DNA of 64,000 nucleotides from Nitrospirales bacterium (GTDB taxonomy: Bacteria; Nitrospirota; Nitrospiria; Nitrospirales; UBA8639): the NCBI GenBank assembly GCA_031315865.1, contig JALDRJ010000002.1:186001-250000 (forward strand), read 5' to 3'. Under the pieces are notes generated by a model. That model was not told the DNA's origin, ran no database searches, and saw only the letters and a program-made list of their open reading frames with translations. The translations under genes were made by a program, and so were the position numbers. Each line of letters opens with the position of its first letter. Positions within the stretch are counted from its first letter, which is position 1. Positions 1 through 64,000 of this stretch are shown piece by piece.

Positions 1-230
1 CGGAGAAGTCATAAGAACGTGAAATACGCGCACACACGCAAGAGACAAACGCTCCTTCAATTCTGACGTGACGAGTTTGCCTTATCAAAGGTAACAGCTA
101 ACAAACCCCTGCCATTTTCCTCAAAAACTACGCGGCGCCTTGTTCAGTTTAGCAATGTGTCTCGTAGGACAATGATTCCAAACGGAGCATAGAGTATTTC
201 TATCCTCAACACTAAGAGGCTTCACATGTA
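1..230. other. Leader region upstream of the transglycosylase, no gene seen
   Basis: No convincing coding frame is open to the left edge. An AAGAGG stretch around 214-219 could serve as ribosome-binding site for the TTG at 231. Two GTAAC/AACAAAC-like words near 89-106 resemble a Pho unit pair, but no -10 follows at the right distance. Confidence 0.4.
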
Positions 231-2255
231 TTGACAGCAAATTTCAAAGGTGAGAAGGTTACAAAACATACGTGTCGTCACAAAAAACTCACAAAAATGC
301 TTATAATCGTGTCCAAAATAAAGGAACTAGCTCCAACTGGCCTGTACCTCATAGTTGTCATTGGGATGACGAGCCTGTGTTGGAACGTAGCGGCCGCTGT
401 CGCCGAGCTCTGGCCAGCGAATCAATACTCGCAGACAGAAAGCCATGTTCAGCAAGAAACCTCCCATCGTTTTTTAGTGTCGAATGGCCGCTCCTATGCC
501 ATGATGCCACTCGAGCGGAATCAACATGTCACCCGCATCATCGATTACTATCAACATGACATTCACGAGAGATTCCAGAAATACCTTGACCGATTCGAGG
601 GGTACAAGAAGCTGGTTCAGCGCATTTTCAGAGAAACTGGATTACCGCCAGAGCTTGGGTATCTCTCGCTCGTCGAGAGTGGCTTTAACCCCAGGGCCCT
701 CTCGCGGGCCAAGGCGTCAGGTCCCTGGCAATTCATGAAAGCCACTGGCCATCACTATGGGCTTCATGTGACATGGTATGTCGATGAACGTCGGGATCCG
801 GTGAAGTCAACGCGCGCCGCGGCTCGCCACCTCAGAGACCTCTTTGAGAAATTCCAGGATTGGCCTCTGGCACTCGCGGCTTACAATGCGGGTGAGTCGA
901 AAATTACCCGCGCTATCCGGAAAAGCGGGAGCCGGGACTTTTGGAAGATCCGGCAAACGCCGTACATCATGCAAGAAACCAAGGATTACGTTCCCAGTTT
1001 TATCGCGGCAGTGCTCATTGCTTCACAACCAGCCCGTTACGGATTTGCGCTCAATCAGACAACCTCGTATTCATACGCTGAAGCGTTAGTGAGGAAGCGT
1101 GCCCATCTCAAAGCTGTAGCAAACACGACCGGAATTTCCCTTAACGTCTTAAAGGATCTGAACCCGGAGCTTCTTCAAAACATCATTCCTATCGTGGACG
1201 TCGGATATTCGCTCAAAGTTCCTCTGGGAAAAGGCTCTCTCGTACGAGAGCGCCACGATCAAATCGAAACGTGGATAAAGCCACTTCCGGATTCTGCCAT
1301 GTGGTATCGGGTCCAGTTTGGGGAAACACTCGAAGACGTTGCCCGACAATTTGGTCTCACCAAACAGGCCCTCCGGCATCTCAATAACCTTAAGGAAGAC
1401 GAGGAGATTCTCTGGAACGACCGTCTGCGCTTGAGATTAGATGATGGGAGCGTCCCAGACGGACTCGAAATAGAACCGCCCCCCCCGCCCACCTGGTACC
1501 GGGTCCGGTTTGGAGACACGCTGGAATCGGTCGCCGAAAAATTTAATTTGACCGTCCCAACACTCCGGCGCCTCAACAATCTCGAGAAAGATCACAAGAT
1601 TCTCTGGAGCGACCGCCTGCGGGTCAGACCGGCCGAAGACGACGATCCCTCACTCGTCCCGAAAGCGGAACCGCCGCCGCCCCCGCCCACCTGGTATCGG
1701 GTCCGGTTTGGAGACACGCTGGAATCGGTCGCTAAGGAATTCAAGCTGACCGTATCAACACTCCGGCGCCTCAACAATCTCAAAAAAGACCATAAAATTC
1801 TCTGGAACGACCGCCTGCGGGTTAGACCGGCCGAAGACGACGACCTCTCACTCGTCCCAAAAGCCGGACCGCCGCCACCCCCGCCCACCTGGTATCGGGT
1901 CCGGTTTGGGGACACGCTGGAATCGGTCGCCGAAAAATTTAATTTGACCGTACTAACACTCCGGCGCCTCAACAATCTCAAGAAAGACCATAAGATTCTC
2001 TGGAGCGACCGCCTGAGGGTCAGGCCGGAAAAGAATGACAGTCCAACACCCGATCTAAAGGCTGAACCGTCCCAGCCATCCAATTGGTACCGAGTCCGTT
2101 ATGGAGACACCCTCTCATCCATCGCCAAAAAGTTCGGACAGTCCGTGGCCGAACTGAAACGGCTCAATAATTTAAAAAACGACCTGATTCGATCGAACAC
2201 CCGCCTTCGCGTCAAAGCTGATGATAATTCCTCTGTCGCCCTTCGCCCTGAGTAA
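231..2255 (+). CDS. mltD: MltD-type lytic murein transglycosylase with LysM-like repeats
   Basis: Cleaves the glycan strands of peptidoglycan, acting in the periplasm. Counted from the TTG at 231, a hydrophobic signal/anchor segment spans about residues 36-60. An SLT domain (about 130-290) follows, with the catalytic Glu at about 149 in SLVESGFNP and the AAYNAGE motif downstream. The C-terminal third carries five WYRVxxGDTLxxxA LysM-like units joined by proline-rich linkers (PPPPP), plus a degenerate unit before them. An ATG at 297 would give a more usual signal peptide and is an alternative start; TTG 231 has AAGAGG 12 nt upstream. Longer than a standard two-LysM MltD because of the repeat expansion. 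Confidence 0.9.
1302..2220 (+). repeat. Tandem 198-bp LysM-encoding repeats
   Basis: Five in-frame units begin at about 1302, 1494, 1692, 1890 and 2085. Units 2 to 4 are spaced exactly 198 bp (66 codons) and are nearly identical in DNA as well as protein, including the CCGCC-rich linker. The outer units have diverged more. This indicates recent unit duplication inside the gene, and copy number probably varies between strains. Confidence 0.85.
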
Positions 2256-2263
2256 GAAAGTTC

Positions 2264-2476
2264 TTGAACCGTACAAGTTCTGCGACTTTCCTTAAACATC
2301 CTGGCAATAATGTAAGCAATAATTATAGCTCTGTCGGGTATGAAGTAGATTGGCATACTGAGGGAATTCATTGGGGTGAAGGGACCGGTGGGTGGTATGT
2401 TGTTGGTTATCATTGGTGGACCGGTGCTATTGGTGGAATTATTGGAGCAACAAATGCCACGACTTGTAACTTTTGA
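2264..2476 (+). CDS. Possible small Gly/Trp-rich peptide, unrecognised
   Basis: A 70-codon frame starts with TTG nine bases after the mltD stop, with AAGAAAG a few bases before it. The last 35 residues are rich in Gly, Trp and Tyr (GGWYVVGYHWWTGAIGG) and end in TTCNF. There is no in-frame ATG. Codon choice is AT-richer than in the neighbours (GGT, TAT, ATT). It could be a small secreted or bacteriocin-like peptide, the decayed end of an older gene, or chance. I recognise no family. Confidence 0.25.
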   Translation: MNRTSSATFLKHPGNNVSNNYSSVGYEVDWHTEGIHWGEGTGGWYVVGYHWWTGAIGGIIGATNATTCNF

Positions 2477-2500
2477 TCACGACTTCAGGAGATAACAGTC

Positions 2501-3244
2501 ATGAAAGATTATACAGAACGCAGAATGACAGCATTCCTGACCTCCTTCGCAAGTGCCATACTATTTGCAATGTTTGTCTTTTTGCCAGCTGGAATGGCTC
2601 AACAACCAGAGGGGTTCGACCTCCGCACCTTCGACCCTTCAACTCTCCCAGGGGAACATCCACCATTTGTTAAAGGCCGCCAGTTCATTTCCTTAGAAGA
2701 ACAACGGTTTCCAGAAGCAGCAATTCAGGCCATGCGTAAGGATGTTGAACAGATGAAGGCCCATGGTTTCATTGAGGCTCGGGAGTCTCAAGTCTTAACA
2801 TTGGATCTTCGACAAAAAAACGTGAAAGCACATCGAGTCATGGCTGATGTGGTTCAGGCCTTAAAGATCACACCCGCAAACGTAAACGCATCGAAACTTG
2901 GTCAAGCGCAAATGATTGATATCCGAGAATCAGGCACGCGAGTGAATGATAAATGGACCGGCATCAATCGGTTATTTGTTGTCAAAAAAATGGGTCTTGT
3001 GGCGTTGAATGAATATGACTTTTCACTTGCCGGAGGAGGCGTTGCTGTTGCCGCTGAGTTATGTAACGAGCAGGTAAACGGACATCCAGCAGCATTGCGC
3101 GTGAAGGAAAGCCCCAGCAAACGAGGTATGTCAGAATTAACCTGGGTGACCGAAAACAAGGTATTTACCTTGAGTGTCAACCGAGCTTTAAAAAATCAAA
3201 AGGCTGTTAACGACTTTATCCAACTCGCCGAGAGCATCCAATAG
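2501..3244 (+). CDS. Secreted protein of unknown function
   Basis: Encodes 247 residues with an N-terminal signal peptide (hydrophobic stretch at about 11-31, cleavage probably after GMAQ). The remainder is soluble with a mixed alpha/beta pattern. A central stretch (GINRLFVVKKMGLVALNEYDFSLAGGGVAVAAE) may form a beta-rich core. CAGGAGATAACAGTC in front of the ATG is a good ribosome-binding site. No catalytic motif or known family is visible. It stands alone, followed by a strong hairpin. Confidence 0.8.
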   Translation: MKDYTERRMTAFLTSFASAILFAMFVFLPAGMAQQPEGFDLRTFDPSTLPGEHPPFVKGRQFISLEEQRFPEAAIQAMRKDVEQMKAHGFIEARESQVLTLDLRQKNVKAHRVMADVVQALKITPANVNASKLGQAQMIDIRESGTRVNDKWTGINRLFVVKKMGLVALNEYDFSLAGGGVAVAAELCNEQVNGHPAALRVKESPSKRGMSELTWVTENKVFTLSVNRALKNQKAVNDFIQLAESIQ

Positions 3245-3320
3245 TCGTTTGATATCACGGGAGAAATGGACCAGAAATATCCTCGACGGTTGCAAAACAA
3301 ATGCCTGGCGAGCAGAAACA

Positions 3321-3353
3321 GAACGCCCTTACTTCAGTCTGGTAAGGGCGTTC
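3321..3353 (+). terminator. Perfect 12-bp hairpin downstream of the secreted protein
   Basis: GAACGCCCTTAC (3321-3332) pairs perfectly with GTAAGGGCGTTC (3342-3353) around a 9-nt loop, 77 bp after the stop at 3244. No U-tract follows on either strand, so it may terminate weakly or protect the mRNA 3' end. Confidence 0.5.
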
Positions 3354-3453
3354 GACTGTATCGATTGAGGCATAGATCTAGGATTGGGCCATAGTCATGA
3401 GCCAACCCTAGCACCTCACTCTGGAGCGGCATGACGTTCAATACTGTCCGATA

Positions 3454-3786
3454 CTATTGGCCGCTAGGAAGGGAAGGCCAATCGAGGCTGATCTTAACTG
3501 GATGTTGGTTCGCGAATACGTTGGCTATGGCCCCAGCAACTTGTTGGTTCAGGGGATAGGGAAGGATCTCACTAATTGACGAGCCAGGCAAATGATTCTG
3601 ATGGGTGAAATGTGGACAGGGCTTCGGGTAATACACATCTCTGTAGATTTTATCTGTATTCCACCGAAAACATTTATCTGGCAGAAACGCGCTCCTCCAC
3701 TCGTGAAAAATCTGCCTCAACACGTACTCCCACAGCGCATGCGACCATCTAGGGCCTTCAAGTATGACCTGAGGCGACTGAGCCAT
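3454..3786 (-). CDS. Hypothetical protein, 110 aa
   Basis: Not recognised. The start at 3786 is supported by AGAGGAG nine bases upstream on the minus strand. The protein has no signal peptide or membrane segment. Its N-terminal half is rich in Trp, His and Arg (GPRWSHALWEYVLRQIF), and its C-terminus (QQVAGAIANVFANQHPVKISLDW) looks like a helix followed by a strand. It is monocistronic, between the secreted protein and the DUF2130 fragment. It could be a remnant of a larger gene. Confidence 0.5.
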   Translation of the reverse strand: MAQSPQVILEGPRWSHALWEYVLRQIFHEWRSAFLPDKCFRWNTDKIYRDVYYPKPCPHFTHQNHLPGSSISEILPYPLNQQVAGAIANVFANQHPVKISLDWPSLPSGQ

Positions 3787-3969
3787 CGAGTACGACTCCT
3801 CTTGTGTAAAAATCCCTGTGCGCGAATGTGTCTCGGCTTGAACTGTAAAGAAATCGGTGTATTTGTCAATGGTATGGTCTGTTAACTCTCAGTGACATCT
3901 CAACGTACATTTTCGTGAATGGAAGGATGGGGATGCGTCTGTACTGACATAGCGATACAGTGTTGCCCC

Positions 3970-4167
3970 TGAGACCTGGACGCAAGGCACAATCCAAGAA
4001 CAAACGGTGAAAAAAACTCATCACTCAAACAATTTTCCACCTGTCTCACTACCTTCGTTTTTCGGCACATCCAAAGATTTGAGCTCAAGGCCTTCGATTT
4101 CCTGGAGGGTCTTGCCAGCGATGCCTTGGAGGTCGTCGTACATGCCGACGGTGGATTCCATGACGCG
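3970..4167. repeat. Left copy of a 198-bp direct repeat (DUF2130 3' end)
   Basis: Matches 5306-5503 base for base over 198 bp with about ten substitutions and no gaps (about 95% identity). It covers the last ~49 codons of DUF2130 and 51 bp beyond the stop. The two copies lie in the same orientation and bracket the DUF2283/DUF5615/DUF433 genes. Confidence 0.9.
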
Positions 4168-4233
4168 CTCGCCTTGTTCTTCACGCTTCGCCATGCGCAT
4201 GATGGATTTTTGCAAAACTGCCTTATTGGTCAA
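4021..4233 (-). pseudogene. Truncated C-terminal fragment of a DUF2130 protein
   Basis: The frame encodes the C-terminal ~55 residues of the DUF2130 protein at 5357-6655 (MAKREEQGERVMEST onward, ending GGKLFE), differing at several positions. It is preceded by about 14 unrelated or diverged residues. The coiled-coil and nuclease-like parts of the family are missing, so this is most likely a remnant created by insertion or duplication. The differing residues (REEQGER against REAQIDR) suggest it derives from another allele rather than a fresh copy. Confidence 0.75.
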
Positions 4234-4283
4234 GACGGAGAGAGGATATGAGGAATGGCATTCAAAGAGGGAAAAGGTTTGTA

Positions 4284-4508
4284 TCAGCTTGTCGCCGTAA
4301 TCTTTTTCGGTTTCGTCTCAAACTGAAAGGCTGAAAGATTGACGGGGTTAGGTCTCTTTGATAGATGAAGTACTTCTATTCCTACAACTTGATTCGAATC
4401 ATCATAGTCGACAATGACACCGGGCACGACTTCCTCAGACTCGTCCACTGCAACATCAACCAACTGCAAATGTAACGCGTCGGCTTCTTCATCAATCTTC
4501 AATTTCAT
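4284..4508 (-). CDS. DUF2283 family small protein
   Basis: Seventy-four residues with the DUF2283 pattern: MKLKIDEEADALHLQL, then GVIVDYDDSNQVVGIEVLHLSKR. Members are short beta-rich proteins often found beside toxin-antitoxin genes, with no proven activity that I know of. It is the third gene of the minus-strand cassette DUF433-DUF5615-DUF2283 and may belong to the same defence or stabilisation module. Confidence 0.8.
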   Translation of the reverse strand: MKLKIDEEADALHLQLVDVAVDESEEVVPGVIVDYDDSNQVVGIEVLHLSKRPNPVNLSAFQFETKPKKITATS

Positions 4509-4534
4509 TGAGAAGCCTATTCTTTCCCTAGCTT

Positions 4535-4890
4535 CTAAAAACCAGCATGTCCAAATCGAACTTGCGTTGGTGTAACGACAACAAATTGCCCTGCTAACCG
4601 ATCTTGGTAATGATCAAGTAATTGCCTGATCATTTCAATCTTGTTCAATGCCTGTTCATCTTCAAGACGTAAAAAAATGAGACCCCGGTGTGGATGACGC
4701 TCCCGATACACTTTTTCTCCAAATCCTTTGTCGTTCGTGATGAGAATCCAGTTCTCGGCATATGCCTTTTGGATAATTTCACGGTCTGTCATCCCCCGAG
4801 CTTCCTCATAGACTGAGAAAACTGCGTAGCCTGCATTTCGTAACCAGCGAGCCACGGCAGGCCCCGTACATTCATCACCAGAAAACGCAC
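4535..4890 (-). pseudogene. DUF5615 PIN-like toxin candidate, N-terminus frameshifted
   Basis: The body (4535-4855) matches DUF5615, a PIN-like nuclease fold (MTDREIIQKAYAENWILITNDKGFGEKVYRERHPHRGLIFLRL, with NDKGF acidic motif). Family members begin like MRFLVDExxGPAVARWLR. Here a GTG at 4888-4890 follows the DUF433 stop (TAA then GTG) and reads V-R-F-L. One base is then missing at about 4877, and the frame resumes as D-E-C-T-G-P-A-V-A-R-W. The first strand and its conserved acidic residue are therefore out of frame with the start. Translation from the internal GTG at 4855 would lack that acid. This is either real inactivation or a sequencing error. Confidence 0.65.
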
Positions 4891-5136
4891 TTACCCGTTT
4901 CCCGCCAGAGGCATAAATGCTGTGTCTTCTAAAGACTTAGTGGCAAACAACAAACACGCCTGAATATCTTCCTGTCTAAGCCCTTCGTATTCTTCCAACA
5001 CCTCTGTGACAGTTGTGCCATGCGCTAAAAGACCGAGAATGTATTCTACAGTTAAGCGAGTGCCCTTGATGATCGGTTTACCGACCATGACATTAGGATC
5101 AATCGTAAGCCGATTAAGCAGCTGTTGGTCATTCAT
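4891..5136 (-). CDS. DUF433 antitoxin-like protein
   Basis: Eighty-one residues typical of DUF433: ITIDPNVMVGKPIIKGTRLTVEYILGLLAHGTT followed by a short helical region. DUF433 proteins have a winged-helix-like fold and commonly sit immediately upstream of DUF5615 PIN-like toxins (VapB-like pairing). AAAGG precedes the ATG by 8 nt. The stop touches the GTG of the next gene, so the pair was translationally coupled. Confidence 0.85.
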   Translation of the reverse strand: MNDQQLLNRLTIDPNVMVGKPIIKGTRLTVEYILGLLAHGTTVTEVLEEYEGLRQEDIQACLLFATKSLEDTAFMPLAGNG

Positions 5137-5305
5137 GGATCCAGCCTTTCTGTACTAAGAGTGAGTGTCTCTGCCTTAACGAGTCTCAATATTTTTGAGC
5201 CTTTAGGAAACATGCGAGACGACATTTCAACCATAAATCGCATTCTTTCTTACTATTTGAGATTCCCGTAAGACGCTCCCAGCATTTATCACATGCTACG
5301 GAACA

Positions 5306-5503
5306 TGAGACCTGGACGCAAGGCACGATCCAAGGACAAACGGTGAAGAAAACTCATCACTCAAACAATTTTCCTCCTGTCTCACCACCTTCGTTTTTCG
5401 GTGCATCCAAAGATTTGAGCTCAAGGCCTTCGATTTCCTGGAGGGTCTTGCCGGCGATGCCTTGGAGGTCGCCGTACATGCCGACGGTAGATTCCATGAC
5501 GCG
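5306..5503. repeat. Right copy of the 198-bp direct repeat
   Basis: Partner of 3970-4167. It includes the authentic 3' end of the complete DUF2130 gene and the adjacent non-coding 51 bp. Both copies end at the same downstream position, as expected for a duplication made when a cassette inserted at the end of the gene. Confidence 0.9.
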
Positions 5504-6655
5504 GTCAATTTGCGCCTCACGTTTAGCCCATTGCTTCCTGATGACTTGCCGCTCTTTGTCCAGATCCTCCTGCATAGAGGTAAAACCTTCGACGATGGCT
5601 TGAACCCGTTGACGAAATCGCGGTCCCATTAGATACTGATAGACCAATTCCATTTTGGATTGCTGGCCCTCTGTGGCCTGACGGGCTGAAGCCACTTCCA
5701 TCAACGTATGGCGCAACACAAGAGCGACCGGCAAGGCCGCCTTCGGATGCGTCACCCACACTCCATCGACGAGCTCGAACGTCTCTACCTCTTTGGGCAA
5801 GGCTTGGCTCACGATCACGGCGATCTCGGCTTTGGCTTGCCGTTGATCTTCGCGTAACTTGGTCAGCCAGCCGTCGCTCCAATTTTTCGTGCGTTTCGAT
5901 TCCCACAAGATCAGACCGCAGGGCTGACCGAAACCACTGACGACCCGTTGTAACACATCCCCTCCATGCTCACCCTTGGGTACCGGCTGAATCTGATCAA
6001 GAGGGAATTTGGTCGTTAAGAGGGCTTCCAACTCCAGTTCCTGCACTTCGCCTTGTAACTGCTGCGAGCCCTGCTCGGCTTTTCGTTTGAGTTCTTCGAT
6101 TTGCTTCTGCATCGAGGCAATGGTCTGCTCCCGCTCTTTTACTTTGAGGCTCAAGGATTCTTCGGCCTCTTTCTTGGCTTGTTCCCGAGTGGCGATAAGC
6201 CCTTCTTGCACCCGTTTTTCGACCGTGAGATCCAGCTCTCGCCTGGCATCATCCAGCTCTCGTTGTTTCCTGAGCAGCTCAGCCTGAGTTTTCTGGGCTT
6301 CGGCTAGTTTTTCATCTCGTTGTTTGAGAATGGCTTGGAGTTCAGCAAGCTCTTTGGCTTTTTGCTCCAGGTCACTTCCTATCGCGAGCTTGGCTTTCTT
6401 GGCTTCTTCCGTAGAGATTTTGGTGCGTTCCAGCTTTAGTTTTTCCGCGATTTGCTCATCGAGGGCTTCTTTGGCTTTGGCAACTGCCGCTTCGCGCTCA
6501 CGCACGGCGGCTTCTCGCTTAGCGGCATCGGCATCTTTCTGGGCCAACCGACGCTCGTAGTCCTGTTTGGTTTTTTCGATCAGTGGCACGGCGAGAGACT
6601 CCTCGAGTCTGATTTCGTTCTGACATTTCGGACAAATAATCGTCGGTTCAGTCAT
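5357..6655 (-). CDS. DUF2130 family coiled-coil protein
   Basis: Starts with a zinc-finger-like CPKCQNEI at residues 8-15. A long charged coiled coil (about 30-225) rich in Ala, Glu, Lys and Gln follows, then the DUF2130 core (LTTKFPLDQIQPVPKGEHGGDVLQRV, WESKRTKNWSDGWLTKLREDQR), which resembles a PD-(D/E)xK nuclease core (ESK). The family is uncharacterised. ATG 6655 is preferred over an upstream in-frame start because the CPKC motif normally lies near the N-terminus. Its 3' end is duplicated at 3970-4167. Confidence 0.85.
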   Translation of the reverse strand: MTEPTIICPKCQNEIRLEESLAVPLIEKTKQDYERRLAQKDADAAKREAAVREREAAVAKAKEALDEQIAEKLKLERTKISTEEAKKAKLAIGSDLEQKAKELAELQAILKQRDEKLAEAQKTQAELLRKQRELDDARRELDLTVEKRVQEGLIATREQAKKEAEESLSLKVKEREQTIASMQKQIEELKRKAEQGSQQLQGEVQELELEALLTTKFPLDQIQPVPKGEHGGDVLQRVVSGFGQPCGLILWESKRTKNWSDGWLTKLREDQRQAKAEIAVIVSQALPKEVETFELVDGVWVTHPKAALPVALVLRHTLMEVASARQATEGQQSKMELVYQYLMGPRFRQRVQAIVEGFTSMQEDLDKERQVIRKQWAKREAQIDRVMESTVGMYGDLQGIAGKTLQEIEGLELKSLDAPKNEGGETGGKLFE

Positions 6656-6817
6656 GTCGTTTTTCGAGCCTCTTCTATCCTCCAATCGGACGTTGGACAA
6701 TCGCTAATCAACCACGGCCAATCCTAGCCAACATCTATAAAAATGTACAGGCGTAAAAACTCAGCAGAGAGGGAAGTGAGAAATCACGAAAGGGGAAAAG
6801 TAAGAGAGGTCCTTCTC

Positions 6818-7924
6818 CTAAGAACGGCACACCACACCATGGCCATGGCCATTCTCCACCGATGAGACAGCGAGAATTCCATTCTTGCCAAACATAAGAG
6901 GCCTGTCGGTAATGTCGTACTCCAGAAGGTACGTGCCGAAGCCCCCTTCCTGGGCCAGCAGATTCTCTCTGAATGTATTCGCTACCGTCAGCGCGACACG
7001 CGAGAGAATACTGGTCTCTCCGACTTGAGCCCCGATAATGATGGGAATTCCGCAGCGTTTGGCCTGTTCTGCGATGGCCAGCGATCTCAGGATTCCACCC
7101 ATCTTAGAGATCCGGATATTGATGATCCAGGCTTTCGGAGCATCTTCGAGATGGCGGAACTGATCCAACCTCAAAAAACTCTCATCAAGAATGATAGGGA
7201 CACCGAGTGACTCATAAATCTGTTTGCAGCCTGCATAGTCGCCAGCCTGCACCGGCTCCTCTATACCCAGAAACGGACAATCGAACTGGTGTAGATAGTC
7301 GATCGCTTCGCAGGAAGTCTTCCAGAGATTATTCGCATCAAGGCGTATACGAACATTCGTCACATGAGCGTTGTTGAGCATCTCAACTTTCTTTACGTCA
7401 TCTGCAATAGTTCCTGTGACTTTAATTTTAAAATCCGTAAATCCTAACGCCACAAATTGTTGTAGCTGTTTTTGATACGCCGCCAAACTGTCAGTCCCTA
7501 ATACGGCTGAATACTGGTAATTCCCTTGAAGTTCCGGCACGCCGACGACCGTTTCAATAGACTTTTGACTTTCTTTTCCCAAAAGGTCCAGTAGCGCCAA
7601 TTCCACAGCGCACCATATCGCCGGATTTAGATCGATCTCGGTTGTGTGGGTCTCCAGCCATGAGTTGATATCTTCTAAATTTTGAAACGTAGCCCACACT
7701 GCCTGGTATTCATTGAAAAACTGTTCGCACGTTTGAAACATTTCACCTGTCACATACTGTCGAGGACATCCCTCCCCGATTCCAATGTTCCCTGTCTCAG
7801 AAGCCGCCATCACCAACACGCTTTCTGTCTGAGCACGAACCGCCGATGCATGGGCAAAGACCTGTTTAAAAGGTATCGCCAACGATCTCATAGACAACTG
7901 CTTGACCTGCATCCCAACAATCAC
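6818..7924 (-). CDS. Enolase-superfamily enzyme (N-acylamino acid racemase / dipeptide epimerase type)
   Basis: An enolase-superfamily member of the muconate-lactonising subgroup, which uses a metal-stabilised enolate for racemisation, epimerisation or elimination. Visible catalytic elements are the KxK pair (FKIKV), the three metal ligands in RLDANN, GIEEPV and ILDES, and the second-side Lys in NIRISKMGG. Two lysines on opposite faces fit 1,1-proton transfer. The GTG start overlaps the GH3 stop (GTGA), showing translational coupling; an ATG four codons later is also possible. Because it follows a GH3 acyl-amido synthetase, I suspect an N-acyl-amino-acid or dipeptide substrate, but specificity cannot be read from the sequence. 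Confidence 0.85.
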   Translation of the reverse strand: MIVGMQVKQLSMRSLAIPFKQVFAHASAVRAQTESVLVMAASETGNIGIGEGCPRQYVTGEMFQTCEQFFNEYQAVWATFQNLEDINSWLETHTTEIDLNPAIWCAVELALLDLLGKESQKSIETVVGVPELQGNYQYSAVLGTDSLAAYQKQLQQFVALGFTDFKIKVTGTIADDVKKVEMLNNAHVTNVRIRLDANNLWKTSCEAIDYLHQFDCPFLGIEEPVQAGDYAGCKQIYESLGVPIILDESFLRLDQFRHLEDAPKAWIINIRISKMGGILRSLAIAEQAKRCGIPIIIGAQVGETSILSRVALTVANTFRENLLAQEGGFGTYLLEYDITDRPLMFGKNGILAVSSVENGHGHGVVCRS

Positions 7925-9543
7925 CTCGCATATGAATAAAAATCGAACGAGCAGTCTTTGACGTACTGCAATCGCACGACTTTATACTGGGCTTCTCGCT
8001 GCCCCTCGGCAAGACAATGCCGCTTATACGATTCGGAGGTTCCGTCTTTCACGTACAGAACCTTCAAAGGCTGCAACCTTCCACTCTCACGTTTGACCTT
8101 GTACTCGATATTGAGCATGCTCAACTGACTGTCAAGCCTATGCATGACTCCTTCATTGAGCACAGGATGTTCGATACACATCGTATATTCCAGCCGGACT
8201 GGATCGGCAAGCATGAGAAAGAAGCCAAAGGCTATCCCATATTCCTGTCGGATGGCTTCCACGGCAGTCGTCACATGATGTTCGTAGAGCTTTTCTCCAG
8301 TTAGATTCGTGACTCCTTTGCCTTTTTGCACGAATTGAATCGTCGGCGTCTGATTGAACCAGCCCGTCACTTCGATAATATCATTCATGCAATACCGATA
8401 CAGTCCGTTTCTAGTCGTCACGATCACATAGTACCTTTTGCCCTCTTCAACCTGGGCAAGAGTCAGGACCGGTGCATCATCATCCTCCCAATTTCCCTCC
8501 TCCACAAACTCGAAAAAGTTATCGTAGAATGTCGGGATACAACGATTGGACCGTACATCGATGTTCACACTACCGGCCAATTCACTCGACAAATATCCCA
8601 TTTCGATCACTTCCGTCTTTGGCGGCAACAGTGCTTGCACTCGTGGAAGTAAGGCGGCACAGCTTCCCCCAGTCCAGGTCACCAAGGCTCGTAACCCCGG
8701 CCAGAACGAACCCAACGTCAAATGTGCCTGTTGCTCAAGAAACTTCTCTAGCTCCGTGATCCGAGATGGCTGGGGATGAGGCATGGGAATATTTACGTGA
8801 AAAACCGGCTTGTCTTTCAGGGGCAAGAGTTCTATCAGGACGGCCAGATTCTCACGAATGACATCGAAGAGTTTGATAACGGTCGAAGGATTGGCCGTCG
8901 CGATCAGTGAGAGGTTCGGCTCCGCTAAGGCGTGGGCCGCGATGGCGATGTACTTCCTATCATATTCCTCGATACGTAAGACTTCAGGAGGCAGTACAGC
9001 CTTGTCCCTGATAAAATCAGGCAACAATTCATGGAGGAATCCAGACATCGACCCGTAAGGAGTGCCGGTCTCCAAAGCTCCCTCCGCTCTCGCACTCGAT
9101 AACACTAGAATCTTTCCATCAAAGATCGTTGGCAGGCCTTGATACTGGGCGAATGTCGTCAATTGTTGATGCCTGCTCAGGACACCGATCGTACTTTCCA
9201 AAATGGGGATATTTTTCGGTACTCCTGTTGTCCCACTTGTTTGAGCGTACGCCACAGGTTGCTCAATCGTGAGCCGACATTCTTTCGTCCGTTCCTGCGC
9301 CTCAATGTATGGCCGAAACTCTTCATACGTGTAAATCGGGACGGCGGCCCGATAGTCTTCGTATGATTGAATGAGATCAAAGTCATGTTCTTTTCCAAAT
9401 GCCGTATTGGCATTCTTCGCCAGAATTTCATTCAAAACTTGCCTTTGGGACGACTGTGGATCATGGGTCTGCTTTATCATCGGACCCCAGACGCTCTTGT
9501 CGATCGATCGCATGTGGGAGTGAAGGTCAGTATGGCGAGACAT
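7921..9543 (-). CDS. GH3-family acyl-acid amido synthetase
   Basis: Resembles plant GH3 proteins, ATP-dependent ligases of the acyl-adenylate superfamily that join a carboxylic acid to an amino acid. The P-loop-like AYAQTSGTTGVPKNIP is at about 95-110. The later core motifs are GYLSSE, YDNFFEF, YYVIVTTRNGLYRYCMNDII and the hinge GVTNLTGEKLYEHHV. Length (about 540 aa) is normal for GH3. ATG 9543 lies just after the preceding stop (9548) with GAAG upstream. Bacterial GH3 homologues are mostly uncharacterised. Position between a hydroxylase-like gene and an enolase-family gene suggests acyl-amino acid synthesis. Confidence 0.85.
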   Translation of the reverse strand: MSRHTDLHSHMRSIDKSVWGPMIKQTHDPQSSQRQVLNEILAKNANTAFGKEHDFDLIQSYEDYRAAVPIYTYEEFRPYIEAQERTKECRLTIEQPVAYAQTSGTTGVPKNIPILESTIGVLSRHQQLTTFAQYQGLPTIFDGKILVLSSARAEGALETGTPYGSMSGFLHELLPDFIRDKAVLPPEVLRIEEYDRKYIAIAAHALAEPNLSLIATANPSTVIKLFDVIRENLAVLIELLPLKDKPVFHVNIPMPHPQPSRITELEKFLEQQAHLTLGSFWPGLRALVTWTGGSCAALLPRVQALLPPKTEVIEMGYLSSELAGSVNIDVRSNRCIPTFYDNFFEFVEEGNWEDDDAPVLTLAQVEEGKRYYVIVTTRNGLYRYCMNDIIEVTGWFNQTPTIQFVQKGKGVTNLTGEKLYEHHVTTAVEAIRQEYGIAFGFFLMLADPVRLEYTMCIEHPVLNEGVMHRLDSQLSMLNIEYKVKRESGRLQPLKVLYVKDGTSESYKRHCLAEGQREAQYKVVRLQYVKDCSFDFYSYAR

Positions 9544-9547
9544 TTCT

Positions 9548-10438
9548 TCAGACACGTTCGATCGGCTCCGCCTGTTTATCAACTCCGGGGATAAACGGCG
9601 TTTTCATCTGGGCGACAAAGTTGGATGGATAATGTCTGTTGATGAGTCCAAGGTCTCCGACATGCCGCCCTTTCGGTAAATACCAGGTCCCAAAGAACAG
9701 ATCCCACACGATGAGATTGTTGCCGTAATTGTGATTGGATTCTTCCTTTTTCATGGAATGATGCCAGCGATGCAGTTCTGGCCCACTGACGATATAATTG
9801 AGGATGCCTAGTCGCACATCGACATTGCCGTGCTGAAAAAATCCGTTGACTGCATAACAGACAAAGTACAAACCAAGCACAGATTCCGACACTCCCAAGA
9901 CAATAAACGGCAAGGCATCCAAGAAAAACTGTAAAGCTTTATCGATCGGGTGAAACCGTCCCACATTCAACCAATAGAGGGTATGAGGCGAATGATGGAC
10001 CGCGTGAAATCTCCACAGGCATTCCCACTCATGAGCAAATCGATGGAGCCAATACCGAAATCCGTCAGCGATCAACATCATGAGCAACATTTGTGACGGA
10101 ACGGACCAGGAACCCGGCCACACTCCCGACACGGCAAAACCATGGGGCTCAAGCAACTCCACTAACTTCACTGCAAGCGCGAAGGCTAACAGCTTCGGTA
10201 ACGCGGCTTGAATCAAAATCATAAAGATGGCGTCTTGCCAAACATCGGCTCGACGCGGGAGCCAAGCTCTGCGATGAGGGAACCGATACTCAAGAATCAT
10301 CATCAACAACGCGCCTATGAAAACAGAACTGTAGCTAGCCAAGTGTAATCCTGCGCCAATATTGAGCAGGAAATGATATAGGGCTACGCAAGCCGACAAC
10401 ACAACGGGGTACGCCCCATACCTCACGATTGTTTTCAT
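9548..10438 (-). CDS. Fatty acid hydroxylase / sterol desaturase superfamily membrane protein
   Basis: A di-iron integral membrane oxygenase that would hydroxylate or desaturate a lipid chain. The three histidine clusters are visible: HRFAHE, HAVHHS and HRWHHS. About five hydrophobic segments surround them. The ATG overlaps the stop of the upstream membrane protein (ATGA), so the two are coupled. It is the second gene of the four-gene operon at 6.8-10.9 kb. The lipid substrate is unknown. Confidence 0.88.
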   Translation of the reverse strand: MKTIVRYGAYPVVLSACVALYHFLLNIGAGLHLASYSSVFIGALLMMILEYRFPHRRAWLPRRADVWQDAIFMILIQAALPKLLAFALAVKLVELLEPHGFAVSGVWPGSWSVPSQMLLMMLIADGFRYWLHRFAHEWECLWRFHAVHHSPHTLYWLNVGRFHPIDKALQFFLDALPFIVLGVSESVLGLYFVCYAVNGFFQHGNVDVRLGILNYIVSGPELHRWHHSMKKEESNHNYGNNLIVWDLFFGTWYLPKGRHVGDLGLINRHYPSNFVAQMKTPFIPGVDKQAEPIERV

Positions 10439-10911
10439 GACGCGACAACCGATGATGCATTCGACGAGTGGCCATACCGATAGTGAAAATGTCCATAAAC
10501 GAGGAGGAACGTGGCCAGAACGACGTGAAAGATCGTGGGTAACACCGCGCCAAACCAGAAATGATTCCTCGCGATCGTCAATCCGAGAATCAACCGAAGC
10601 ATCATGCCTCCCAAGTACACGCCCCCCAATCCTAAGAGCATGTTTCCCCGACGTAACGAAGGAACTATGGTGAGATTGAACAGGCCTCGAATAACGTGAA
10701 CACAGATCCCGATTATGATGAATTGAGCCAACACTAGTACCCCATAAGGCAGCGCACCACTATGCCAAGAGTCAAACGATGGCAGAAAAGACAGCGGATA
10801 GATCGCTTGTATGAGCTGGGCCATCACCCGGCCACAAAACATGACGAGCAATATCGACAACACCACGCCATATCGGCTAGAACTCTCATGGTGGAACGAT
10901 GACGCTGTCAT
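10435..10911 (-). CDS. Small integral membrane protein, unknown
   Basis: A 158-residue protein with about four predicted transmembrane segments (about 15-38, 53-75, 88-112, 122-143) and a His-rich tail (YGHFHYRYGHSS). It is the first gene of the operon, sharing ATGA with the hydroxylase-like gene. No family recognised. It could be a partner or anchor for the hydroxylase. Confidence 0.75.
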   Translation of the reverse strand: MTASSFHHESSSRYGVVLSILLVMFCGRVMAQLIQAIYPLSFLPSFDSWHSGALPYGVLVLAQFIIIGICVHVIRGLFNLTIVPSLRRGNMLLGLGGVYLGGMMLRLILGLTIARNHFWFGAVLPTIFHVVLATFLLVYGHFHYRYGHSSNASSVVAS

Positions 10912-10966
10912 ACGTATCTATTCGGTCATTTCACCGTGAGATTGATTCTTTTCACCTAGAGCCCGC

Positions 10967-11671
10967 ATGGACATCCTCTCTCCCAGAAAAATCTTAATCA
11001 TCGGCAATTCCGATGGAATCGGAGCTGCCGTGACTCGTGCCCTGGTTGCTCGAGGGGATAAAATTGTCGGTGTGTCTCGTAGTCCGAGTCCCCTGGACAT
11101 GAACGGTCCCCGACACGAGACCCTGGATATCACATCGTCAACATACCCCGCGCTCCTGCAACGTCTTCTAGCCGAAGAAGGTCCGTTTGACGTCTGCATT
11201 TACTGTGCGGCGATTGGATCAGGCTTGACACTTCCCGATCTTTCCCGGGAAGCCCACGTCATTGAGGTTAACCTGACATCTATGGTACGAACCCTCTCTG
11301 CACTCACCCCTGGATGGATGGGACGCAGCAGCGGACATTTCATCGGCCTCTCCAGTTTGGCCGATGATTTTTACAATCAAGACGCACCATCCTATACGGC
11401 ATCCAAAGCGGCCTTTAGTAACTATCTCGTGTCGATGGCGATGAAGTTGAGACCATACGGCGTGAGTGTGACGAATATTCGCTTCGGGTACGTCGACACG
11501 AAATTGCCGAAAGCCAACCACAAACCCATGATGATGACCCCAGAACGGGCAGCGGACCATGTCTTGCGTTGCATGAAGACCCGTCCGATTCAATTGAGCA
11601 TCCCGAAAACGATCGGACTCATCCTCCATGGCTTACGATGGATACAATCCGTTCGAGTATGGACAGCCTGA
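10967..11671 (+). CDS. Short-chain dehydrogenase/reductase
   Basis: An NAD(P)-dependent oxidoreductase. The Rossmann motif GNSDGIG (about residues 12-18) replaces the classical TGxxxGIG. The NNAG equivalent is CAAIGS. The catalytic Ser lies in IGLSSLADD and the YxxxK motif is YTASK. It is divergent from the lipid operon with a 55-bp gap, so the two probably share regulation, and it may act on the same ketone or alcohol product. Confidence 0.85.
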   Translation: MDILSPRKILIIGNSDGIGAAVTRALVARGDKIVGVSRSPSPLDMNGPRHETLDITSSTYPALLQRLLAEEGPFDVCIYCAAIGSGLTLPDLSREAHVIEVNLTSMVRTLSALTPGWMGRSSGHFIGLSSLADDFYNQDAPSYTASKAAFSNYLVSMAMKLRPYGVSVTNIRFGYVDTKLPKANHKPMMMTPERAADHVLRCMKTRPIQLSIPKTIGLILHGLRWIQSVRVWTA

Positions 11672-11731
11672 CCAGCCAAATCATGAATCTGAAACTACGG
11701 CAAGAAGTCGTAACGAAAGGAGAACGCGCAC

Positions 11732-12307
11732 ATGGCAGATGAAGAACTCATTCGGAACCTAGGCCCCTTGGGACCATTGGCGGGAACTTGGGAGGGGGAT
11801 CAGGGGCTTGATGTCGCCCCATCGAAAAAACACGGCAAGAAGGAAACCTCGTTTCGTGAACACATGACCTTTGAACCGTTTGGTCCGGTGGTCAACGGCT
11901 CGCAATCGCTGTATGCCTTACGATACCGTACGACGATCTGGCCATTGGGAGAAGAGAATCCCTTCCATGAAGAAGTGGGCTATTGGCTATGGGACGCCGA
12001 AGCGAAGCAGGTTTTACGCTGTTTCATCGTCCCGCGAGGAATCGCCGTGGAAGCCGGCGGCACGGCCGAGCCCTCTGACACAACCCTGACCATGCAAGCA
12101 GATGTTGGATCAGAGACATACGGAGTGTTATCGAATCGCTATCTTGACCAACATGCAAAAACCGTCAGTTACCGACTCACGGTCACCATACATGATGGCA
12201 ACAGCTTCAGCTATGAGGAAGATACGCTGTTGCAGATTGCGGGACAATCCGACGTGTTTCACCATACCGACAAGAATACGCTTAGGCGAATCACAGCGGC
12301 CTCATGA
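11732..12307 (+). CDS. Nitrobindin-like FABP-fold heme-binding protein
   Basis: Begins with the family signature LGPLAGTWEGDQG and continues as alternating beta strands of a ten-stranded barrel (GYWLWDAEAKQVLRCFIVPRGIAVEAGG, LQIAGQSDVFHHTDKNTLRRI). Related proteins bind ferric heme and react with NO or peroxynitrite. A conserved proximal His near the C-terminus is a candidate (FHHTDKN). AAAGGAG sits 10 nt before the ATG. It is 60 bp downstream of the SDR and possibly co-transcribed with it. Confidence 0.75.
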   Translation: MADEELIRNLGPLGPLAGTWEGDQGLDVAPSKKHGKKETSFREHMTFEPFGPVVNGSQSLYALRYRTTIWPLGEENPFHEEVGYWLWDAEAKQVLRCFIVPRGIAVEAGGTAEPSDTTLTMQADVGSETYGVLSNRYLDQHAKTVSYRLTVTIHDGNSFSYEEDTLLQIAGQSDVFHHTDKNTLRRITAAS

Positions 12308-12334
12308 TCCAAGAGTAACCATGATCAAAAAAGA

Positions 12335-12949
12335 CTATCGCAGCTCGATAAATTCTTTTTTCTCAAAGTCATAGGTCCAGACTTCACCGGAGTCTATAGA
12401 ATAGACCCAGCCATGCAGGCGAAGCTTTCCATTCTTTAACTTCGTCGCGACGGATGGATGAGTGCGAAGATGATCGAGCTGAACGACGACATTCTCCTTG
12501 ATCGTCGCGACGAAGAGTTCATCGCCGGTCAAGTGTCCAAAATGGTCTGCCGCGATGCGTTGAGTCGTCTCGGCTTGCTGGAGCCAAACCTTCACGGCTG
12601 GCAACCCTTCAAGCTTATCCGGATGAAGGAGCGCTTTCATGGCCCCGCAATCGGTATGTCCGCAGACAATAATGTCTTGGATGTGTAAGACCGAAACCGC
12701 GTATTCCACCGTGGCGGTACTGCCGCCTATCGCCGCGCCGTAGGTCGGAATCAGGTTTCCTGCCGTCCGTAGAATAAAGAGGTCCCCAGGGTCTGTCTGA
12801 GTTAACAACGTCGGACTGACCCTGGAATCGGAACAGGTAATAAAGAGCGCCCGCGGCTCTTGCTTTCGGGACAGCGTCTGAAAAAGCTCTTCCTTTTCTT
12901 GAAAGATTTGACGTTGGAAGACTCGTAGACCATCGATCAGTTTCTGCAT
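12335..12949 (-). CDS. can: Beta-class carbonic anhydrase
   Basis: Catalyses CO2 hydration in the cytoplasm. The zinc site is complete: Cys and the Asp-Arg dyad in CSDSRV, then His and Cys in HTDCGAM. ATG 12949 is chosen because AGGAG lies 6-7 nt upstream; the ATG two codons earlier is too close. Length (204 aa) fits the class. It follows an L,D-transpeptidase gene on the same strand after 55 bp. Confidence 0.92.
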   Translation of the reverse strand: MQKLIDGLRVFQRQIFQEKEELFQTLSRKQEPRALFITCSDSRVSPTLLTQTDPGDLFILRTAGNLIPTYGAAIGGSTATVEYAVSVLHIQDIIVCGHTDCGAMKALLHPDKLEGLPAVKVWLQQAETTQRIAADHFGHLTGDELFVATIKENVVVQLDHLRTHPSVATKLKNGKLRLHGWVYSIDSGEVWTYDFEKKEFIELR

Positions 12950-13003
12950 GTTCATCTCCTTTACGCCGACCGCCTCGCAGGACACGATACCGTATTCCCG
13001 TCC

Positions 13004-13621
13004 TCACACGATCACCAATCGGGCTCCAACAGGAACGGTCTCGAAGATATACCGGAGATCTTCGTCATTGAGCTGAATACAGCCGTGGGTGACATAGAAG
13101 CCCAGCAAATAGGTATAGAGCGCTCCATGGATAAAATAGCCATCGCCAAACCCCAGCGCATAGTCACCTAGCGCATTCGGTAGGAGCCGTTGACTCTGAT
13201 CCTTCGGGACCGGAAGACCTTTTTCTATGAAGGCCCAATCCGGTCGAATCCATACCGGGTTTTTGAGTTTCGTCTCGATCGTAAATGTCCCGCGAGGGGT
13301 TTCAAACTTCCATGCTCTGGAGGGATTCGTGGGATCGTGTAATTCCTTTCCACTGCCTGTCGCGGCAAGAGCCGTATAAATGACCTGTTTCCCCCGCACT
13401 ACCATGAGCAAGTTTTTGGAAAGATCCAGCAGAAGAGAGACTTCATCGTCCCGCTGTTCACGAAAGACACGATCTTTTGAGTTGTGAAACGATTCGCCAT
13501 GGTTGAGGGGGATTCTCTCAGTACCCTTCTGATTCACGACATGACTGACCGGCCCCGCAAACACGAGTGGCAGCATCAGTGAGCCTAGGATGGACAAGGG
13601 CCAAACGATTCGCCAATTCAT
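13004..13621 (-). CDS. L,D-transpeptidase (YkuD/ErfK type)
   Basis: A secreted peptidoglycan or lipoprotein cross-linking enzyme. A signal peptide covers residues 1-23 (WPLSILGSLMLPLVFAGP). The YkuD domain ends with HGALYTYLLGFYVTHGCIQLNDEDLRYIFETVPVGARLVIV, containing the catalytic HGC cysteine and the upstream His. The usual HGCxR arginine is Gln-Leu here (HGCIQL). No LysM domain is present. Confidence 0.85.
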   Translation of the reverse strand: MNWRIVWPLSILGSLMLPLVFAGPVSHVVNQKGTERIPLNHGESFHNSKDRVFREQRDDEVSLLLDLSKNLLMVVRGKQVIYTALAATGSGKELHDPTNPSRAWKFETPRGTFTIETKLKNPVWIRPDWAFIEKGLPVPKDQSQRLLPNALGDYALGFGDGYFIHGALYTYLLGFYVTHGCIQLNDEDLRYIFETVPVGARLVIV

Positions 13622-13656
13622 CCTGGAAGGCCTGCCCTTCTTTCAATCAAACCATA

Positions 13657-14304
13657 TTATGGATTTCTGTCTTGCGTTTTCTCGATCGCCTGAAGAATCT
13701 GGTCTCTAATTCGAGATGCGACACCTCGCACCTTTTCCGCCTTCTCAGTGACCGCCGAATAGTCTTGAGGAGCGATTTCCTTGGGAATTTCAGCAAGCGT
13801 CGACTCGGCAGCATAGATATCGTTTTCCATCATCTCTAACACAATCTCCACATCCTTTCCCGACGGGGCTTGACTCAACATGGCCTTGGCCTCCCCAATC
13901 AGCTTACGGGCTTGAGACACGGCGAGCATGACATCGTTCTGCGCATGCTGATCGTTGCTGCTTATACTCGATGCCGTGTCACGATCGACGAGAGACGTAA
14001 TCTTAGATTCCGCCTGCTTCGCCTTGTCCTCTACCTTGGCTAGAAGTTCTTCAGCTTTGGCATAGTCACGAAACAGCCAAAAGGCATCGTCCTGCGATTG
14101 AATTTCGTCGGCTGCCTCTTGAAGAGACTTCATCGCCTCTGCGAAAAGATCCGGAGCTGACTCTTCCGCCCCAGCTTGACGGGCATGTTCGAGTGCCTGC
14201 TGAGCCTTGGAAAGATCGGGTTTTGGAGAGTCGTCACAGCCCCACAACGTAATGAGACTCACCAGCATCATGGCCCGAAAGATACGTGACGTTTGTTTTA
14301 TCAT
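13657..14304 (-). CDS. Lipoprotein with helical DUF4398-like domain
   Basis: A lipoprotein signal peptide with lipobox LWGC places the mature N-terminus at Cys23. The rest is almost entirely amphipathic helix rich in Ala, Glu, Lys and Gln (LSKAQQALEHARQAGAEESAPDLFAEAMKSLQEA), the pattern of DUF4398 periplasmic proteins. GGGAG lies 6 nt before the ATG. Probably outer-membrane-anchored. Function unknown. Confidence 0.75.
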   Translation of the reverse strand: MIKQTSRIFRAMMLVSLITLWGCDDSPKPDLSKAQQALEHARQAGAEESAPDLFAEAMKSLQEAADEIQSQDDAFWLFRDYAKAEELLAKVEDKAKQAESKITSLVDRDTASSISSNDQHAQNDVMLAVSQARKLIGEAKAMLSQAPSGKDVEIVLEMMENDIYAAESTLAEIPKEIAPQDYSAVTEKAEKVRGVASRIRDQILQAIEKTQDRNP

Positions 14305-14569
14305 GACACACTCCCTGCTTTAGGCTGAATGCAATGAATAAAACCTTATGAAACCTACGCACATCATAGCATGTCATAGCCATAGGCGTGGACTCTATTG
14401 ACCCGCAGCCCAAGCGTACGCCGTACACGAAAATAGTGCAACTCTGACGTCACAGGAGATCAGGACAGTGAAGACAACGATGGCGTGACAGTTAGCGTGA
14501 CTTAACGGACTGCGATGGGACCAAGTGCATGGTCATTGGGAAGGCACTCTTGATGCGAAGAGCATCCCG

Positions 14570-15247
14570 TTACCGCGCTGCGGTTAACAGCGCATCAACG
14601 CTGGGATATTGGAGAAGGTAGTCTTCCTGGCTTCGCCGGATGACTTCATAGGCTTCTTCTCGTCCATAGACTTCAGCGATTTCACACTTTCGATGGGTGG
14701 ACCCGGGAATATCCTTATACGTCAGGAAGTAATGCTTGAGCCGTTCAATCAACGCGGAGGGACAATGCTCAATTTCAAGCCACCCTTCATACACACCGTC
14801 CCCCTTCATCACGGCGATAATCTTGTCGTCAGCCTCGTCTCCATCGATCATCCGCAGACCTCCGATAGGCCGAGCCTCCAACAACACATCTCCATGCGTG
14901 ATGGATTTTTCGGCTATGACGCAAATATCGAGAGGATCGTCATCTCCGACGACGTCGGTCTTCCCTGTACGGCTGGCGCACAGGCTCGCAACCCGACTGC
15001 CGCAACAAGTTCTGGGGATCAGACCATACAATGATGGGCAAATGTTGGAGAAACGTTGCGGACGATCGACTTTCAAATGGCCGGTTCGTTTGTCCAGCTC
15101 ATACTTCATCGTATCGCTCGGAACGATTTCGATGTAGGCGGTGATGACTCTTGGCGCCTCAGGACCGATCGATACGCCATGCCAAGGATGTGATTTCGAT
15201 ACGCGACTCACGAGTTCCCAAACGGACTCCATGTCTACTTGGCTCAT
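14570..15247 (-). CDS. ppa: Inorganic pyrophosphatase, family I
   Basis: Hydrolyses PPi to 2 Pi in the cytoplasm. The catalytic acidic signature is present (GDDDPLDICV) together with IGGLRMIDGDEADDKIIAV and the late LxHYFxxYKD motif. At 225 residues it is about 50 longer than the E. coli enzyme, with an insertion between the YGLIPRT strand and the DDDPLD motif that contains extra cysteines (CCGSRVASLC). ATG 15247 has GAGGGA upstream. Supplies Pi in a phosphate-oriented region. Confidence 0.9.
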   Translation of the reverse strand: MSQVDMESVWELVSRVSKSHPWHGVSIGPEAPRVITAYIEIVPSDTMKYELDKRTGHLKVDRPQRFSNICPSLYGLIPRTCCGSRVASLCASRTGKTDVVGDDDPLDICVIAEKSITHGDVLLEARPIGGLRMIDGDEADDKIIAVMKGDGVYEGWLEIEHCPSALIERLKHYFLTYKDIPGSTHRKCEIAEVYGREEAYEVIRRSQEDYLLQYPSVDALLTAAR

Positions 15248-15683
15248 AGTTTTTCCCTCAAAATTCGGCTGCTCATCGTCATATTCATGACGATGAGATT
15301 GTAGATTGAATATTGGACACTTCTCCCTCACTATGTCGGGATTTCATCAAGGAATCTCAACCTCCACACAATTTTCAACACCATGCGCAGACAAAACAAG
15401 TCAGGTCATGGAATGGCACAAGAAAGCCCATATTCATCCTTGTTGCCTCCGTTCCCACTCAGTTGATAGCAGAATGCGCTCCTTCGACACTCTCTTTCCC
15501 GAGGAATGTTCACACGGTTCTCGGCCTCTAGGGTATCGGACGCATCAGTCTGAATCTAAAACCCGGAGCAAGCCTCTACCATCCGAGGCTCGGCTGAATG
15601 AGGCACAAACAGGTTGTATACGTTCTAGACAGGCAAGTCAGGGTTGTGGATGATATTCTAGCCGGTTGGTCGAGGGGAGTTCT
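15248..15683. other. Non-coding interval, nothing recognised
   Basis: About 435 bp between ppa and the CBS gene. The only long plus-strand frame here has Ser/His/Thr-rich shadow composition and no ribosome-binding site. The upstream region of ppa must lie in the first part of it. I see no repeat, RNA gene or clear promoter. Confidence 0.4.
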
Positions 15684-16073
15684 CTACTCCACATGTTGCG
15701 TCACGGTTTTAAAGTACGCCAAAAGATCGCGGGCAGAAATGATGCCCACAATACTCTTTTCTTCTGTCACGACCAAATGCCGAATATGACGATCGGCCAT
15801 GAGGTCACGCGCATACTGCGGAGACAATTTTTGATCGATAGAAATAATAGGACTCGACATCAGCTCTTGCACGATGAGTTGTCTCATATCTCGTTCCTCA
15901 GCGACGCCTTTCACGATATCCGTCTCGGTGATAATGCCGGCATATTCGTTCTGTCGCCGAACTAAGAGTGATCCAATACGTTGCTGATGCATAGAACGTG
16001 CGGCTTCATGAACAGTTGCTTCTTCCTGAATCGTACTCAAATTTTTCGTCATGAGTTGTCCGACCGTCGCCAT
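15684..16073 (-). CDS. Two-CBS-domain protein
   Basis: A 129-residue protein composed of a pair of CBS motifs: ATVGQLMTKNLSTIQEEATVHEAARSMHQQRIGSLLVRR and VQELMSSPIISIDQKLSPQYARDLMADRHIRHLVVTE. CBS pairs (Bateman modules) bind adenine nucleotides and act as sensors. ATG 16073 is preferred because GGGAGGT lies seven bases upstream. It is divergent from the arsR-pst operon. A second CBS protein of the same design is at 22605. Confidence 0.88.
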   Translation of the reverse strand: MATVGQLMTKNLSTIQEEATVHEAARSMHQQRIGSLLVRRQNEYAGIITETDIVKGVAEERDMRQLIVQELMSSPIISIDQKLSPQYARDLMADRHIRHLVVTEEKSIVGIISARDLLAYFKTVTQHVE

Positions 16074-16225
16074 AGGAGCACCTCCCATCTAGGTGACTAA
16101 GATCCTGTATTTTGTACCAACTTGAACGCTTTCGTCTACCATGAGAAGCGTTTTCCGTTTTTTATGAATCCCTGGCAGACTTCTACTGCTTGACTTTCTT
16201 TATCGAATTTCTTGGACGGCATTTC

Positions 16226-16250
16226 ATATGAACAAAAATTCATGTAATAT
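16226..16250 (+). promoter_or_regulatory. Candidate ArsR operator overlapping a -10 element
   Basis: ATGAA (16228-16232) and TTCAT (16239-16243) form an inverted repeat with a 6-bp centre, flanked by AT-rich ends, and the 3' flank TAATAT (16245-16250) looks like a -10. An imperfect ATATGAA-n6-TTCATGT dyad next to the start is where ArsR/SmtB repressors usually bind. No Pho units are seen here. Confidence 0.45.
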
Positions 16251-16276
16251 AGCCCAAACTCTCAAGACGACCCGGC

Positions 16277-16597
16277 ATGAAGACACACACCGAGACCTGT
16301 GCAGATAAACTCAAAGTTCTGGCTGATACCACACGTCTTGCCGTTCTTGAGTCCTTGATGGACTGTCCGAAACTCGTCAGCGAGCTATTGGAAATCCTGC
16401 GCATTGAACAGAGTCTTCTATCTCACCATTTAAGCCAATTACGGGAAGCCGGCCTCGTAGAATCAACAAGAGAGGGGAAGGCCATGCGGTACCAGCTCGC
16501 GCCCGAAGTTTCCACGGCTTCTACCGGAAAGGCCCTGGATTTGGGCTGTTGTCAACTTTCTTTTCCATCACGATCGATGAAACGTCCCACACGATGA
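16277..16597 (+). CDS. ArsR-family transcriptional regulator
   Basis: A 106-residue winged-helix repressor of the ArsR/SmtB type: KLKVLADTTRLAVLESL (helix 1), then recognition helix in IEQSLLSHHLSQLREAGLVESTREGKAMRYQL. The classical ELCVCDL metal motif is absent (it reads CPKLVSEL). Cysteines are at 8, 30 and an adjacent pair at 91-92 (LGCCQLSF). A C-terminal vicinal Cys pair resembles the As(III) site described for the Acidithiobacillus ArsR. The stop overlaps the pstS ATG (ATGA), so it is translationally coupled to the phosphate transporter it probably controls. Confidence 0.85.
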   Translation: MKTHTETCADKLKVLADTTRLAVLESLMDCPKLVSELLEILRIEQSLLSHHLSQLREAGLVESTREGKAMRYQLAPEVSTASTGKALDLGCCQLSFPSRSMKRPTR

Positions 16598-17427
16598 TTT
16601 TTCACCTGACGAAATACCTCGCCATCGTCATCTGCCTCATCGCATGGGTGAGTTGTCGGGAAACATCAGCGACACACCCCACGACCACGAAACTCGTGAT
16701 CACAGGGTCAAGCACGATCGCGCCCCTTGTCTCGGAGATCGCTAAACGGTTTGAAGCGCAACATCCGGACATTCGCATCGACGTCCAAACAGGAGGATCC
16801 TCACGCGGGATCGCCGATATCCGTCGCGGTCTTGCAGACATCGGAATGGCTTCCCGCAAGCTGAAAGAAGAGGAGCGGGATCTCTATGGAACCGTCATCG
16901 CCCATGACGGGATTGGGTTGATCGTGCACCGGTCAAACCCTCTTACGTCTCTTGATCATGATTCGATCGTGAGAATCTACACAGGGGAAATCACCAACTG
17001 GAAAGCCGTCAACGGTATCGACGCTCCCATTACAGTGGTCAGCAAGAGCGAGGGACGCGCAACGCTCGAATTATTCTTGCAACATTTCCAACTTTCAAGC
17101 TCACAAATCAAACCTCAGGTCGTCATTGGAGATAATGAACAGGGCATCAAAACCGTCGCTGGAAACCCCCATGCCATCGCGTTCGTATCCATTGGGACAG
17201 CTGAATATGACGCGGCTCAGGACGTTCCGATTAAATTACTGTCGTTTGGGACGATTCCCGCTTCTCTTGCAGAGGTTCAGGCCGGCCGTTTTCCACTGTC
17301 ACGCCCTTTAACCTTGGTCACAGGAACACGTCCGACGGGTAATGTCAGCAGATTTATTGATTTCGCCACATCAACGGATATTCATGATCTGGTCAAACAT
17401 CATTACTTTGTCCCCCTCAACGGGTGA
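16594..17427 (+). CDS. pstS: Phosphate ABC transporter substrate-binding protein (compact pst set)
   Basis: A periplasmic phosphate-binding lipoprotein: signal peptide with lipobox-like AWVSC, then the PstS fold with the ligand loop ITGSSTIAPLVSEIA and TGGSSRGIADIRRGLADIGMASR. The C-terminal region shows SEGRATLELF, the usual second phosphate-contact segment. The start at 16594 lies inside the arsR stop. It belongs to an arsR-pstSCAB operon lacking a Pho box. Arsenate, a phosphate analogue, is an alternative ligand to consider given the regulator. Confidence 0.88.
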   Translation: MIFHLTKYLAIVICLIAWVSCRETSATHPTTTKLVITGSSTIAPLVSEIAKRFEAQHPDIRIDVQTGGSSRGIADIRRGLADIGMASRKLKEEERDLYGTVIAHDGIGLIVHRSNPLTSLDHDSIVRIYTGEITNWKAVNGIDAPITVVSKSEGRATLELFLQHFQLSSSQIKPQVVIGDNEQGIKTVAGNPHAIAFVSIGTAEYDAAQDVPIKLLSFGTIPASLAEVQAGRFPLSRPLTLVTGTRPTGNVSRFIDFATSTDIHDLVKHHYFVPLNG

Positions 17428-18262
17428 CCGCCTCCTCTTTCTCTCGCTTCGCAGTCTCGCGGGACTCGTGGGGATTCTCGTCTTTGGCATTTTTACATTT
17501 CTCATCATCGAAGGGTTTCCCGCGATTCGTGACGTCGGTCTCCTCGCCTTCGTGACGGATTCATCCTGGCACCCAACCGAATATCTGTACAATGTGACTC
17601 CGATGGTGGCGGCCACGCTACTGGTATCTGCCGGGGCGGTGCTGCTCGCCACGCCATTGGGCATACTCCTCGCGCTGTTTTGTCAATATTATGCGCCCAC
17701 GAACATCGCGAGAGTTTACCAGCATTTTATCGAGCTATTGGCCGGCATTCCTTCTGTCGTGTATGGACTGTGGGGGCTCGTCGTGCTTGTTCCTCTCATC
17801 GCCAAACTTCACACTCCAGGATCAAGTCTGTTAGCCGGCATGCTGATCTTGACGGTCATGATTCTGCCGATCGTGACGCTCGTCAGCCAGTCAGCGCTTC
17901 AGCAAGTCCCGAAAGACCTCACGCAGAACGCGGTCGCATTGGGGCTGACTCGTTGGAGTATCATTCGCCACATCATTCTCCCGACGGCAAAGCCGGGAAT
18001 CCTGGCAGGCGTGATTTTGCAAACAGGGCGAGCCCTTGGTGAGACCATGGCCGTTTTGATGGTTTGTGGCAACGTCGTTCAGTATCCTTCAAGTGTATTC
18101 GACCCCATTCGCACCCTGACGGCGAATATCGCCTTGGACATGGCCTATGCGACAGGCACTCATCGCGCGTCCCTCTTTTTCATGGGCTTGCTTCTCTTGC
18201 TCATCGTCTTGGGCCTCGTCATGATGGCGCAACACTCCAGCAGACATCATGCCTATCGTTAG
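17384..18262 (+). CDS. pstC: Phosphate transport permease PstC (compact form)
   Basis: An inner-membrane permease with six transmembrane helices and the binding-protein-dependent transport motif VALGLTRWSIIRHIILPTAKPGILAGVILQTGRALGETMAVLMVCGN. Starts inside the pstS 3' end; ATG 17384 is preferred because the N-terminal helix follows at a normal distance (an ATG at 17342 is possible). About 292 aa, the usual size, unlike the enlarged PstC at 53.7 kb. Confidence 0.9.
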   Translation: MIWSNIITLSPSTGDRLLFLSLRSLAGLVGILVFGIFTFLIIEGFPAIRDVGLLAFVTDSSWHPTEYLYNVTPMVAATLLVSAGAVLLATPLGILLALFCQYYAPTNIARVYQHFIELLAGIPSVVYGLWGLVVLVPLIAKLHTPGSSLLAGMLILTVMILPIVTLVSQSALQQVPKDLTQNAVALGLTRWSIIRHIILPTAKPGILAGVILQTGRALGETMAVLMVCGNVVQYPSSVFDPIRTLTANIALDMAYATGTHRASLFFMGLLLLLIVLGLVMMAQHSSRHHAYR

Positions 18263-19109
18263 TCCATCACCCCAACGGCACGATACGTTCTCTGCCTTCA
18301 TCGTCTGGACCGTCGCTGGACTGTTTGGAGCCTTTTTTCTTTGGCTTACAGGAGACGTGTTGTGGCACGGCTTCGCGCATCTGTCTTGGAACTTTTTCAT
18401 GCAGTCGCCAGTCGATGCGGGACGTCAAGGAGGCATCGGTTCCATCCTCGTCTCAACCGGGCTCATTCTTCTCGTCTGCATGATCGTAGCCTTACCTCTT
18501 GGACTTGCCACGGCGGTGTTTCTTTCGGAATTTACCGCGTACGCCCATGCCACCTCGCGCTATGTCCAGCGAAGCCTGGATGTCTTGGCGAGCGTTCCGT
18601 CTATCGTTTTTGGACTATTCGGCAATGCCTTGTTTTGCCAGGTACTGGGGCTCGGTTTTTCCATTCTTGCTGGCGGCCTCACGCTGGCCTGCATGATCCT
18701 GCCCATCCTGATTCGCACGACAGAACAGGGATTCCGTGCGCTGCCGCATGAGTATCGTTCTTCCGCTGCCGCCTTGGGCTTGACGAAACGGGCAACGATC
18801 CTTCACGTGTTACTGCCCGGCGCGCTTCCTGCACTGATCATCGGCTTTGTCCTGGGGCTGGGACGAGCCATAGCCGAAACGGCCGCGCTGATTTTCACGA
18901 GCGGGTACGTCGATCGAATGCCGGAATCTCTGCTGGATTCCGGCAGAACCTTGTCGATTCATATTTATGATCTGTCGATGAATGTTCCAGGAGGAGACCA
19001 AGCTGCCTATGCGACAGCTCTCGTCTTGATTTTCTGCCTGCTCATTATCAACGGTCTATCCAATCGGGTTTCCGCACGTTGGACAGACAAGAGGATGCAC
19101 ATCGCATGA
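18249..19109 (+). CDS. pstA: Phosphate transport permease PstA (compact form)
   Basis: Partner permease with six helices. The EAA-type loop is AALGLTKRATILHVLLPGALPALIIGFVLGLGRAIAETAALIFTSG. The start overlaps the end of pstC by 14 bp and the stop overlaps the pstB start (ATGA). At 286 residues it is of standard length and has no extra periplasmic domain. Confidence 0.9.
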   Translation: MPIVSPSPQRHDTFSAFIVWTVAGLFGAFFLWLTGDVLWHGFAHLSWNFFMQSPVDAGRQGGIGSILVSTGLILLVCMIVALPLGLATAVFLSEFTAYAHATSRYVQRSLDVLASVPSIVFGLFGNALFCQVLGLGFSILAGGLTLACMILPILIRTTEQGFRALPHEYRSSAAALGLTKRATILHVLLPGALPALIIGFVLGLGRAIAETAALIFTSGYVDRMPESLLDSGRTLSIHIYDLSMNVPGGDQAAYATALVLIFCLLIINGLSNRVSARWTDKRMHIA

Positions 19110-19951
19110 GTTCTCAAGCCAGGCTTGACCGAAAGCAACCGCCTTCCCCCTCGAAAATTCTGTCCATCTCGCCATGTTGCGACCCTAACCCGTTCATTCA
19201 AACAAAAAATCTCTCGCTCTGCTATGAAAACCAGCCAGCGTTTCAGGATATATCGCTCACGATTCATCGCGGATGCTTGACGGCCATCGTCGGCCCGTCA
19301 GGAAGCGGAAAAACCAGCTTTTTGTTATGCCTCAATCGCCTGATCGATCTCATTCCTGGCTCTCAGGTATCAGGGAAGGCCCGCTTAGCCGGGTTGGACC
19401 TTCTTTCCCCACACATCGATGTGTTGCAACTTCGCCGACGAGTGGGGCTCATCTTCCAAAAACCCAACCCGTTTCCGATGTCTATTCACAAAAATCTGGA
19501 TTTTCCCCTCAAAGAGCATGGAATCGGTACCTCTTCGATTCGACGGGACCGAATCAAAAAAACGCTCATGGATGTCGGGCTTTGGCAAGAGGTCAAAGAT
19601 CGACTCGACGCGCCGGCCTTGAGTTTATCCGGAGGCCAACAGCAACGTTTGTGTATCGCTCGGGCTCTCGTGCTGTCCCCGGATGTCCTCTTAATGGACG
19701 AGCCATGTAGTGCGCTAGATCCGTTGTCCAGCGGGGTGATCGAGGATTTGCTGTTTAGCCTGCGGGGGCAATATACGGTACTCATCGTCACGCACAATCT
19801 CGGCCAGGCGCGACGATTGGCCGATTATGTCGGAGTGTTTTGGCCTCATCAGGAAGGTGGACGCTTAATAGAATTCGGGACGACGACACAGATATTTGAG
19901 ACTCCTCAACACGAACTCACGAACGCCTACATCAATGGGATCCGGCGTTGA
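19106..19951 (+). CDS. pstB: Phosphate transport ATP-binding protein PstB (compact set)
   Basis: ABC ATPase with Walker A GPSGSGKTS, Q-loop in GLIFQKPNPFPMSIHKNL (typical of PstB), signature LSGGQQQR, Walker [14 protein letters not shown] and H-loop THNLGQ. ATG 19106 overlaps the pstA stop. The N-terminus has about 30 extra residues before the domain. Last gene of the arsR-pst operon; no phoU follows it. Confidence 0.93.
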   Translation: MSSQARLDRKQPPSPSKILSISPCCDPNPFIQTKNLSLCYENQPAFQDISLTIHRGCLTAIVGPSGSGKTSFLLCLNRLIDLIPGSQVSGKARLAGLDLLSPHIDVLQLRRRVGLIFQKPNPFPMSIHKNLDFPLKEHGIGTSSIRRDRIKKTLMDVGLWQEVKDRLDAPALSLSGGQQQRLCIARALVLSPDVLLMDEPCSALDPLSSGVIEDLLFSLRGQYTVLIVTHNLGQARRLADYVGVFWPHQEGGRLIEFGTTTQIFETPQHELTNAYINGIRR

Positions 19952-20081
19952 TTCTTGCCATAGTCAGCACCTCGTATTTCGTATAACGCACCTTCCTTCC
20001 CTTCGATACACGCCACACGTTCAACCTTTCGACCACACTTGATCGCGTACATGATTCTCGCTCGACCGCTCAAACCTTTAC

Positions 20082-20137
20082 ATTTTACGGCACTTTGATT
20101 CGTCCGTAACACCGCTGTAACAAATGTGCTCTATGCT
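20082..20137 (+). promoter_or_regulatory. Pho box and -10 of the porin promoter
   Basis: Four 7-bp units spaced exactly 11 bp: ATTTTAC (20082), CTTTGAT (20093), CCGTAAC (20104), CTGTAAC (20115). Exactly 10 nt after the last unit is TATGCT (20132-20137), a good -10. This is the PhoB-activated layout of four half-sites replacing the -35. The transcript would start near 20144. Confidence 0.8.
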
Positions 20138-20217
20138 CAGGTCGAACTGAGTACACGAACCATTGCGATGGAATGCGATGAAATATTCTCTATACATCAA
20201 CCAATTAGGAGGTTTGA

Positions 20218-21609
20218 ATGATCACTGCCAGCATGAAAGTCATGGCTCTCATTTTTATGCTCTTGTATGGGAGCATTCTCACAACCCCAGCCTTTGCCGG
20301 AGATACCCTTGCTGATGTGCTCCGGGAAAAAGGCACGATTTCCAAAGAGGACTACATCCGCATTCAGGCCCATGAGGAGAAACAAGCTGCGGAGATGAGC
20401 AAAAAGAAAAAAGATGATGAAGTGAAAGTTGGATGGGGCAAAAAAGGTTTTTCTCTGACGACAGCGGACGGACTCTTCAGCACGTCCATTCAATGGAGAT
20501 TCCAAGGCCGCTATTCGTACCCGGAGAGCGGAGACCCCCGAACGGTCAGTGCCTTCAATGACCAAGACGAACAAAACTTTGAACTCCGACGAGTCCGGAT
20601 GAAAGTCGGGGGATTTGGGTATAAGCCCTGGATCCAATATTATTTCGAAATGGATTGGCAACCCAGCAGAGCCTCGGGTGAGGATTCGAACGACTCTGCA
20701 CCCCGGTTACTCGATTGGCGCATCATGCTCGAGAAATTTCAATGGCTGCAGCTCCAGATCGGTCAATGGAAAGTTAACTACAACCGCGAACGGGTCGACT
20801 CCTCCGGAAAACAGCAATTCGTCGAGCGCTCGATCGTCAATCGGGTGTTTACGATCGATCGTCAAGTGGGTGTCATGATCCAAGGCCATCTGGCGCCGGG
20901 AACCTTCGCCGATTCACGATACTATCTCGGCGTGTTTAATGGATCTGGCCGAGGCGAGCTGAACGATGATGACCAGATGATGTACATGGGACGCTTTCAA
21001 TGGAACTTCCTGGGCAGGGATCTCAAATGGGAGCAGAGCGACACAGAATATCATGAAAGGCCTGCCGGAAGCGTGGCATTCGGTGCGTATACGACGACCG
21101 GAAAGTGTACTCGATGGTCATCGAGCGGTTGCGGAACCTTGTCCAGTCCCGATTCTCTGGGAAACGCGTTTACGAGCGACTCCAACGCCGCCAATGGTCA
21201 ATTCCGTGTCGAAGGGATGGTCGAGGAATTTGCGTTTAAATGGCGAGGACTATCGATTCAACATGAATATCATTGGAAACAAGTCAAAGACTCTGGTGGA
21301 GGCATCAGCGGCGTTCCGAGTTCCAAGACAAATCTCATGGGAAGTTACTCGCAGATTGGGTACTTTCCTCATGGCTTGATCCCGGCCATACCGAAACCGT
21401 TGGAAGTTGCATTTCGATATGCCTTCGTCGATCCAAATGTTTTTGCCAAAAATGACAAACGCCAAGAGTTTACCTTCGCGACGAACTGGTTTTTTGCCGG
21501 GCATCGAAACAAACTGACCCTGGACGTCTCTTACCTCACACTGGCCGTCCCAACCGGTAAAGATTTAATCGAAGAACGAATCCGACTCCAATGGGACGTC
21601 TCGTTCTAA
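20218..21609 (+). CDS. Phosphate-selective porin (OprO/OprP type)
   Basis: An outer-membrane beta-barrel for anion or phosphate uptake. A signal peptide ends at about residue 27 (TTPAFA). A short coiled-coil and Lys-rich segment (EEKQAAEMSKKKKDDEVK) is followed by amphipathic strands ending in Phe (IRLQWDVSF), the usual C-terminal barrel signal. GGAGG lies 7 nt before the ATG. Its own Pho box is upstream and a terminator follows, so it is a monocistronic phosphate-starvation gene. Confidence 0.88.
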   Translation: MITASMKVMALIFMLLYGSILTTPAFAGDTLADVLREKGTISKEDYIRIQAHEEKQAAEMSKKKKDDEVKVGWGKKGFSLTTADGLFSTSIQWRFQGRYSYPESGDPRTVSAFNDQDEQNFELRRVRMKVGGFGYKPWIQYYFEMDWQPSRASGEDSNDSAPRLLDWRIMLEKFQWLQLQIGQWKVNYNRERVDSSGKQQFVERSIVNRVFTIDRQVGVMIQGHLAPGTFADSRYYLGVFNGSGRGELNDDDQMMYMGRFQWNFLGRDLKWEQSDTEYHERPAGSVAFGAYTTTGKCTRWSSSGCGTLSSPDSLGNAFTSDSNAANGQFRVEGMVEEFAFKWRGLSIQHEYHWKQVKDSGGGISGVPSSKTNLMGSYSQIGYFPHGLIPAIPKPLEVAFRYAFVDPNVFAKNDKRQEFTFATNWFFAGHRNKLTLDVSYLTLAVPTGKDLIEERIRLQWDVSF

Positions 21610-21639
21610 CGTAAGCGGCGCACTCCTCCGCTTATCTTC

Positions 21640-21680
21640 GACTGCCCCTCTTCCCATCAGGAGGGGCAGTCGTACCTTTT
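21640..21680 (+). terminator. Rho-independent terminator after the porin
   Basis: GACTGCCCCTC (21640-21650) pairs perfectly with GAGGGGCAGTC (21661-21671) around a 10-nt loop and is followed by a T-rich run (CCTTTTCTTCTT), 30 bp after the porin stop. Confidence 0.85.
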
Positions 21681-21697
21681 CTTCTTGAGAGTCTTCT

Positions 21698-22348
21698 TTA
21701 TGGAATGTCCATGTAGGACACGGCTGCATGCCACGGTTCTCCCTTCAGCTTGTCAAACCAACTCAAGCGTTGAAGCTTGACCATAAACTGACTCGGCTCA
21801 AACACCAATCGTCCTGGCTCTGGGCTTATTGGCTCCAAAGGACGCAGTCGAAATGGAGCTTCGTACTCGGAATTGTCCCTCCAAATCAGTGTTTTCACGT
21901 TATAGTTACTTAAAATCATATGGAACGTCTGGTCTTTGACAAAGATGCCCCCCGAAGTCGTGGCTTCGTACAGTTCTGAAATTTCAGCCGTCTCGAAAAA
22001 GGTCACGATCTCTTCTGGAGTCGCCTGTTGAAGACCCTTGACGAACAACGGGGCGAAAAACTCGGCTTCTCGATCACTCAACGCGCGATGACGAACGCCC
22101 GGACTCGAATAGGCCGTCTCTTCTTCTTCCACGTAAAACCCTTTCAGCATTTTTGTCATCCGCTCCACAGAAATCGTCGCGGGGTGCGAATACCCTTGTC
22201 CCGACTCATCGGACGAGACGGTTTTTAGCCGCACAACACGTTGAGGGCTATCGTAAATCGTCACGGTAAAAAATTGCGGAGTAAAACAGCTCACCACGCC
22301 TCCACACAACGCGATCATCATTCCTGTCAATACGGCAATTGGTTTCAT
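21698..22348 (-). CDS. Putative lipoprotein, unknown
   Basis: The preferred start is ATG 22348, with GAGGAGG immediately upstream. It gives a signal peptide with lipobox-like GGVVSC (Cys at about 21). The body is beta-rich (FTVTIYDSPQRVVRLKTVSS, GRLVFEPSQFMVKLQRLSWFDKL). No family recognised. It is convergent with the porin and separated from it by the terminator. Confidence 0.7.
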   Translation of the reverse strand: MKPIAVLTGMMIALCGGVVSCFTPQFFTVTIYDSPQRVVRLKTVSSDESGQGYSHPATISVERMTKMLKGFYVEEEETAYSSPGVRHRALSDREAEFFAPLFVKGLQQATPEEIVTFFETAEISELYEATTSGGIFVKDQTFHMILSNYNVKTLIWRDNSEYEAPFRLRPLEPISPEPGRLVFEPSQFMVKLQRLSWFDKLKGEPWHAAVSYMDIP

Positions 22349-22493
22349 GACCCTCCTCTTCTCGTGATATGGCTTAGACACACATTGGCTGTCCATTTGA
22401 AACGGTTCTGTACCCAGGGCGTTCATCACAGACTCGACTACTATAGTGAAAGACACGATCGCTGTTCAAAATCGGATACGATCCTCTCGAAAC

Positions 22494-22549
22494 ATTTTAC
22501 ATAGATGACACGTCTCAGTGACACGAAAGTAACAGGAATCTCCTAAGAT
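22494..22549 (+). promoter_or_regulatory. Pho box and -10 of the CBS-psiE promoter
   Basis: Units on an 11-bp grid: ATTTTAC (22494), ATGACAC (22505), CAGTGAC (22516), AAGTAAC (22527). A 10-nt spacer then leads to TAAGAT (22544-22549). Same geometry as the porin site. The start codon at 22605 is 55 bp further on. Confidence 0.78.
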
Positions 22550-22604
22550 ACATTCTCAAGAAGTCGAGTTTATCATTTTATTCTCTTAACGAAAGGAAAA
22601 TCAC

Positions 22605-22991
22605 ATGGTCCACATCCATGATGTGATGAAACGGGACATCGTCACGGTCGAGGATCGCATGTCTGTCTCATCTGTCGCAAACCTCATGCGCATTCAGAGG
22701 ATTGGCAGCGTACTCGTCAAACGCGAAGGAGAAATCGTCGGAATCGTCACGGAATCCGACATCGTTAGAAAGGTCGTCTCGATGCATCGATTCGCGGAAT
22801 ATACTCCCGTGCATCGAATCATGAGCAAACCCGTCATTTGCATCGATGAAGATAGTCCGATCTTCGAAGCTGCTGACTTGATGGACCGGTCTCACATCAG
22901 ACACTTGGGCGTCGCCAATCGTCATGATGGAATTATTGGCGTACTTTCGGTCCGTGACTTATTGCACCCGGTAGCCATCGATGAATTCTAA
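22605..22991 (+). CDS. CBS-domain protein, Pho-controlled
   Basis: A 128-residue Bateman module: MVHIHDVMKRDIVTVEDRMSVSSVANLMRIQRIGSVLVKREGEIVGIVTESDIVRKV and a second CBS in MSKPVICIDEDSPIFEAADLMDRSHIRHLGV. Likely an adenosyl-ligand sensor, soluble and cytoplasmic. AAGGAAA is 6 nt upstream. It sits directly behind a Pho box and overlaps or abuts psiE, so it is probably induced by phosphate limitation. Confidence 0.88.
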   Translation: MVHIHDVMKRDIVTVEDRMSVSSVANLMRIQRIGSVLVKREGEIVGIVTESDIVRKVVSMHRFAEYTPVHRIMSKPVICIDEDSPIFEAADLMDRSHIRHLGVANRHDGIIGVLSVRDLLHPVAIDEF

Positions 22992-23031
22992 AAGACTCGA
23001 TATTTCTACACACAAGGAGAACCAAGCATTT

Positions 23032-23511
23032 ATGACCTATCTTCAATCAGGCCTATCCGCATTAGGACGATCATTCGCCATCGATATGACTCAATTCTGG
23101 ATCCAGGGCGTCAAAGTCATCCTCAGCCTTTTGATTCTCACGATCTTGACCGCCCTGGCAGGCGGCACACTCATGACGTTCATAGGACTCCAATCACTCT
23201 TCACCGAACCATTAGAGATTGCAATGCGGCAAGTCATCGTGAATACGCTGCTTCTCTTGGCCATCGTCGAAGTCCTGAAAACGACACTCACCTACTTTTC
23301 TGAAGGTCGGGTGAAAGTCACGTTTATCGTTGACACGATTCTCGTCGTCATGCTGACGGAAGTCATTTCACAATGGTTCAAAGAAGCGCATATGATCCAG
23401 TGGGGCATCCTCGGCGGGATCATTGCTACACTCGCACTCACTCGCGTGATAGCGGTCCAATGGTCACCCACAAAAATCGATGACCGTCCTGACTCATCCA
23501 TCACGACCTAA
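23032..23511 (+). CDS. psiE: PsiE-family phosphate-starvation membrane protein
   Basis: A PF06146-type protein with four transmembrane helices and the hallmark segment LAIVEVLKTTLTYFSEGRVKVTFIVDTILVVMLTEVI. Its biochemical function is unknown in any species. ATG 23032 has AAGGAG about 12 nt upstream; ATG 22981, which overlaps the CBS stop, is an alternative that adds 17 residues. Co-transcribed with the CBS gene from the Pho promoter, matching the starvation-inducible naming. Confidence 0.85.
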   Translation: MTYLQSGLSALGRSFAIDMTQFWIQGVKVILSLLILTILTALAGGTLMTFIGLQSLFTEPLEIAMRQVIVNTLLLLAIVEVLKTTLTYFSEGRVKVTFIVDTILVVMLTEVISQWFKEAHMIQWGILGGIIATLALTRVIAVQWSPTKIDDRPDSSITT

Positions 23512-23646
23512 TCGGGCCAGAAATCTTCTCCCCCAGCCCTCCATTCATTTTCTGCATGCGGCATCATTCCTTCCCTTCCCTCCTCACGTTTCTTCAAGCC
23601 CACGTCTCTCCCGTCAGGGGGTGCGTTATGGTATGCTGCCCCCATC

Positions 23647-24150
23647 ATGCGATGCATTTTGTTCAGACATGGGATCGCTGTTGACCGTGAAGAATGGCGT
23701 GGACATGAATGTGATCGTCCATTGACGAATGGCGGATACAAAAAAACGTGTCAAGCGGTAGAGGGCCTCGCGGTGGTATCGCCAGGCATCACGCACATAC
23801 TCTCCAGCCCTTTCGTTAGGGCTCTAGAAACCGCTCAAATTATCAAGGACGTGTTAGGGTTGAAAGAAAAAGTCCAAACCTGCCAGGCACTCGTGTATGA
23901 TCACGCGCCACTCCAAATGTTTCCGATCCTGACCAAATTTCCGGATGAGTCTTACCTTATCTGTGTGGGGCATGAACCGCATTTAGGGCAACTCGCGGGG
24001 TTGATGATCGCAGGAAAATGCCTTCCAGGCCTATCCCTCAAGAAGGCTGGAGCCTGTGCCATTCAATTTCAAGTAAGGCCAATAATTGGGGCAGGCCTAT
24101 TGGAGTGGTGGCTGAAACCTGGTCAACTACGGCGATTAAGCCGATCATAA
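23647..24150 (+). CDS. sixA: SixA-type phosphohistidine phosphatase
   Basis: A histidine-phosphatase-superfamily protein: catalytic LFRHGIA (RHG, residues 7-9), SSPFVRALETAQII with the supporting Arg, and the late VGHEPHLGQL His. SixA removes phosphate from phosphohistidine on phosphotransfer proteins. Length of 167 residues is typical. No clear ribosome-binding site precedes the ATG. Confidence 0.85.
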   Translation: MRCILFRHGIAVDREEWRGHECDRPLTNGGYKKTCQAVEGLAVVSPGITHILSSPFVRALETAQIIKDVLGLKEKVQTCQALVYDHAPLQMFPILTKFPDESYLICVGHEPHLGQLAGLMIAGKCLPGLSLKKAGACAIQFQVRPIIGAGLLEWWLKPGQLRRLSRS

Positions 24151-24187
24151 ACCATCAGCAAACTGGGACAATGAAGGCCATCGACTG

Positions 24188-24565
24188 TTATCGTCGATCC
24201 ATCTTCAACGTACCTGAGACTTGAACCCCGTCCTCAAGAGTAAACTTGGGCGTTGATATGGCTCCTTCCACGATCGCGGGGGCCAATAAATCAACCTGCC
24301 GGCAAGCCATGATATCTCCCCGAATCGGCCCTTGCGTAATGAGATGGTCTGCCCGAATATCCGCCACAATCACGGCGTCTTTTCCGATATGAAGAGTTTG
24401 ATCAGTGTGGATTTCTCCTTCCACGTACCCGTCAACTCTTGCCATCCCGCGAACATGGAATATTCCCTGCACATGCGACCCTTTGCTGATGTACAATTCA
24501 AAGGACTGATCACGGCCTAGGATCTTCTGGTTGCTGCTTCCGGAGTTAACGATCTCCTTTCGCAT
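24188..24565 (-). CDS. Bactofilin
   Basis: A polymer-forming cytoskeletal protein with a right-handed beta-helix of short repeats: VQGIFHVRGMARVDGYVEGEIHTDQTLHIGKDAVIVADIRADHLITQGPIRGDI. Bactofilins polymerise without nucleotide and organise cell-envelope processes. AAGGAG precedes the ATG by 7 nt. Single gene, 125 residues, with disordered ends as usual. Confidence 0.88.
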   Translation of the reverse strand: MRKEIVNSGSSNQKILGRDQSFELYISKGSHVQGIFHVRGMARVDGYVEGEIHTDQTLHIGKDAVIVADIRADHLITQGPIRGDIMACRQVDLLAPAIVEGAISTPKFTLEDGVQVSGTLKMDRR

Positions 24566-25034
24566 AGGTGCACTCCTTTCATCTTATCCGCGTCAACTGA
24601 CGGCAAGAACCTACATACAAGGACGCCGCCATTGATCCAAGAAAACACTCTTCTGTGCGTCAGCTTACGGGAGGATAGTGAAGGAAAATGGCGAGAAACA
24701 ATTACCCATTCGGGTGGTTATAACCGTTTCCAGTGATACCGAAACGATCCAGCGCTCCCTTGTACGCCTTTGCTCCTCAAGACGTGAGAGAAACATCCAT
24801 GTGTGTCATGATATCCAAACGGGTATCACCTTCCGCTTCTGACAACGTCATACCGCGCGAGGTTTGTCGTCTGTATCGATTGGAACGTATTTGGATTCGC
24901 TATAACACATACGCCATGTGATCATAAGCTTGAGAGAGCATACTCATGACTCAGGGAAAGGCTTCCAAGAGCAGGCTTCTCTTCATCAAAAGCGCTTTGG
25001 ATTACAGGAGAACGCAGACTGAACGGACAGGCTA
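24566..25034. other. Non-coding interval of 470 bp
   Basis: Lies between divergent bactofilin upstream DNA and the end of ppx. The only frame over 60 codons (24733-24921, plus) has poor composition and no ribosome-binding site. No Pho units, hairpin or RNA gene recognised. Confidence 0.4.
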
Positions 25035-26582
25035 CTACTGTCCATTCCTGATCTGAAAGACGAACTGCACGGGGCGATTGAAGAGTTTTTCGAGGAATGC
25101 CGCTCGTTTTTGAGCTGCCCAAACCTCGAGTTCTGGATCGGTCGAACAGACTAAGTCAAATTGGATACACTGCTTGATGGATACCGATACGTCTTGAACG
25201 ACCCCAAATTGGCTACGGTCAAGCCCATCAGTGATACGGAGCATCGCGCTCAGAAATTTGACGACTTTTCGTTGAGGTCCGGATAGCGCCTCAAACATCG
25301 CATGTTTTTTGTGGGGAATGGCCCTCCGATGATATCGTACGACATTCGCCACGATGTCGACTTCATCGACGGTAAGCCCGGACAAATCTCCGTGCTTAAT
25401 CAAGTAATACCCGTGTTTATGATGTTGACGGCGGCGAATGAGGTATCCCACATCATGTAACAATGCGGCATAGTCCAACCATTCTCGCTCTTGATCACCC
25501 AGGCCATGCAACAGCTTCAGGTCATCGAAAACCTGGAGAGCCAGCTTCGAGACATGCAGGGCATGACTTTCCGCAAAATGACACTTGCGGCCAAACAAGA
25601 TGATATTCCGACGGCGTGTGTTGGGAATCTCTTTTTCAGCTTCAAGTCCTTCACGATTCCGTTTAATAAAATCGAAGATCAACCCTTCACGAAGGGCCTT
25701 GTCACTGATGGTCAGCGTTTTCGCCCCAGACTTTTCCAATAAACACCGGAAAAACATCGCCCCCGGGAGCAACGTATCCACCCGTTTGGGGTCAAGACCA
25801 GGGATCAACAAACGTGATTTCATCTCACACTGCGCGAGCTCTGCCTCGAGTGAGCGAATTTCATCAAGTTCTATCGTCGCGAGATTTAATTGAGGAACCG
25901 GTTTTCCCGTGCGCCGAAGATAAATGATTTCAGTGAGATTTCCCGCGGTCCCAGACGTCGCTACGACACTCGCGAACGTGAACTCTCGCGAAGACTTCAG
26001 GCCGACATCCAACCCGTCATTAATAGTTTTTTCTAGCTCCTTTAACTGACTTTTTGTTGGAGGATCTTGTTTGAGATACCGGTCTTTCAGCCGAATCGTG
26101 CCGAGCTTGAGGCTCCGCCCAAACAACATCTGCTTCCGGTTACACGCAATCACTTCGACTGACCCCCCTCCAACATCAGCAATCAGTGAAGGATCATCGG
26201 ACAACTCCATACTATTCCCCACACCGAGATAAATAAGGCGTGCTTCTTCTTTCCCTGTGATAACCTGAACATTCAGACCGGTTTGCGCTTCAACCTCTTG
26301 AATGAACTCGCCCCCATTTTTCGCTTCCCGTACGGCACTTGTGGCCGTTGCCACGGTTCGCTCGAATCCCTTATTCCGAGCGAGCGTGGTAAGGTTTCGC
26401 AAGGCATCTATTCCCCGAGCCATCGCGGCCTCGGACAGGGTGCTATTCGTAAACGTGCCATCTCCCAGTCGTACCATATCTTTAAAACGGTCCATGACTT
26501 TGTACGAGAAGTCTGTGCCGATTTCGACCAAAACCATGTGAATGGAATTGGTCCCGATGTCAATCACGGCAAGTTTGCTCAT
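25035..26582 (-). CDS. ppx: Exopolyphosphatase / guanosine pentaphosphatase (Ppx/GppA)
   Basis: Degrades polyphosphate from the ends, or pppGpp. The ASKHA-type N-terminal half has AVIDIGTNSIHMVLVEI (phosphate-1 loop) and LIADVGGGSVEVI (phosphate-2 loop). The C-terminal HD-like helical domain includes the HDVGYLI segment and HKHGYYLIKHGDL. 515 residues, full length. It follows the receiver-less PhoB-like gene after 73 bp on the same strand and is probably transcribed from the Pho box at 27122-27177. Confidence 0.92.
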   Translation of the reverse strand: MSKLAVIDIGTNSIHMVLVEIGTDFSYKVMDRFKDMVRLGDGTFTNSTLSEAAMARGIDALRNLTTLARNKGFERTVATATSAVREAKNGGEFIQEVEAQTGLNVQVITGKEEARLIYLGVGNSMELSDDPSLIADVGGGSVEVIACNRKQMLFGRSLKLGTIRLKDRYLKQDPPTKSQLKELEKTINDGLDVGLKSSREFTFASVVATSGTAGNLTEIIYLRRTGKPVPQLNLATIELDEIRSLEAELAQCEMKSRLLIPGLDPKRVDTLLPGAMFFRCLLEKSGAKTLTISDKALREGLIFDFIKRNREGLEAEKEIPNTRRRNIILFGRKCHFAESHALHVSKLALQVFDDLKLLHGLGDQEREWLDYAALLHDVGYLIRRRQHHKHGYYLIKHGDLSGLTVDEVDIVANVVRYHRRAIPHKKHAMFEALSGPQRKVVKFLSAMLRITDGLDRSQFGVVQDVSVSIKQCIQFDLVCSTDPELEVWAAQKRAAFLEKLFNRPVQFVFQIRNGQ

Positions 26583-26655
26583 AGCATTCTCGTGGCGAAC
26601 AGATGAAGAGGAACTCCTACAGGAGGCGTTGAATAGTCAGGATACATAAAGATGT

Positions 26656-27033
26656 TTATCCGCTCGACGGATCGATGATACGCAGGCGGTAACCGATCCC
26701 CCAGACAGTATCGATCGCAAAATCCGAGAGGCTCAAGGACTGTAATTTTCGACGGAGTTTAACTATATGCCGGTCGATCGTTCGAGGTTCCACGAAGACG
26801 TCTTGTCCCCACACGTTCGCAAGCAACGCTTCACGAGAACAGATACCGTTCGACTCATCATACAATACTAACAAAATGTGATATTCCTTTCGAGTCAATC
26901 GTATCTTTCTCTCCCGGTAAAATACCTCCCTGGTCATCTCATGAAATTCCAACACTACGTCATTCACGGTCGGCTGCCCGGGCATTGGGCCTGGCGATTG
27001 ATGCATGCTTAAGGCCGTATTTGGAGTGAACAC
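26656..27033 (-). CDS. Orphan PhoB/OmpR-type winged-helix DNA-binding protein without receiver domain
   Basis: Only 125 residues. After a short Pro-rich N-terminus comes a complete Trans_reg_C winged helix: VLEFHEMTREVFYRERKIRLTRKEYHILLVLYDESNGICSREALLANVWGQDVFVEPRTIDRHIVKLRRKL, then the wing AIDTVWGIGYRLRI. There is no phospho-acceptor receiver domain, so it cannot be phosphorylated like PhoB. GTG 27033 or ATG 27006 could be the start. A four-unit Pho box lies upstream and ppx downstream. It could compete with or modulate PhoB at its own target sites. Confidence 0.85.
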   Translation of the reverse strand: MFTPNTALSMHQSPGPMPGQPTVNDVVLEFHEMTREVFYRERKIRLTRKEYHILLVLYDESNGICSREALLANVWGQDVFVEPRTIDRHIVKLRRKLQSLSLSDFAIDTVWGIGYRLRIIDPSSG

Positions 27034-27121
27034 GTCATCAACCTTTGAGTTTATCTCGTCGGTGGAGTTGGGCCATGGTTCACGGACAGTTCCACATTAT
27101 TCACGATCGAAGGGTAGCAGG

Positions 27122-27177
27122 ACGAAATTGCCGGAGTGTTAGCACTATGTAACATCCTCGTAAACAACCATTGACGA
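27122..27177 (-). promoter_or_regulatory. Pho box upstream of the orphan regulator and ppx
   Basis: Reading the minus strand: TCGTCAA (27171-27177), TGTTTAC (27160-27166), ATGTTAC (27149-27155) and TGCTAAC (27138-27144), all 11 bp apart. The -10 position (27122-27127, TTTCGT), 10 nt after the last unit, is weak. That suits a promoter dependent on an activator. Confidence 0.72.
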
Positions 27178-27242
27178 GAGCAAAACGGACTTCCCCAATG
27201 CATACCCGTCCGGAAATGTGTCGCACGGAGGCAAGAGGACGA

Positions 27243-28805
27243 TTACTCACATTGAACATAACTGCGGAGACCTTGGACGTACGAAGATTGTTGAAGTTTA
27301 TCAAGAGCCTTATTTTCGATCTGTCGGATACGCTCACGCGTCACACCATACACCTTGCCAATTTCAACACGATTCAATTCTTCCTGATCTTCACTCAACC
27401 CATATCGCTTCGTCACAATTTCCTGCTCTTTGGGACGTAGGATTGCCAAAGCCTGCAAGATACGTTCTTTCAATTGTTGCTGAGTCGCCAAATGAAACGG
27501 GCTCGGACCATGCGCACGCAACCATCCCGACGATGAACCCGACGCCGGCGATTCAACCATCAGAAAATCCAACGAAACCGGCTCGAGAATGAGCTCGCGC
27601 ACACGATCCACGCATGAATCAGAAAGCTCAGATCCATCCACAATCTCCTGAAATGATGGCTCACGGCCTAATTGTTGCGCCAACCTACGCTGAGCATGAT
27701 TCACGGCCCCCTTCGCCCTAGACATATGGGCCGGAATTCTCACAGTCGACTCTTGGTCGTCTAACGCTCGCCTCATCGCTTGGCAGATCCACCAGGAGGC
27801 ATAAGTGCTAAATTGACTCCCTTGCTGTGGATCAAAACGTTCGACGGCTTTCATAAGTCCGATATTGCCTTCTTGAATAAAATCCATCAGGTCGAGATGC
27901 GTACCGTAATACTTTCTCGCGAGTGACACGACCAGACGAAGATTCCGTTGAACCACGACTTGCACGGCCTCATTCATACGGACTTCCACACGGTCAAGTT
28001 CATCAACGACCTTGATCAATCTATCCAGTGACATCTGCGCGACCTGTTGCGCGAGCATCGTCCATTCTTGCTGAATCCTCCGTAACGGCTCGATCGTCTC
28101 ACTCTCCACATCCCTCTCTCCATAGACGTCCATCAACCGGCGAATCGATTCATCGAGTGACGCGAAAGAGACATCCATAGAGATTGGCCAATTGAGATGA
28201 TGCAAGATCTGTAAAACCGTGTCTCGAGAGGCGACGACCTGAGTTCTCACATCTTTCATGTTTTGGGAAAACTTAGACACGATGGAAGGCCTCAGGCCCA
28301 GGCGACGGACGAGATTGAGGATTTGAGTTTGCAACACACCACACTCGTGCGCGATGCGGTGTTGTTTTCTTGGGACATGCCAACCTGCGCCTTTACGACA
28401 ATCGGCGACTAAAAAGCGGCGCAAAAGTCCAATCGCGTCTTGAAGCAAAGCCCCCTGCGTCACCGTCTTCGCATGGTCAGGACTCACTTCATCCTGAAGG
28501 TTCGCCGCACTCTTCTGCCTTCGATAATCGATGAGATCGTTGATGGACCTGTCGCCTTTATCAACTGACACCAATAACTCAAGCAAACTATGAACCGTCA
28601 TGGGATTCGTATATAACAGGGAATCGTGGCGGTCCTTCCACGTTTGGACGTCCTTTAATAACCGTCGTTGTTCTTGATGGGTAGGCAATGGCGATGAGCC
28701 GATTTCACGCAGATAGAGTTCCACGACATCAGGCTTCCTGGAAATTGAACGGACAGCGCACGTTACGGTATTTCCACGAAGATCATATGAACGTCCACGA
28801 GGCAT
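27243..28805 (-). CDS. Sigma-70 family RNA polymerase sigma factor
   Basis: A group 1/2-like sigma factor, about 520 residues. Region 1.2 ([26 protein letters not shown]) is near the N-terminus, then a non-conserved insert of about 200 residues. Region 2 ([39 protein letters not shown], then [16 protein letters not shown]), region 3 and region 4 ([31 protein letters not shown]) follow. ATG 28805 is chosen because AAGGA lies 7 nt upstream; a GTG at 28871 is less well placed. A three-unit Pho box upstream implies phosphate-starvation induction, which is unusual for this class. Probably a second RpoD/RpoS-like factor, not the main sigma. Confidence 0.88.
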
Positions 28806-28896
28806 ACAAGGGTCCTTTCCATAATCCGACGTTGTTGAAGTAAGGCTCCTGATCGTGATCATTCCTTTCACCCACGCTCGATCACGATCTTGAGTT

Positions 28897-28941
28897 AGCG
28901 TACTTCCACGACGTTACAATCGTGTGTCAATCATGTAACTG
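28897..28941 (-). promoter_or_regulatory. Pho box upstream of the sigma factor gene
   Basis: Minus-strand units CAGTTAC (28935-28941), TTGACAC (28924-28930) and TTGTAAC (28913-28919) are 11 bp apart. Ten nt after the last is TACGCT (28897-28902), a moderate -10. The leader to the ATG at 28805 would be about 85 nt. Confidence 0.75.
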
Positions 28942-29089
28942 ATGTATCAAAAAAGAACTTTCGTTTCGCCGCGAATGGGCCTGAAGAACAGCCCCGCATA
29001 GGAGGGAACAATTGTCTTCTGGGCAGACAGTCACCTAGCAAGGTTGAAGCTGAGCGGCCCCCAACCTCGCCGGGTGACGTGATGCGCCA

Positions 29090-30454
29090 TCAATAGTTCA
29101 AAAATTCGGTCTGTCTCCATGGACGCGAATGTGTGTGATGAATCCCGAGATTTTTGCAGTTCGCGTAGAAAGTCGTCGTCGCGGGCCAATCAGAAAAGAT
29201 TCCTAACACGCCAACTTTCTGCGCCAGGACATCAATCGTCCGCAAGATATCCCCATCGTTTGTCAACGCATCGAGGATGGTTTGATAGTAAAACGTTCCG
29301 CCACCCCGCAAGACATCTTCCACGATTCGGCCGGAGCGCTCGGTCGTCCACGTGATGATCTTGAGGCCATGGGCTTTTGCCTCCTCCGCATATTGCGAGG
29401 GCTCGATCTCCCCCTGTTGATTCACCCTGAGGAGCATGGGCATCGGAGGCGCCACGATCTTGACGCCTCTGTCAGTCAAGTTCTTCAAAAATGGACCTGG
29501 ATCCGGACGAGGGATAGGCCCACCATCAAGAAACACGGCCTGCTCGCCATATCGTGGCCGCTTCTTGATCCAGGTAAGGACATCGTCGAGGTTGAAGGAT
29601 TGCGCAAACACACGATCGGGATGAATACCGGCTTCCCAGTACTCATCAATCATCTTCAAGGCATAGTTTTCCTGGCTGCCGAAAATGGCGATAATGTCCT
29701 CTTCATTCCCTTCTTTAAGTTCAGGAGTAAACTTGACACCCATCCGCTCGAATAGTGCGATACTGGCCTTGTGGGACAGCAAGGTGCCTCCCGTGGCATA
29801 TAGATCCGTCCGGTAATCAGCGGTTCCACCAAGATACCCGGCCACAGTCGTGGCGACCGTATTAGCCGCATCCATCTTGCCTTTGAGAGATTGAAATTGC
29901 TCAAGCGTGAAATCCGAGGCACAGCACGTGATCGCTGCAGCATTCGTCAAGCGGCCTTGTGCATCAAATTCCGGCGGGACCTTACATTGGTGCCTGAGGT
30001 CTTCACGGGCGACGACATCTGTGGTCGTATGCAGGTCGCATTGCGCGTGACGGCACACCAATTCACCATCCTTCGTAAAAGTCACATCGCACTCCTGAAT
30101 GCCGGCTCCCATGCGATGAGCCGCCTCGTAAGACTCTTGGGTATGTTCCGGAAATTGCATCGGTGCGCCGCGGTGACTGATTGAAAAGTCACTGCGTCGA
30201 AATGACTGTCTCTTCAGGCATTGCTTGAGTTCTCTCTTTAACTTCCCGCGTTCCATCTTTTCGACCAAATACGAAGGGCGAGGACCGAGTTGAACAGACT
30301 GCTCCCGTCTTTGGAGGGACACCTTGCTCACATCTGCATGATTCACATCTGCATGATTCACATCTGCATGAGTCACATTTGCATCGACTTCGGCCTGCAT
30401 CACGAGTGTGAGCAGACCCAAGACCCAGAAACCTGTGATTGTTTGGCAACGCAT
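29090..30454 (-). CDS. Secreted glycerophosphodiester phosphodiesterase
   Basis: Releases glycerol-3-phosphate from glycerophosphodiesters outside the cytoplasm. A signal peptide (TITGFWVLGLLTLVMQAEVDA) is followed by a low-complexity NHADV repeat. The GDPD TIM barrel has HRGAPMQFPEHTQESY, the acidic metal ligands in ECDVTFTKDG and the catalytic CRHAQCDLHTTTDV. GAGGAG lies upstream of the ATG. It lies 127 bp downstream of phoX on the same strand, a natural P-scavenging pair. Confidence 0.9.
   Translation of the reverse strand: MRCQTITGFWVLGLLTLVMQAEVDANVTHADVNHADVNHADVSKVSLQRREQSVQLGPRPSYLVEKMERGKLKRELKQCLKRQSFRRSDFSISHRGAPMQFPEHTQESYEAAHRMGAGIQECDVTFTKDGELVCRHAQCDLHTTTDVVAREDLRHQCKVPPEFDAQGRLTNAAAITCCASDFTLEQFQSLKGKMDAANTVATTVAGYLGGTADYRTDLYATGGTLLSHKASIALFERMGVKFTPELKEGNEEDIIAIFGSQENYALKMIDEYWEAGIHPDRVFAQSFNLDDVLTWIKKRPRYGEQAVFLDGGPIPRPDPGPFLKNLTDRGVKIVAPPMPMLLRVNQQGEIEPSQYAEEAKAHGLKIITWTTERSGRIVEDVLRGGGTFYYQTILDALTNDGDILRTIDVLAQKVGVLGIFSDWPATTTFYANCKNLGIHHTHSRPWRQTEFLNY
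30328..30387. repeat. 15-bp tandem repeat, four units
   Basis: TCACATCTGCATGAT is repeated at 30328 and 30343, then with one change at 30358 and more at 30373. On the minus strand it encodes a five-residue NHADV repeat just after the signal peptide of the glycerophosphodiesterase. Fifteen bp keeps frame, so length can vary by slippage without loss of function. Confidence 0.85.
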
Positions 30455-30515
30455 CTATGTTCTCCTCTCCGTTTTTTAGCCTAAACAGCAGACTAAGTCT
30501 CTTCAAATCGGTGTC

Positions 30516-30542
30516 CCCCAGCCCATGAAAAATGGGCTGGGG
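30516..30542 (-). terminator. Hairpin between phoX and the phosphodiesterase gene
   Basis: CCCCAGCCCAT (30516-30526) pairs with ATGGGCTGGGG (30532-30542), an 11-bp perfect stem with loop GAAAA. No U-tract follows in the minus direction, so it may be an mRNA-processing or partial termination element rather than a full terminator. Confidence 0.5.
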
Positions 30543-30581
30543 CATTCCCGGCATGCATTGAAGTCGAATCTCTCTCAGATC

Positions 30582-32186
30582 TTATTGGAGATCATAATCA
30601 TCCCGTTCAAAACCTCGTCTTCCGGGACGATCTTTGCCAAAATCATGTTTCCAATAGCCTCTTTTCTTAGACCCACGTTTCTTGAAACCTGGTGTTTCGA
30701 AATTTTTCTCGAAACCATGGGGAATGGTGAAGCCGGTGATCTTAAGAATATCATCCGTGGGGTAATCATCAACGGCCGGCATATTTCCATCCGCACTATG
30801 CTGAATGGAAAGATACGCGGTGGTCCCGGACGCATCAAACTCAAATCCTGTCGGTTCGGCCGATGAATCCCTCACTGACAGAATCTTCACGCATCCGTCT
30901 GTCTTGATATCTCGATCATCGCCATCCGGCAAGCAGGCGAAAATATCGCCATTGGGATTGTCTTCGATCACGTACACGATGCCCGTGATCGGCTGAATCG
31001 CAAGATTATCATGCGAATTGAAATCCGGATCTCCCTCGACGAACCGATTCACGGTCACCGTTCGCTCGTCCTCACTGGCCAATAGCGGTTCCTGGTCGAC
31101 TCCACACAGCGTCTCGGCAAAATTATCCGCCCCCCGGTTACCGGTATTCGTCCAACAAAAGAGCACCCCCCGGCCTTCATACGTGGGGTCTTTGTGAAGA
31201 TCTTCCGGGCGATAGTACCCCGTTGCACCGAGTTGATCCGCATCGGTAGGGGCATTGTTCGCGCTCACCGGCAACCAGACACCGTTACCGATTTCACATC
31301 CCTGCCCAAATTGCTGCGCATCATCTCGACAGGAAATTTGAAGCGCATAGACATTGCCCGATACGAAAGGCGAGCTCGCCAAGCTGCTGATCACAGCGCC
31401 ATGAGTGTGCGGATTGTCAGGGATGAACTTATAGATCGCTCCCCCATCCGTATCTTCCATATCGGTCCCGGGACGAAGCTCATCACCTAAAATCACAACC
31501 CCCTCGTCCAAGACGGTCAACCCTTCCCAGCGCAAGGTCGGAAGGGCGGTTCGTTTCACGACAAAATCATGATCTGGCATTCCGTCTGGTTGCACGATGG
31601 CTCCACTGCTTCTATCCTGAACCGTGTAATTCTCAAAGCTCAACGGGCTCATGATTTCATAGGCGCCCCCATCTGACGTTTCTTCAGTCACCAAGTAGGT
31701 CCCCCAGGACGTCCGTCGAATCCCATCACAACGGTTCATTCCTCGAAGAATGGTTCGAACGGCCCCATTATCCAATTGGACAGTTTGGACAGCCGGGTTA
31801 TATTTAGTCATTCCACTACTCAAGCTCCCAATTTCCTCGCGCCCCCCCTCAATACAAAAAACGAGGTGCGTAGGATTGTCGGCATCAGGGTAGAACGCGA
31901 ACATGTCAGCCAGGTTTCCAGCTTCACGTGTGACATATTCCACCTCAAGTCCTCTGGCTATCTTGACTTGAGCGTTCGCTGCCTGCCCGACCTCTCGATA
32001 TTCACCGACCGTAGACGGAGCTGAATCTTGTATTGGTTTCACCACTCCAAATAATTCTAATGATCGCTTCTGCAACAGCTTTTCGACGTATTCCCCGAAA
32101 TCCATCGCCAACGCCGCCTGTCCTCCAAGTAATGTGGTGACAAAGCTCAAGGCCCCGAATGTCTTAAGAAGTGAGCGTCCTTTCAT
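30582..32186 (-). CDS. phoX: PhoX-family (DUF839) secreted phosphatase
   Basis: A beta-propeller phosphatase using Ca2+ and Fe cofactors, releasing phosphate from organic esters. Recognisable DUF839 motifs: NRCDGIRRTSWGTYLVTEE, LRWEGLTVLDEGVVILGDEL and YYRPEDLH, then NLAIQPITGIVYVIEDN. The N-terminal signal is of Sec type (SLLKTFGALSFVTTLLGGQAALA) without twin arginines, although PhoX proteins usually use Tat. The C-terminus is an unusual Lys/Arg/Gly-rich tail of about 35 residues. AGGAGG precedes the ATG. Confidence 0.9.
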   Translation of the reverse strand: MKGRSLLKTFGALSFVTTLLGGQAALAMDFGEYVEKLLQKRSLELFGVVKPIQDSAPSTVGEYREVGQAANAQVKIARGLEVEYVTREAGNLADMFAFYPDADNPTHLVFCIEGGREEIGSLSSGMTKYNPAVQTVQLDNGAVRTILRGMNRCDGIRRTSWGTYLVTEETSDGGAYEIMSPLSFENYTVQDRSSGAIVQPDGMPDHDFVVKRTALPTLRWEGLTVLDEGVVILGDELRPGTDMEDTDGGAIYKFIPDNPHTHGAVISSLASSPFVSGNVYALQISCRDDAQQFGQGCEIGNGVWLPVSANNAPTDADQLGATGYYRPEDLHKDPTYEGRGVLFCWTNTGNRGADNFAETLCGVDQEPLLASEDERTVTVNRFVEGDPDFNSHDNLAIQPITGIVYVIEDNPNGDIFACLPDGDDRDIKTDGCVKILSVRDSSAEPTGFEFDASGTTAYLSIQHSADGNMPAVDDYPTDDILKITGFTIPHGFEKNFETPGFKKRGSKKRGYWKHDFGKDRPGRRGFERDDYDLQ

Positions 32187-32784
32187 GGTATTCCTCCTGA
32201 ATTTCGTTGATTGAAGTGATTCATGGTTAGGCTGCGATTTCCTTTGTGACCACTTGACTGCTGATTCCTTCCAGGATTCGACCCTCTGCGGTGTCGATCA
32301 CGAACCTCGCCCTGGAAAGTCTCCTGACTGTGTTCCTTTTATTTGAAAGTCCCCGGTTACCACCCCCTTTCTTGACGAAACAGAATCCATTGAAATGAAG
32401 AACGAATATATTTTGATGAGACGACAACGAAGAAAGCGTAATGAAGTGATATTACGACCGGGTTTCTTCCCATGTGCCATCGCGTAAAGATCGTGTGACG
32501 TTTCCCCTATCGAATAAATCCAGAGCCTTCTCTCGTCACCGAATGAGAGATGTCGTACTCCAATCCCCTTCTCGCCTTTGTCGCGTCGGATGAGCGCATC
32601 GTAAAGACACTCGCCTTTACGGGCGGGACTTATAAGAATGATGCGTCATGAAAAAAGGGGAAGGCCTGCGGAACGGACATACCGCGCTGCGCTCAACCGG
32701 ACACGGGGTATGCCATTACGCTGTCAATCGGATGGAGGTTGAATCGTCAAAACGGAGTCAGACCGACCTTCAATGGGCAGACGT
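32187..32784. other. Divergent intergenic region of about 600 bp
   Basis: Lies between phoX (minus) and the Pho promoter of the HExxH operon (plus). The phoX-proximal part holds a long leader and a candidate Pho site. The rest has an imperfect GTAAAG/CTTTAC dyad near 32612-32632. No convincing coding frame: the 66-codon minus frame at 32227-32427 lacks a ribosome-binding site. Confidence 0.4.
32446..32501 (-). promoter_or_regulatory. Weak candidate Pho box for phoX
   Basis: On the minus strand, ACGTCAC (32495), TCTTTAC (32484), TGGCACA (32473) and AAGAAAC (32462) follow the 11-bp grid, and TATCAC (32446-32451) lies 10 nt after the last. Two units match well and two poorly. It would give a 5' leader of about 250 nt, so this is tentative. 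Confidence 0.4.
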
Positions 32785-32824
32785 TATTTACATATTATTA
32801 GCGATGAAGTAACGGCTCGGTAAC
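32785..32824 (+). promoter_or_regulatory. Pho box upstream of the HExxH/PSD/Lgt operon
   Basis: TATTTAC (32785), TATTAGC (32796), AAGTAAC (32807), CGGTAAC (32818), spaced 11 bp. Ten nt after the last unit the -10 position (32835-32840) reads GATGAA, a weak match. Transcription would begin near 32847, downstream of the in-frame ATG at 32836, which argues for a later translation start. Confidence 0.7.
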
Positions 32825-32943
32825 ACTGAATACCGATGAATCGTGGTAGATTGATCACCAGCCATCTATGCGAATACACGCGAAGGGATGATGGAGGAGA
32901 AAACGATAGTGACGTGTATCTTTTAACGATCGAAGGAGGACGA

Positions 32944-35421
32944 TTGAGTTCCCACCAAAACAACATCTTTCCTGATACCTGTGACCACCAATCAGTCTTT
33001 TCTCAGGACGAACACATTCGAATACTTGATGAGTTTCTCAAGGCATCAATCGCCCAACATTCCACGGCAAGCGCTCGCGCTGGCTCGCTCCCTTTTCACG
33101 CGTACGATATTACCGCGGGAACAGAGAACGAATACCAGGCCGTCGTGATCGGGGACAAACATTCCGTTGATTTGCCCATCAGCTTAGAATCTTCGAATTT
33201 TTTCAAAAACATCGTCAGACAATCATGTTCCGGTTTGTCTTCGCGATCGGTGGTGACGGAACTCGAACAATTCCTGGATCAGTCCGCTCACACCGTCTGG
33301 GAAAATTCATGGGTCCGTTTTCCCCTCAGACGTTTGAGCCATTTCGCCCATCAAGTCCTTCAGCATGATCTGCTGGCCGACAAAAAACAGGCCGCGGGCC
33401 CTCGGCGAAGCGATATCGGTAAATTCGTGTTTTCGACACATGGAGAAGACTGGCTCCGCGTCCCGATCAGCTATGTACTCCGTTTGGCGTTAGCTGATGT
33501 CATCAGCGCGGCACCGCATCCCCACCACCTGATCCGTCAGGTTGGAGAGCAGCTGATGAATCATTATTTAAACGACAACACGTCTCCCGAAACGTTCAGT
33601 TTTTACGTCATCGAAATGAGTCCGAAACAGACCATGGGGCGTGCCGTGGGACGGGAGGCTTCGAAACGATATCTCCTGAGTCAACTGCTGGTCATGTATG
33701 CCAACCAAAAGTTTGACCTGCTCAAGAACGGGCAGCGGGCCATGATTTATTTTGCCCCACACCCTCCTATCCAGCAGAAGACCCTGAATCGTCTCATCTC
33801 GGACTCCTATTACCGGGATTTGTTCATGAATCCATGTTTGTCAGGGTGGGATAGCGGTGAAGACAAGCATCATTATATGGCCCTCTGTCACCAGGTGCTT
33901 TCTCGCAGCCACGTCAACGCCATCGCCAAGTTAAAAAACGCCGGCATTATCAAACGCAATTTAGTGACCTTACCCACACCATCAAACATCAGTCTGGCCA
34001 ATAACGGCACCCACATCAGTTTAGGCAGTCGAACCCTGACAGCCATGCTGAACCAATCCCCCAATTCTGGTTTATCGACGGGCGAAAAATACGTCGGGGA
34101 TTTAGTCATTAAGATCGTCGAACATTTCCTTCCTCTTTTTGTCGGCACCTATAGCGCCGCCCCCTATCGATTGGACTTTTGGGACTTTCATCCTGAACAA
34201 GTCCTGGGTTTTCTCGCTCACGAGTTGGATCACACCTATCTGCAACTACTCTGGCAACGGTGGAAACGCAAGGCGGGATTAAAAATTCTTGGAACCCCCC
34301 TGACCCCTATCGGCCCTCTATGGATGGATAAATTGCTCAGCAAGCACTTCGGACTGAAGGGCGACTTTATCCCGGACTTTCGATTAATCGATTATCTGGT
34401 CGTCCTGCCGAGTACCGACCAATGCCCGGCCCTTGACGGGACGCTCGGCAATGACCTTCGCCTCAAACGGGACCTTGGCGAGCTGGGGATTTACGATGAA
34501 CGCATGTCGCTGTACCTCCTGTACAAGCTCCGTGCCTGTTCGGAACGAGGGTTTTCAGGATTCGAGGGACGTTATTATAGTTTGTTCGAAAGTTTACTGG
34601 ACGACATGGCCGAAGCGGCCGATCTTCAAGCTCTCCTGACGGCTCTGGCTTTTCGATACATCTATCAATACGAAGTGACGCACGCGCATATTCCCGACAC
34701 GCCTTCCATCGAGAGCGAACGGCGTCAACTGTTCTTTGGAGCTGCCTTGCACGTTCCAACCTTCTACGTGCGCGCAGACTCCCGAAATCTCTTTTTAAAG
34801 AAAATCCTGTCAAAAATGAGCAAGATCCGCTTGAGTCACCGGTTCCCCGAATACATCCGCGCCCATCACCATGAGTATCGACGAGCGCTGTTGTCCATTC
34901 TCCGCGAAGATGCTCAGGATCTCGTCGAACAATTCGGGTTGGGGGATTTTCTTGATCGGTTGGCCGCCAGACTCGAATCTCCATCAGAATGTTCCACCTT
35001 TGGAAAGTTAACCAAGGGCATTCAGGAACAAGCGGGCGTTTCCTCACCGCTCAAATTATCTGGAGAGGAATGCAACGCCGCGGCCGAAGCCTATTACCGG
35101 ACCACCTTGAGAACTCGGCATATGCAAGAAGGGCTCGCGTGTTTGCGTGAGGATTGCCAGCGATTGGACTCCGACCCAAACCCGAAACTCGATCCGATAA
35201 GGCGCATGGCACGAAGTGCCCTGGGAACATCGCGAACCACTACGGAATTTCTCGATTCGATCCGGATGGATATTCTCGAAGAATCTGCAAGTCTTACGAA
35301 TATCACCAAGCTCATTCGATTCACACTGCTCACGGTCCATCTTGATATGGATTCACATTCTGAGTCGACTTCACCTTCACCGGCACCGACCCATGAGCCC
35401 CATTGCACATCAGTACATTGA
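32944..35421 (+). CDS. Large HExxH-containing protein of unknown function
   Basis: About 825 residues, no recognised family, no signal peptide or clear membrane segment. The one catalytic-looking motif is HELDH at residues 426-430 in GFLAHELDHTYLQLL, a HExxH zinc-metallohydrolase helix. The flanking regions are mixed alpha/beta. TTG 32944 is preferred: AAGGAGG lies 4-5 nt upstream, and the ATG at 32836 lies in or before the predicted promoter. Its 3' end overlaps the phosphatidylserine-decarboxylase-like gene by 29 bp. First gene of a Pho-box-controlled operon with lipid-enzyme-like partners. Confidence 0.8.
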   Translation: MSSHQNNIFPDTCDHQSVFSQDEHIRILDEFLKASIAQHSTASARAGSLPFHAYDITAGTENEYQAVVIGDKHSVDLPISLESSNFFKNIVRQSCSGLSSRSVVTELEQFLDQSAHTVWENSWVRFPLRRLSHFAHQVLQHDLLADKKQAAGPRRSDIGKFVFSTHGEDWLRVPISYVLRLALADVISAAPHPHHLIRQVGEQLMNHYLNDNTSPETFSFYVIEMSPKQTMGRAVGREASKRYLLSQLLVMYANQKFDLLKNGQRAMIYFAPHPPIQQKTLNRLISDSYYRDLFMNPCLSGWDSGEDKHHYMALCHQVLSRSHVNAIAKLKNAGIIKRNLVTLPTPSNISLANNGTHISLGSRTLTAMLNQSPNSGLSTGEKYVGDLVIKIVEHFLPLFVGTYSAAPYRLDFWDFHPEQVLGFLAHELDHTYLQLLWQRWKRKAGLKILGTPLTPIGPLWMDKLLSKHFGLKGDFIPDFRLIDYLVVLPSTDQCPALDGTLGNDLRLKRDLGELGIYDERMSLYLLYKLRACSERGFSGFEGRYYSLFESLLDDMAEAADLQALLTALAFRYIYQYEVTHAHIPDTPSIESERRQLFFGAALHVPTFYVRADSRNLFLKKILSKMSKIRLSHRFPEYIRAHHHEYRRALLSILREDAQDLVEQFGLGDFLDRLAARLESPSECSTFGKLTKGIQEQAGVSSPLKLSGEECNAAAEAYYRTTLRTRHMQEGLACLREDCQRLDSDPNPKLDPIRRMARSALGTSRTTTEFLDSIRMDILEESASLTNITKLIRFTLLTVHLDMDSHSESTSPSPAPTHEPHCTSVH

Positions 35422-36430
35422 TCGACAGACCGCTCATGTGATCACGGAGCGTTTTTTTGGCGACCGCATGGTCAATACTCTCTACTCCTCAGCGCGGGAG
35501 AGAGCGCCAGAATTATTTCACGCCCTCACGTCTTTTCGAACCTCACAACTCTTGAGTTATTGGACCTACGATTCGAGAGTCATGGCCAAATTCAGCGGCA
35601 TGAGTCGTTTCACCAGATCATTAGGGATTGACCTGAGCGAGTGCCTGGACCCTCCATCCACTTTGAACACGCCACGAAAAGTCTTTGAGCGAAAAATTCG
35701 CTATTGGGATGTCCGCCCGATGGATGACGCCCAGTCTACAGTCGTCTCGCCCGCGGACGCGCGTGTGTTGTTCGGCTCGTTTGCATCCTCGTCCATGTTG
35801 TTTCTCAAAGGAAAGTTTTTTGATTTCGTCGACTTACTCGGACAGGACAAACCCCTATGGAGGCATGCGTTTCAGGACGGCGATTACGCGATTTTTCGAT
35901 TAACGCCCGATAAGTATCATTACAATCATGCACCTGTCAGCGGGACGGTCATCGACAGTTACGAAATTCCAGGATGCTATCACTCATGCAATCCGGGCCC
36001 GGTCATTTCCCTGGCCACGCCTTTTTCAAAAAATAAACGAACCGTCACCATCATAGACACGGACGTCCCCGACGGATCACAAGTTGGACTTGTGGCCATG
36101 ATTGAGATCGTGGCCTTGATGATCGGGACGATCGTGCAATGTTATAGCGAGCACAGGTATGACGACCCACAGGACATGTCGAAGGGATTGTTCATGAAAA
36201 AAGGGCAACCCAAAAGCCTGTATCGTCCCGGGAGTTCCACGGATGTTCTGATCTTCCAAAAACACCGCATAACACCCTGCAAGGATTTGATCGAAAACAT
36301 GCATCGTCAGGATGTCCGGAGTCGATATTCTCTGGGGTTTGGACAACCGCTTGTCGAAACCGACATCACCGCACGATCAACGATCGCCACGGCCTACGAA
36401 AGCAAGGCGTATGGACAGGCTTCACGCTAA
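35393..36430 (+). CDS. Phosphatidylserine decarboxylase-family protein
   Basis: Pyruvoyl-dependent decarboxylases of this family self-cleave at a Ser. The catalytic Asp (VVSPADARVLFGS), the His (PDKYHYNHAPVSGTV) and the cleavage segment (RPGSSTDVLIF, in place of LGST) are all recognisable, so the autoprocessing triad appears intact. About 345 residues, with an N-terminal extension like plant/type II PSD. ATG 35393 overlaps the preceding gene. It may decarboxylate phosphatidylserine or another Ser/amino-acid conjugate; the Pho context makes simple PE synthesis less obvious. Confidence 0.85.
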   Translation: MSPIAHQYIDRQTAHVITERFFGDRMVNTLYSSARERAPELFHALTSFRTSQLLSYWTYDSRVMAKFSGMSRFTRSLGIDLSECLDPPSTLNTPRKVFERKIRYWDVRPMDDAQSTVVSPADARVLFGSFASSSMLFLKGKFFDFVDLLGQDKPLWRHAFQDGDYAIFRLTPDKYHYNHAPVSGTVIDSYEIPGCYHSCNPGPVISLATPFSKNKRTVTIIDTDVPDGSQVGLVAMIEIVALMIGTIVQCYSEHRYDDPQDMSKGLFMKKGQPKSLYRPGSSTDVLIFQKHRITPCKDLIENMHRQDVRSRYSLGFGQPLVETDITARSTIATAYESKAYGQASR

Positions 36431-36442
36431 ACAGAGGACCCC

Positions 36443-37492
36443 GTGGACAATTTCCAGTTTCTTGTGATTTTCTCCGTCACGCTCGTCTTGTTGTTCATGG
36501 GAGCATTTCGTTGGCTGCCACAGGAACAATGGCAAATGCTGGCCACTCTCCCCACGAGTAAAGCCAATCAGACAACCTGGAGAGGATTGAATCTTACCTA
36601 TTACGGGTTCCTCACAGCCTGCGCTGTCTCATTCGCCGTGGGCCTGTTTTTCATATTGATGGGAACCCTCAGCATCTCAATCAGCGCGACCGTTCAATTG
36701 GCGGCTATCCTGTTGGGCATCACGGTGCCAATGGCCAAATTGATCGCCAAATACGTTGAGAAGAAACCCCATACGTTTACGATCGGAGGCTCTTCATTCG
36801 TCGGCATCGTTCTCGCCCCTTTGGCTATCTTCTTTCTGAACTGGGTCCACGCCCCATCGTCCGCAGGAATCCCTCTGATGCCGGCCCTGGCAAGCCTATG
36901 GATCTCCTTCGCCTTCGGTGAAGGACTGGGAAGGCTGGCCTGCCTCAGTTTTGGCTGTTGCTACGGAAAACCCCTGCATTCCTGTCACCCGTTTGTTCAA
37001 AAATTCTTCGCACGAATACATGTTCGATTTACAGGAATGACCAAAAAAGCTGCCTATGAGTCAGGCTTGGAATCGATCCCCCTCCTCCCCATTCAAGCCC
37101 TGACCGCGATGGTCAATACGATCGCGGGATTCATCGGATTGATACTCTTCCTCAATACGCAATTCACGCTGGCCATCATCGAAACCACCGTCGTGACGCA
37201 AGGCTGGCGAGTCATCTCAGAATTCATGAGGGCTGACCACCGGGGACAGCGAACGTTTTCCGCGTATCAACTCATGGCCCTGCTCTCCATCGCCTATTCA
37301 CTCAGCCTCCTTCCCTTGTGGCCGAGTCCGTCAACCACGAAACCTTCTATCTTCGATGGTCTGACGATGGTGTGGAACCCGGCCTTCGTCCTTTCGCTTC
37401 AAATTTTGTGGATGAGTATCTTTCTCTTCACCGGTAGAAGTCAGGTCACGCATTCCACGATTGAATTTTATGTCCGTAAAGACCGGATTTAA
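36443..37492 (+). CDS. Lgt-like diacylglyceryl transferase family membrane protein
   Basis: About seven transmembrane helices. The family core reads FGEGLGRLACLSFGCCYGKP, where Lgt has its GR-x-GNF region, and the C-terminal WRVISEFMRADHRG equals the R-FxxEFxR segment of Lgt. True Lgt moves diacylglycerol from phosphatidylglycerol to lipoproteins. The CCYG variant belongs to a divergent branch with unknown substrate. GTG 36443 has AGAGGA upstream, 12 bp after the previous stop. Third gene of the Pho operon. Confidence 0.75.
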   Translation: MDNFQFLVIFSVTLVLLFMGAFRWLPQEQWQMLATLPTSKANQTTWRGLNLTYYGFLTACAVSFAVGLFFILMGTLSISISATVQLAAILLGITVPMAKLIAKYVEKKPHTFTIGGSSFVGIVLAPLAIFFLNWVHAPSSAGIPLMPALASLWISFAFGEGLGRLACLSFGCCYGKPLHSCHPFVQKFFARIHVRFTGMTKKAAYESGLESIPLLPIQALTAMVNTIAGFIGLILFLNTQFTLAIIETTVVTQGWRVISEFMRADHRGQRTFSAYQLMALLSIAYSLSLLPLWPSPSTTKPSIFDGLTMVWNPAFVLSLQILWMSIFLFTGRSQVTHSTIEFYVRKDRI

Positions 37493-38213
37493 CTCGTTGG
37501 TAATCACGGGCATCGTGATGTTTTCCTGGATGTGTGTCTGGCAACCGACAGTGGCCTGGCCCCAACGGGATAGCATTCCCGAGGGTTATCCAGAGTCGCT
37601 TCGAAAGGATCTGACTTCACTGTTCGTGAAGCAGGCCCACAACCCGGACGACATCCACGTGTTACTGGCGTTGTCTGAAGTCCATCTCAGCATGGGCGAC
37701 GATTTACTGACGAAGAAGAACGAGCGTCTGTCTGCCTACGAGATGGGCGTGAAGTATGCACAACAAGCCCTGGCCATCCAACCAGAGAATGCCGAAGCAC
37801 ATTTCTTGTACGCGGCCAACCTTGGGAACGCGACGCAAATCAAAGGGTACGCCGCAGGGATGATGAATGTCGGTGAAATCCTCTCTCATGTCCGGACAGC
37901 TCTTGCGCTCGCCCCCAACCATGCTCCAGCACATCAAATGCTCGGAGGCTTACTGGCGGAGCTTCCATGGATGCTGGGTGGAGACGTGGAGGACGCGCAA
38001 GCACATCTCGAGAAAGCCATCGCAATCGATGAACAGTACACCAATGCCAGAATTCTGTTGGCCAAACTTTTCATCAAACAAGACAAGCTCCAAGCGGCTC
38101 GCGACCAGCTACTGGCCGTGATTCACGCTCCGACTCCCCATTACCCCTACACCTGGAAAAATCAATTCCTTCCCGAAGCCCAGGCACTCCTGAAGACGAT
38201 CGCCGATCATTAA
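37470..38213 (+). CDS. Secreted TPR-repeat protein
   Basis: A signal peptide (LVITGIVMFSWMCVWQPTVAW) is followed by tetratricopeptide helices (YAQQALAIQPENAEAHFLYAANLG, TALALAPNHAPAHQMLGGLLAEL, HLEKAIAIDEQYTNARILLAKLFIKQDKLQAARDQL). It probably scaffolds protein interactions in the periplasm. It overlaps the Lgt-like gene by 23 bp and closes the four-gene operon. A TTG at 37461 is an alternative start. Confidence 0.82.
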   Translation: MSVKTGFNSLVITGIVMFSWMCVWQPTVAWPQRDSIPEGYPESLRKDLTSLFVKQAHNPDDIHVLLALSEVHLSMGDDLLTKKNERLSAYEMGVKYAQQALAIQPENAEAHFLYAANLGNATQIKGYAAGMMNVGEILSHVRTALALAPNHAPAHQMLGGLLAELPWMLGGDVEDAQAHLEKAIAIDEQYTNARILLAKLFIKQDKLQAARDQLLAVIHAPTPHYPYTWKNQFLPEAQALLKTIADH

Positions 38214-38270
38214 ACGCGTGATCGACGGGTCTTCATCAACCCGCACGAGAGCCGATCGCTTCAATCAAAA

Positions 38271-38326
38271 AGTTAACAGCAATGTAATTGCAGCGTAACC
38301 AAACGACTGCGTGGGATTGCTATAAC
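38271..38326 (+). promoter_or_regulatory. Pho box and -10 of the phytase-like gene
   Basis: AGTTAAC (38271), ATGTAAT (38282), GCGTAAC (38293) and a weaker CGACTGC (38304) lie on the 11-bp grid. Exactly 10 nt later is TATAAC (38321-38326), a strong -10. One of the clearest sites in the window. Confidence 0.82.
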
Positions 38327-38426
38327 GTCATGGTACGGGCTCAATCATGAACATGTTGTGCAATCCCAGTCGTCTACCCAATAGAGAACACGTCAACCAA
38401 TGACCATCGTTAGTTAAGGAGGGAAC

Positions 38427-40805
38427 ATGCCAATCTTTCAGTCTCACCTAAAGACTGTTCGGAGAAAAGGACAGGTACTCATGGGAGTCAGCCTGATGCT
38501 GGCGTCTATTCTACTTCTAGTCACGGCCGGGGCTCATGGAAAATGGAAAAACCCAGAAGGACATTCCGCTGGTCTGTTCCGCCACATCGGCACATTCGAT
38601 GTGATGGCAGGCAACGGCTCCGGGGTGGCGGAAATCATCGATTTCAGCGAGGATGGCAGGCAACTGATTTACACTGACGCAGAGACCGAATCGATCGGAT
38701 TTGTCGACATCGCCGACCCTTCGCAACCGACCGGACAAGGTATCGTTAGAGTAGACGGCGAGCCCACCAGCCTGGTCATTCTCGGACCATGGGTTCTCGT
38801 CGGGGTGAACACTTCTGGTGGCGACTTCGACAATCCTACGGGGAAACTTGTGGTCGTGAATCGCCATACCCATCACATCGTGGCCACCCACGAACTTGGC
38901 GGACAACCTGACTCCATTGCTCTGGCTCCCGATCATCAACGGGCGGCCATTGTCATCGAAAATGAACGCGATGAGGATCAGAGCGACGGTCTTATCGACC
39001 CACCGCAGCTTCCGTCTGGGAAACTTCTCATCGTCCGCCTCAATGGGCACCCGAAGAACTGGAGCTTTACTGAGGCTGATTTGTCCCCTGTGGCGGCGAC
39101 CTCGTTCGCGGGCGCTGACCTTGAACCTGAATTCGTCGACATCAATAAACAGAACGAAGCAGTGGTGTCTTTCCAAGAGAACAATCACTTGGCTGTCATC
39201 AACCTGAAAACGGGGAAAGTCATCAACCATTTTTCGGCCGGGTCTGTCGCCCTGAACAATGTCGACACCGAAGAGGAGGGCCTGATCCAACTGGATACCC
39301 ATATCACGAAACGCCGGGAGCCCGATGCCGTGGCGTGGATCGACCACGACTCGTTCGCGACCGCCAATGAAGGCGATTACGAAGACGAATCCGGCGAGGA
39401 GGGCGGCAGCCGCGGGTTTACGATCTTCAACCAAGATGGAACGGTCGAATTCGAATCGGCCGAGTCATTTGAGCATTGGTTGGTTCGCGCCGGCCATTAT
39501 CTCGATGGCCGATCGGAAAACAAGGGCTGTGAACCCGAAGCTGTCGAGTCCGAGACATTCGGACACCGCACGCTCCTTTTCGTGGGCTCGGAACGATGTA
39601 ACGCCGTCGGCGTGTACGATGTCACGACCGGCTCGCCTGAACCGCTTCAATTGCTCCCAACCGGAATGGGACCGGAAGGACTGAAAGCATTCTCGAAGAA
39701 TACACCTCAAATATTTTGGAAAAAAGTTTGGCGCACGCCGGGGGACAAGAGGCCATTCAGAAAACTGTTCACAAAACAGCACCTGTTCGCGGCTTCCACG
39801 GAATCCGAAGAGGCAGGGGATGGGATTCCGACCATGATTACCCTCTACCACTTAGATGACGGGCCCGCCTCCTACCCCATGATCGTTTCTGGCGATGACA
39901 GCAACGGATTACCCATACCGTGGGTCGCACTCTCCGGCCTGGTTGGAGACCCGACAGACGCGCATATTCTCTACGCCGTGAGCGACGCCTTCCTTGCCGA
40001 AGGATTTATTTACAAGATAGACGCTTCAAGACAACCAGCGGCGATCGTTGAACGTCTTCAGATCACCGGCGCAAGCGCGACACTCGACCCCGAAAGCATC
40101 GCCATCGGACCAGACGGCCATTTCTGGGTAGGAAGCGAGGGCAATGACAGTTCACGCCCCAATCTGGTCTTGAAGATCGATTCCAGCACCGGCGCCGTCC
40201 TGAATGAGATAACACTTCCGGCCGACTTAGTGGACATGAGACGGGGAAATGGAATCGAAGGCATCGCCGTAACCGGCACAGCCGGGGCGGAATTCGTGTA
40301 TGTGGCGATTCAACGGGCGTGGCCGAATGAAGGCGATACCGACAAAGTAAACACCAAGATCGGTCGTTATCAGGTCGCCACCGGCGATTGGGGATTTGTT
40401 CACTATCCGCTCGAACCGGAAGGAGTGGGCGACTGGATTGGTCTTTCAGAGCTGACGCTTCTGCCCAACGGAGCCTTCGCCGTTATTGAACGGGATAAAG
40501 GCTGGGGACCGACGACAGGATTCAACGCGGAACTCAAGGCCATTTATGGTGTCGATCTAGCCACTGCTGAGTTCCGGGCTTTTGATGATCCGAGCGGTCT
40601 CGTGACGATCGGCAAATCTCTCTTGCGGGACGTGTTGCCCGACCTCGAAGCTGTCAGCATCTGGACGGCGGAAAAGCTGGAAGGGCTCGCGGTCACGGCT
40701 GATGGTCAGGTCTATATCGTGACCGATAATGATGGGGTCGATGGCGCGACCGGAGAAACGATTTTCCTGAACCTTGGGGATTGGGAAACCGCTTTTGCCC
40801 TCTAG
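38427..40805 (+). CDS. Phytase-like / esterase-like beta-propeller phosphatase, secreted
   Basis: 792 residues. A signal peptide at about 15-37 precedes an N-terminal beta-propeller (VDIADPSQPTGQGIVRVDGEP, VVNRHTHHIVATHELGGQPDSIALAPDHQRAAIVIENERDED) and a C-terminal esterase-like phytase domain (LDPESIAIGPDGHFWVGSEGN, IEGIAVTG, EKLEGLAVTADGQVYIVTDNDGVDGATGETIFLNLG). Such proteins hydrolyse organic phosphate outside the cell. AAGGAGGG lies upstream of the ATG. Monocistronic behind its own Pho box. Confidence 0.85.
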   Translation: MPIFQSHLKTVRRKGQVLMGVSLMLASILLLVTAGAHGKWKNPEGHSAGLFRHIGTFDVMAGNGSGVAEIIDFSEDGRQLIYTDAETESIGFVDIADPSQPTGQGIVRVDGEPTSLVILGPWVLVGVNTSGGDFDNPTGKLVVVNRHTHHIVATHELGGQPDSIALAPDHQRAAIVIENERDEDQSDGLIDPPQLPSGKLLIVRLNGHPKNWSFTEADLSPVAATSFAGADLEPEFVDINKQNEAVVSFQENNHLAVINLKTGKVINHFSAGSVALNNVDTEEEGLIQLDTHITKRREPDAVAWIDHDSFATANEGDYEDESGEEGGSRGFTIFNQDGTVEFESAESFEHWLVRAGHYLDGRSENKGCEPEAVESETFGHRTLLFVGSERCNAVGVYDVTTGSPEPLQLLPTGMGPEGLKAFSKNTPQIFWKKVWRTPGDKRPFRKLFTKQHLFAASTESEEAGDGIPTMITLYHLDDGPASYPMIVSGDDSNGLPIPWVALSGLVGDPTDAHILYAVSDAFLAEGFIYKIDASRQPAAIVERLQITGASATLDPESIAIGPDGHFWVGSEGNDSSRPNLVLKIDSSTGAVLNEITLPADLVDMRRGNGIEGIAVTGTAGAEFVYVAIQRAWPNEGDTDKVNTKIGRYQVATGDWGFVHYPLEPEGVGDWIGLSELTLLPNGAFAVIERDKGWGPTTGFNAELKAIYGVDLATAEFRAFDDPSGLVTIGKSLLRDVLPDLEAVSIWTAEKLEGLAVTADGQVYIVTDNDGVDGATGETIFLNLGDWETAFAL

Positions 40806-40871
40806 AGCGACAGGTCGGGGATTATCCGGGCAACGTGAAAACATCCAATGCGCTGCCCGTGAAACAGCAAT

Positions 40872-40927
40872 CGTTAACAGTTTTGTGATGTGAGCATAAC
40901 AGCACCGACATATCATCCCTGTATCCT
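40872..40927 (+). promoter_or_regulatory. Pho box and -10 of the zinc-ribbon gene
   Basis: CGTTAAC (40872), TTGTGAT (40883), GCATAAC (40894), CCGACAT (40905), 11 bp apart, then 10 nt to TATCCT (40922-40927). Clear match to the common pattern. Confidence 0.8.
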
Positions 40928-40977
40928 ACAAGACAAGATGATATTTTCATCGACAACCCGTTCACCAATACTTCTGT

Positions 40978-41271
40978 ATGATTATTGAGAAATCGAATCA
41001 TCAAGTCTCCATTCCGAAAGCCGGCGCTCATTCCTGCCCACGTTGTCAGGGCTTTATCGTTAGGGAAGAATTTTGCGATGTTCACGATTCCTGTCAGCCA
41101 TTATGGGTGAGTGGCATTCGATGTACCAACTGCGGGTTCATCGGAGACCCTCTCATCCAACGCCATCAAAAACTCTTACAGCAAAATACAACGTTTCCTC
41201 AACCCCGCCGACGCCGGGGATATCAACGAATGAACCCTATTCGAAAAGGCTCAGCCCCACTTCGGAATTGA
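40978..41271 (+). CDS. Small zinc-ribbon protein, Pho-controlled
   Basis: 97 residues with cysteine pairs CPRC (20, 23) and CTNC (49, 52), separated by an acidic stretch that resembles other CxxC-ExxxD-CxxCG proteins common in Nitrospira-like genomes. Two further Cys are at 33 and 39. The C-terminus is basic (PRRRRGYQRMNPIRKG). Likely a nucleic-acid- or protein-binding regulator. No clear ribosome-binding site. The position directly after a strong Pho promoter makes it a starvation gene. Confidence 0.72.
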   Translation: MIIEKSNHQVSIPKAGAHSCPRCQGFIVREEFCDVHDSCQPLWVSGIRCTNCGFIGDPLIQRHQKLLQQNTTFPQPRRRRGYQRMNPIRKGSAPLRN

Positions 41272-41595
41272 CACACAATGAAGGTTCTGACGGAACACCG
41301 GTGAGCACGCAAATCATCAACCGATACCCAGCCTGTCACGCAGAAGCTCAACTGGGGAAGGTCGGCTCCATCGTTCTTGCTTTTAAGGTGATAATCTTGA
41401 ATGGTGCCTTCATGGTCTTCTTCACCAATCTCGTATCAACCTTGAGGCAAGACATCGTCATGTTTCGCTGTCTCTACCCGGAATGGCGAGACTCGCCCAC
41501 TCGCCAAGATCGGATCTCGCCAGCGTCGATCACCCGTGCCGCGACAGAAGAAACGACAATGCCGACCTTCCCTTCCTCTTCGTCGCCACACACGT
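41272..41595. other. Interval of 324 bp, no gene supported
   Basis: A plus-strand frame (41073-41618) runs through it but overlaps the zinc-ribbon gene in another frame. Its later part includes one hydrophobic stretch (GSIVLAFKVIILNGAFMVFF) with a possible GTG start at 41301. No ribosome-binding site or homology is apparent, so I do not call it. Confidence 0.35.
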
Positions 41596-42402
41596 TCAAA
41601 ATCCTAAGTCATGACTAAGTCGATCGACCAATTCAACGTTTCCGAATAGCACATCAACTTTGCCCCTCGAATTCGAGGGGCGCGATAGCATCGCGCCTCC
41701 AGCTTCTTCCACGAGAACGTAAGTTGCCAGCACATCCCATGGATTCAAATCAGGGTCAAACATCACATCGACCGAACCTTGCGCCACTAACCCATGCCCG
41801 AAACAGTCGGTATAGCCGCGCAAACACGAACAGAGTTCTCCGAGCCGGTGGTAGACGCCCTCACATTTCGCCTGTACAAATTGAAGCGGATCACCCACCG
41901 AAACGATGGCATCTTCCAACTTCGATGTTGACGAAATGGTGATTTTCTTGTCGTCACACCAACTGCCAAACCCTCGAGCCGCCGAATAGGTCGTACCTAA
42001 CGCCGGCAGATGGATCACTCCGACTAACGCCCGGTGAAAAATCGTATCTTCAAGCGCGACAATCGTGCCAAATAGAGGAATCCCACGGACGAAGGACCGG
42101 GTTCCGTCAATCGGATCAATCGTCCATCGGAACCGGGCTCCCGTTCCTTCCAAGCCATGTTCTTCTCCGAGAATATCAATCACGTTCCCTGATGAATGTG
42201 CGGCCAATGTCTCTCTGATGTAACGCTCAGCTTCTTTATCGGCCTGTGTCACTGGAGAGGAATCGGCTTTTCGTTCGACGGGTAAATTCTCTTGGTGGAA
42301 ATAACGCAGAATAACCTCAGCCGGACCTCGTGCCGCATCGATCGCCAACTGCAGCAACTCGGCCAGATCAGTATGAGGAGGGATGTCTAATTCAGGCATC
42401 AT
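41596..42402 (-). CDS. hisN: Histidinol-phosphatase, inositol-monophosphatase fold
   Basis: A Mg2+-dependent phosphatase. The metal motif WTIDPIDGTRSFVRGIPLFGT (HisN type, with SFVRG) and the late DLNPWDVLATYVLVEEAGG are complete, and the Glu in DILGEEHG lies upstream. It dephosphorylates histidinol phosphate or a related sugar or inositol phosphate. ATG 42402 (or 42399) is the likely start. It lies 15 bp downstream of the second PhoX-like gene. Confidence 0.85.
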   Translation of the reverse strand: MMPELDIPPHTDLAELLQLAIDAARGPAEVILRYFHQENLPVERKADSSPVTQADKEAERYIRETLAAHSSGNVIDILGEEHGLEGTGARFRWTIDPIDGTRSFVRGIPLFGTIVALEDTIFHRALVGVIHLPALGTTYSAARGFGSWCDDKKITISSTSKLEDAIVSVGDPLQFVQAKCEGVYHRLGELCSCLRGYTDCFGHGLVAQGSVDVMFDPDLNPWDVLATYVLVEEAGGAMLSRPSNSRGKVDVLFGNVELVDRLSHDLGF

Positions 42403-42416
42403 ACACAAGAAAGGCT

Positions 42417-43712
42417 TTATTTTGGACTGGGGATGATGAGCAATGTCATATCATTACCGTCATAGGCATGCTGAACATTCAGAAACATTCCAGGGGGGTC
42501 GACTGGCGCAATGTAGATACCCGTTGCCTCCGCACCATAGGTCGTCAATGTCGCGAACAGAAACACCGAATCGGCCACTCCATCCCGGTTATGATCTGGA
42601 CTCGCAATCCAAATGTCACTCCTGCCGTCATTATCCTCGACAATATAGAGATTCCCCGAATGATCCGAGGCTAAATTATCAGGGTTCCTCAATCCATAGT
42701 CTGGTTCGACATCTTCAGGGCTCATATTGGTATTGATACCCGCATATTCGGTGATGACGGGAGAATCGGTATTGATCGGAATTTGAAACACCGTATTCGT
42801 CGTGGTGGTCGAAACGTAGACATTGTCTCCGATGATTTCCAAGTCTTCAGGTCTACAAAAATCCGTGGCCTGTGCTTCTGACGCTGCAGACCGCGCATCA
42901 TACGTTGGATCGGTCACGACACCGTCACGACCTGGAATGAGCGGTATCCATTGAGCCTGACCCGTTGGAGTATATCCGACCCCGGTGCGTTCTGAACACA
43001 CCGTCACTTCATCAGACAGAACCTGCAAGGCAAAGAGTTGACCAGATGCCAGACGGCCATACTCGTCAGGCACAAATTTATAGATGGATCCTCCATCATA
43101 TTCATCAACGACAAAAACGTTCCCTTCCTCCGTCACGGCAATACCTTCATGCGACATCCGCCCAAGCTGAGGACGATCAACACAAGATAGCTCCATGCCA
43201 TTCACCTTGCATTCAAAGAGCCGCCCGAACGCTCCGGACTCCTCCCCCACAAGGAGAGTCCCCCAAGGTGTCCATTCGATACCATCCAGTCTGCTCCAGC
43301 CGCCAAATTGACGGCCTTCATGAATCGATGTTTGACCGGTCTTTAAATCAATGATCGATATGGCCGCTTGGCCTTCACCGGTTTCATGAGTTCGGTAAAG
43401 ATACCGGCCGATCGCTGGACCGGATTCATTCATCGTATTCATATCCGTTTGATCACTCCCGGAAGGAAGCACATCAAGGGTCACCATCGAATTTGCACAA
43501 ATCGGTCGTTCCTGAACGACGATCGACTGTGTGAACCCATGGGGTAAATTCAGAGGAGCACATGGAGGCAATTTGCTTGATTGGACAGAATTTGAAAGCG
43601 AGGAAAGGCTCCAGGAGTTTGATGTTGGATTTTCCGCCAACGCAGGTGAGAACATGAACAAAGACAGAGCAGAGGTAGTCAGGACCGATATCACGCTATG
43701 CAGAATATTCAT
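42417..43712 (-). CDS. Second PhoX-like (DUF839) secreted protein
   Basis: DUF839 propeller: SRLDGIEWTPWGTLLVGEES, RMSHEGIAVTEEGNVFVVDEYDGGSIYKF, FCRPEDLEIIGDNVYVSTTTTN and NPDNLASDHSGNLYIVEDNDGRSDIW. ATG 43712 gives a standard signal peptide (SVISVLTTSALSLFMFSPALA); the longer frame to 43775 would add a second hydrophobic stretch. Paralogue of phoX at 30582 but only loosely similar. Probably an extracellular phosphoesterase. Confidence 0.85.
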   Translation of the reverse strand: MNILHSVISVLTTSALSLFMFSPALAENPTSNSWSLSSLSNSVQSSKLPPCAPLNLPHGFTQSIVVQERPICANSMVTLDVLPSGSDQTDMNTMNESGPAIGRYLYRTHETGEGQAAISIIDLKTGQTSIHEGRQFGGWSRLDGIEWTPWGTLLVGEESGAFGRLFECKVNGMELSCVDRPQLGRMSHEGIAVTEEGNVFVVDEYDGGSIYKFVPDEYGRLASGQLFALQVLSDEVTVCSERTGVGYTPTGQAQWIPLIPGRDGVVTDPTYDARSAASEAQATDFCRPEDLEIIGDNVYVSTTTTNTVFQIPINTDSPVITEYAGINTNMSPEDVEPDYGLRNPDNLASDHSGNLYIVEDNDGRSDIWIASPDHNRDGVADSVFLFATLTTYGAEATGIYIAPVDPPGMFLNVQHAYDGNDMTLLIIPSPK

Positions 43713-43976
43713 ACGCAACGTCCCATACGCCAGACATGAAACTATGAGTAACATAATACGTGAAAAATCGACCATTTACAGTGGTGATTTAACGAAACGA
43801 GTTTCATGCATTGTAACAGTCCACCGTTTAACATGAGTATTCAGTTCCAACTGATTGCCCCCTGAAGTTTGACTAAAAAACTTCACACTTTTACCATAAG
43901 ACCATATGGTACACTTGATCTCTTCTTCATATTTTCTCTTTATCCATCTTTAGGTAAAAGCAGATGCCATAGGTCC

Positions 43977-45431
43977 ATGCCTCCCTGTCCTCCTAAGCAC
44001 AATCTTGCACTCGAAGTGAAGCTATCCCCCCCGGCAGACTTTCAAATCCCTCAGCGATTCACCAACAACCCGCGACCTGCTCGCCGGTTCACATCCACAT
44101 ACTACGATACCAAAGACCATCGTCTCGCTCGCTTGGGAATGATTCTTCGACGTCGCGTCGAACGAAGCCGAGGCACTTGGCAGCTCACGTTACCGACAGC
44201 TCAAGCCAGAAGAGCAATCGAAATTCCCAAAGGCTCGCTCAGACTTCCTGATGAACTCGCCGATCTACTCTTTGCATTCTTGAGAGGCCGTGAACCTGTG
44301 GCCATCGCAAAGCTCCGAACCGAACGACGACCGTACCATATCATCGAACAGGAACGCGTCCTCGCCGAATTGACCGTGGATCGGGTCGCCATGCTGGAAG
44401 ACCGGCATATTCGCAAGCGATTTAGCGAAATCGAGATAGAACTCGTAGACGGCACGCAGAAAAACCTCAAGGCTATCACGAATCAGCTCAAAGAACTAGG
44501 AGCGCAAAACGGAATTTTCCGCCCAACACTCTACCAGGCTCTATCCGTTGATTACCCGGACAGTCAACAGACGATCGAACAGACGGCTCCATCAGTGGAA
44601 CATGTCCAGCGTACGTTTCAACAACAAGTACATGACATTTTTCGGCACGATCCCGTGACCCGTTTAGGCCAAGACCCTGAGGATCTTCATCGCATGCGCG
44701 TCGCCACCAGACGGGCTCGCGCTCTTCTTCGTACCGCTCGCCCCATTCTCGAGCCGGCATGGTGTATGGACTTGCGGAACGAAATCGGGTGGTTAACCAA
44801 GGTTCTCGGGTCCGTTCGGGACTTTGATGTCCTCCTGCAAAAACTCCGGCAAGAAACATCCACCCTGACGTCCACGGAACAAAAGCTCTTTGACGCATTA
44901 CTTCTTCAATTGGAGTCCAGGCAATCAAACGTTCGCACATCCATGATCGAAACGCTTCGAGGGGAACGATACCTGGCCTTCCTGGATCGACTCATCTCAG
45001 CTTCTCAACGCATGGAGGTCATCCATTCGAATATTTCGCTCCAGACCCTCGTCGGGAAAGCATTCGACAAACTCGAAAAATCCGTCGATAATCTACCTAA
45101 TGAGTACACCGATGAGGATTTGCACAACTTGCGCAAACGGGCCAAACATGTACGATATGCGGCCGAGTTGGCCGAACCATGTGTCGGCAAACCGGCAACC
45201 CGCTTTATCCGGCAAATGCGGAAATTTCAGGATCTGTTAGGCGCCCATCAGGATACCGTGATGATTGAACAGCACTTGCAACATTTCCTGCGGTCTTCAC
45301 GAGGCGTCAAAACAGCCTTTACCATCGGGCTGGTCGTGGAACGCCTGCGCCGACGGCGAGCAAGACTGCGGGCTACATTTCCTCACAGATGGGGCAAACT
45401 TAAAAGACAGGGGAACCGCGTGTGGAGATAG
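43977..45431 (+). CDS. CYTH-CHAD domain protein
   Basis: The N-terminal CYTH (triphosphate tunnel) domain is about 8-200, and the C-terminal CHAD helical domain (DLHRMRVATRRARALLRTARPIL, DLHNLRKRAKHVRYAAELAE) covers the rest. CHAD binds polyphosphate through basic residues. The CYTH signature ExExK reads A-L-E-V-K here (LALEVKL), so the first Glu is missing and catalytic activity is doubtful. ATG 43977 follows a stop-rich upstream region. It lies 49 bp before ppk on the same strand, supporting a polyphosphate role. Confidence 0.88.
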   Translation: MPPCPPKHNLALEVKLSPPADFQIPQRFTNNPRPARRFTSTYYDTKDHRLARLGMILRRRVERSRGTWQLTLPTAQARRAIEIPKGSLRLPDELADLLFAFLRGREPVAIAKLRTERRPYHIIEQERVLAELTVDRVAMLEDRHIRKRFSEIEIELVDGTQKNLKAITNQLKELGAQNGIFRPTLYQALSVDYPDSQQTIEQTAPSVEHVQRTFQQQVHDIFRHDPVTRLGQDPEDLHRMRVATRRARALLRTARPILEPAWCMDLRNEIGWLTKVLGSVRDFDVLLQKLRQETSTLTSTEQKLFDALLLQLESRQSNVRTSMIETLRGERYLAFLDRLISASQRMEVIHSNISLQTLVGKAFDKLEKSVDNLPNEYTDEDLHNLRKRAKHVRYAAELAEPCVGKPATRFIRQMRKFQDLLGAHQDTVMIEQHLQHFLRSSRGVKTAFTIGLVVERLRRRRARLRATFPHRWGKLKRQGNRVWR

Positions 45432-45480
45432 GCTCGCCTCCTAGAGCCATTCCCTATTCACAACGGCGAATACGACACTG

Positions 45481-47628
45481 ATGAGTAACGACACTTCCAT
45501 CCAAGATTCTTCCCGGCCAACCATTGATCTTCACGACCCCAAGCTCTACCTCAATCGTGAACTGAGTTGGCTGGAATTTAATAGCCGTGTCCTTGAAGAG
45601 GCCGAAGACCAAAGCCTGCCATTGCTGGAGCGGGTCAAATTCCTGGCGATTTTTTTCAGCAATCTCGACGAATTCTTCATGGTTCGCATATCCGGACTCC
45701 GTGAACAGGTGACGAGCGGAGTCGTTGAAACGGCACCCGATGGAATGGCTCCCTCCGATCAACTCAATGCGGTGCGAGAAAAATTGCTCAAACAACTTGC
45801 GCGAGTCACCAAATGTTGGGAAAAGGACCTCTTCGACAAACTTCAGGATGCGAACATTCGGCTGTTTGCCTACGATCAACTGTCTTCTGAGCAGCGTGAA
45901 ACCTTACGCCAATATTTTTCACAGGAGATCTTTCCCGCGCTGACCCCCCTGGCGTTCGATCCGTCTCACCCGTTTCCTCATATTTCCAACCTCACGCTCA
46001 ATCTCGCTGTCGTCGCACAGGATCCGGAACGGGGCGAATGTTTTGCCAGAGTCAAAGTTCCGAACAATTTTCCCCGTCTCATTCGAATCCCTCAAGCCGA
46101 AAGACCAAAAAAGACCAAAAAAGGACAATCCCCTGACGACACGGCACCCTACCAGTACGTCTGGCTCGAAGATATCATCACGGCCAACCTTGACTTGCTA
46201 TTCCCCGGCTTGACGATTGAAGCGTCTTACCAGTTCCGCATCACGCGAGATGCCGACTTGGCGATCGAAGAAGACGAAGCGGCAGACTTATTGTCCACGA
46301 TCGAAGAACAAGTCGACATGCGTCACTTTGGGTCGGTCGTACGAATGGAATTGGCCCAGCACACGCCTGACCACATTCGCAATATTCTGGTCCGAAACCT
46401 CAAACTCGCCCCCTATCAAGTGTTCACCTACGACTTTCCACTTGGGATGTCCAATCTGATGGAATTACAGCAGATTGACCGTTCTGAGCTGAAATTCCCG
46501 ATTTTCCTCCATAGTATTTCGGACCGTCTCGCCAATCGGGAGTCCATGTTTTCAGCCATTCAACAGGAAGACCAACTCCTGTTTCACCCCTACGATAACT
46601 TTCTTCCCGTCGTTGACTTCGTCCGGGAAGCGGCGAACGATCCTCACGTCCTCGCCATCAAGCAAACGCTCTACCGGGTTGGCTCGAATTCGGCGATTGT
46701 CGAAGCGCTCATGGAAGCCAGGGAAAACGGCAAACAAGTCGCGGTGCTATTCGAATTACAAGCCCGATTCGACGAAGAGAATAATATCCAGTGGGCGAGG
46801 AAGTTAGAAGACGAAGGCGTCCATGTCGTCTATGGCGTCCATGGTCTCAAAACCCATGCGAAGCTCTGCCTGGTCATCCGAAAAGAGAATGACGGGCTCA
46901 GACGCTATCTCCACCTGGGGACCGGCAATTACAATCCCATCACGAGCCGAATTTATACAGACTTTAGTTTCTTGACCTGCGATGACGCGATCGGAGCCGA
47001 CGTATCGGATCTATTCAATGCGCTCACGGGGTATTCCCGCAAAGAAACCTACTCCAAGCTTCTCGTGGCTCCCCATGCGATGCGGAATGAAATTCTCCGC
47101 CGGATCGACCGTGAAATCCAACGGCATCAACAGCATGGCGACGGATACCTCGCGTTTAAAATGAATGCCCTGGTCGATCAGGACTGTATACGCGCCCTGT
47201 ACCGCGCTTCCCAAGTTGGAGTCAAAATCGATCTTGTGATCCGGGGCGTATGTGGGTTGAGGCCAGACATTCCCGATGTCAGTCAGACAATCAGGGTTAC
47301 TTCAATCGTGGGTCGTTTCCTCGAACATTCCCGGATGTATTATTTTCGGAATGGCGGCGACGATGAACTGTACCTGGGGAGTGCTGATTTGATGGCCAGA
47401 AACCTGGATGGGCGGGTTGAGGTGTTATTTCCTATCGAAAATCAATCCCTGAAAGAGCGTCTTGTCCAGAACGCCCTTCACATTCATGTACGGGATAACG
47501 TCAAAGCCAGACAGTTAACCTCTGACGGCACATACAATAGACTTTCCCCATCTTCGCCGGAAGAGGCGTTTGATTCACAGGAATGGTTCATAAAAAACTG
47601 GAAAGATCGGATGCTCAAGGAATCCTGA
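45481..47628 (+). CDS. ppk: Polyphosphate kinase PPK1
   Basis: Synthesises polyphosphate from ATP. Full-length 715 residues: N-domain LYLNRELSWLEFNSRVLEEA, H-domain, and the two PLD-like C-domains. The phosphorylated His is His459 in GLKTHAKL and the second catalytic His is His478 in YLHLGTGNYNP, 19 residues apart as in E. coli (435/454). Operon with CYTH-CHAD upstream. Confidence 0.95.
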   Translation: MSNDTSIQDSSRPTIDLHDPKLYLNRELSWLEFNSRVLEEAEDQSLPLLERVKFLAIFFSNLDEFFMVRISGLREQVTSGVVETAPDGMAPSDQLNAVREKLLKQLARVTKCWEKDLFDKLQDANIRLFAYDQLSSEQRETLRQYFSQEIFPALTPLAFDPSHPFPHISNLTLNLAVVAQDPERGECFARVKVPNNFPRLIRIPQAERPKKTKKGQSPDDTAPYQYVWLEDIITANLDLLFPGLTIEASYQFRITRDADLAIEEDEAADLLSTIEEQVDMRHFGSVVRMELAQHTPDHIRNILVRNLKLAPYQVFTYDFPLGMSNLMELQQIDRSELKFPIFLHSISDRLANRESMFSAIQQEDQLLFHPYDNFLPVVDFVREAANDPHVLAIKQTLYRVGSNSAIVEALMEARENGKQVAVLFELQARFDEENNIQWARKLEDEGVHVVYGVHGLKTHAKLCLVIRKENDGLRRYLHLGTGNYNPITSRIYTDFSFLTCDDAIGADVSDLFNALTGYSRKETYSKLLVAPHAMRNEILRRIDREIQRHQQHGDGYLAFKMNALVDQDCIRALYRASQVGVKIDLVIRGVCGLRPDIPDVSQTIRVTSIVGRFLEHSRMYYFRNGGDDELYLGSADLMARNLDGRVEVLFPIENQSLKERLVQNALHIHVRDNVKARQLTSDGTYNRLSPSSPEEAFDSQEWFIKNWKDRMLKES

Positions 47629-47641
47629 CGGCCGCTTCCAT

Positions 47642-48556
47642 TCAAGAACGTTCCACTTCCGGAATGGGCAACGTCTGTTGCCAGAATTTCACGACATGCC
47701 GTTCATACTCGCGCGGATTGGTTTCCCAACCCTTTCCATGGGGCGCTTGAACTTTCCAGAGATATTTCGGTGTTCGTGCGGCATGGTACAACGTGTCGAC
47801 GGAATCGCGGGGGATGAGATCGTCCAATGTCGTATCGATCAACAATATGGGTCGCGGGCTGATGTTCGCGATGACCGAAGCCGGGTTGATTCGTTCGAAA
47901 TCGACGCCTAATCGGGCTTGACAGATCTGCTTGCTCATGGTCAAAAAGGGAAATTTCGGCAAACCGACCCCTTCCTTGGCATGTTGAAACGCATAATCAA
48001 TCGCACTGTTCAAATCCTTGAAAGGGCTTTCGGCGACAACACCCTTGACGGCCGGCATGTTCGCGGCCGCCAAAATGGCGGTGACCCCACCCAATGAAGT
48101 GCCTTGCACACCGATTCGTTCGGGATCGACGTCAGTCCGAGCGAGGAGATACGTGATCGCCGCTTCTACATCTTTGGTTTCCATGGCCCCGAAGGTCGAA
48201 TGATCCCCTTGGCTTTCTCCTCGATACCGTAAATCAACAAGCAGAACCGAATACCCCGCCTTGTGCAAGTACGCGGCGTCAGGCAGCATCCATGCGCGTG
48301 ATCCCCGCCGCCCATGGACCAAAACGATCGTCGCCCGGCTGCGTCCGGCAAAAAACCATCCGGCCAGCTGCAACCCATCCTGACTGGCAAACCGGACTTG
48401 CTGAGGCTCAGGAAGGGTGAACTGGCTGAGCAAATATTTGTCTGGAACTCGCACAGGATGAATCCCAAGCTCGCAGCCAAGCCAGCTTCCGCCGACCGTC
48501 GCACTCGTGGTCAGGAATATGATTCCCACGCTTAACCAGATAATCAATCGGCGCAT
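47642..48556 (-). CDS. Alpha/beta hydrolase with N-terminal anchor
   Basis: Serine hydrolase: oxyanion-loop VLVHGRRGSRAWMLPD, nucleophile elbow GTSLGG (Ser), acid in LLIDTTLDDLIPRD and a His in APHGKGWE. An N-terminal hydrophobic segment (LIIWLSVGIIFLTTSATVGG) makes it membrane-anchored or exported. ATG 48556 has GAGGAGA upstream. It resembles BAAT/DUF-type esterases of broad function. It lies between two plus-strand genes, convergent with ppk. Confidence 0.85.
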   Translation of the reverse strand: MRRLIIWLSVGIIFLTTSATVGGSWLGCELGIHPVRVPDKYLLSQFTLPEPQQVRFASQDGLQLAGWFFAGRSRATIVLVHGRRGSRAWMLPDAAYLHKAGYSVLLVDLRYRGESQGDHSTFGAMETKDVEAAITYLLARTDVDPERIGVQGTSLGGVTAILAAANMPAVKGVVAESPFKDLNSAIDYAFQHAKEGVGLPKFPFLTMSKQICQARLGVDFERINPASVIANISPRPILLIDTTLDDLIPRDSVDTLYHAARTPKYLWKVQAPHGKGWETNPREYERHVVKFWQQTLPIPEVERS

Positions 48557-48774
48557 CGTCTCCTCGCTCTCGCAAACCCCAGGCTCAGAAAGGCAAGAGG
48601 AATAGTATATTTTGCGAAGAGAAGCAAGAATTCCATGCCGGAGATCCCAAAATTTCACAATTTCGGGGCTGACCAAGGCCATAAAATCTTTCCCGCATAC
48701 GCGGCGGGTTTATGGGGCTGTTGACAAAAGGCGCCAGTGGCGTTCCTGCACCATGATCCTCCTTAGCACTTTTC

Positions 48775-48803
48775 TTGTCAAAATTGTCAAAATGGGTTAT
48801 AGA
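48775..48803 (+). promoter_or_regulatory. Sigma-70-like promoter of the DUF2235 gene
   Basis: TTGTCA (48775-48780) and TATAGA (48798-48803) are separated by 17 bp. A TTGTCAAAA word is repeated in the spacer region with 9-bp periodicity. The start codon at 48934 lies about 130 bp downstream. This is not the Pho pattern. It is the main item in the otherwise empty 48557-48933 interval. Confidence 0.55.
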
Positions 48804-48933
48804 ACACACTATTATATACGTAGTTGACCCTGACGACATCCCCGCCATAACACGGCATCATTCTTTGATCGCGCCCGGCTTCTTTGAGGAAATCGGTTTT
48901 CAAAAAGCTTTATCACTCGCAAGGCCTTACCCG

Positions 48934-50433
48934 ATGAGCCTTCATTCACCTGCATTCAAAAAAATCGTGATCTGCTGTGACGGCACCTGGAATAAACCAG
49001 AAGTCGCGATGAATTCAAAACGCTACCGGCCGACGAATGTCCTCCGTATCGCAAGAGCTGTATCAAACGTCGATGAACAGTTTCATCATCAAATTATCTA
49101 CTATGATTCAGGCATCGGAACCGACGGGGGGCTGGGCCACCGGCTCATCGGCGGCCTGACGGGCTACGGACTATCCGCTCGTATCATGAAAGCCTATCGC
49201 TTTGTCTGCCATAACTACGTGGAAGGCGATGTGCTGTATTTTTTTGGCTTTAGCCGAGGGGCTTACACAGTCAGGGCGTTGGCCGGGATGATCGGAGCGG
49301 TTGGCTTGCTGCATGCCAACGATCTTCATCACCTGCCGACCGCGTTCCGTTACTACAACACCCATCCAAAACAACGGCCATCCTTGCCGTTCGCGAAAGC
49401 ATTCATTGCCTCTCACCATACCCGATCGGTCAGGATCAAATTTTTAGGTGTCTGGGATACGGTGGGCGCGTTGGGCATTCCCATCCCCTACCTTCGACCA
49501 TTCACGAAAAAATGGGTGGGGTTTTTCAATACGGAGCTAGGAAGCCATGTGGAACACGGATATCATGCGCTTGCCATCGATGAACGGCGAAGACCATTCA
49601 AACCAAATCTCTGGTCCCGGTACGAACAATCTCCAGGATCAGCCACCAAAGACGTCTGCCAGGTTTGGTTTCCCGGCTCGCATTCCGATGTCGGCGGAGG
49701 GGCCGACGATACGACGTTATCCGATGAGTCACTGCTGTGGATGGTGAATCGAGCCGTTCAGTGCGGGTTACACTTCCCCGATCACTTCAGGACTGACCTC
49801 GACAAGACTCACAGGCGGGAAAGCAGCAAGCCGCAGAATTCTCTGAGTCTTCCGTACAAAGGCTTAATTCTTATCGGCGTCTTTCCCCACAAACGTATCA
49901 TTGGAAATCGACGGGCGGTCGAACGCTTGTACGAAAGAACTCCCAGCACCTCGCCGATCTTACGAAACCTGCCACACCGCCTATCCGCCCCGCTCGAACC
50001 CGTCATCAATGAGATGATTCACGAAAGTGCGTTTCAAAAGTACGTGGCGTGCGAAATTTCAGCACAAGGCAGTTGCTATCAACCGCCGAATCTGGCGAAC
50101 GCGATCAACTCGCTCCCCGTGTTCAGGGAAAAATATTATCGAACACGTTCTCACATCAGAAAAGCACTCAACCTTAAAGGACAGGTTCTCTCCCAACAGC
50201 AGACGGAAGACTGCCGGGTTCTCGATTTTTCGCCTCACGGCGGGGCCAAACTGCAGATGTCGGAACCGGCCAACCGCATAGGTCAGACCTTTATCCTGAA
50301 CATTGATGACCCTGAATATAGGGGGAAAGACTATCGAGGACAAGTCGCGTGGCAGAGCAAGTACAGCCTTGGGCTGAAGTTCCTCTCAGAGACCGGAAAA
50401 TCGAATGACGATCCGCTTAGAGTTCCGCAGTGA
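48934..50433 (+). CDS. DUF2235 hydrolase with C-terminal PilZ-like domain
   Basis: 499 residues. DUF2235 (Tle1-like alpha/beta hydrolase): FKKIVICCDGTWNKPE, YYDSGIGT, nucleophile elbow GFSRGAYT, FLGVWDTVGALGIP, and the SHSDVGGGA Asp segment. The final 75 residues (EDCRVLDFSPHGGAKLQMSEPANRIGQTFIL, ending VAWQSKYSLGLKF) have the PilZ DxSxxG core but no N-terminal RxxxR, so cyclic-di-GMP binding is doubtful. ATG 48934 replaces a longer frame that has no start. It could be a lipase-like effector or an intracellular hydrolase; no T6SS genes are nearby. Confidence 0.82.
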   Translation: MSLHSPAFKKIVICCDGTWNKPEVAMNSKRYRPTNVLRIARAVSNVDEQFHHQIIYYDSGIGTDGGLGHRLIGGLTGYGLSARIMKAYRFVCHNYVEGDVLYFFGFSRGAYTVRALAGMIGAVGLLHANDLHHLPTAFRYYNTHPKQRPSLPFAKAFIASHHTRSVRIKFLGVWDTVGALGIPIPYLRPFTKKWVGFFNTELGSHVEHGYHALAIDERRRPFKPNLWSRYEQSPGSATKDVCQVWFPGSHSDVGGGADDTTLSDESLLWMVNRAVQCGLHFPDHFRTDLDKTHRRESSKPQNSLSLPYKGLILIGVFPHKRIIGNRRAVERLYERTPSTSPILRNLPHRLSAPLEPVINEMIHESAFQKYVACEISAQGSCYQPPNLANAINSLPVFREKYYRTRSHIRKALNLKGQVLSQQQTEDCRVLDFSPHGGAKLQMSEPANRIGQTFILNIDDPEYRGKDYRGQVAWQSKYSLGLKFLSETGKSNDDPLRVPQ

Positions 50434-51082
50434 CGGTATGGCGGATAATCTTCCCTTCGACCATGTACACCACGAGTTCCGCGACATTGGTCGCATGATC
50501 GGCGATGCGTTCAATATATTTGGAGATGAAGGAAAGCCGGATGGCGCGAGAAATCGTTTTCGGGTTTTCAATCATGTAGGACAATAATTCCCGGAAGAGT
50601 TGCTCGTTCAATTCATCGATTTCATCATCGTCTTCCAGAACCTTTCGCGCCAACACCGAATCGCCGCGTACGAACGCATCTAGAGCCTCCCCGACCATTT
50701 TCAGGCATTTTTCCGCCATGGCGGGAATATCGATGTAGGGCTTCAGCTGCGGTTCTTCATTGAGTTCGATCGTCCGTTCACAGATATTTTCCGCCAAGTC
50801 GCTCATCCGTTCCAAGTCGGTGGAGATTTTCATGGCCGTGGTGATGAATCGAAGATCTCGCGCGGCAGGTTGATAGAGCGCGAGGAGATTCAGACATGCC
50901 TCGTCGACTTCGACATCCAAGGTATTGACTCGGCGGTCATTATTGATGACCTCCTGCGCCAAATCAACATCGCGACTCGTCAGAGCATGTGTCGCCTGCT
51001 GAATCTGCTCCTCGACCAAGGCACCCATTCTCAATATTTTTTGTTTCAGCTCAGTTAATTCTTCGTCAAAATGGCGCTGCAC
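50417..51082 (-). CDS. phoU: PhoU, phosphate transport and signalling regulator
   Basis: Peripheral helical protein coupling the Pst transporter to PhoR. Two PhoU three-helix repeats with the metal-binding E(D)xxxD motifs (RDLRFITTAMKISTDLERMSDLAENI, then ISKYIERIADHATNVAELVVYMVEGK). Starts with GTG at 51082 behind GAGGAGG. Last gene of the pstSCAB-phoU operon. Its 3' end overlaps the convergent DUF2235 gene by 17 bp. Confidence 0.94.
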   Translation of the reverse strand: MQRHFDEELTELKQKILRMGALVEEQIQQATHALTSRDVDLAQEVINNDRRVNTLDVEVDEACLNLLALYQPAARDLRFITTAMKISTDLERMSDLAENICERTIELNEEPQLKPYIDIPAMAEKCLKMVGEALDAFVRGDSVLARKVLEDDDEIDELNEQLFRELLSYMIENPKTISRAIRLSFISKYIERIADHATNVAELVVYMVEGKIIRHTVTAEL

Positions 51083-51109
51083 AGGAATACCTCCTCATAG
51101 GGGTCCATG

Positions 51110-51973
51110 TCATCCAAATCGCCCAGTCACATAGTCTTCCGTACGACGATCTCCAGGGGTAGTGAATATTTTCTTCGTAACATCATACTCGATGAGTTCA
51201 CCCATCAAGAAGAACCCCGTGTAATCTGACACGCGAGCGGCTTGCTGCATGTTATGCGTGACGATGACGACCGTGAGCTGCTCTTTCAGGGAATGCAACA
51301 GTTCTTCGATCTTGCCAGTTGAAATAGGGTCTAATGCCGAGCAGGGCTCATCCATCAGCAACACGTTCGGTCTCACGGCCAAGGCGCGCGCGATACAGAG
51401 TCGCTGCTGCTGGCCGCCGGAAATCCCAAGCGCGCTCGTATGCAACCGGTCTTTGACTTCATCCCACAGCCCCGCGCCCTGGAGACTTTCTTCAACGATT
51501 TCGTCCAATTGAGCACGGCGTCGTACGCCTTTGAGTTGCGGGCCATACGCCACATTCTGGTAGATGGACTTGGGAAATGGATTGACTTTTTGGAACACCA
51601 TCCCGACTTTCGAGCGTAAATCCGTGATATCCAGGGAGGGCGCGTAAATGTCCTGCCCGTCTATGCGTATGGTTCCATCGAGACGAGAACCTTCGACTAA
51701 ATCGTTCAAGCGGTTAAAACAGCGTAACAAGGTCGATTTGCCGCATCCGGAAGGTCCGATAAAGGCGGTCACTTTATTTTGCAGGATCGTGAGATCAATC
51801 TTAAACAGCGCCTGTTTTTCGCCATAATAAAAGTTCGCCTTCTCGACTGTAATTTTAGCGGCAGGGCGCCGCTCATCATTATCTTGATCTGCAATCACGA
51901 AGGTCTCCACCGGTTTAGGGGATTGTTTGGCTGTCGAGGATGATTTGGAAAGAATGCCAATAAGTGAACTCAT
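51110..51973 (-). CDS. pstB: PstB phosphate transport ATPase (main operon)
   Basis: Walker [11 protein letters not shown]-loop [24 protein letters not shown], signature ISGGQQQR, Walker [15 protein letters not shown]-loop THNMQQ. An N-terminal extension of about 35 residues precedes the ABC domain. AGGAAGG precedes the ATG. Partner of the long-form PstA/PstC. Confidence 0.95.
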
Positions 51974-52011
51974 GAGTATTATACCTTCCTGACAGTATGA
52001 AATAACACGAC

Positions 52012-53646
52012 TTATATGGCAGAAGATCTGAACTTTTTCCGCATGTGATTCCGGATGGCAATGGCCGCAAGATTCAGGAAGATGACCACCATCACAAGAA
52101 TCAAGGTGGTCACGTACACCATCGGCTTTGCGGCTTCAACGTTCGGCGACTGAAAACCGACATCGAAAATGTGAAACCCGAGATGCATGAATTTGCGCTC
52201 AAAATGCACGAATGGAAAATGCGTGTCCAATGGGAGAGCCGGAGCCAATTTTACGACCCCAGTGAGCATCAGAGGGGCCACTTCGCCTGTTGCGCGAGAC
52301 ACCGCCAAGATTAATCCGGTGAGGATGCCCGGCAACGCGCAAGGCAGAATCACGCGAACCATGCTTTCAATCTTCGTGGCGCCTAACGCCAGAGATCCCT
52401 CTCGATATTCTCGCGGCACGGCCGAAAGACCTTCTTCTGTCGCGACGATGACAACCGGCACGGTCAATAAGGCCAACGTCAACGAGGCCCATAGGATGCC
52501 CCCTGTTCCAAACGTCGGGTTCGGTAACGCTTCCGGATAAAAAAGGCTGTCAATGGTTCCTCCGACCGCATACACAAAGAATCCCAACCCGAACACGCCG
52601 AAGACGATCGAAGGGACCCCCGCCAGGTTATTCACCGCAATACGCACGATACGGACGATCAACCCTTGTTTCGAGTATTCCCTGAGGTAAAAAGCCGCCA
52701 GGACTCCGAACGGCACCACGGCCACGCTCATGATCAAGACCATCATGACCGTTCCAAATATGGCCGGGAATATGCCTCCCTCCGTATTCGCTTCTCGAGG
52801 CTCTTCAGTCAAAACGGCCCAAAAGTTTTGACAATAGGTCAGGATTTTGTCAAACGTCCCCATCGCATTCGGACGGATGGCATCCACAATTTGCCCAACC
52901 GGTAAAGTTTTTTCCTGGCCATTCGCATCGACCAGGACCACTGAATATTCGTCCAATCGTTGTGTCAAACCTCGGAGAGAATCGACGTGAGCTTGGTACT
53001 CTTTTTCTAAACTCTGAATGTGCTGACGAAGCTCTACGACGTCCGTCGAATTCCCACGGCCTGCGAGTTCTAGGCCCCGAATTTTAAGGCGGGCGCTTTC
53101 GATCTCATGATTAATGTCGCCAATCTCGTCACGTCGTATATGTTCAATGTTGTCATGCAGTTCATTCGCCTGTTCGACCAGGGGCCCTAAACGCTTCCAG
53201 CTCTCGGCGTGTCCTGAGCTGACGGTCTCCTCTCCATGTTTGATCGCTTGAACCCAGCCATAAAAGTCACCCCATTCTCTTCGCTCGAAGGCCACCGCAT
53301 CATTCGGCGTTTCAGCGGACATGATCTGGTCGGTATCGACCCATCGAAAGTCCAGGCCATAGAGGTCTCGATTCCCGATCTTCAACTGAACACGCGTTTT
53401 TCCGTCAGGAAATTGAGGAGTTTCAGAATCAGGAATGACCTCTTCCCCCTTGAGTTCCCCGAGTATTTTAGTCCCGTCTTTGAGCTGCATTTCCACGAGC
53501 GCGTGAGGCCAAAAAAACCCTAGTCCATTGATCATGATCAGGATGAGAACTCCCCCGACCAGGAGCAACGACGTGGCGACCGCTGCACCGCAGAACCAAA
53601 CGAACAACGTTCCTGAGTCGAAAAACTTTTTGATCTCTCGTGTCAT
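52012..53646 (-). CDS. pstA: PstA permease, enlarged form
   Basis: 544 residues against about 290 for the compact form. After one helix (residues about 15-43) there is a periplasmic insert of about 220 residues, partly coiled coil ([35 protein letters not shown] and [23 protein letters not shown]). The canonical six-helix permease with [45 protein letters not shown] follows. It resembles the long PstA of gammaproteobacteria. Coupled to PstC upstream. Confidence 0.9.
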
Positions 53647-53657
53647 GATGCCGACCG

Positions 53658-55973
53658 CTAAAATTGGCTGTAGCGTGCCCGGAGCCGCTGTCTCACGATT
53701 TCGGCGAAGGTGTTCACCACAGACGTGAACAGAAACAGGATTAACCCCGCCAAGAAGAGCAGCCGGTACAGCGTTCCGCCATGAGGCGCCTCTGGCATTT
53801 CCACCGCAATGTTCGCCGACAACGTTCGAAACCCATTAAACAGATTCATATCCATAACCGGGGTATTACCGGTCGCCATTAAGACGATCATGGTTTCGCC
53901 CACGACGCGTCCGAGTCCGATCATCAGCGCGGAAAACAACCCAGGGCTGGCTGAAACGATGACGAGTTTGGTCAAGGTCTGCCATGGGGTCGCCCCGAGA
54001 GCGAGGGACCCCGCCACTAAATGACGCGGGACATTATTGATCGAATCTTCAGAGATGCTAAAAATTGTGGGGATGACCGCCATACCCATCGCAAAGGCGA
54101 TCACGAGCGCATTCCGCTGATCATACCCCAACCCAAAGTTGGACAGTAACCATCGCTTATAGTCTGAATCAAACAGCCAACTTTCAACCTGCTGATTCAT
54201 CTGCAAACAGACCCACACCGTCCCGCCCATGACGACGAGCAGCGCCAAGAGCTCCGCCACGTTCCCAGACTTGCCTCTCATCAGTGGAGGCAGAAATTGC
54301 CAGCCGACGCAGACCAGAAGAATCGCCAACGGTAGAAATATGAACATGGCCACGACTGCGGGAAAGATCTTTTCCAGCAACGGAGCGAACCACAATCCAG
54401 CAAGAAATCCCAGCACCACCGTAGGCAGGGCTTCCATGATCTCCACCACCGGCTTGACGACTGCCCGAACGTTTGGATTCATGAACATCGCGGTGTAAAT
54501 CGCCGCCAATACCGCGATCGGAGTCGCGAGGAGCATCGCGTAGATCGTGCCCTTCAACGTCCCGAACATCAACGGCCATAAGCCAAATTTCGGCTCAAAT
54601 GCGTCAGACCCTCCAGTTGACTGCCAAATATGATTCGGTTCTTCGTAGCCTTCGTACAATATCGCCGAAAATAACGACGCCACCGTCGATTCCGGGTGTT
54701 CATTCTCGAGATCATACACCGTGAGTATTCCCGCCTGATCCACGGCAACGACACCATCAGACTTCGGCGAAAACTTGACTGACAACACAGACGACCCGTT
54801 TCCCTCGATATTGAGTAACGTCTGATGTGACGTCGAATGATGGACGGCTATCCCACCGGAAGAATCGGTTGTGACAAATCCCTTGTCTCGCAATGAAGGA
54901 GAAATCGCGGTCACCGCCCCGTGATGCCGATCGAAGTCTCGTATTTTTTCCAATCGCGGATCTCCGCCCACATCTGGATTGATGACCGACATCCACACCG
55001 ACACTGTCCCTTTATCCGTCCCGACCACGATCGATCGATCGCCGATCAAGTACGACAAAGCCGTAATGGATGTCCCGACCGAGTAGGTCCCCATCAATCT
55101 TGGGTTCTCGACAGTTCTGATATCCCAGTACATTAATTTTCCGGCAGACGTGCCGGCGATCAAATTTTCTCCAAGATCATCCAAGAGCAGGACTGAAATG
55201 GTGTCAACGCCCTCATCCGTTACTTCCGTTTGAAGGATCGTGACTTCAGTCTCTTGCGCGAAGAGACCTCCGGATTCCGACTCTTCAACTTTCGTGATGA
55301 AGAGTCGCCCCGATTCCGTCAAGGCACACATGACGGTTCCGTTTTCAATTTCACGATAGGCTAGTTGGGCGATGGGCTCAGAAGTTGGAACGGCCTTAAT
55401 CGGCTCTGCAGAAGTGACGACAGGGCTTATGCTCCTCTGGTCGTTTTGAAATGTGACCTGATAATTGACATAGAGGGGAATGACCCGTCCATCACGTGTC
55501 GCGAGACCATACGTATCGCCTTTTCCCGGAGAGCGAGCGACCGTGGTCACGAGTTCTTCGTCAAATTTTGGGATTGACTCGAGGGGAACAGGCTTGCCGG
55601 CAGGCAGTGCATAGAAGGAAATCTCGCCTTTTTCCAGGAGGTATCCGACTTCCATGTATTCATCAATCCCTACGCCGATCGTGCGAGGGGATTCATTCGC
55701 CAACGATTCCACGATGTGACTGGAAGTGGTTTGCTCGTGAGAAGCCGAATAAAACAGGGGCGCGACTTCAACGAAAAGATACGTGAAAATTCCAAATATG
55801 CTGATGATCGTGGCGAGACCACCGATCGTGATGACGCTGGTGGCCAATGTGTCGACCCAGCGCCGCAAGGTTCTGGTGGTCACACCCGATAGAAAAGAAG
55901 AAGCCGGGGTTTCCGGAATATCAGCTGAATCCGCGGTCGTGTTGACGTTACTCATAAGCTTGTCGATCGTCAT
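53658..55973 (-). CDS. pstC: PstC permease with large propeller-like periplasmic domain
   Basis: 771 residues. The first helix (about 40-65) is followed by some 380 residues of beta-rich repeat (MYWDIRTVENPRLMGTYSVGTSITALSYLIGDRSIVVGTDKGTVSVW) resembling a WD40-like propeller. The transport core ends with [53 protein letters not shown] 55973 has GAGG upstream. The family of long PstC proteins exists in gammaproteobacteria; the role of the propeller is unknown, perhaps substrate or partner sensing in the periplasm. Confidence 0.88.
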   Translation of the reverse strand: MTIDKLMSNVNTTADSADIPETPASSFLSGVTTRTLRRWVDTLATSVITIGGLATIISIFGIFTYLFVEVAPLFYSASHEQTTSSHIVESLANESPRTIGVGIDEYMEVGYLLEKGEISFYALPAGKPVPLESIPKFDEELVTTVARSPGKGDTYGLATRDGRVIPLYVNYQVTFQNDQRSISPVVTSAEPIKAVPTSEPIAQLAYREIENGTVMCALTESGRLFITKVEESESGGLFAQETEVTILQTEVTDEGVDTISVLLLDDLGENLIAGTSAGKLMYWDIRTVENPRLMGTYSVGTSITALSYLIGDRSIVVGTDKGTVSVWMSVINPDVGGDPRLEKIRDFDRHHGAVTAISPSLRDKGFVTTDSSGGIAVHHSTSHQTLLNIEGNGSSVLSVKFSPKSDGVVAVDQAGILTVYDLENEHPESTVASLFSAILYEGYEEPNHIWQSTGGSDAFEPKFGLWPLMFGTLKGTIYAMLLATPIAVLAAIYTAMFMNPNVRAVVKPVVEIMEALPTVVLGFLAGLWFAPLLEKIFPAVVAMFIFLPLAILLVCVGWQFLPPLMRGKSGNVAELLALLVVMGGTVWVCLQMNQQVESWLFDSDYKRWLLSNFGLGYDQRNALVIAFAMGMAVIPTIFSISEDSINNVPRHLVAGSLALGATPWQTLTKLVIVSASPGLFSALMIGLGRVVGETMIVLMATGNTPVMDMNLFNGFRTLSANIAVEMPEAPHGGTLYRLLFLAGLILFLFTSVVNTFAEIVRQRLRARYSQF

Positions 55974-56025
55974 CTAGCCTCACCACTTCATAATCACGAA
56001 GTGGCGCATTGACACTCAAACACAA

Positions 56026-56069
56026 AGAGCCATGCCTTCATCCTGGAACCGCATCAAAGGCATGGCTCT
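56026..56069 (-). terminator. Intercistronic hairpin between pstS and pstC
   Basis: AGAGCCATGCCTT (56026-56038) pairs perfectly over 13 bp with AAGGCATGGCTCT (56057-56069). In the minus direction it is followed by a T-rich stretch (TTGTGTTTG). Position after pstS suggests partial termination, or 3' stabilisation to make more PstS than permease. A second 7-bp hairpin lies at 55983-56004. Confidence 0.65.
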
Positions 56070-56154
56070 CGTGCTTATTCTGACTTAACGGTTCATTGCG
56101 CCCTCATAACAGTCATGCGAGAACGTGGACAACAGAAAATCGCACGATTGAGAG

Positions 56155-57195
56155 TTATGACATTTCGCCAATCTTTTTATCAATCAAGTTCTGCGGCAGT
56201 GGGAAATACCCATCCTTTATGACCACCTGCTGACCCTCCTTACTATACACAAAACTTAAAAATTCCTTTACCAGCGGCGGCAAGGGTTTTCCTGGAGCCT
56301 TATTGACATAGACGAATAAGAATCGCGCCAACGGATATTTCCCGGATGACGCATTGGCAAACGTTGGATCAAAACAGCCTTGGCCTTTTTTGTCGGACAA
56401 TGGGATCGCGCGGACACCTGAAGTTTTATACCCGATCCCGCTGTACCCCATCCCTCCACGGTCCTCCGTCACGCCCTGTACGACGGACGCTGAGCCTGGT
56501 TGCTCTTTGACATCATCCCGATAATCACCTTTTTTCAAGACTTTCTCTTTAAAAAACCCATAGGTTCCTGACGCCGAATTCCTGCCATACAGGCTGACCC
56601 GCCTCGACTCCCATGTTCCATTGAGACCAGCCTTTCCCCACGTGTCGATCGACACATTGTAGCCGCGCCGACGGGTCTTGGAAAAGGCCGCATCAACTTC
56701 CTCCATGCTCAGACATTGCACCGGATTATCCTTGTTCACGTACAAAGCAAGCGCATCGACGGCCACGGGAAACGCCGTTGGCTTATAGCCAAACCTGGCT
56801 TCGAATTTATCCATTTCTTTGGCTTTCATCTGTCGAGACATTGGACCGAGTTGCGCGGTCCCCTCGATCAACGCAGGAGGAGCCGTGCTCGACCCCTTCC
56901 CTTCGATCTGAATCTTGACGTTCGGGTACTGCTTTCGAAAACCCTCGGCCCATAATGTCATCAGATTATTCAACGTATCAGATCCAATGCTGTTCACATT
57001 GCCGGATACGCCACTGACTCGTTCGTAAGCTTTCCACCCAGGATCCGTCATGGAATCACTTCCGGCAAACGTCACCGACGTACCCGTCAGGATCAAACCG
57101 AGCGATAGCCCGATGAATGTGGCGCCTTTCAAGAATGGAACGTAAGACGATCCATGCTTTTCGCCCAAATGATCAAGATTGTTTTCTGCCTTCAT
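56155..57195 (-). CDS. pstS: PstS phosphate-binding protein (main operon)
   Basis: Periplasmic high-affinity phosphate receptor. A signal peptide (residues about 20-45, FIGLSLGLILTGTSVTFAG) is followed by the binding fold: NSIGSDTLNNLMTLWAEGF, KGSSTAPPALIEGTAQLGPMSRQ, and NSASGTYGFFKEKVL containing the phosphate-contact Ser/Gly loop. GGAGG lies upstream of the ATG. First gene of the operon, directly under a four-unit Pho box. Confidence 0.94.
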   Translation of the reverse strand: MKAENNLDHLGEKHGSSYVPFLKGATFIGLSLGLILTGTSVTFAGSDSMTDPGWKAYERVSGVSGNVNSIGSDTLNNLMTLWAEGFRKQYPNVKIQIEGKGSSTAPPALIEGTAQLGPMSRQMKAKEMDKFEARFGYKPTAFPVAVDALALYVNKDNPVQCLSMEEVDAAFSKTRRRGYNVSIDTWGKAGLNGTWESRRVSLYGRNSASGTYGFFKEKVLKKGDYRDDVKEQPGSASVVQGVTEDRGGMGYSGIGYKTSGVRAIPLSDKKGQGCFDPTFANASSGKYPLARFLFVYVNKAPGKPLPPLVKEFLSFVYSKEGQQVVIKDGYFPLPQNLIDKKIGEMS

Positions 57196-57231
57196 AAATG
57201 TACCTCCAGTTAAAACGTAAAACGGTTATGC

Positions 57232-57287
57232 ATAGTAAGGAAACAGTATGTCTGCCGTGTAACGCTCATGTTACGAAGCTGTTAACT
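57232..57287 (-). promoter_or_regulatory. Pho box and -10 of the pst operon
   Basis: Minus-strand units AGTTAAC (57281-57287), TCGTAAC (57270-57276), GCGTTAC (57259-57265), CAGACAT (57248-57254), then 10 nt and TACTAT (57232-57237), an excellent -10. The upstream units overlap the last codons and stop of the 106-aa gene. Best-defined site in the window because pst is a known Pho target. Confidence 0.85.
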
Positions 57288-57591
57288 CCATCTTCACCAC
57301 TGATCGACGGACCAATTTTCCCACGGATGGGCCGAGATATTGGGGTTTCCCGAACGACCGAATCATGATTCCGTATTCAGCCTGTTCTAATTCAAGCTTT
57401 TCCTCCCCCCACAACCAACTCACGGCTTTCAGCACCTCAACCCACCGACAGTGAGGCAACTGAGCGACAAGTTCCTCCACAGACATGGAACCATTCACGT
57501 GGAGAATTGAGAGTATGCTGTCTTGCAGCTCGGCTTCCCGTTCATTCGGGCTCACTTCGTCTTGGGTATTCGCTGACTTAAAGTGTGTCAT
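57271..57591 (-). CDS. Small winged-helix-like protein under Pho control
   Basis: 106 residues, unrecognised. The middle (LQDSILSILHVNGSMSVEELVAQLPHCRWVEVLKAVSWLWGEEKLELEQAEYGIMIRS) fits a helix-turn-helix with wing. It has its own Pho box upstream, and its stop lies inside the pstS Pho box. It sits between pstS and the phoR 3' end and is probably a DNA-binding modulator of the Pho response. The start is ATG 57591. Confidence 0.72.
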   Translation of the reverse strand: MTHFKSANTQDEVSPNEREAELQDSILSILHVNGSMSVEELVAQLPHCRWVEVLKAVSWLWGEEKLELEQAEYGIMIRSFGKPQYLGPSVGKLVRRSVVKMELTAS

Positions 57592-57642
57592 GATTCACGC
57601 TCCAAGGCTCTAGTGAATAATGAATCGTCTGTTCTTTAAGAC

Positions 57643-57698
57643 AGCATAGCCAGAGCATGTTACGGATAGAAGTGAAGGGCGTTACATCGTCGTAAAAT
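57643..57698 (-). promoter_or_regulatory. Pho box and -10 of the 106-aa gene
   Basis: Minus-strand units ATTTTAC (57692-57698), ATGTAAC (57681-57687), TTCACTT (57670-57676), CCGTAAC (57659-57665), then 10 nt and TATGCT (57643-57648). Same -10 hexamer as the porin promoter. Confidence 0.8.
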
Positions 57699-57780
57699 CT
57701 GGCTGACTGGTGAATACTCCTCTCATCCCTTACGCATCGGGTGATGAAACACAGAAAGCGTAACACAACGTGATGGGCGG

Positions 57781-59220
57781 CTAGGCAAGATTCATTGAAA
57801 CTGAAGAAGCCTGTGCGGGAAGCACTACCTTGACCGTGGTTCCTTTTCCCACTGTGCTGTCAATGTGAATGGTCCCTCCCTGCAAATGCACAAGATGTTT
57901 GACGATAGCCAGCCCAAGCCCCGTCCCGCCTTCTTCGCGTGAGCGTGCCTTATCGACTCGATAAAACCGTTCCGTGATGCGTGAAAGATCTGAAGGGGGA
58001 ATGCCTTGACCGGTGTCGCGTATCTCCAACGTCACAGGTCCAGACGCTCCGTTTGAGGACACCGTCGAGAACGTCACTTGCCCATTACTCGCCGTATACT
58101 TGAGGGCATTGTCCAGCAGATTCACGATGATTTGACTGACCCGGTCCCGATCCGCGTAAACCTGCACGTCGGCAGCAACCCGATTCTCGAACGTGATGCC
58201 TTTCTTCACGGCCTCTCGCTCGTAGATCCCAGACACTTCATTGACCACTTCCATCAATGACAACGGCTCCTGTTTCAGACAAACCTTGCCAGCCTCAATG
58301 TCCGAGAGGTTCATCAGATCCTTGACCAATCGGCCCAGCCGATCCGCGTGGGAATGGGCCACGCCCAAAAAGCGGCGATACATGGCTGGATCAGGAGACG
58401 TTTCATCGAGCAACGTCTCCAAATAGCCTTTGATGGCCGTCAGAGGGGTACGAAGTTCATGCGAGACATTCGCCACAAACTCGGCCCGGACACGCTCTAA
58501 GCGTCGGAGTTCGGTAATGTCGTGAAGCACGAGAATCAGTCCGCGCTGTTGCGCGACCAAGGCAAGCGGGATGGCATTAATCTCCAGTACCCGGCGTTGA
58601 GGGCTCGCCAGCACCACTTCCCGCTCACGAGGCTCGGCATTCGTGAGCGATTGGCACTGATCCACAAAGTCTGCCAGGTCCCGGTTCCTGACGACTTCCA
58701 ACAACGGACGAGCTTCGACCTGTTCGTCAGCCAAGTCCAAGATTCTTCGCGCACTGGGATTGATCACCACGATTCGTCCTTGCCGGTCCAGAGCCATAAC
58801 GCCCTCCACCATGCTATCAAGGATCATGGTGACTTTGGCCCGCTCCTCCTCAAGAGCATGCAGACGTTCTTGCACACACAAAGAAAGTTGCGTGAGAGTG
58901 TTCCGTAGCTCTTCTAATTCATTCCTGGATTCCCGATCCTGGTCTTGTTGACCGAATAACGAAAGGAGTCGCCCCGCGATACTTTGCGCGTCGTGCACCG
59001 GCCTCAAGAGTCCCTTCATGAACCAGAGAGAGACTCCAAATACCAGTGCCGCGAAACACGCCACAGTGACAATAGCCCAACCCACGTCCGGCGCGTTGTT
59101 GCTTAACACCACGCCAGTGACGATCCCGAACGCCACCAAAAGCACAGACACGACAGAAAGCATGACGGAAAGCGGACGTTTCATCGACGAGGTCGCCGCC
59201 CGTGCCTTAGGGCTCCGCAT
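57781..59220 (-). CDS. phoR: PhoR sensor histidine kinase
   Basis: Two transmembrane helices (about 18-35 and 43-65), a short linker, a PAS domain (ILDSMVEGVMALDRQGRIVVINPSARRILDL), HisKA with phospho-acceptor His in ANVSHELRTPLTAIKGYLET, and HATPase with N-box, DTGQGIPPSDL and GGTGLGLAIVKHLVHL. The start overlaps the phoB stop by 14 bp; ATG 59184 is an alternative. Very little periplasmic sequence, as in other PhoR proteins that sense through Pst/PhoU. Confidence 0.92.
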   Translation of the reverse strand: MRSPKARAATSSMKRPLSVMLSVVSVLLVAFGIVTGVVLSNNAPDVGWAIVTVACFAALVFGVSLWFMKGLLRPVHDAQSIAGRLLSLFGQQDQDRESRNELEELRNTLTQLSLCVQERLHALEEERAKVTMILDSMVEGVMALDRQGRIVVINPSARRILDLADEQVEARPLLEVVRNRDLADFVDQCQSLTNAEPREREVVLASPQRRVLEINAIPLALVAQQRGLILVLHDITELRRLERVRAEFVANVSHELRTPLTAIKGYLETLLDETSPDPAMYRRFLGVAHSHADRLGRLVKDLMNLSDIEAGKVCLKQEPLSLMEVVNEVSGIYEREAVKKGITFENRVAADVQVYADRDRVSQIIVNLLDNALKYTASNGQVTFSTVSSNGASGPVTLEIRDTGQGIPPSDLSRITERFYRVDKARSREEGGTGLGLAIVKHLVHLQGGTIHIDSTVGKGTTVKVVLPAQASSVSMNLA

Positions 59221-59896
59221 TGAATCGATACCCCACGCCTTTCACGGTCACGATTCTCCCTTGCTCAGATCCAAGTTTTTCCCGGAGTCGCCGGACGTGC
59301 ACATCGACGGTCCTGGACTCAATATCGATAGCATTCGTATACCCCCAAACGGATTCGAGAATTTGATTGCGATTCAAGACTCGTCCGTTGGCCCGCATGA
59401 GCGCGCACAACAAATCAAATTCTTTGACCGTCAATTCCACGATTTGCCCTTCAACGTGCACTTGATGCTTGGCTTCATCCACATCGAGCGCTCCGACCTT
59501 CTTGATCGGGCTGTCGTCCGGCTCCCGCCCTCGACGCAACACGGCCTTGACGCGCGCCACAAGCTCTCGAGGACTGAAGGGTTTGACGATATAATCATCG
59601 GCTCCCATTTCCAGTCCTACGATTCGATCGACCTCCTCGGCTTTCGCCGTCAGCATAATGATGGCCATGTGAGCCGTCGTAGGATCCTTGCGAAGCATTC
59701 GGCAGACTTCCAAGCCATCGATTCCTGGAAGCATCAAGTCGAGGATTAACAGGTCCGGCTTCTTCTCCCGGGCCAAATGGAGCGCACTGTCGCCGGTCGC
59801 GGCATCGAGACAGAGCAACCCCTCTTTTTCAACATGAAACCGAACAAGCTCAACAATGTCGGCTTCATCGTCAACGATTAACACAGTCTGTGCCAT
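59207..59896 (-). CDS. phoB: PhoB phosphate response regulator
   Basis: Receiver domain with DDE at 8-10 (IVDDEADIVE), phospho-acceptor Asp in LLILDLMLPGIDGLE and Lys in YIVKPFSPREL, then OmpR-type winged helix (VNLTVKEF-like segment, RVLNRNQILESVWGYTNAIDIESRTVDVHVRRLREKLG). 229 residues, full length. GAGGAG precedes the ATG. It should bind the 11-bp-spaced Pho units found through the window. Confidence 0.93.
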   Translation of the reverse strand: MAQTVLIVDDEADIVELVRFHVEKEGLLCLDAATGDSALHLAREKKPDLLILDLMLPGIDGLEVCRMLRKDPTTAHMAIIMLTAKAEEVDRIVGLEMGADDYIVKPFSPRELVARVKAVLRRGREPDDSPIKKVGALDVDEAKHQVHVEGQIVELTVKEFDLLCALMRANGRVLNRNQILESVWGYTNAIDIESRTVDVHVRRLREKLGSEQGRIVTVKGVGYRFNAEP

Positions 59897-59914
59897 AAAT
59901 TGAGCTCCTCCCTC

Positions 59915-61417
59915 CTATTCGTTGACCGTCTCCTTCATGACGGGATGTTGTTGCGCAAAGTAGTCTTTGATCGCCATCATGGCTGCGCAATCATCTTCGT
60001 TATACCGTAAAATCCGTTCAAGCAAAGCCTGTTGAGAAGGATTTTTCAAATAGTCATTAAACCAGGCGATGGAATTCGCCCCAGAGGGATCAGGGTCTCT
60101 CCACCGGAACCCCACCATTTTGGCGATATGCTTGATGCTATAGGAAAAGGTGGGCCAGTCAGAGTAAATCACGATCAGATCGGAGTACAAATCGTATTCC
60201 CGTTCGACATACCGGTCAAAGACCGCTCGATCCAGCCCATATCGTTCCATGAGTTGTTTTAAAGATGTTCGCTCCTTGTGTGAATACACATAGTAGGTCC
60301 CTTCATCCACCGAGGCAAGAAAGTCCCAGAACGCTCGAACAGTCTGCTCCTCTTCTTGAGGCTCGCGCGCGAGAAAATACTGATACGATGGGGGATTTTT
60401 CCCTTCTCGAATCAAGAGACCATATAAATAGGTCAGAGATTGTGTCGGGTCATCTTCAATATCAAAGTAGATTTCGCGCGCGCGGTCCGGAAATGCGTAT
60501 CCTGGTTGAATGCGTGGTTCATGGCGTAAAAGAACTTGGGCTCTCTGCTTCATCCGCGCCAGCGACCGTTCTCCCATCCTGGGGATTTTCTTCGGTGGCT
60601 TGAGATAGTCTCCTATCTCCATTCGTGCAATGTCTTCGACCGTGTGAAGCCCCACCGTTTTCATGAGAAATTTCTGTTTGCCCACGAAAAATAAACTCGT
60701 CGGGTCAGAACGTTCGCGCACCCACTGCTCGCAGCGATTGAACCATCCGCACAAATAACACTGACTGCCCAGAACCGGTTCAGAAGTATCATCCGCATTC
60801 ACCAATCGACGCACCTGTTCTAAGGCCAGGGAAAAGTCGGATTCAAATGGCGCAGGATCGAACACTTCAAATTCTTTCTGGCCATTGATGATTCGCGCGA
60901 GCGTTGGAAGAGTCCCTTGGTGGCTTTTCAAGAGCATTCGATAAAAAAGCACTTGAAACGCATAATGCTCCTTGAACCTTGGCTTACGTCCTTCCGTCTG
61001 CTCCCATCCCTTGCCGGCCTTAATCTCGATCGGTTCATAACAATAATCGCCAAACCGAGAAGACGCCTCTTCGCATTTCACCAACAAGTCCGGTCGGCCC
61101 ACGTAGGAATCATCTTGAAGACACCCCTGATAGATCACGGCCACGCCTTGCTCCATCAATCGAATCGTTTCGTCAAACGCGACATTCAATGAAAGCGGCT
61201 GCAAGTCCGCGACCTCCTGGTCCTCCAACGACGCCAAATATTCGCGTTCCGTTTGCAGGCCCAGTTCCCACAGCAGCCGGATAAACGTGTTGACTGTTCC
61301 TTTTTGACTCAAATCACCATGGGCGTCCAAATAGACGCGATGGGCGCACTTCGTGAAATTATACAGGTCTTGGGCTGTGATGGATTTCATGACTCGCGCA
61401 GGCGTGGCTTGAGACAC
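59915..61417 (-). CDS. TM0106-family RecB-like nuclease
   Basis: N-terminal RecB-like (PD-(D/E)xK) nuclease with IEIKAGKGWEQ, an associated cysteine set (CAHR near the N-terminus and CYLCGWFNRC) that could hold an Fe-S cluster, then a C-terminal RNase H-like domain with YFDIEDDPTQS and YNEDDCAAM. Members are uncharacterised, of possible DNA repair or defence function. GTG 61417 or ATG 61390 could be the start. Lies 18 bp upstream of phoB on the same strand, so the two may be co-transcribed. Confidence 0.8.
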   Translation of the reverse strand: MSQATPARVMKSITAQDLYNFTKCAHRVYLDAHGDLSQKGTVNTFIRLLWELGLQTEREYLASLEDQEVADLQPLSLNVAFDETIRLMEQGVAVIYQGCLQDDSYVGRPDLLVKCEEASSRFGDYCYEPIEIKAGKGWEQTEGRKPRFKEHYAFQVLFYRMLLKSHQGTLPTLARIINGQKEFEVFDPAPFESDFSLALEQVRRLVNADDTSEPVLGSQCYLCGWFNRCEQWVRERSDPTSLFFVGKQKFLMKTVGLHTVEDIARMEIGDYLKPPKKIPRMGERSLARMKQRAQVLLRHEPRIQPGYAFPDRAREIYFDIEDDPTQSLTYLYGLLIREGKNPPSYQYFLAREPQEEEQTVRAFWDFLASVDEGTYYVYSHKERTSLKQLMERYGLDRAVFDRYVEREYDLYSDLIVIYSDWPTFSYSIKHIAKMVGFRWRDPDPSGANSIAWFNDYLKNPSQQALLERILRYNEDDCAAMMAIKDYFAQQHPVMKETVNE

Positions 61418-61517
61418 CCCGTGACTATCACGCAGTGTACCAGGAACGGGAAGGCTGAAAAAGACTAGGAATCAGATGAGCAAGAAGTTATCAGGAGGAA
61501 CATGCGTGGGTCGCATA

Positions 61518-62894
61518 CTAGTACTCTCCGGCATCCGCTTCTCCCTGCTCTTCCTCCACGAAGAAATAGGTATGACAAGCTCGATCGAGCAGTGTTTTAT
61601 CGAGCGTGGGAGGCACATCCTTGAACTTGGCAATGCTCACGACTTGCTCGATCAGATCTCGTGGGTGACAGCTTCGCATGTTGAGATGATACTTGTCGTA
61701 AATATTTTCGAATAAATATTCTACGGCTTCCGGCACAAATGGCACGCCCTTGCTCTCGCATATTTTTTGAAAAATATACGCATATTGTTGCCGTGTGGGA
61801 TCAGCGATGTACACCTTATTCCTGATTCGTCGGAGAAACGCTTCATCGGCGAGCTTCTGGGGTTCCAGATTGGTCGCAAAAATGACGATGGTATCGAACG
61901 GAATCTGAAAGACTTTTCCACTGTGGAGGGTCAAATAATCGACGCGTTTTTCTAGCGGCACGATCCATCGGTTCAGCAAATCTCGTGGCCGAACGAGTTG
62001 CCGCCCGAAGTCATCGATCAGAAAGACTCCCCCGTTGGCTTTAATATGTGGCGGGGCTTTGTAATACTTCGCGATGGGATTGAACGATAAATCCAACATT
62101 CCCATCGTCAATTCTCCTCCCGCAAACTCGACGGGTCGACGACATAATTCCCAACGTGGGTCGCATTCGATCTTGGTTTCAATGAACGAATTCGATACCT
62201 CAACCGGTGCCCCTGAGGATTGATGCGAGATTGGGTCAAACACTTGAATGATTTGCCCGTCGACTTCCACCGCATACGGGATATAAATTTCTCCTCCCCC
62301 GACCATTTTCAGCATTTGCCCGATGGCTTCAGCGATGACCGTCTTTCCATTGCCTGGCGGGCCATACAGGAAGATAGGCCAACCAGAATTAATCGCCTCT
62401 CCGATTTGCTCCACCGTTTTTTCAGGAAGGATCAGGTGCGCCGTCGCCTGTTCGACGATCGCCCGATTAATCTTCAATCGACTAATCGGTTGACGATTGA
62501 TCATCTCGGCATACTGCGCGAGCGGAACGGGAGCCGGCCCCACGTACCGACTAATCTCAAAATAGGCTTGTGCACGATTACGGCCTTCATCCGTGAGTGT
62601 ATACCGATACAGAACCCCCAAGGGTTCACCATGCCCCCGTACGGCACAGAGCTTGTCTCGCTGAAGAATCGTAAACAGTTCTTTCATCACGCTATAAGGA
62701 AGCTTCAGATGTGCTCCACCACTCGCTTCTGTCAGCTCACCAGTCGACACGAGCGTTTTGACGAGTAACTGGATGAGCAATTCTTCGGACAGCCCCGTGT
62801 CCTTGAGTGACGTAGGCGCTTGTGGGCCCTTCACCGAGCGAGTAGATTCGACTTCGACCACTGGTTTCGTAAGAATTCCTGAGGCAGCACTCAT
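61518..62894 (-). CDS. MoxR-like AAA+ ATPase
   Basis: 458 residues. Walker A YGPPGNGKT at about 174-182 and Walker B VFLIDDF at about 297-303, with sensor residues in ATNLEP. The N-terminal ~130 residues are winged-helix-like. It resembles a family of ATPases with chaperone-like activity in Nitrospirae and deltaproteobacteria, sometimes near pilus genes. No partner gene is visible. GGAG lies 7-8 nt before ATG 62894. Confidence 0.82.
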   Translation of the reverse strand: MSAASGILTKPVVEVESTRSVKGPQAPTSLKDTGLSEELLIQLLVKTLVSTGELTEASGGAHLKLPYSVMKELFTILQRDKLCAVRGHGEPLGVLYRYTLTDEGRNRAQAYFEISRYVGPAPVPLAQYAEMINRQPISRLKINRAIVEQATAHLILPEKTVEQIGEAINSGWPIFLYGPPGNGKTVIAEAIGQMLKMVGGGEIYIPYAVEVDGQIIQVFDPISHQSSGAPVEVSNSFIETKIECDPRWELCRRPVEFAGGELTMGMLDLSFNPIAKYYKAPPHIKANGGVFLIDDFGRQLVRPRDLLNRWIVPLEKRVDYLTLHSGKVFQIPFDTIVIFATNLEPQKLADEAFLRRIRNKVYIADPTRQQYAYIFQKICESKGVPFVPEAVEYLFENIYDKYHLNMRSCHPRDLIEQVVSIAKFKDVPPTLDKTLLDRACHTYFFVEEEQGEADAGEY

Positions 62895-63040
62895 ACAAAC
62901 ACTCCATCGATTCGTGTGAAAGATGATGCGGTTTCTAGCTAAGGCTCAACGAAGAGATCATCCTGCCGACGGTAAGCTCTTCTTCGCAAAGTATTGGAGT
63001 TGGAGAAAACGCTTCCATGCGGTATCCTTAAAGAATACCC

Positions 63041-64000
63041 ATGGTCGGCATACAGCCTTTTCATTCTCAGTCCATCACCCTTTTTCTGGGCTTTTGGCTT
63101 CGTATCGCGATCGCAGGACTCTGCCTGGGTTGCGCCGAAGATCCTTCCACACCGGCCCTCAGTTTTGGGCTGGCCAGCGGGCCAGCGAATTTTGATCCCC
63201 GCTTCGCCACAGACGCCACATCAGCCAGGTTAAATCGACTGCTCTATGCGCGACTCGTGGATTTTGATGACGCAACGCGACCGATTCCATCACTGGCCGA
63301 GTGGCAACAATTATCGCCCACCCACTACCGGTTTCACTTACGGCCACAACGTTCGGCATTCCATCATGGTCCTCGCCTCACCGCTTATGATGTGAAAGCC
63401 ACGTATGAATTCGTCGTCAACCCGAAACATCACTCTCCCCACCGAAGTTCGCTCTCGCTCATTTCCAAGATTGACGCGCTCTCAGAAGACATCGTGGACT
63501 TCCATCTGAAAACGCCAGACCGGCTCTTTACGAGCTATCTTGTTATCGGCATTCTTCCGTCGAAACTTATTCAACAGCAACATCCTTTTCATAGCCATCC
63601 TATCGGCAGCGGACCCTTCGCCTTCGTCGAGCGACCAGATGACGCTCGTTGGCGCTTGATTCGCCGAGTCGATGGTCAAATGTTTGAGTTTTTACGTATT
63701 CCTGACCCGACCGTGCGGGCGATAAAGCTGTTGGCCGGCGAAATAAGCATGACGCAGAACGATCTCCCGTATGAAGTGATCGCGTTTCTTGAAGCCCAGA
63801 ATCAGATTCGGGTCCAACGACAAAAAGGCGCGAACTTTACGTATCTTGGCTTTAACCTACAAGACCCCATCGTCGGTCAACGCAGCGTTCGGGAGGCCAT
63901 GGCCCACGCCATCGACCGCGAGAAAATTATTCAGTATCTCTTTCAAGGTTCCGCCCAACCAGCCAATGCCCTGTTTCCTCCCGAACATTGGGTTGGCTCC
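63041..64000 (+). CDS. Peptide/solute-binding lipoprotein, family 5 (partial)
   Basis: An open frame runs from ATG 63041 through the right edge without a stop (320 codons seen). The signal peptide ends at lipobox GLCLGC. The SBP_bac_5 features are FGLASGPANFDPRFATDATSARLNRLLYARLV, then the PSLAEWQQLSPTHYRFHLR strand, LTAYDVKATYEFV and FAFVERPDD. Family members are substrate receptors of oligopeptide or dipeptide ABC transporters. The window cuts off the C-terminal half. Confidence 0.85.
   Translation, partial: MVGIQPFHSQSITLFLGFWLRIAIAGLCLGCAEDPSTPALSFGLASGPANFDPRFATDATSARLNRLLYARLVDFDDATRPIPSLAEWQQLSPTHYRFHLRPQRSAFHHGPRLTAYDVKATYEFVVNPKHHSPHRSSLSLISKIDALSEDIVDFHLKTPDRLFTSYLVIGILPSKLIQQQHPFHSHPIGSGPFAFVERPDDARWRLIRRVDGQMFEFLRIPDPTVRAIKLLAGEISMTQNDLPYEVIAFLEAQNQIRVQRQKGANFTYLGFNLQDPIVGQRSVREAMAHAIDREKIIQYLFQGSAQPANALFPPEHWVGS

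Follow-up and report, generated by a model that had tools for sequence, protein, structure and literature searches.

Pho Boxes in Described Systems

The PhoP box of Bacillus subtilis is formed by TT(A/C/T)ACA repeated at an 11-bp period; by this consensus, its unit is presumably the closest by letters to that of the Nitrospirales boxes described here. In E. coli, the boxes of phoA and pstS consist of in-phase 11-bp direct repeats that replace the -35 element, and in both the last unit, GTCAC, is followed, after 10 nt, by the -10 hexamer (TATAGT in phoA, TATTTT in pstS); pstS has four in-phase units. The cyanobacterial SphR box, CTTAACCT, contains three repeats with a 3-bp linker, and most sphR genes are not autoregulated (PMC1906773). 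The Pho-box unit differs between species, and DNA binding by PhoB's effector domain is possible when the receiver is absent (PMC4415409). In P. aeruginosa, the sigma factor VreI, which is of the small ECF type and has an anti-sigma, is under PhoB control and needs PhoB to bind DNA (PMC4971064). A full-text search of the available literature for 'Nitrospira' together with 'Pho box' returned one paper, which mentions Nitrospira once.

The Nitrospirales boxes share with the E. coli promoters the phase of the 11-bp repeats, the replacement of the -35 element, the 10-nt spacing and, in the case of pstS, the number of units. An earlier note had likened their spacing to that of E. coli while pointing to a different unit, and both observations hold. 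The unit is KTNAC (GTAAC) where E. coli has GTCAY, which is chiefly a change of one letter in the 5-mer, and the first and fourth units (TTWAC and GNAAY) are unlike the E. coli unit; the Nitrospirales matrix scored -3.7 bits on the phoA box and 13.9 bits on the pstS box. Because phase and 10-nt spacing are shared, the Nitrospirota unit is best read as the E. coli element in which GTAAC has taken the place of GTCAY. The SphR box (PMC1906773) has in common with the Nitrospirales boxes a TTAAC core, the 11-bp period and pst targets, and differs in its number of repeats, in reading 'AACC(T)' where the Nitrospirales boxes read 'AACA(T)', and in that the Nitrospirales -10 is strictly fixed at +10. 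By sequence comparison, the Nitrospirales unit is closest to this cyanobacterial TTAAC core.

Architecture and Statistics of the Boxes

The analysed window is a 64-kb stretch (G000:C2:186001-250000, where G000 is the source genome) of a 3.78-Mb genome, whose nearest named relatives are the Nitrospirales MAGs OFTM51 and OFTM334. The window encodes two pst operons, phoR-phoB, a porin O/P, PsiE, SixA and Ppx, together with two PhoX, a GDPD, a phytase-like protein, an IMPase, a CYTH-CHAD protein and PPK1. The earlier note had listed nine sites and a weak tenth, made of 11-bp units, usually four, and all ten were found (Table 1). Their four units follow the pattern TTWAC / GTNAC / GTNAC / GNAAY, some of them degenerate, and unit 4 is followed by 10 nt and a -10 of the form TANNNT. 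The nine listed sites align without gaps across 54 bp (four 5-mers in 11-bp steps, 10 nt and a hexamer). The proposed unit nnGTAAC describes the inner units, GTNAC, and has to be replaced by TTWAC in unit 1 and frequently by GNAAY in unit 4. A -10 exactly 10 nt past the last unit, previously seen at six sites, was extended to eight of the nine, where a TA-starting hexamer occupies this position (TATGCT, TAAGAT, TACCCT, TACGCT, TATAAC, TATCCT, TACTAT and TATGCT); at the ninth, 32785, the hexamer is GATGAA and no convincing -10 is present.

In leave-one-out scans with the 54-bp matrix, eight of the nine sites scored above a level for which chance predicts no more than 0.34 matches in 64 kb, and site 32785 was not significant (1.5 expected per 64 kb). 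The weak site at 32462(-), which really spans 32435-32488, was part of no training and was the next-best match in the window (13.0 bits, about 0.09 expected). A second matrix was built on 39 boxes taken solely from other Nitrospirales genomes. It recovered all ten window sites at 8.1-44.9 bits, and above 7.5 bits it gave a single further match, which is a listed box read in a register shifted by 11 bp; no TTGACA hexamer at -35 was conserved in this matrix. Several training sites were themselves products of iterating the same model, and the matrix evidence is partly non-independent. When 102 distinct boxes were chosen by their repeats alone, TANNNT stood at exactly +10 in 85 of them, compared with 2.8 expected, and at other offsets in 0-6.

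Single GTNAC units are short and common, and a loose units-only pattern allowing three mismatches showed no excess over a reversed control in the window's own genome, as would be anticipated if the boxes were chance or compositional repeats picked by eye. This explanation is refuted by the full-length leave-one-out scores, the matrix from relatives, the -10 placement in the repeat-chosen boxes and the conservation of orthologous promoters, and can be set aside with near certainty.

Table 1. Predicted Pho-box promoters and associated genes in the window (window coordinates; G001 is a genome of the same genus)
Feature	Position	Strand	Evidence
Pho-box promoter, TATGCT, OprO/P porin gene	20084..20137	+	Matrices; box also at porin homologues (G001, G003, G005, G012, G015, G020 and others)
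Phosphate-selective porin O/P family protein	20218..21609	+	Pfam PF07396, 8e-14
Pho-box promoter, TAAGAT, CBS-PsiE pair	22496..22549	+	Matrices; conserved at CBS/PsiE in G001-G004, G015
CBS-domain protein	22605..22991	+	Pfam PF00571
PsiE family (phosphate-starvation-inducible E) protein	22981..23511	+	Pfam PF06146, 4.8e-8, above cut-off
Exopolyphosphatase Ppx/GppA, downstream of TRC	25035..26582	-	Pfam PF02541, 4e-57; TIGR03706 under its cut-off
TRC, receiver-less PhoB/OmpR-type winged-helix DNA-binding protein	26656..27033	-	Pfam PF00486, 2.9e-21
Pho-box promoter, TACCCT, TRC and ppx	27111..27164	-	Matrices; 11/11 Nitrospiraceae orthologues boxed
Divergent sigma-70-family factor 'Pho-sigma', regions 1.2, 2, 3, 4	27243..28871	-	Pfam
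Pho-box promoter, TACGCT, sigma factor gene	28897..28950	-	Matrices; sigma gene boxed in OFTM51, OFTM334
Glycerophosphodiester phosphodiesterase (GDPD)	29090..30454	-	Pfam PF03009
PhoX-type alkaline phosphatase (PhoX1)	30582..32186	-	Pfam PF05787
Weaker Pho-box promoter, TACGCT, phoX1-GDPD	32435..32488	-	13.0 bits untrained; 8.1 bits, relatives-only matrix
Pho box without good -10, 32944 operon	32787..32840	+	21.1 bits, relatives-only matrix; weaker box at G002 orthologue
825-aa protein, first gene of 32944 operon	32944..35421	+	75% identical in G002
Pho-box promoter, TATAAC, unit 4 degenerate, phytase-like gene	38273..38326	+	Matrices; weak box at G001 orthologue, 11.4 bits
Phytase-like esterase	38427..40805	+	Pfam PF13449, 2.5e-48
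Pho-box promoter, TATCCT, small zinc-ribbon gene	40874..40927	+	Matrices; kept in G001 (26.5 bits), G002 (36.0 bits)
97-aa zinc-ribbon protein (CPRC...CTNC)	40978..41271	+	67% in G001, 59% in G002, directly behind box
pstS2 C2 A2 B2 phoU operon	50417..57195	-	Pfam
Pho-box promoter, TACTAT, pstS2-C2-A2-B2-phoU	57232..57285	-	Best match genome-wide; conserved across Nitrospiraceae
106-aa winged-helix protein between phoR and pstS2	57271..57591	-	AlphaFold2, Foldseek, orthologue alignment
Pho-box promoter, TATGCT, small winged-helix gene	57643..57696	-	Matrices; pairs with pstS box
phoR	57781-59220	-	Pfam HisKA/HATPase
phoB	59207-59896	-	Pfam PF00072 (Response_reg) and PF00486 (Trans_reg_C)

Targets and Conservation

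The targets that back a Pho reading include pstS2, the OprO/P porin, PsiE, PhoX, GDPD, the phytase-like protein and the exopolyphosphatase. That the pst operon is among them, as previously claimed, was borne out by the box preceding pstS2, the top match of the genome. Across the family, the arrangement phoB-phoR-box-small ORF-box-pstS2CAB-phoU has changed little, and in many Nitrospiraceae genomes the box of the winged-helix gene is separated from that of pstS by 120-440 nt. No box was found near the first pst operon (16549-19951) or near phoBR, which weighs against the PhoB reading. PsiE belongs to a phosphate-starvation family, and its presence among the targets counts for the PhoB reading. 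The 32944 operon encodes the 825-aa protein, a PS decarboxylase, an LGT-like protein and a TPR protein. The 825-aa protein, which has no Pfam match and a predicted structure with a pLDDT of 31, likely starts at the TTG at 32944 that follows AAGGAGG; the ATG at 32836 falls within the box. For the 40872 box, the 97-aa zinc ribbon was preferred as target, and an ORF at 41073 was rejected.

At the syntenic loci of OFTM51 and OFTM334, the window-trained matrix revealed boxes upstream of the TRC, porin, PhoX, CBS and sigma orthologues, and also before a Na+/Pi cotransporter gene. Among 60 Nitrospirales genomes scanned, all 28 of the best loci outside G000 and G001 were at homologues of the island's phosphate genes. 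Across Nitrospirota, the motif is present in 89 of 198 genomes, and of the 29 best loci there, 26 belong to pst, phoR/phoB, porin or CBS genes; PhoB was found in 182 of the 198, so that its presence says little about that of the box. The idea of a lineage-specific PhoB motif thus survives as a variant unit of the PhoB type, and not in its narrow sense, given this phylum-wide spread and the SphR-like TTAAC core.

Scans of the source genome, which cover the matches passing the search's first-look filter, gave the island sites and very little besides. An nptA-type gene (Na+/Pi cotransporter) at C2:2456961, 2.2 Mb from the island and 85% identical to its boxed OFTM51 counterpart, is also boxed; the regulon, earlier placed inside one island, is concentrated there without being confined to it. 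The match at C2:1242259 was rejected as antisense within an infC-like gene, and that at C2:1810137 as having no -10. Two further candidate matches lie 280 bp from a PagL-like gene (C2:1659378) and at a TPR lipoprotein gene (C2:1661004).

PhoB as the Predicted Activator

The sites have the features of class II Pho boxes: at least two 11-bp direct repeats, placed 10 bp before a TAN3T -10 in lieu of a -35 element, with phosphate genes downstream. They depart from the E. coli unit consensus CTGTCAT, with A as the third and C as the last letter of GTCAY in the Nitrospirales consensus, a mismatch that does not exclude the broader Pho-box kind, because the unit varies among phyla (PMC4415409). The PhoB encoded in the window has both a receiver and a winged-helix domain. 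Its base-contact residues are nearly identical to those of E. coli (R193, T194, D196, H198, R201, R203 and T217 are the same, and R219 is K), and the loop before the recognition helix is two residues longer. Since the contact residues are conserved apart from R219K, the change from GTCAY to GTAAC is not explained by the recognition helix.

Motif statistics, conservation of orthologous promoters and the identity of the targets support the core reading that these sites are, very probably, PhoB-activated class II Pho-box promoters with a variant unit, mostly within one island. The sequences themselves show how the sites are built, where the -10 lies, their conservation and the genes around them; we infer that PhoB binds them, that phosphate is the signal and that activation is the outcome. 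The surrounding genes, the conserved residues and analogy make PhoB, paired with PhoR, the likely trans factor. When phosphate is limiting, PhoB would be phosphorylated by PhoR, and it would then bind head-to-tail on the four 11-bp half-sites standing in for the -35 element and recruit a sigma-70-type RNA polymerase to the -10 exactly 10 nt past the last half-site. The boxes would then drive phosphate uptake (pstS2 operon, porin and PsiE), hydrolysis of organic phosphorus (PhoX, GDPD and the phytase-like protein), polyphosphate turnover (Ppx) and three further regulators, namely the divergent sigma factor, the receiver-less PhoB-type protein and the small winged-helix protein.

Regulators Encoded Under the Boxes

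TRC consists of a DNA-binding domain only (146 aa from stop to stop, 114-156 aa in nine orthologues) and, having no receiver, falls outside the OmpR/PhoB response regulators. A motif-independent protein search identified TRC in 11 Nitrospiraceae genomes; in all 11 its gene had a box of at least 27 bits and an adjoining Ppx gene, and the boxes in G228 and G229 had been part of no training set. TRC, encoded in the island under a box, might itself be the main binder of the boxes, or another OmpR-family protein might be, with PhoB controlling something else: TRC keeps R193, T194, D196, H198, R203 and T217 of PhoB, whose effector domain is able to bind without a receiver (PMC4415409). However, boxed pst and phoR genes also turn up in Nitrospirota families outside the ones in which the search located a TRC orthologue, and TRC has V or A at PhoB position 200 and W at position 219, constant in the nine orthologues compared. 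The corresponding PhoB residues are R and K/R, and TRC therefore probably differs from PhoB in specificity. Binding mainly by such a protein is therefore highly improbable, and PhoB remains the preferred binder. The 106-aa protein was modelled by AlphaFold2 with a core pLDDT above 90 and an H-H-H-E-E order of elements, and its nearest Foldseek folds were winged helices (best E 4e-3).

Pho-sigma was found in three of 236 genomes of the order, each copy beside TRC and under a box (17.6 bits in OFTM51, 24.5 bits in OFTM334); G001 is the only same-genus genome with an orthologue. The window's Pho-sigma forms a clade with the copies of OFTM51 and OFTM334 (support 100/100, long branches). Its separation from the RpoD clade of the same genome is strongly supported, although the branches are long. 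Identity between the G000 and G001 proteins is 42%, compared with 57-89% for most neighbouring genes, and Pho-sigma is, by these comparisons, a fast-evolving factor of the sigma-70 family. It has the regions of group 1/2 factors, and regions 1.2 and 3 set it apart from the ECF type of VreI, which has regions 2 and 4 only; no anti-sigma gene was recognised beside it. In region 4, all three copies have (N/D)R(V/T)x at the place of the RpoD TLEE, and the -35-reading helix and the -10 motif region have changed little. The TLEE segment lies near the activator contact on sigma in E. coli.

By analogy, Pho-sigma may work together with PhoB. VreI, whose gene also has a Pho box, provides a precedent for PhoB acting with an alternative sigma (PMC4971064), and this dependence on PhoB, together with the kept -35-reading helix and -10 motif region and the replaced TLEE, would fit a positive loop, in which Pho-sigma would join PhoB in transcribing the very Pho-box promoters and serve no separate second-tier regulon. 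Boxes and -10s nevertheless look alike in genomes without Pho-sigma, so the factor is not needed for box function, and we consider such a loop rather unlikely. No promoter set specific to Pho-sigma was identified. A second regulatory tier is plausible, though somewhat less likely than not, and we tentatively propose a two-tier phosphate response in some Nitrospirales, in which PhoB would switch on the sigma factor, TRC and the small winged-helix protein.

Implications

The new content lies in what the boxes are predicted to control: a fast-evolving sigma factor, the receiver-less TRC and the small winged-helix protein whose gene lies between phoR and pstS. For Nitrospirota, the phylum of the nitrite-oxidising Nitrospira, the analysis provides a tested matrix for PhoB sites and the rule that a promoter consists of four units, 10 nt and TANNNT, which enables the regulon to be predicted from sequence. 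The sigma factor and the two small DNA-binding proteins are candidate phosphate-controlled regulators; if the second tier is true, they would amplify or redirect the Pho response without phosphorylation.

Pho-sigma and PhoB

Pho-sigma, a divergent sigma-70-family factor, has evolved much faster than its neighbouring genes and is patchily distributed, occurring in 3 of the 236 genomes of the order. The OFTM334 copy is flanked on either side by transposase genes, which suggests that the factor is mobile. In the Nitrospirales PhoB, the loop preceding the recognition helix is two residues longer than in E. coli (WGYTNAIDIES versus WGTNVYVED); the insertion lies close to the sigma-contacting loop.

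Features discussed, with coordinates
Feature	Coordinates	Strand	Remarks
Pho-sigma	window 27243-28871	-	window genome
Pho-sigma	L001:9836-11488
Pho-sigma	L003:9830-11509		OFTM334
Transposase genes	L003:8473-9564; 12095-12940		OFTM334
First pst operon	window 16549-19951
PhoB	window 59207-59896
825-aa protein, phosphatidylserine decarboxylase, LGT-like and TPR proteins	window 32944-38213		operon under Pho box
Small zinc-ribbon protein (CPRC, CTNC)	window 40978-41271		under Pho box
Cysteine-rich frame	L140:7918-8480		G001
Tle1-like phospholipase-domain protein, C-terminal PilZ domain	window 48775-50433
PstC2	window 53658-55973
Box-like site	L134:4367-4420	-	C2:1659378
Box-like site	L134:6002-6055	-	C2:1661004

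Island genes and candidate targets

The Pho box, the predicted PhoB site, is absent at the first pst operon, here and in relatives, and this operon may be constitutive. It encodes its own PstS-like protein, and the porin gene immediately 3′ of it does carry a box. At 771 aa, PstC2 is an enlarged protein, and its N-terminal half gives a weak match of beta-propeller-like type. Within the phosphate island, the Tle1-like/PilZ gene falls between PPK and phoU, both here and in the related genome G001. G001 and G002 both keep the zinc-ribbon protein. Between the winged-helix protein TRC and its box, G001 has a short, broken-looking cysteine-rich frame.

Outside the island, the box-like sites C2:1659378 and C2:1661004, 1.6 kb apart, precede genes for a PagL-like lipid A deacylase and a TPR lipoprotein, respectively, which are possible further targets. 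The 825-aa protein that opens its operon had no Pfam match and is 75% identical to its G002 counterpart; the operon possibly serves envelope remodelling under low phosphate.

Follow-up and report, generated by a model that had tools for sequence, protein, structure and literature searches.

Near the middle of the window, that is, the whole 64,000-nucleotide stretch of Nitrospirales DNA that was analysed, four genes follow a Pho box (32785-38213 in all), and two of them resemble lipid enzymes, so the question is what such an operon would make when phosphate is scarce. Proteobacteria and SAR11 are well known to remodel their lipids in response to phosphate starvation. Marine bacteria do so via PlcP (PMC4796936), and under phosphate limitation Desulfovibrio alaskensis replaces more than 90% of its phospholipid with glycolipids and ornithine lipids (PMC5193443). 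The original prediction for this locus named lipid remodelling, salvage of phospholipid head groups and lipid modification of proteins as possible functions of an undescribed system; no description of this gene set was found in the literature searched, the coverage of which left most subscription journals outside.

The operon and its Pho box

All four ORFs of the predicted operon are present on the forward strand and, as proposed, overlap or are closely spaced. Gene A (32944-35421) is a candidate ATP-dependent carboxylate-amine ligase, apparently soluble, and has the expected length of about 825 amino acids (825 aa) when translation starts at the TTG at 32944; the longest ORF is 32836-35421, but this TTG is the best start, preceded by the Shine-Dalgarno sequence AAGGAGG (32933-32939), and the relatives of gene A start at the same site or further downstream. 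Gene B (35393-36430; PF02666), a second PSD-like pyruvoyl enzyme, starts with the ATG at 35393 and overlaps gene A by 29 nt. Gene C (36443-37492; PF01790), encoding an Lgt-like membrane diacylglyceryl transferase, starts with the GTG at 36443 after a 12-nt gap and is overlapped by gene D (37461-38213), which starts with TTG at 37461 or ATG at 37470 and encodes a TPR protein (TPR_19, E 5e-13; TAtT, E 1.7e-6) with a hydrophobic, signal-like segment at the N-terminus. Terminator-like and promoter-like sites in the operon region occur at the frequency seen in shuffled sequence.

The Pho box said to precede gene A is present and is stronger than was claimed, being an array of four 7-bp half-sites (32787-32826, forward strand) with an exact spacing of 11 bp: TTTACAT at 32787, TTAGCGA at 32798, GTAACGG at 32809 and GTAACAC at 32820. 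The classical E. coli Pho-box matrix gave a weak signal across the loci and was replaced by a motif of two identical 7-bp half-sites derived de novo from 64 upstream regions of gene A in other species, with the window excluded. The log-likelihood of this motif is 100.5 at a spacing of 11, compared with 48.2 at 10 and 49.9 at 12, and the half-site consensus is roughly [GT]T[ACT]AC[AC]N. In held-out upstream regions of pstS, the motif scores above 8 in 16 of 16 cases, a score that 13% of 450 other genes attain (p 2e-10 in a Mann-Whitney test). Over all positions and both strands of the 64 kb, the array in front of gene A is the second-best arrangement of four half-sites; the best one lies upstream of pstS (56155-57195), and the third-best upstream of a sigma-70-like gene. 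The prediction from these upstream sequences that A-B-C is under Pho control is thus well supported. The neighbours of A-B-C loci include pstSCAB, phoU, phoB/phoR, ppk, ppx, CHAD/CYTH, SixA-like proteins, psiE and a phosphate-selective porin; a GDPD gene lies near the operon, and in Geobacteraceae genes for a zinc-dependent phospholipase C and a GT4 glycosyltransferase are found nearby. Such phosphate-related neighbours could also point to a role in the envelope or in polyphosphate metabolism.

The region 22496-59220 is a phosphate island that extends across the middle of the window and contains psiE, ppx, the sigma-70-like gene, a GDPD gene, two PhoX-like proteins, a phytase-like protein, a member of the inositol-monophosphatase family, CHAD/CYTH, ppk, phoU, pstB, pstA/C, pstS and a PhoR-like kinase. 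The sigma-70-like gene (27243-28871, reverse strand), preceded at 28950 by the third-best Pho array of the window, encodes a protein of 542 aa in which sigma-70 regions 2 and 4 occupy the C-terminal half only, behind some 300 aa of other sequence, and this protein may be a sigma factor under Pho control whose N-terminal part is unusual. Between ppk and phoU, the gene at 48775-50430 (forward strand) encodes a fusion of a Tle1-like phospholipase catalytic domain with PilZ.

Distribution and co-inheritance of genes A, B and C

Genes A, B and C are a conserved core shared by Nitrospirota, Desulfobacterota, Brocadia and Nitrospinae. Gene A was detected in 14 of 147 relatives, and the genome collection holds 311 stretches that carry it, with hosts that include Nitrospirota, Geobacteraceae, Syntrophaceae, Desulfobacteraceae, two Brocadia and one Nitrospinae genome. 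Among the best 80 of these 311 loci, which come from several phyla, B accompanies A in 76 and C does so in 69; in seven of the 11 loci without C, the locus ends at the end of the contig, and in another one (L086) C is located on the same contig, about 10 kb away. In Trichlorobacter and some other Geobacteraceae, the trio is interrupted by other genes, at the B/C or the A/B junction, and still stays together. As would be expected of an accessory pathway, A occurs patchily, in 14 of the 296 genomes in the phylum of the window and in 32 of 297 in the phylum of Citrifermentans.

The co-occurrence across genomes by which the proposed gene set was to be judged turned out to be perfect for the three core genes: of the 296 Nitrospirota genomes, 13 have a complete A, 13 an operon-type B and 13 a full-score C, and these are the same genomes, with a single additional weak match to C (41 bits in G255) that covers part of the model only. 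Across 55 loci, the distance matrices of the three genes show correlations of 0.83, 0.85 and 0.75, a level reached in none of 500 permutations and one to which shared descent contributes. In a congener of the window organism (genome G001, locus L029, 9900-11064), a deletion has fused residues 37-150 of A to residues 303-347 of C, with D behind them and a phytase-like gene alongside; B is gone completely, as is the greater part of A and of C, and this deletion scar implies that the three genes were lost together. The grouping of all four genes into one set, then, stands for A, B and C, with their perfect co-occurrence and synteny across phyla, and fails for D, which among the best 80 of the 311 loci is found solely with those of the Nitrospira type and was rejected as a core member; D is a lineage-specific accessory. 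Among the neighbours examined, there is neither a conserved lipoprotein partner gene nor an exporter that would belong to the unit, and the PADLOC defence models yielded nothing credible.

Several genes that recur next to the trio have no Pfam match, namely, those at 7503-9698 of L058 (∼735 aa), 19671-20618 of L047 (∼316 aa), 7924-9408 of L049 (∼495 aa) and 8427-9191 of L038 (∼255 aa).

The three core proteins

Gene B belongs to the PSD family (PF02666, E 7.5e-37, above the Pfam domain cut-off), and the Asp/His/Ser triad noticed in its sequence is intact across the family, with D122, H176, H179 and, in the GSS self-cleavage site, S281 and S282 invariant in 65 sequences and G280 conserved in 64. 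B shares the catalytic domain and the self-cleavage residues with both PSD and PsiD-type L-tryptophan decarboxylase. It differs from PSD in scoring below all the curated NCBIfam equivalogs (its highest score is 134.5 bits, where 371 are required) and in possessing a DT-x-V-x-GG-x-x-GLV segment that is common to B and the PsiD-type amino-acid decarboxylases and is missing in E. coli PSD, although E. coli PSD is the best match of the B profile in the PDB (1.7e-18, compared with 3.6e-6 for the PsiD type). All 18 host genomes tested encode a separate housekeeping PSD of about 215-250 aa and a separate housekeeping Lgt (238-277 bits), so B and C are second, dedicated copies.

Gene C encodes, as predicted, a divergent Lgt-like membrane transferase. 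It is recognized by PF01790 (E 6.7e-9, 35.9 bits against a cut-off of 24.9), and its structural model (pLDDT 93) has E. coli Lgt (5azb, prob 1.00) as the best Foldseek match. The donor pocket is preserved: Y54, R256, E260 and R263 are present in 60 of 60 sequences and R164 in 59, so that C keeps the equivalents of Y26, R143, R239, E243 and R246 of E. coli Lgt, and these positions together with those of G27, G142 and G154 are invariant or nearly so. In E. coli Lgt, Y26, G27, R143, R239, E243 and R246 have been shown or proposed to be needed, as parts of the donor site or of a hydrogen-bond network, H103 and E151 are essential for prolipoprotein lipidation, and the H103Y mutant does not complement (Mao et al., PMC4728403). 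In C, by contrast, the position of H103 (HGGL motif) is occupied by V, I, T, L or A, and those of N146 and E151 by Cys in 60 of 60 sequences; C contains three invariant Cys altogether. These replacements point to, without proving, an acceptor other than that of Lgt. The differences alone do not exclude protein lipidation because the housekeeping Lgt of Desulfatibacillum alkenivorans (L154), which presumably is functional, is similarly changed, with Tyr at the position of H103 and GCCYG instead of NGELWG.

The claim that gene A represents no known family was borne out: it has no match in Pfam or NCBIfam, nor in the PDB when searched by sequence, single or profile. A Pfam hit to DEAD_assoc (E 0.012, in 4 of 13 A sequences) was judged to be due to chance, and comparisons with a viral fold library and, profile against profile, with B produced nothing. 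An AlphaFold model of A was built from a 70-sequence alignment (pLDDT 80.6, pTM 0.87). The top 10 Foldseek matches in the PDB consist of nine glutamate-cysteine ligases, including the GshAB fusion, and one glutamine synthetase, among them 3ln7 (E 1.7e-3, prob 1.00) and 1v4g (prob 0.99, TM 0.50 by target length), with the probability for unrelated matches being about 0.1 or less. None of the E-values is below 1e-3; for calibration, the match of C to Lgt, a homology independently confirmed by Pfam, has an E-value of 3.2e-3 at prob 1.00.

Apart from the overall fold, A shares with GshA (PF04262) the order of the GxExE, WxxS, GxHx[NS], R and ExR motifs, which are invariant in both families: the GshA alignment has G25-E27-E29, W100-S103, G148-H150-N152, R235 and E328-R330, and the 70 sequences of A have, in that order, G95-E97-E99, W155-S158, G391-H393-S395, R445 and E577-R579. 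In the superfamily, the GxExE, GxHxN and ExR strands bear metal and substrate residues; the GxExE, GxHxS and ExR motifs of A lie on or adjoin the predicted strands 92-99, 392-398 and 575-581. The three main motifs appear in this order in one of 200,000 permutations of the invariant residues of A, which is a consistency check and no independent test, given that the motifs were picked after the fold had been suspected. A differs from GshA in its much larger size and in a long stretch inserted ahead of GxH, with ∼235 residues separating W-x-x-S from G-x-H compared with 48 in GCS, and shows no detectable sequence-profile similarity to it. Canonical GshA (PF04262) is missing in the 60 related genomes searched, and for this reason the GCS profile was built from the E. 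coli and plasmid-borne GshA sequences, a search for GshA in viral contigs as a further source of the profile having returned none; hhalign of A against this profile gave a probability of 0.4%, out of register. Because the profile comparison fails, the relationship is remote and rests on structure. From its fold and motifs, A is a candidate member of the glutamate-cysteine ligase/glutamine synthetase superfamily, and we infer from the fold that it is a ligase.

The HELDH sequence at residues 462-466 of the long ORF of gene A had been taken for a HExxH metal motif, which would make A a zinc-dependent hydrolase with lipids or lipoproteins as substrates. The motif is indeed present in the window protein, but its last His is not conserved, with position 466 being Y in 53, F in 11, H in four and D in one of the 70 sequences, so that 64 of them have Tyr or Phe there, and H462 is itself replaced by R in one. 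The predicted structure, proposed as the check on this idea, points to the glutamate-cysteine ligase superfamily rather than to a metalloprotein: the probable fold matches are all glutamate-cysteine ligases, and there is no zincin among the credible ones. As a conserved feature the metal motif is refuted, and a hydrolase of this kind is extremely improbable.

A possible route to a phosphorus-free lipid

The simplest reading of a unit that is inherited as a whole, lies behind a Pho box and encodes a candidate ligase, a decarboxylase and a diacylglyceryl transferase is that it makes an amino-acid-derived lipid free of phosphorus. We give about an even chance to the proposal that A-B-C is a Pho-regulated module that replaces phospholipid with such a lipid; the substrates, the order of the steps and the lipid product are what we infer on top of the gene content. 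Under this scheme, A would be a soluble ATP-dependent carboxylate-amine ligase that forms an amide bond on the way to the head group, and B, as a PSD-family pyruvoyl enzyme that cleaves itself, would remove a carboxyl group on the same way, so that the two, acting in either order, would yield an amine head group derived from an amino acid. C would then transfer diacylglyceryl from phosphatidylglycerol to this head group, freeing glycerol phosphate for reuse, and D would be a periplasmic helper in Nitrospira only. A more specific version, in which the acceptor is a small amino-acid-derived thiol or amine, for example, a decarboxylated cysteine or gamma-glutamyl derivative, that receives the diacylglyceryl group through an Lgt-like linkage, as in the attachment to lipoprotein cysteine, is tentative and rather unlikely.

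Most of the hosts tested lack two of the aminolipid routes known from phosphate-starvation remodelling: BtaA (betaine lipids) is absent in 14 of 14 host genomes and an OlsB-type acyltransferase in nine of 14, the window genome lacking both, which leaves room for a phosphorus-free lipid made by A-B-C. Of the functions named in the original prediction, lipid remodelling fits the enzyme content of the unit and its Pho box, whereas salvage of phospholipid head groups received no specific support.

The Lgt homology of C, which is unequivocal, invites a different reading, whereby the unit modifies lipoproteins or an envelope polymer during phosphate starvation, with C serving as an alternative Lgt for particular proteins, or for a peptide made by A, and with B and A tailoring the product. 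The altered housekeeping Lgt of L154, which also has GCCYG and lacks H103, and the presence of the periplasmic TPR protein D alongside in Nitrospira are compatible with such a function; nevertheless, we consider it unlikely because every genome tested already encodes a housekeeping Lgt, C lacks both H103 and E151, the residues essential for prolipoprotein lipidation in E. coli (PMC4728403), and the unit comprises no conserved lipoprotein partner gene. Somewhat more unlikely is the production of extra phosphatidylethanolamine, or the recycling of head groups, with B acting on phosphatidylserine and C and A on diacylglycerol or the head group. Synthesis of a phospholipid would be counter-productive in phosphate starvation, a housekeeping PSD is in place in all 18 genomes, and B falls below every curated PSD cut-off and contains the PsiD-type segment that E. 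coli PSD does not have, all of which weighs against the PSD triad of B, its closest solved structure being E. coli PSD, and the nearby genes for Zn-dependent PLC and GDPD. Finally, the apparently soluble ligase A and the partial resemblance of B to PsiD-type decarboxylases of free amino acids could be taken to mean that the unit makes a soluble or secreted metabolite, such as a gamma-glutamyl amine or a scavenging compound, to which C would add a lipid anchor. This seems quite improbable considering that the conservation of C is no less strict than that of its two partners, that C retains the full set of diacylglyceryl-donor residues, and that no exporter belongs to the unit.

The proposed replacement of phospholipid by A-B-C resembles the known remodelling by PlcP, Agt, BtaA and Ols enzymes (PMC4796936, PMC5193443) in phosphate-starvation control and in lipid-enzyme content, and the A-B-C loci of Geobacteraceae are likewise located near genes for phospholipase C and glycosyltransferases. 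However, none of A, B and C is one of these enzymes, and whereas the PlcP/Agt route draws its diacylglycerol from the phospholipase product, A-B-C would take the diacylglyceryl group directly from phosphatidylglycerol. The unit is a strong candidate for a remodelling route in anaerobes and nitrifiers of environmental importance (Geobacteraceae, Syntrophaceae, Desulfosarcina, Brocadia and Nitrospira), and the large, unannotated family of gene A gains a candidate ligase assignment that is open to test. Should the proposal hold, C would be an Lgt-like enzyme with a non-protein acceptor; in its more specific version, nitrifiers, anammox bacteria and metal or sulfate reducers that lack phosphate would make a free-standing phosphorus-free lipid by the chemistry of lipoprotein anchors. 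Cultured hosts include Trichlorobacter thiogenes, Citrifermentans bremense, Geomonas, Desulfatibacillum alkenivorans and Desulfosarcina alkanivorans.

An additional protein of ∼815 aa is encoded beside or inside the trio in six loci of Geobacteraceae (L047, L058, L066, L039, L048 and L081). Its C-terminal half is a GT4 glycosyltransferase, and the N-terminal half, which contains ADLHVHSSHSNKPTYWAMRKF, looks PHP-like by eye and has no Pfam match. The Pho-box score upstream of this gene exceeds 8 in 64% of the cases, and the protein is perhaps a Pho-controlled glycolipid synthase.
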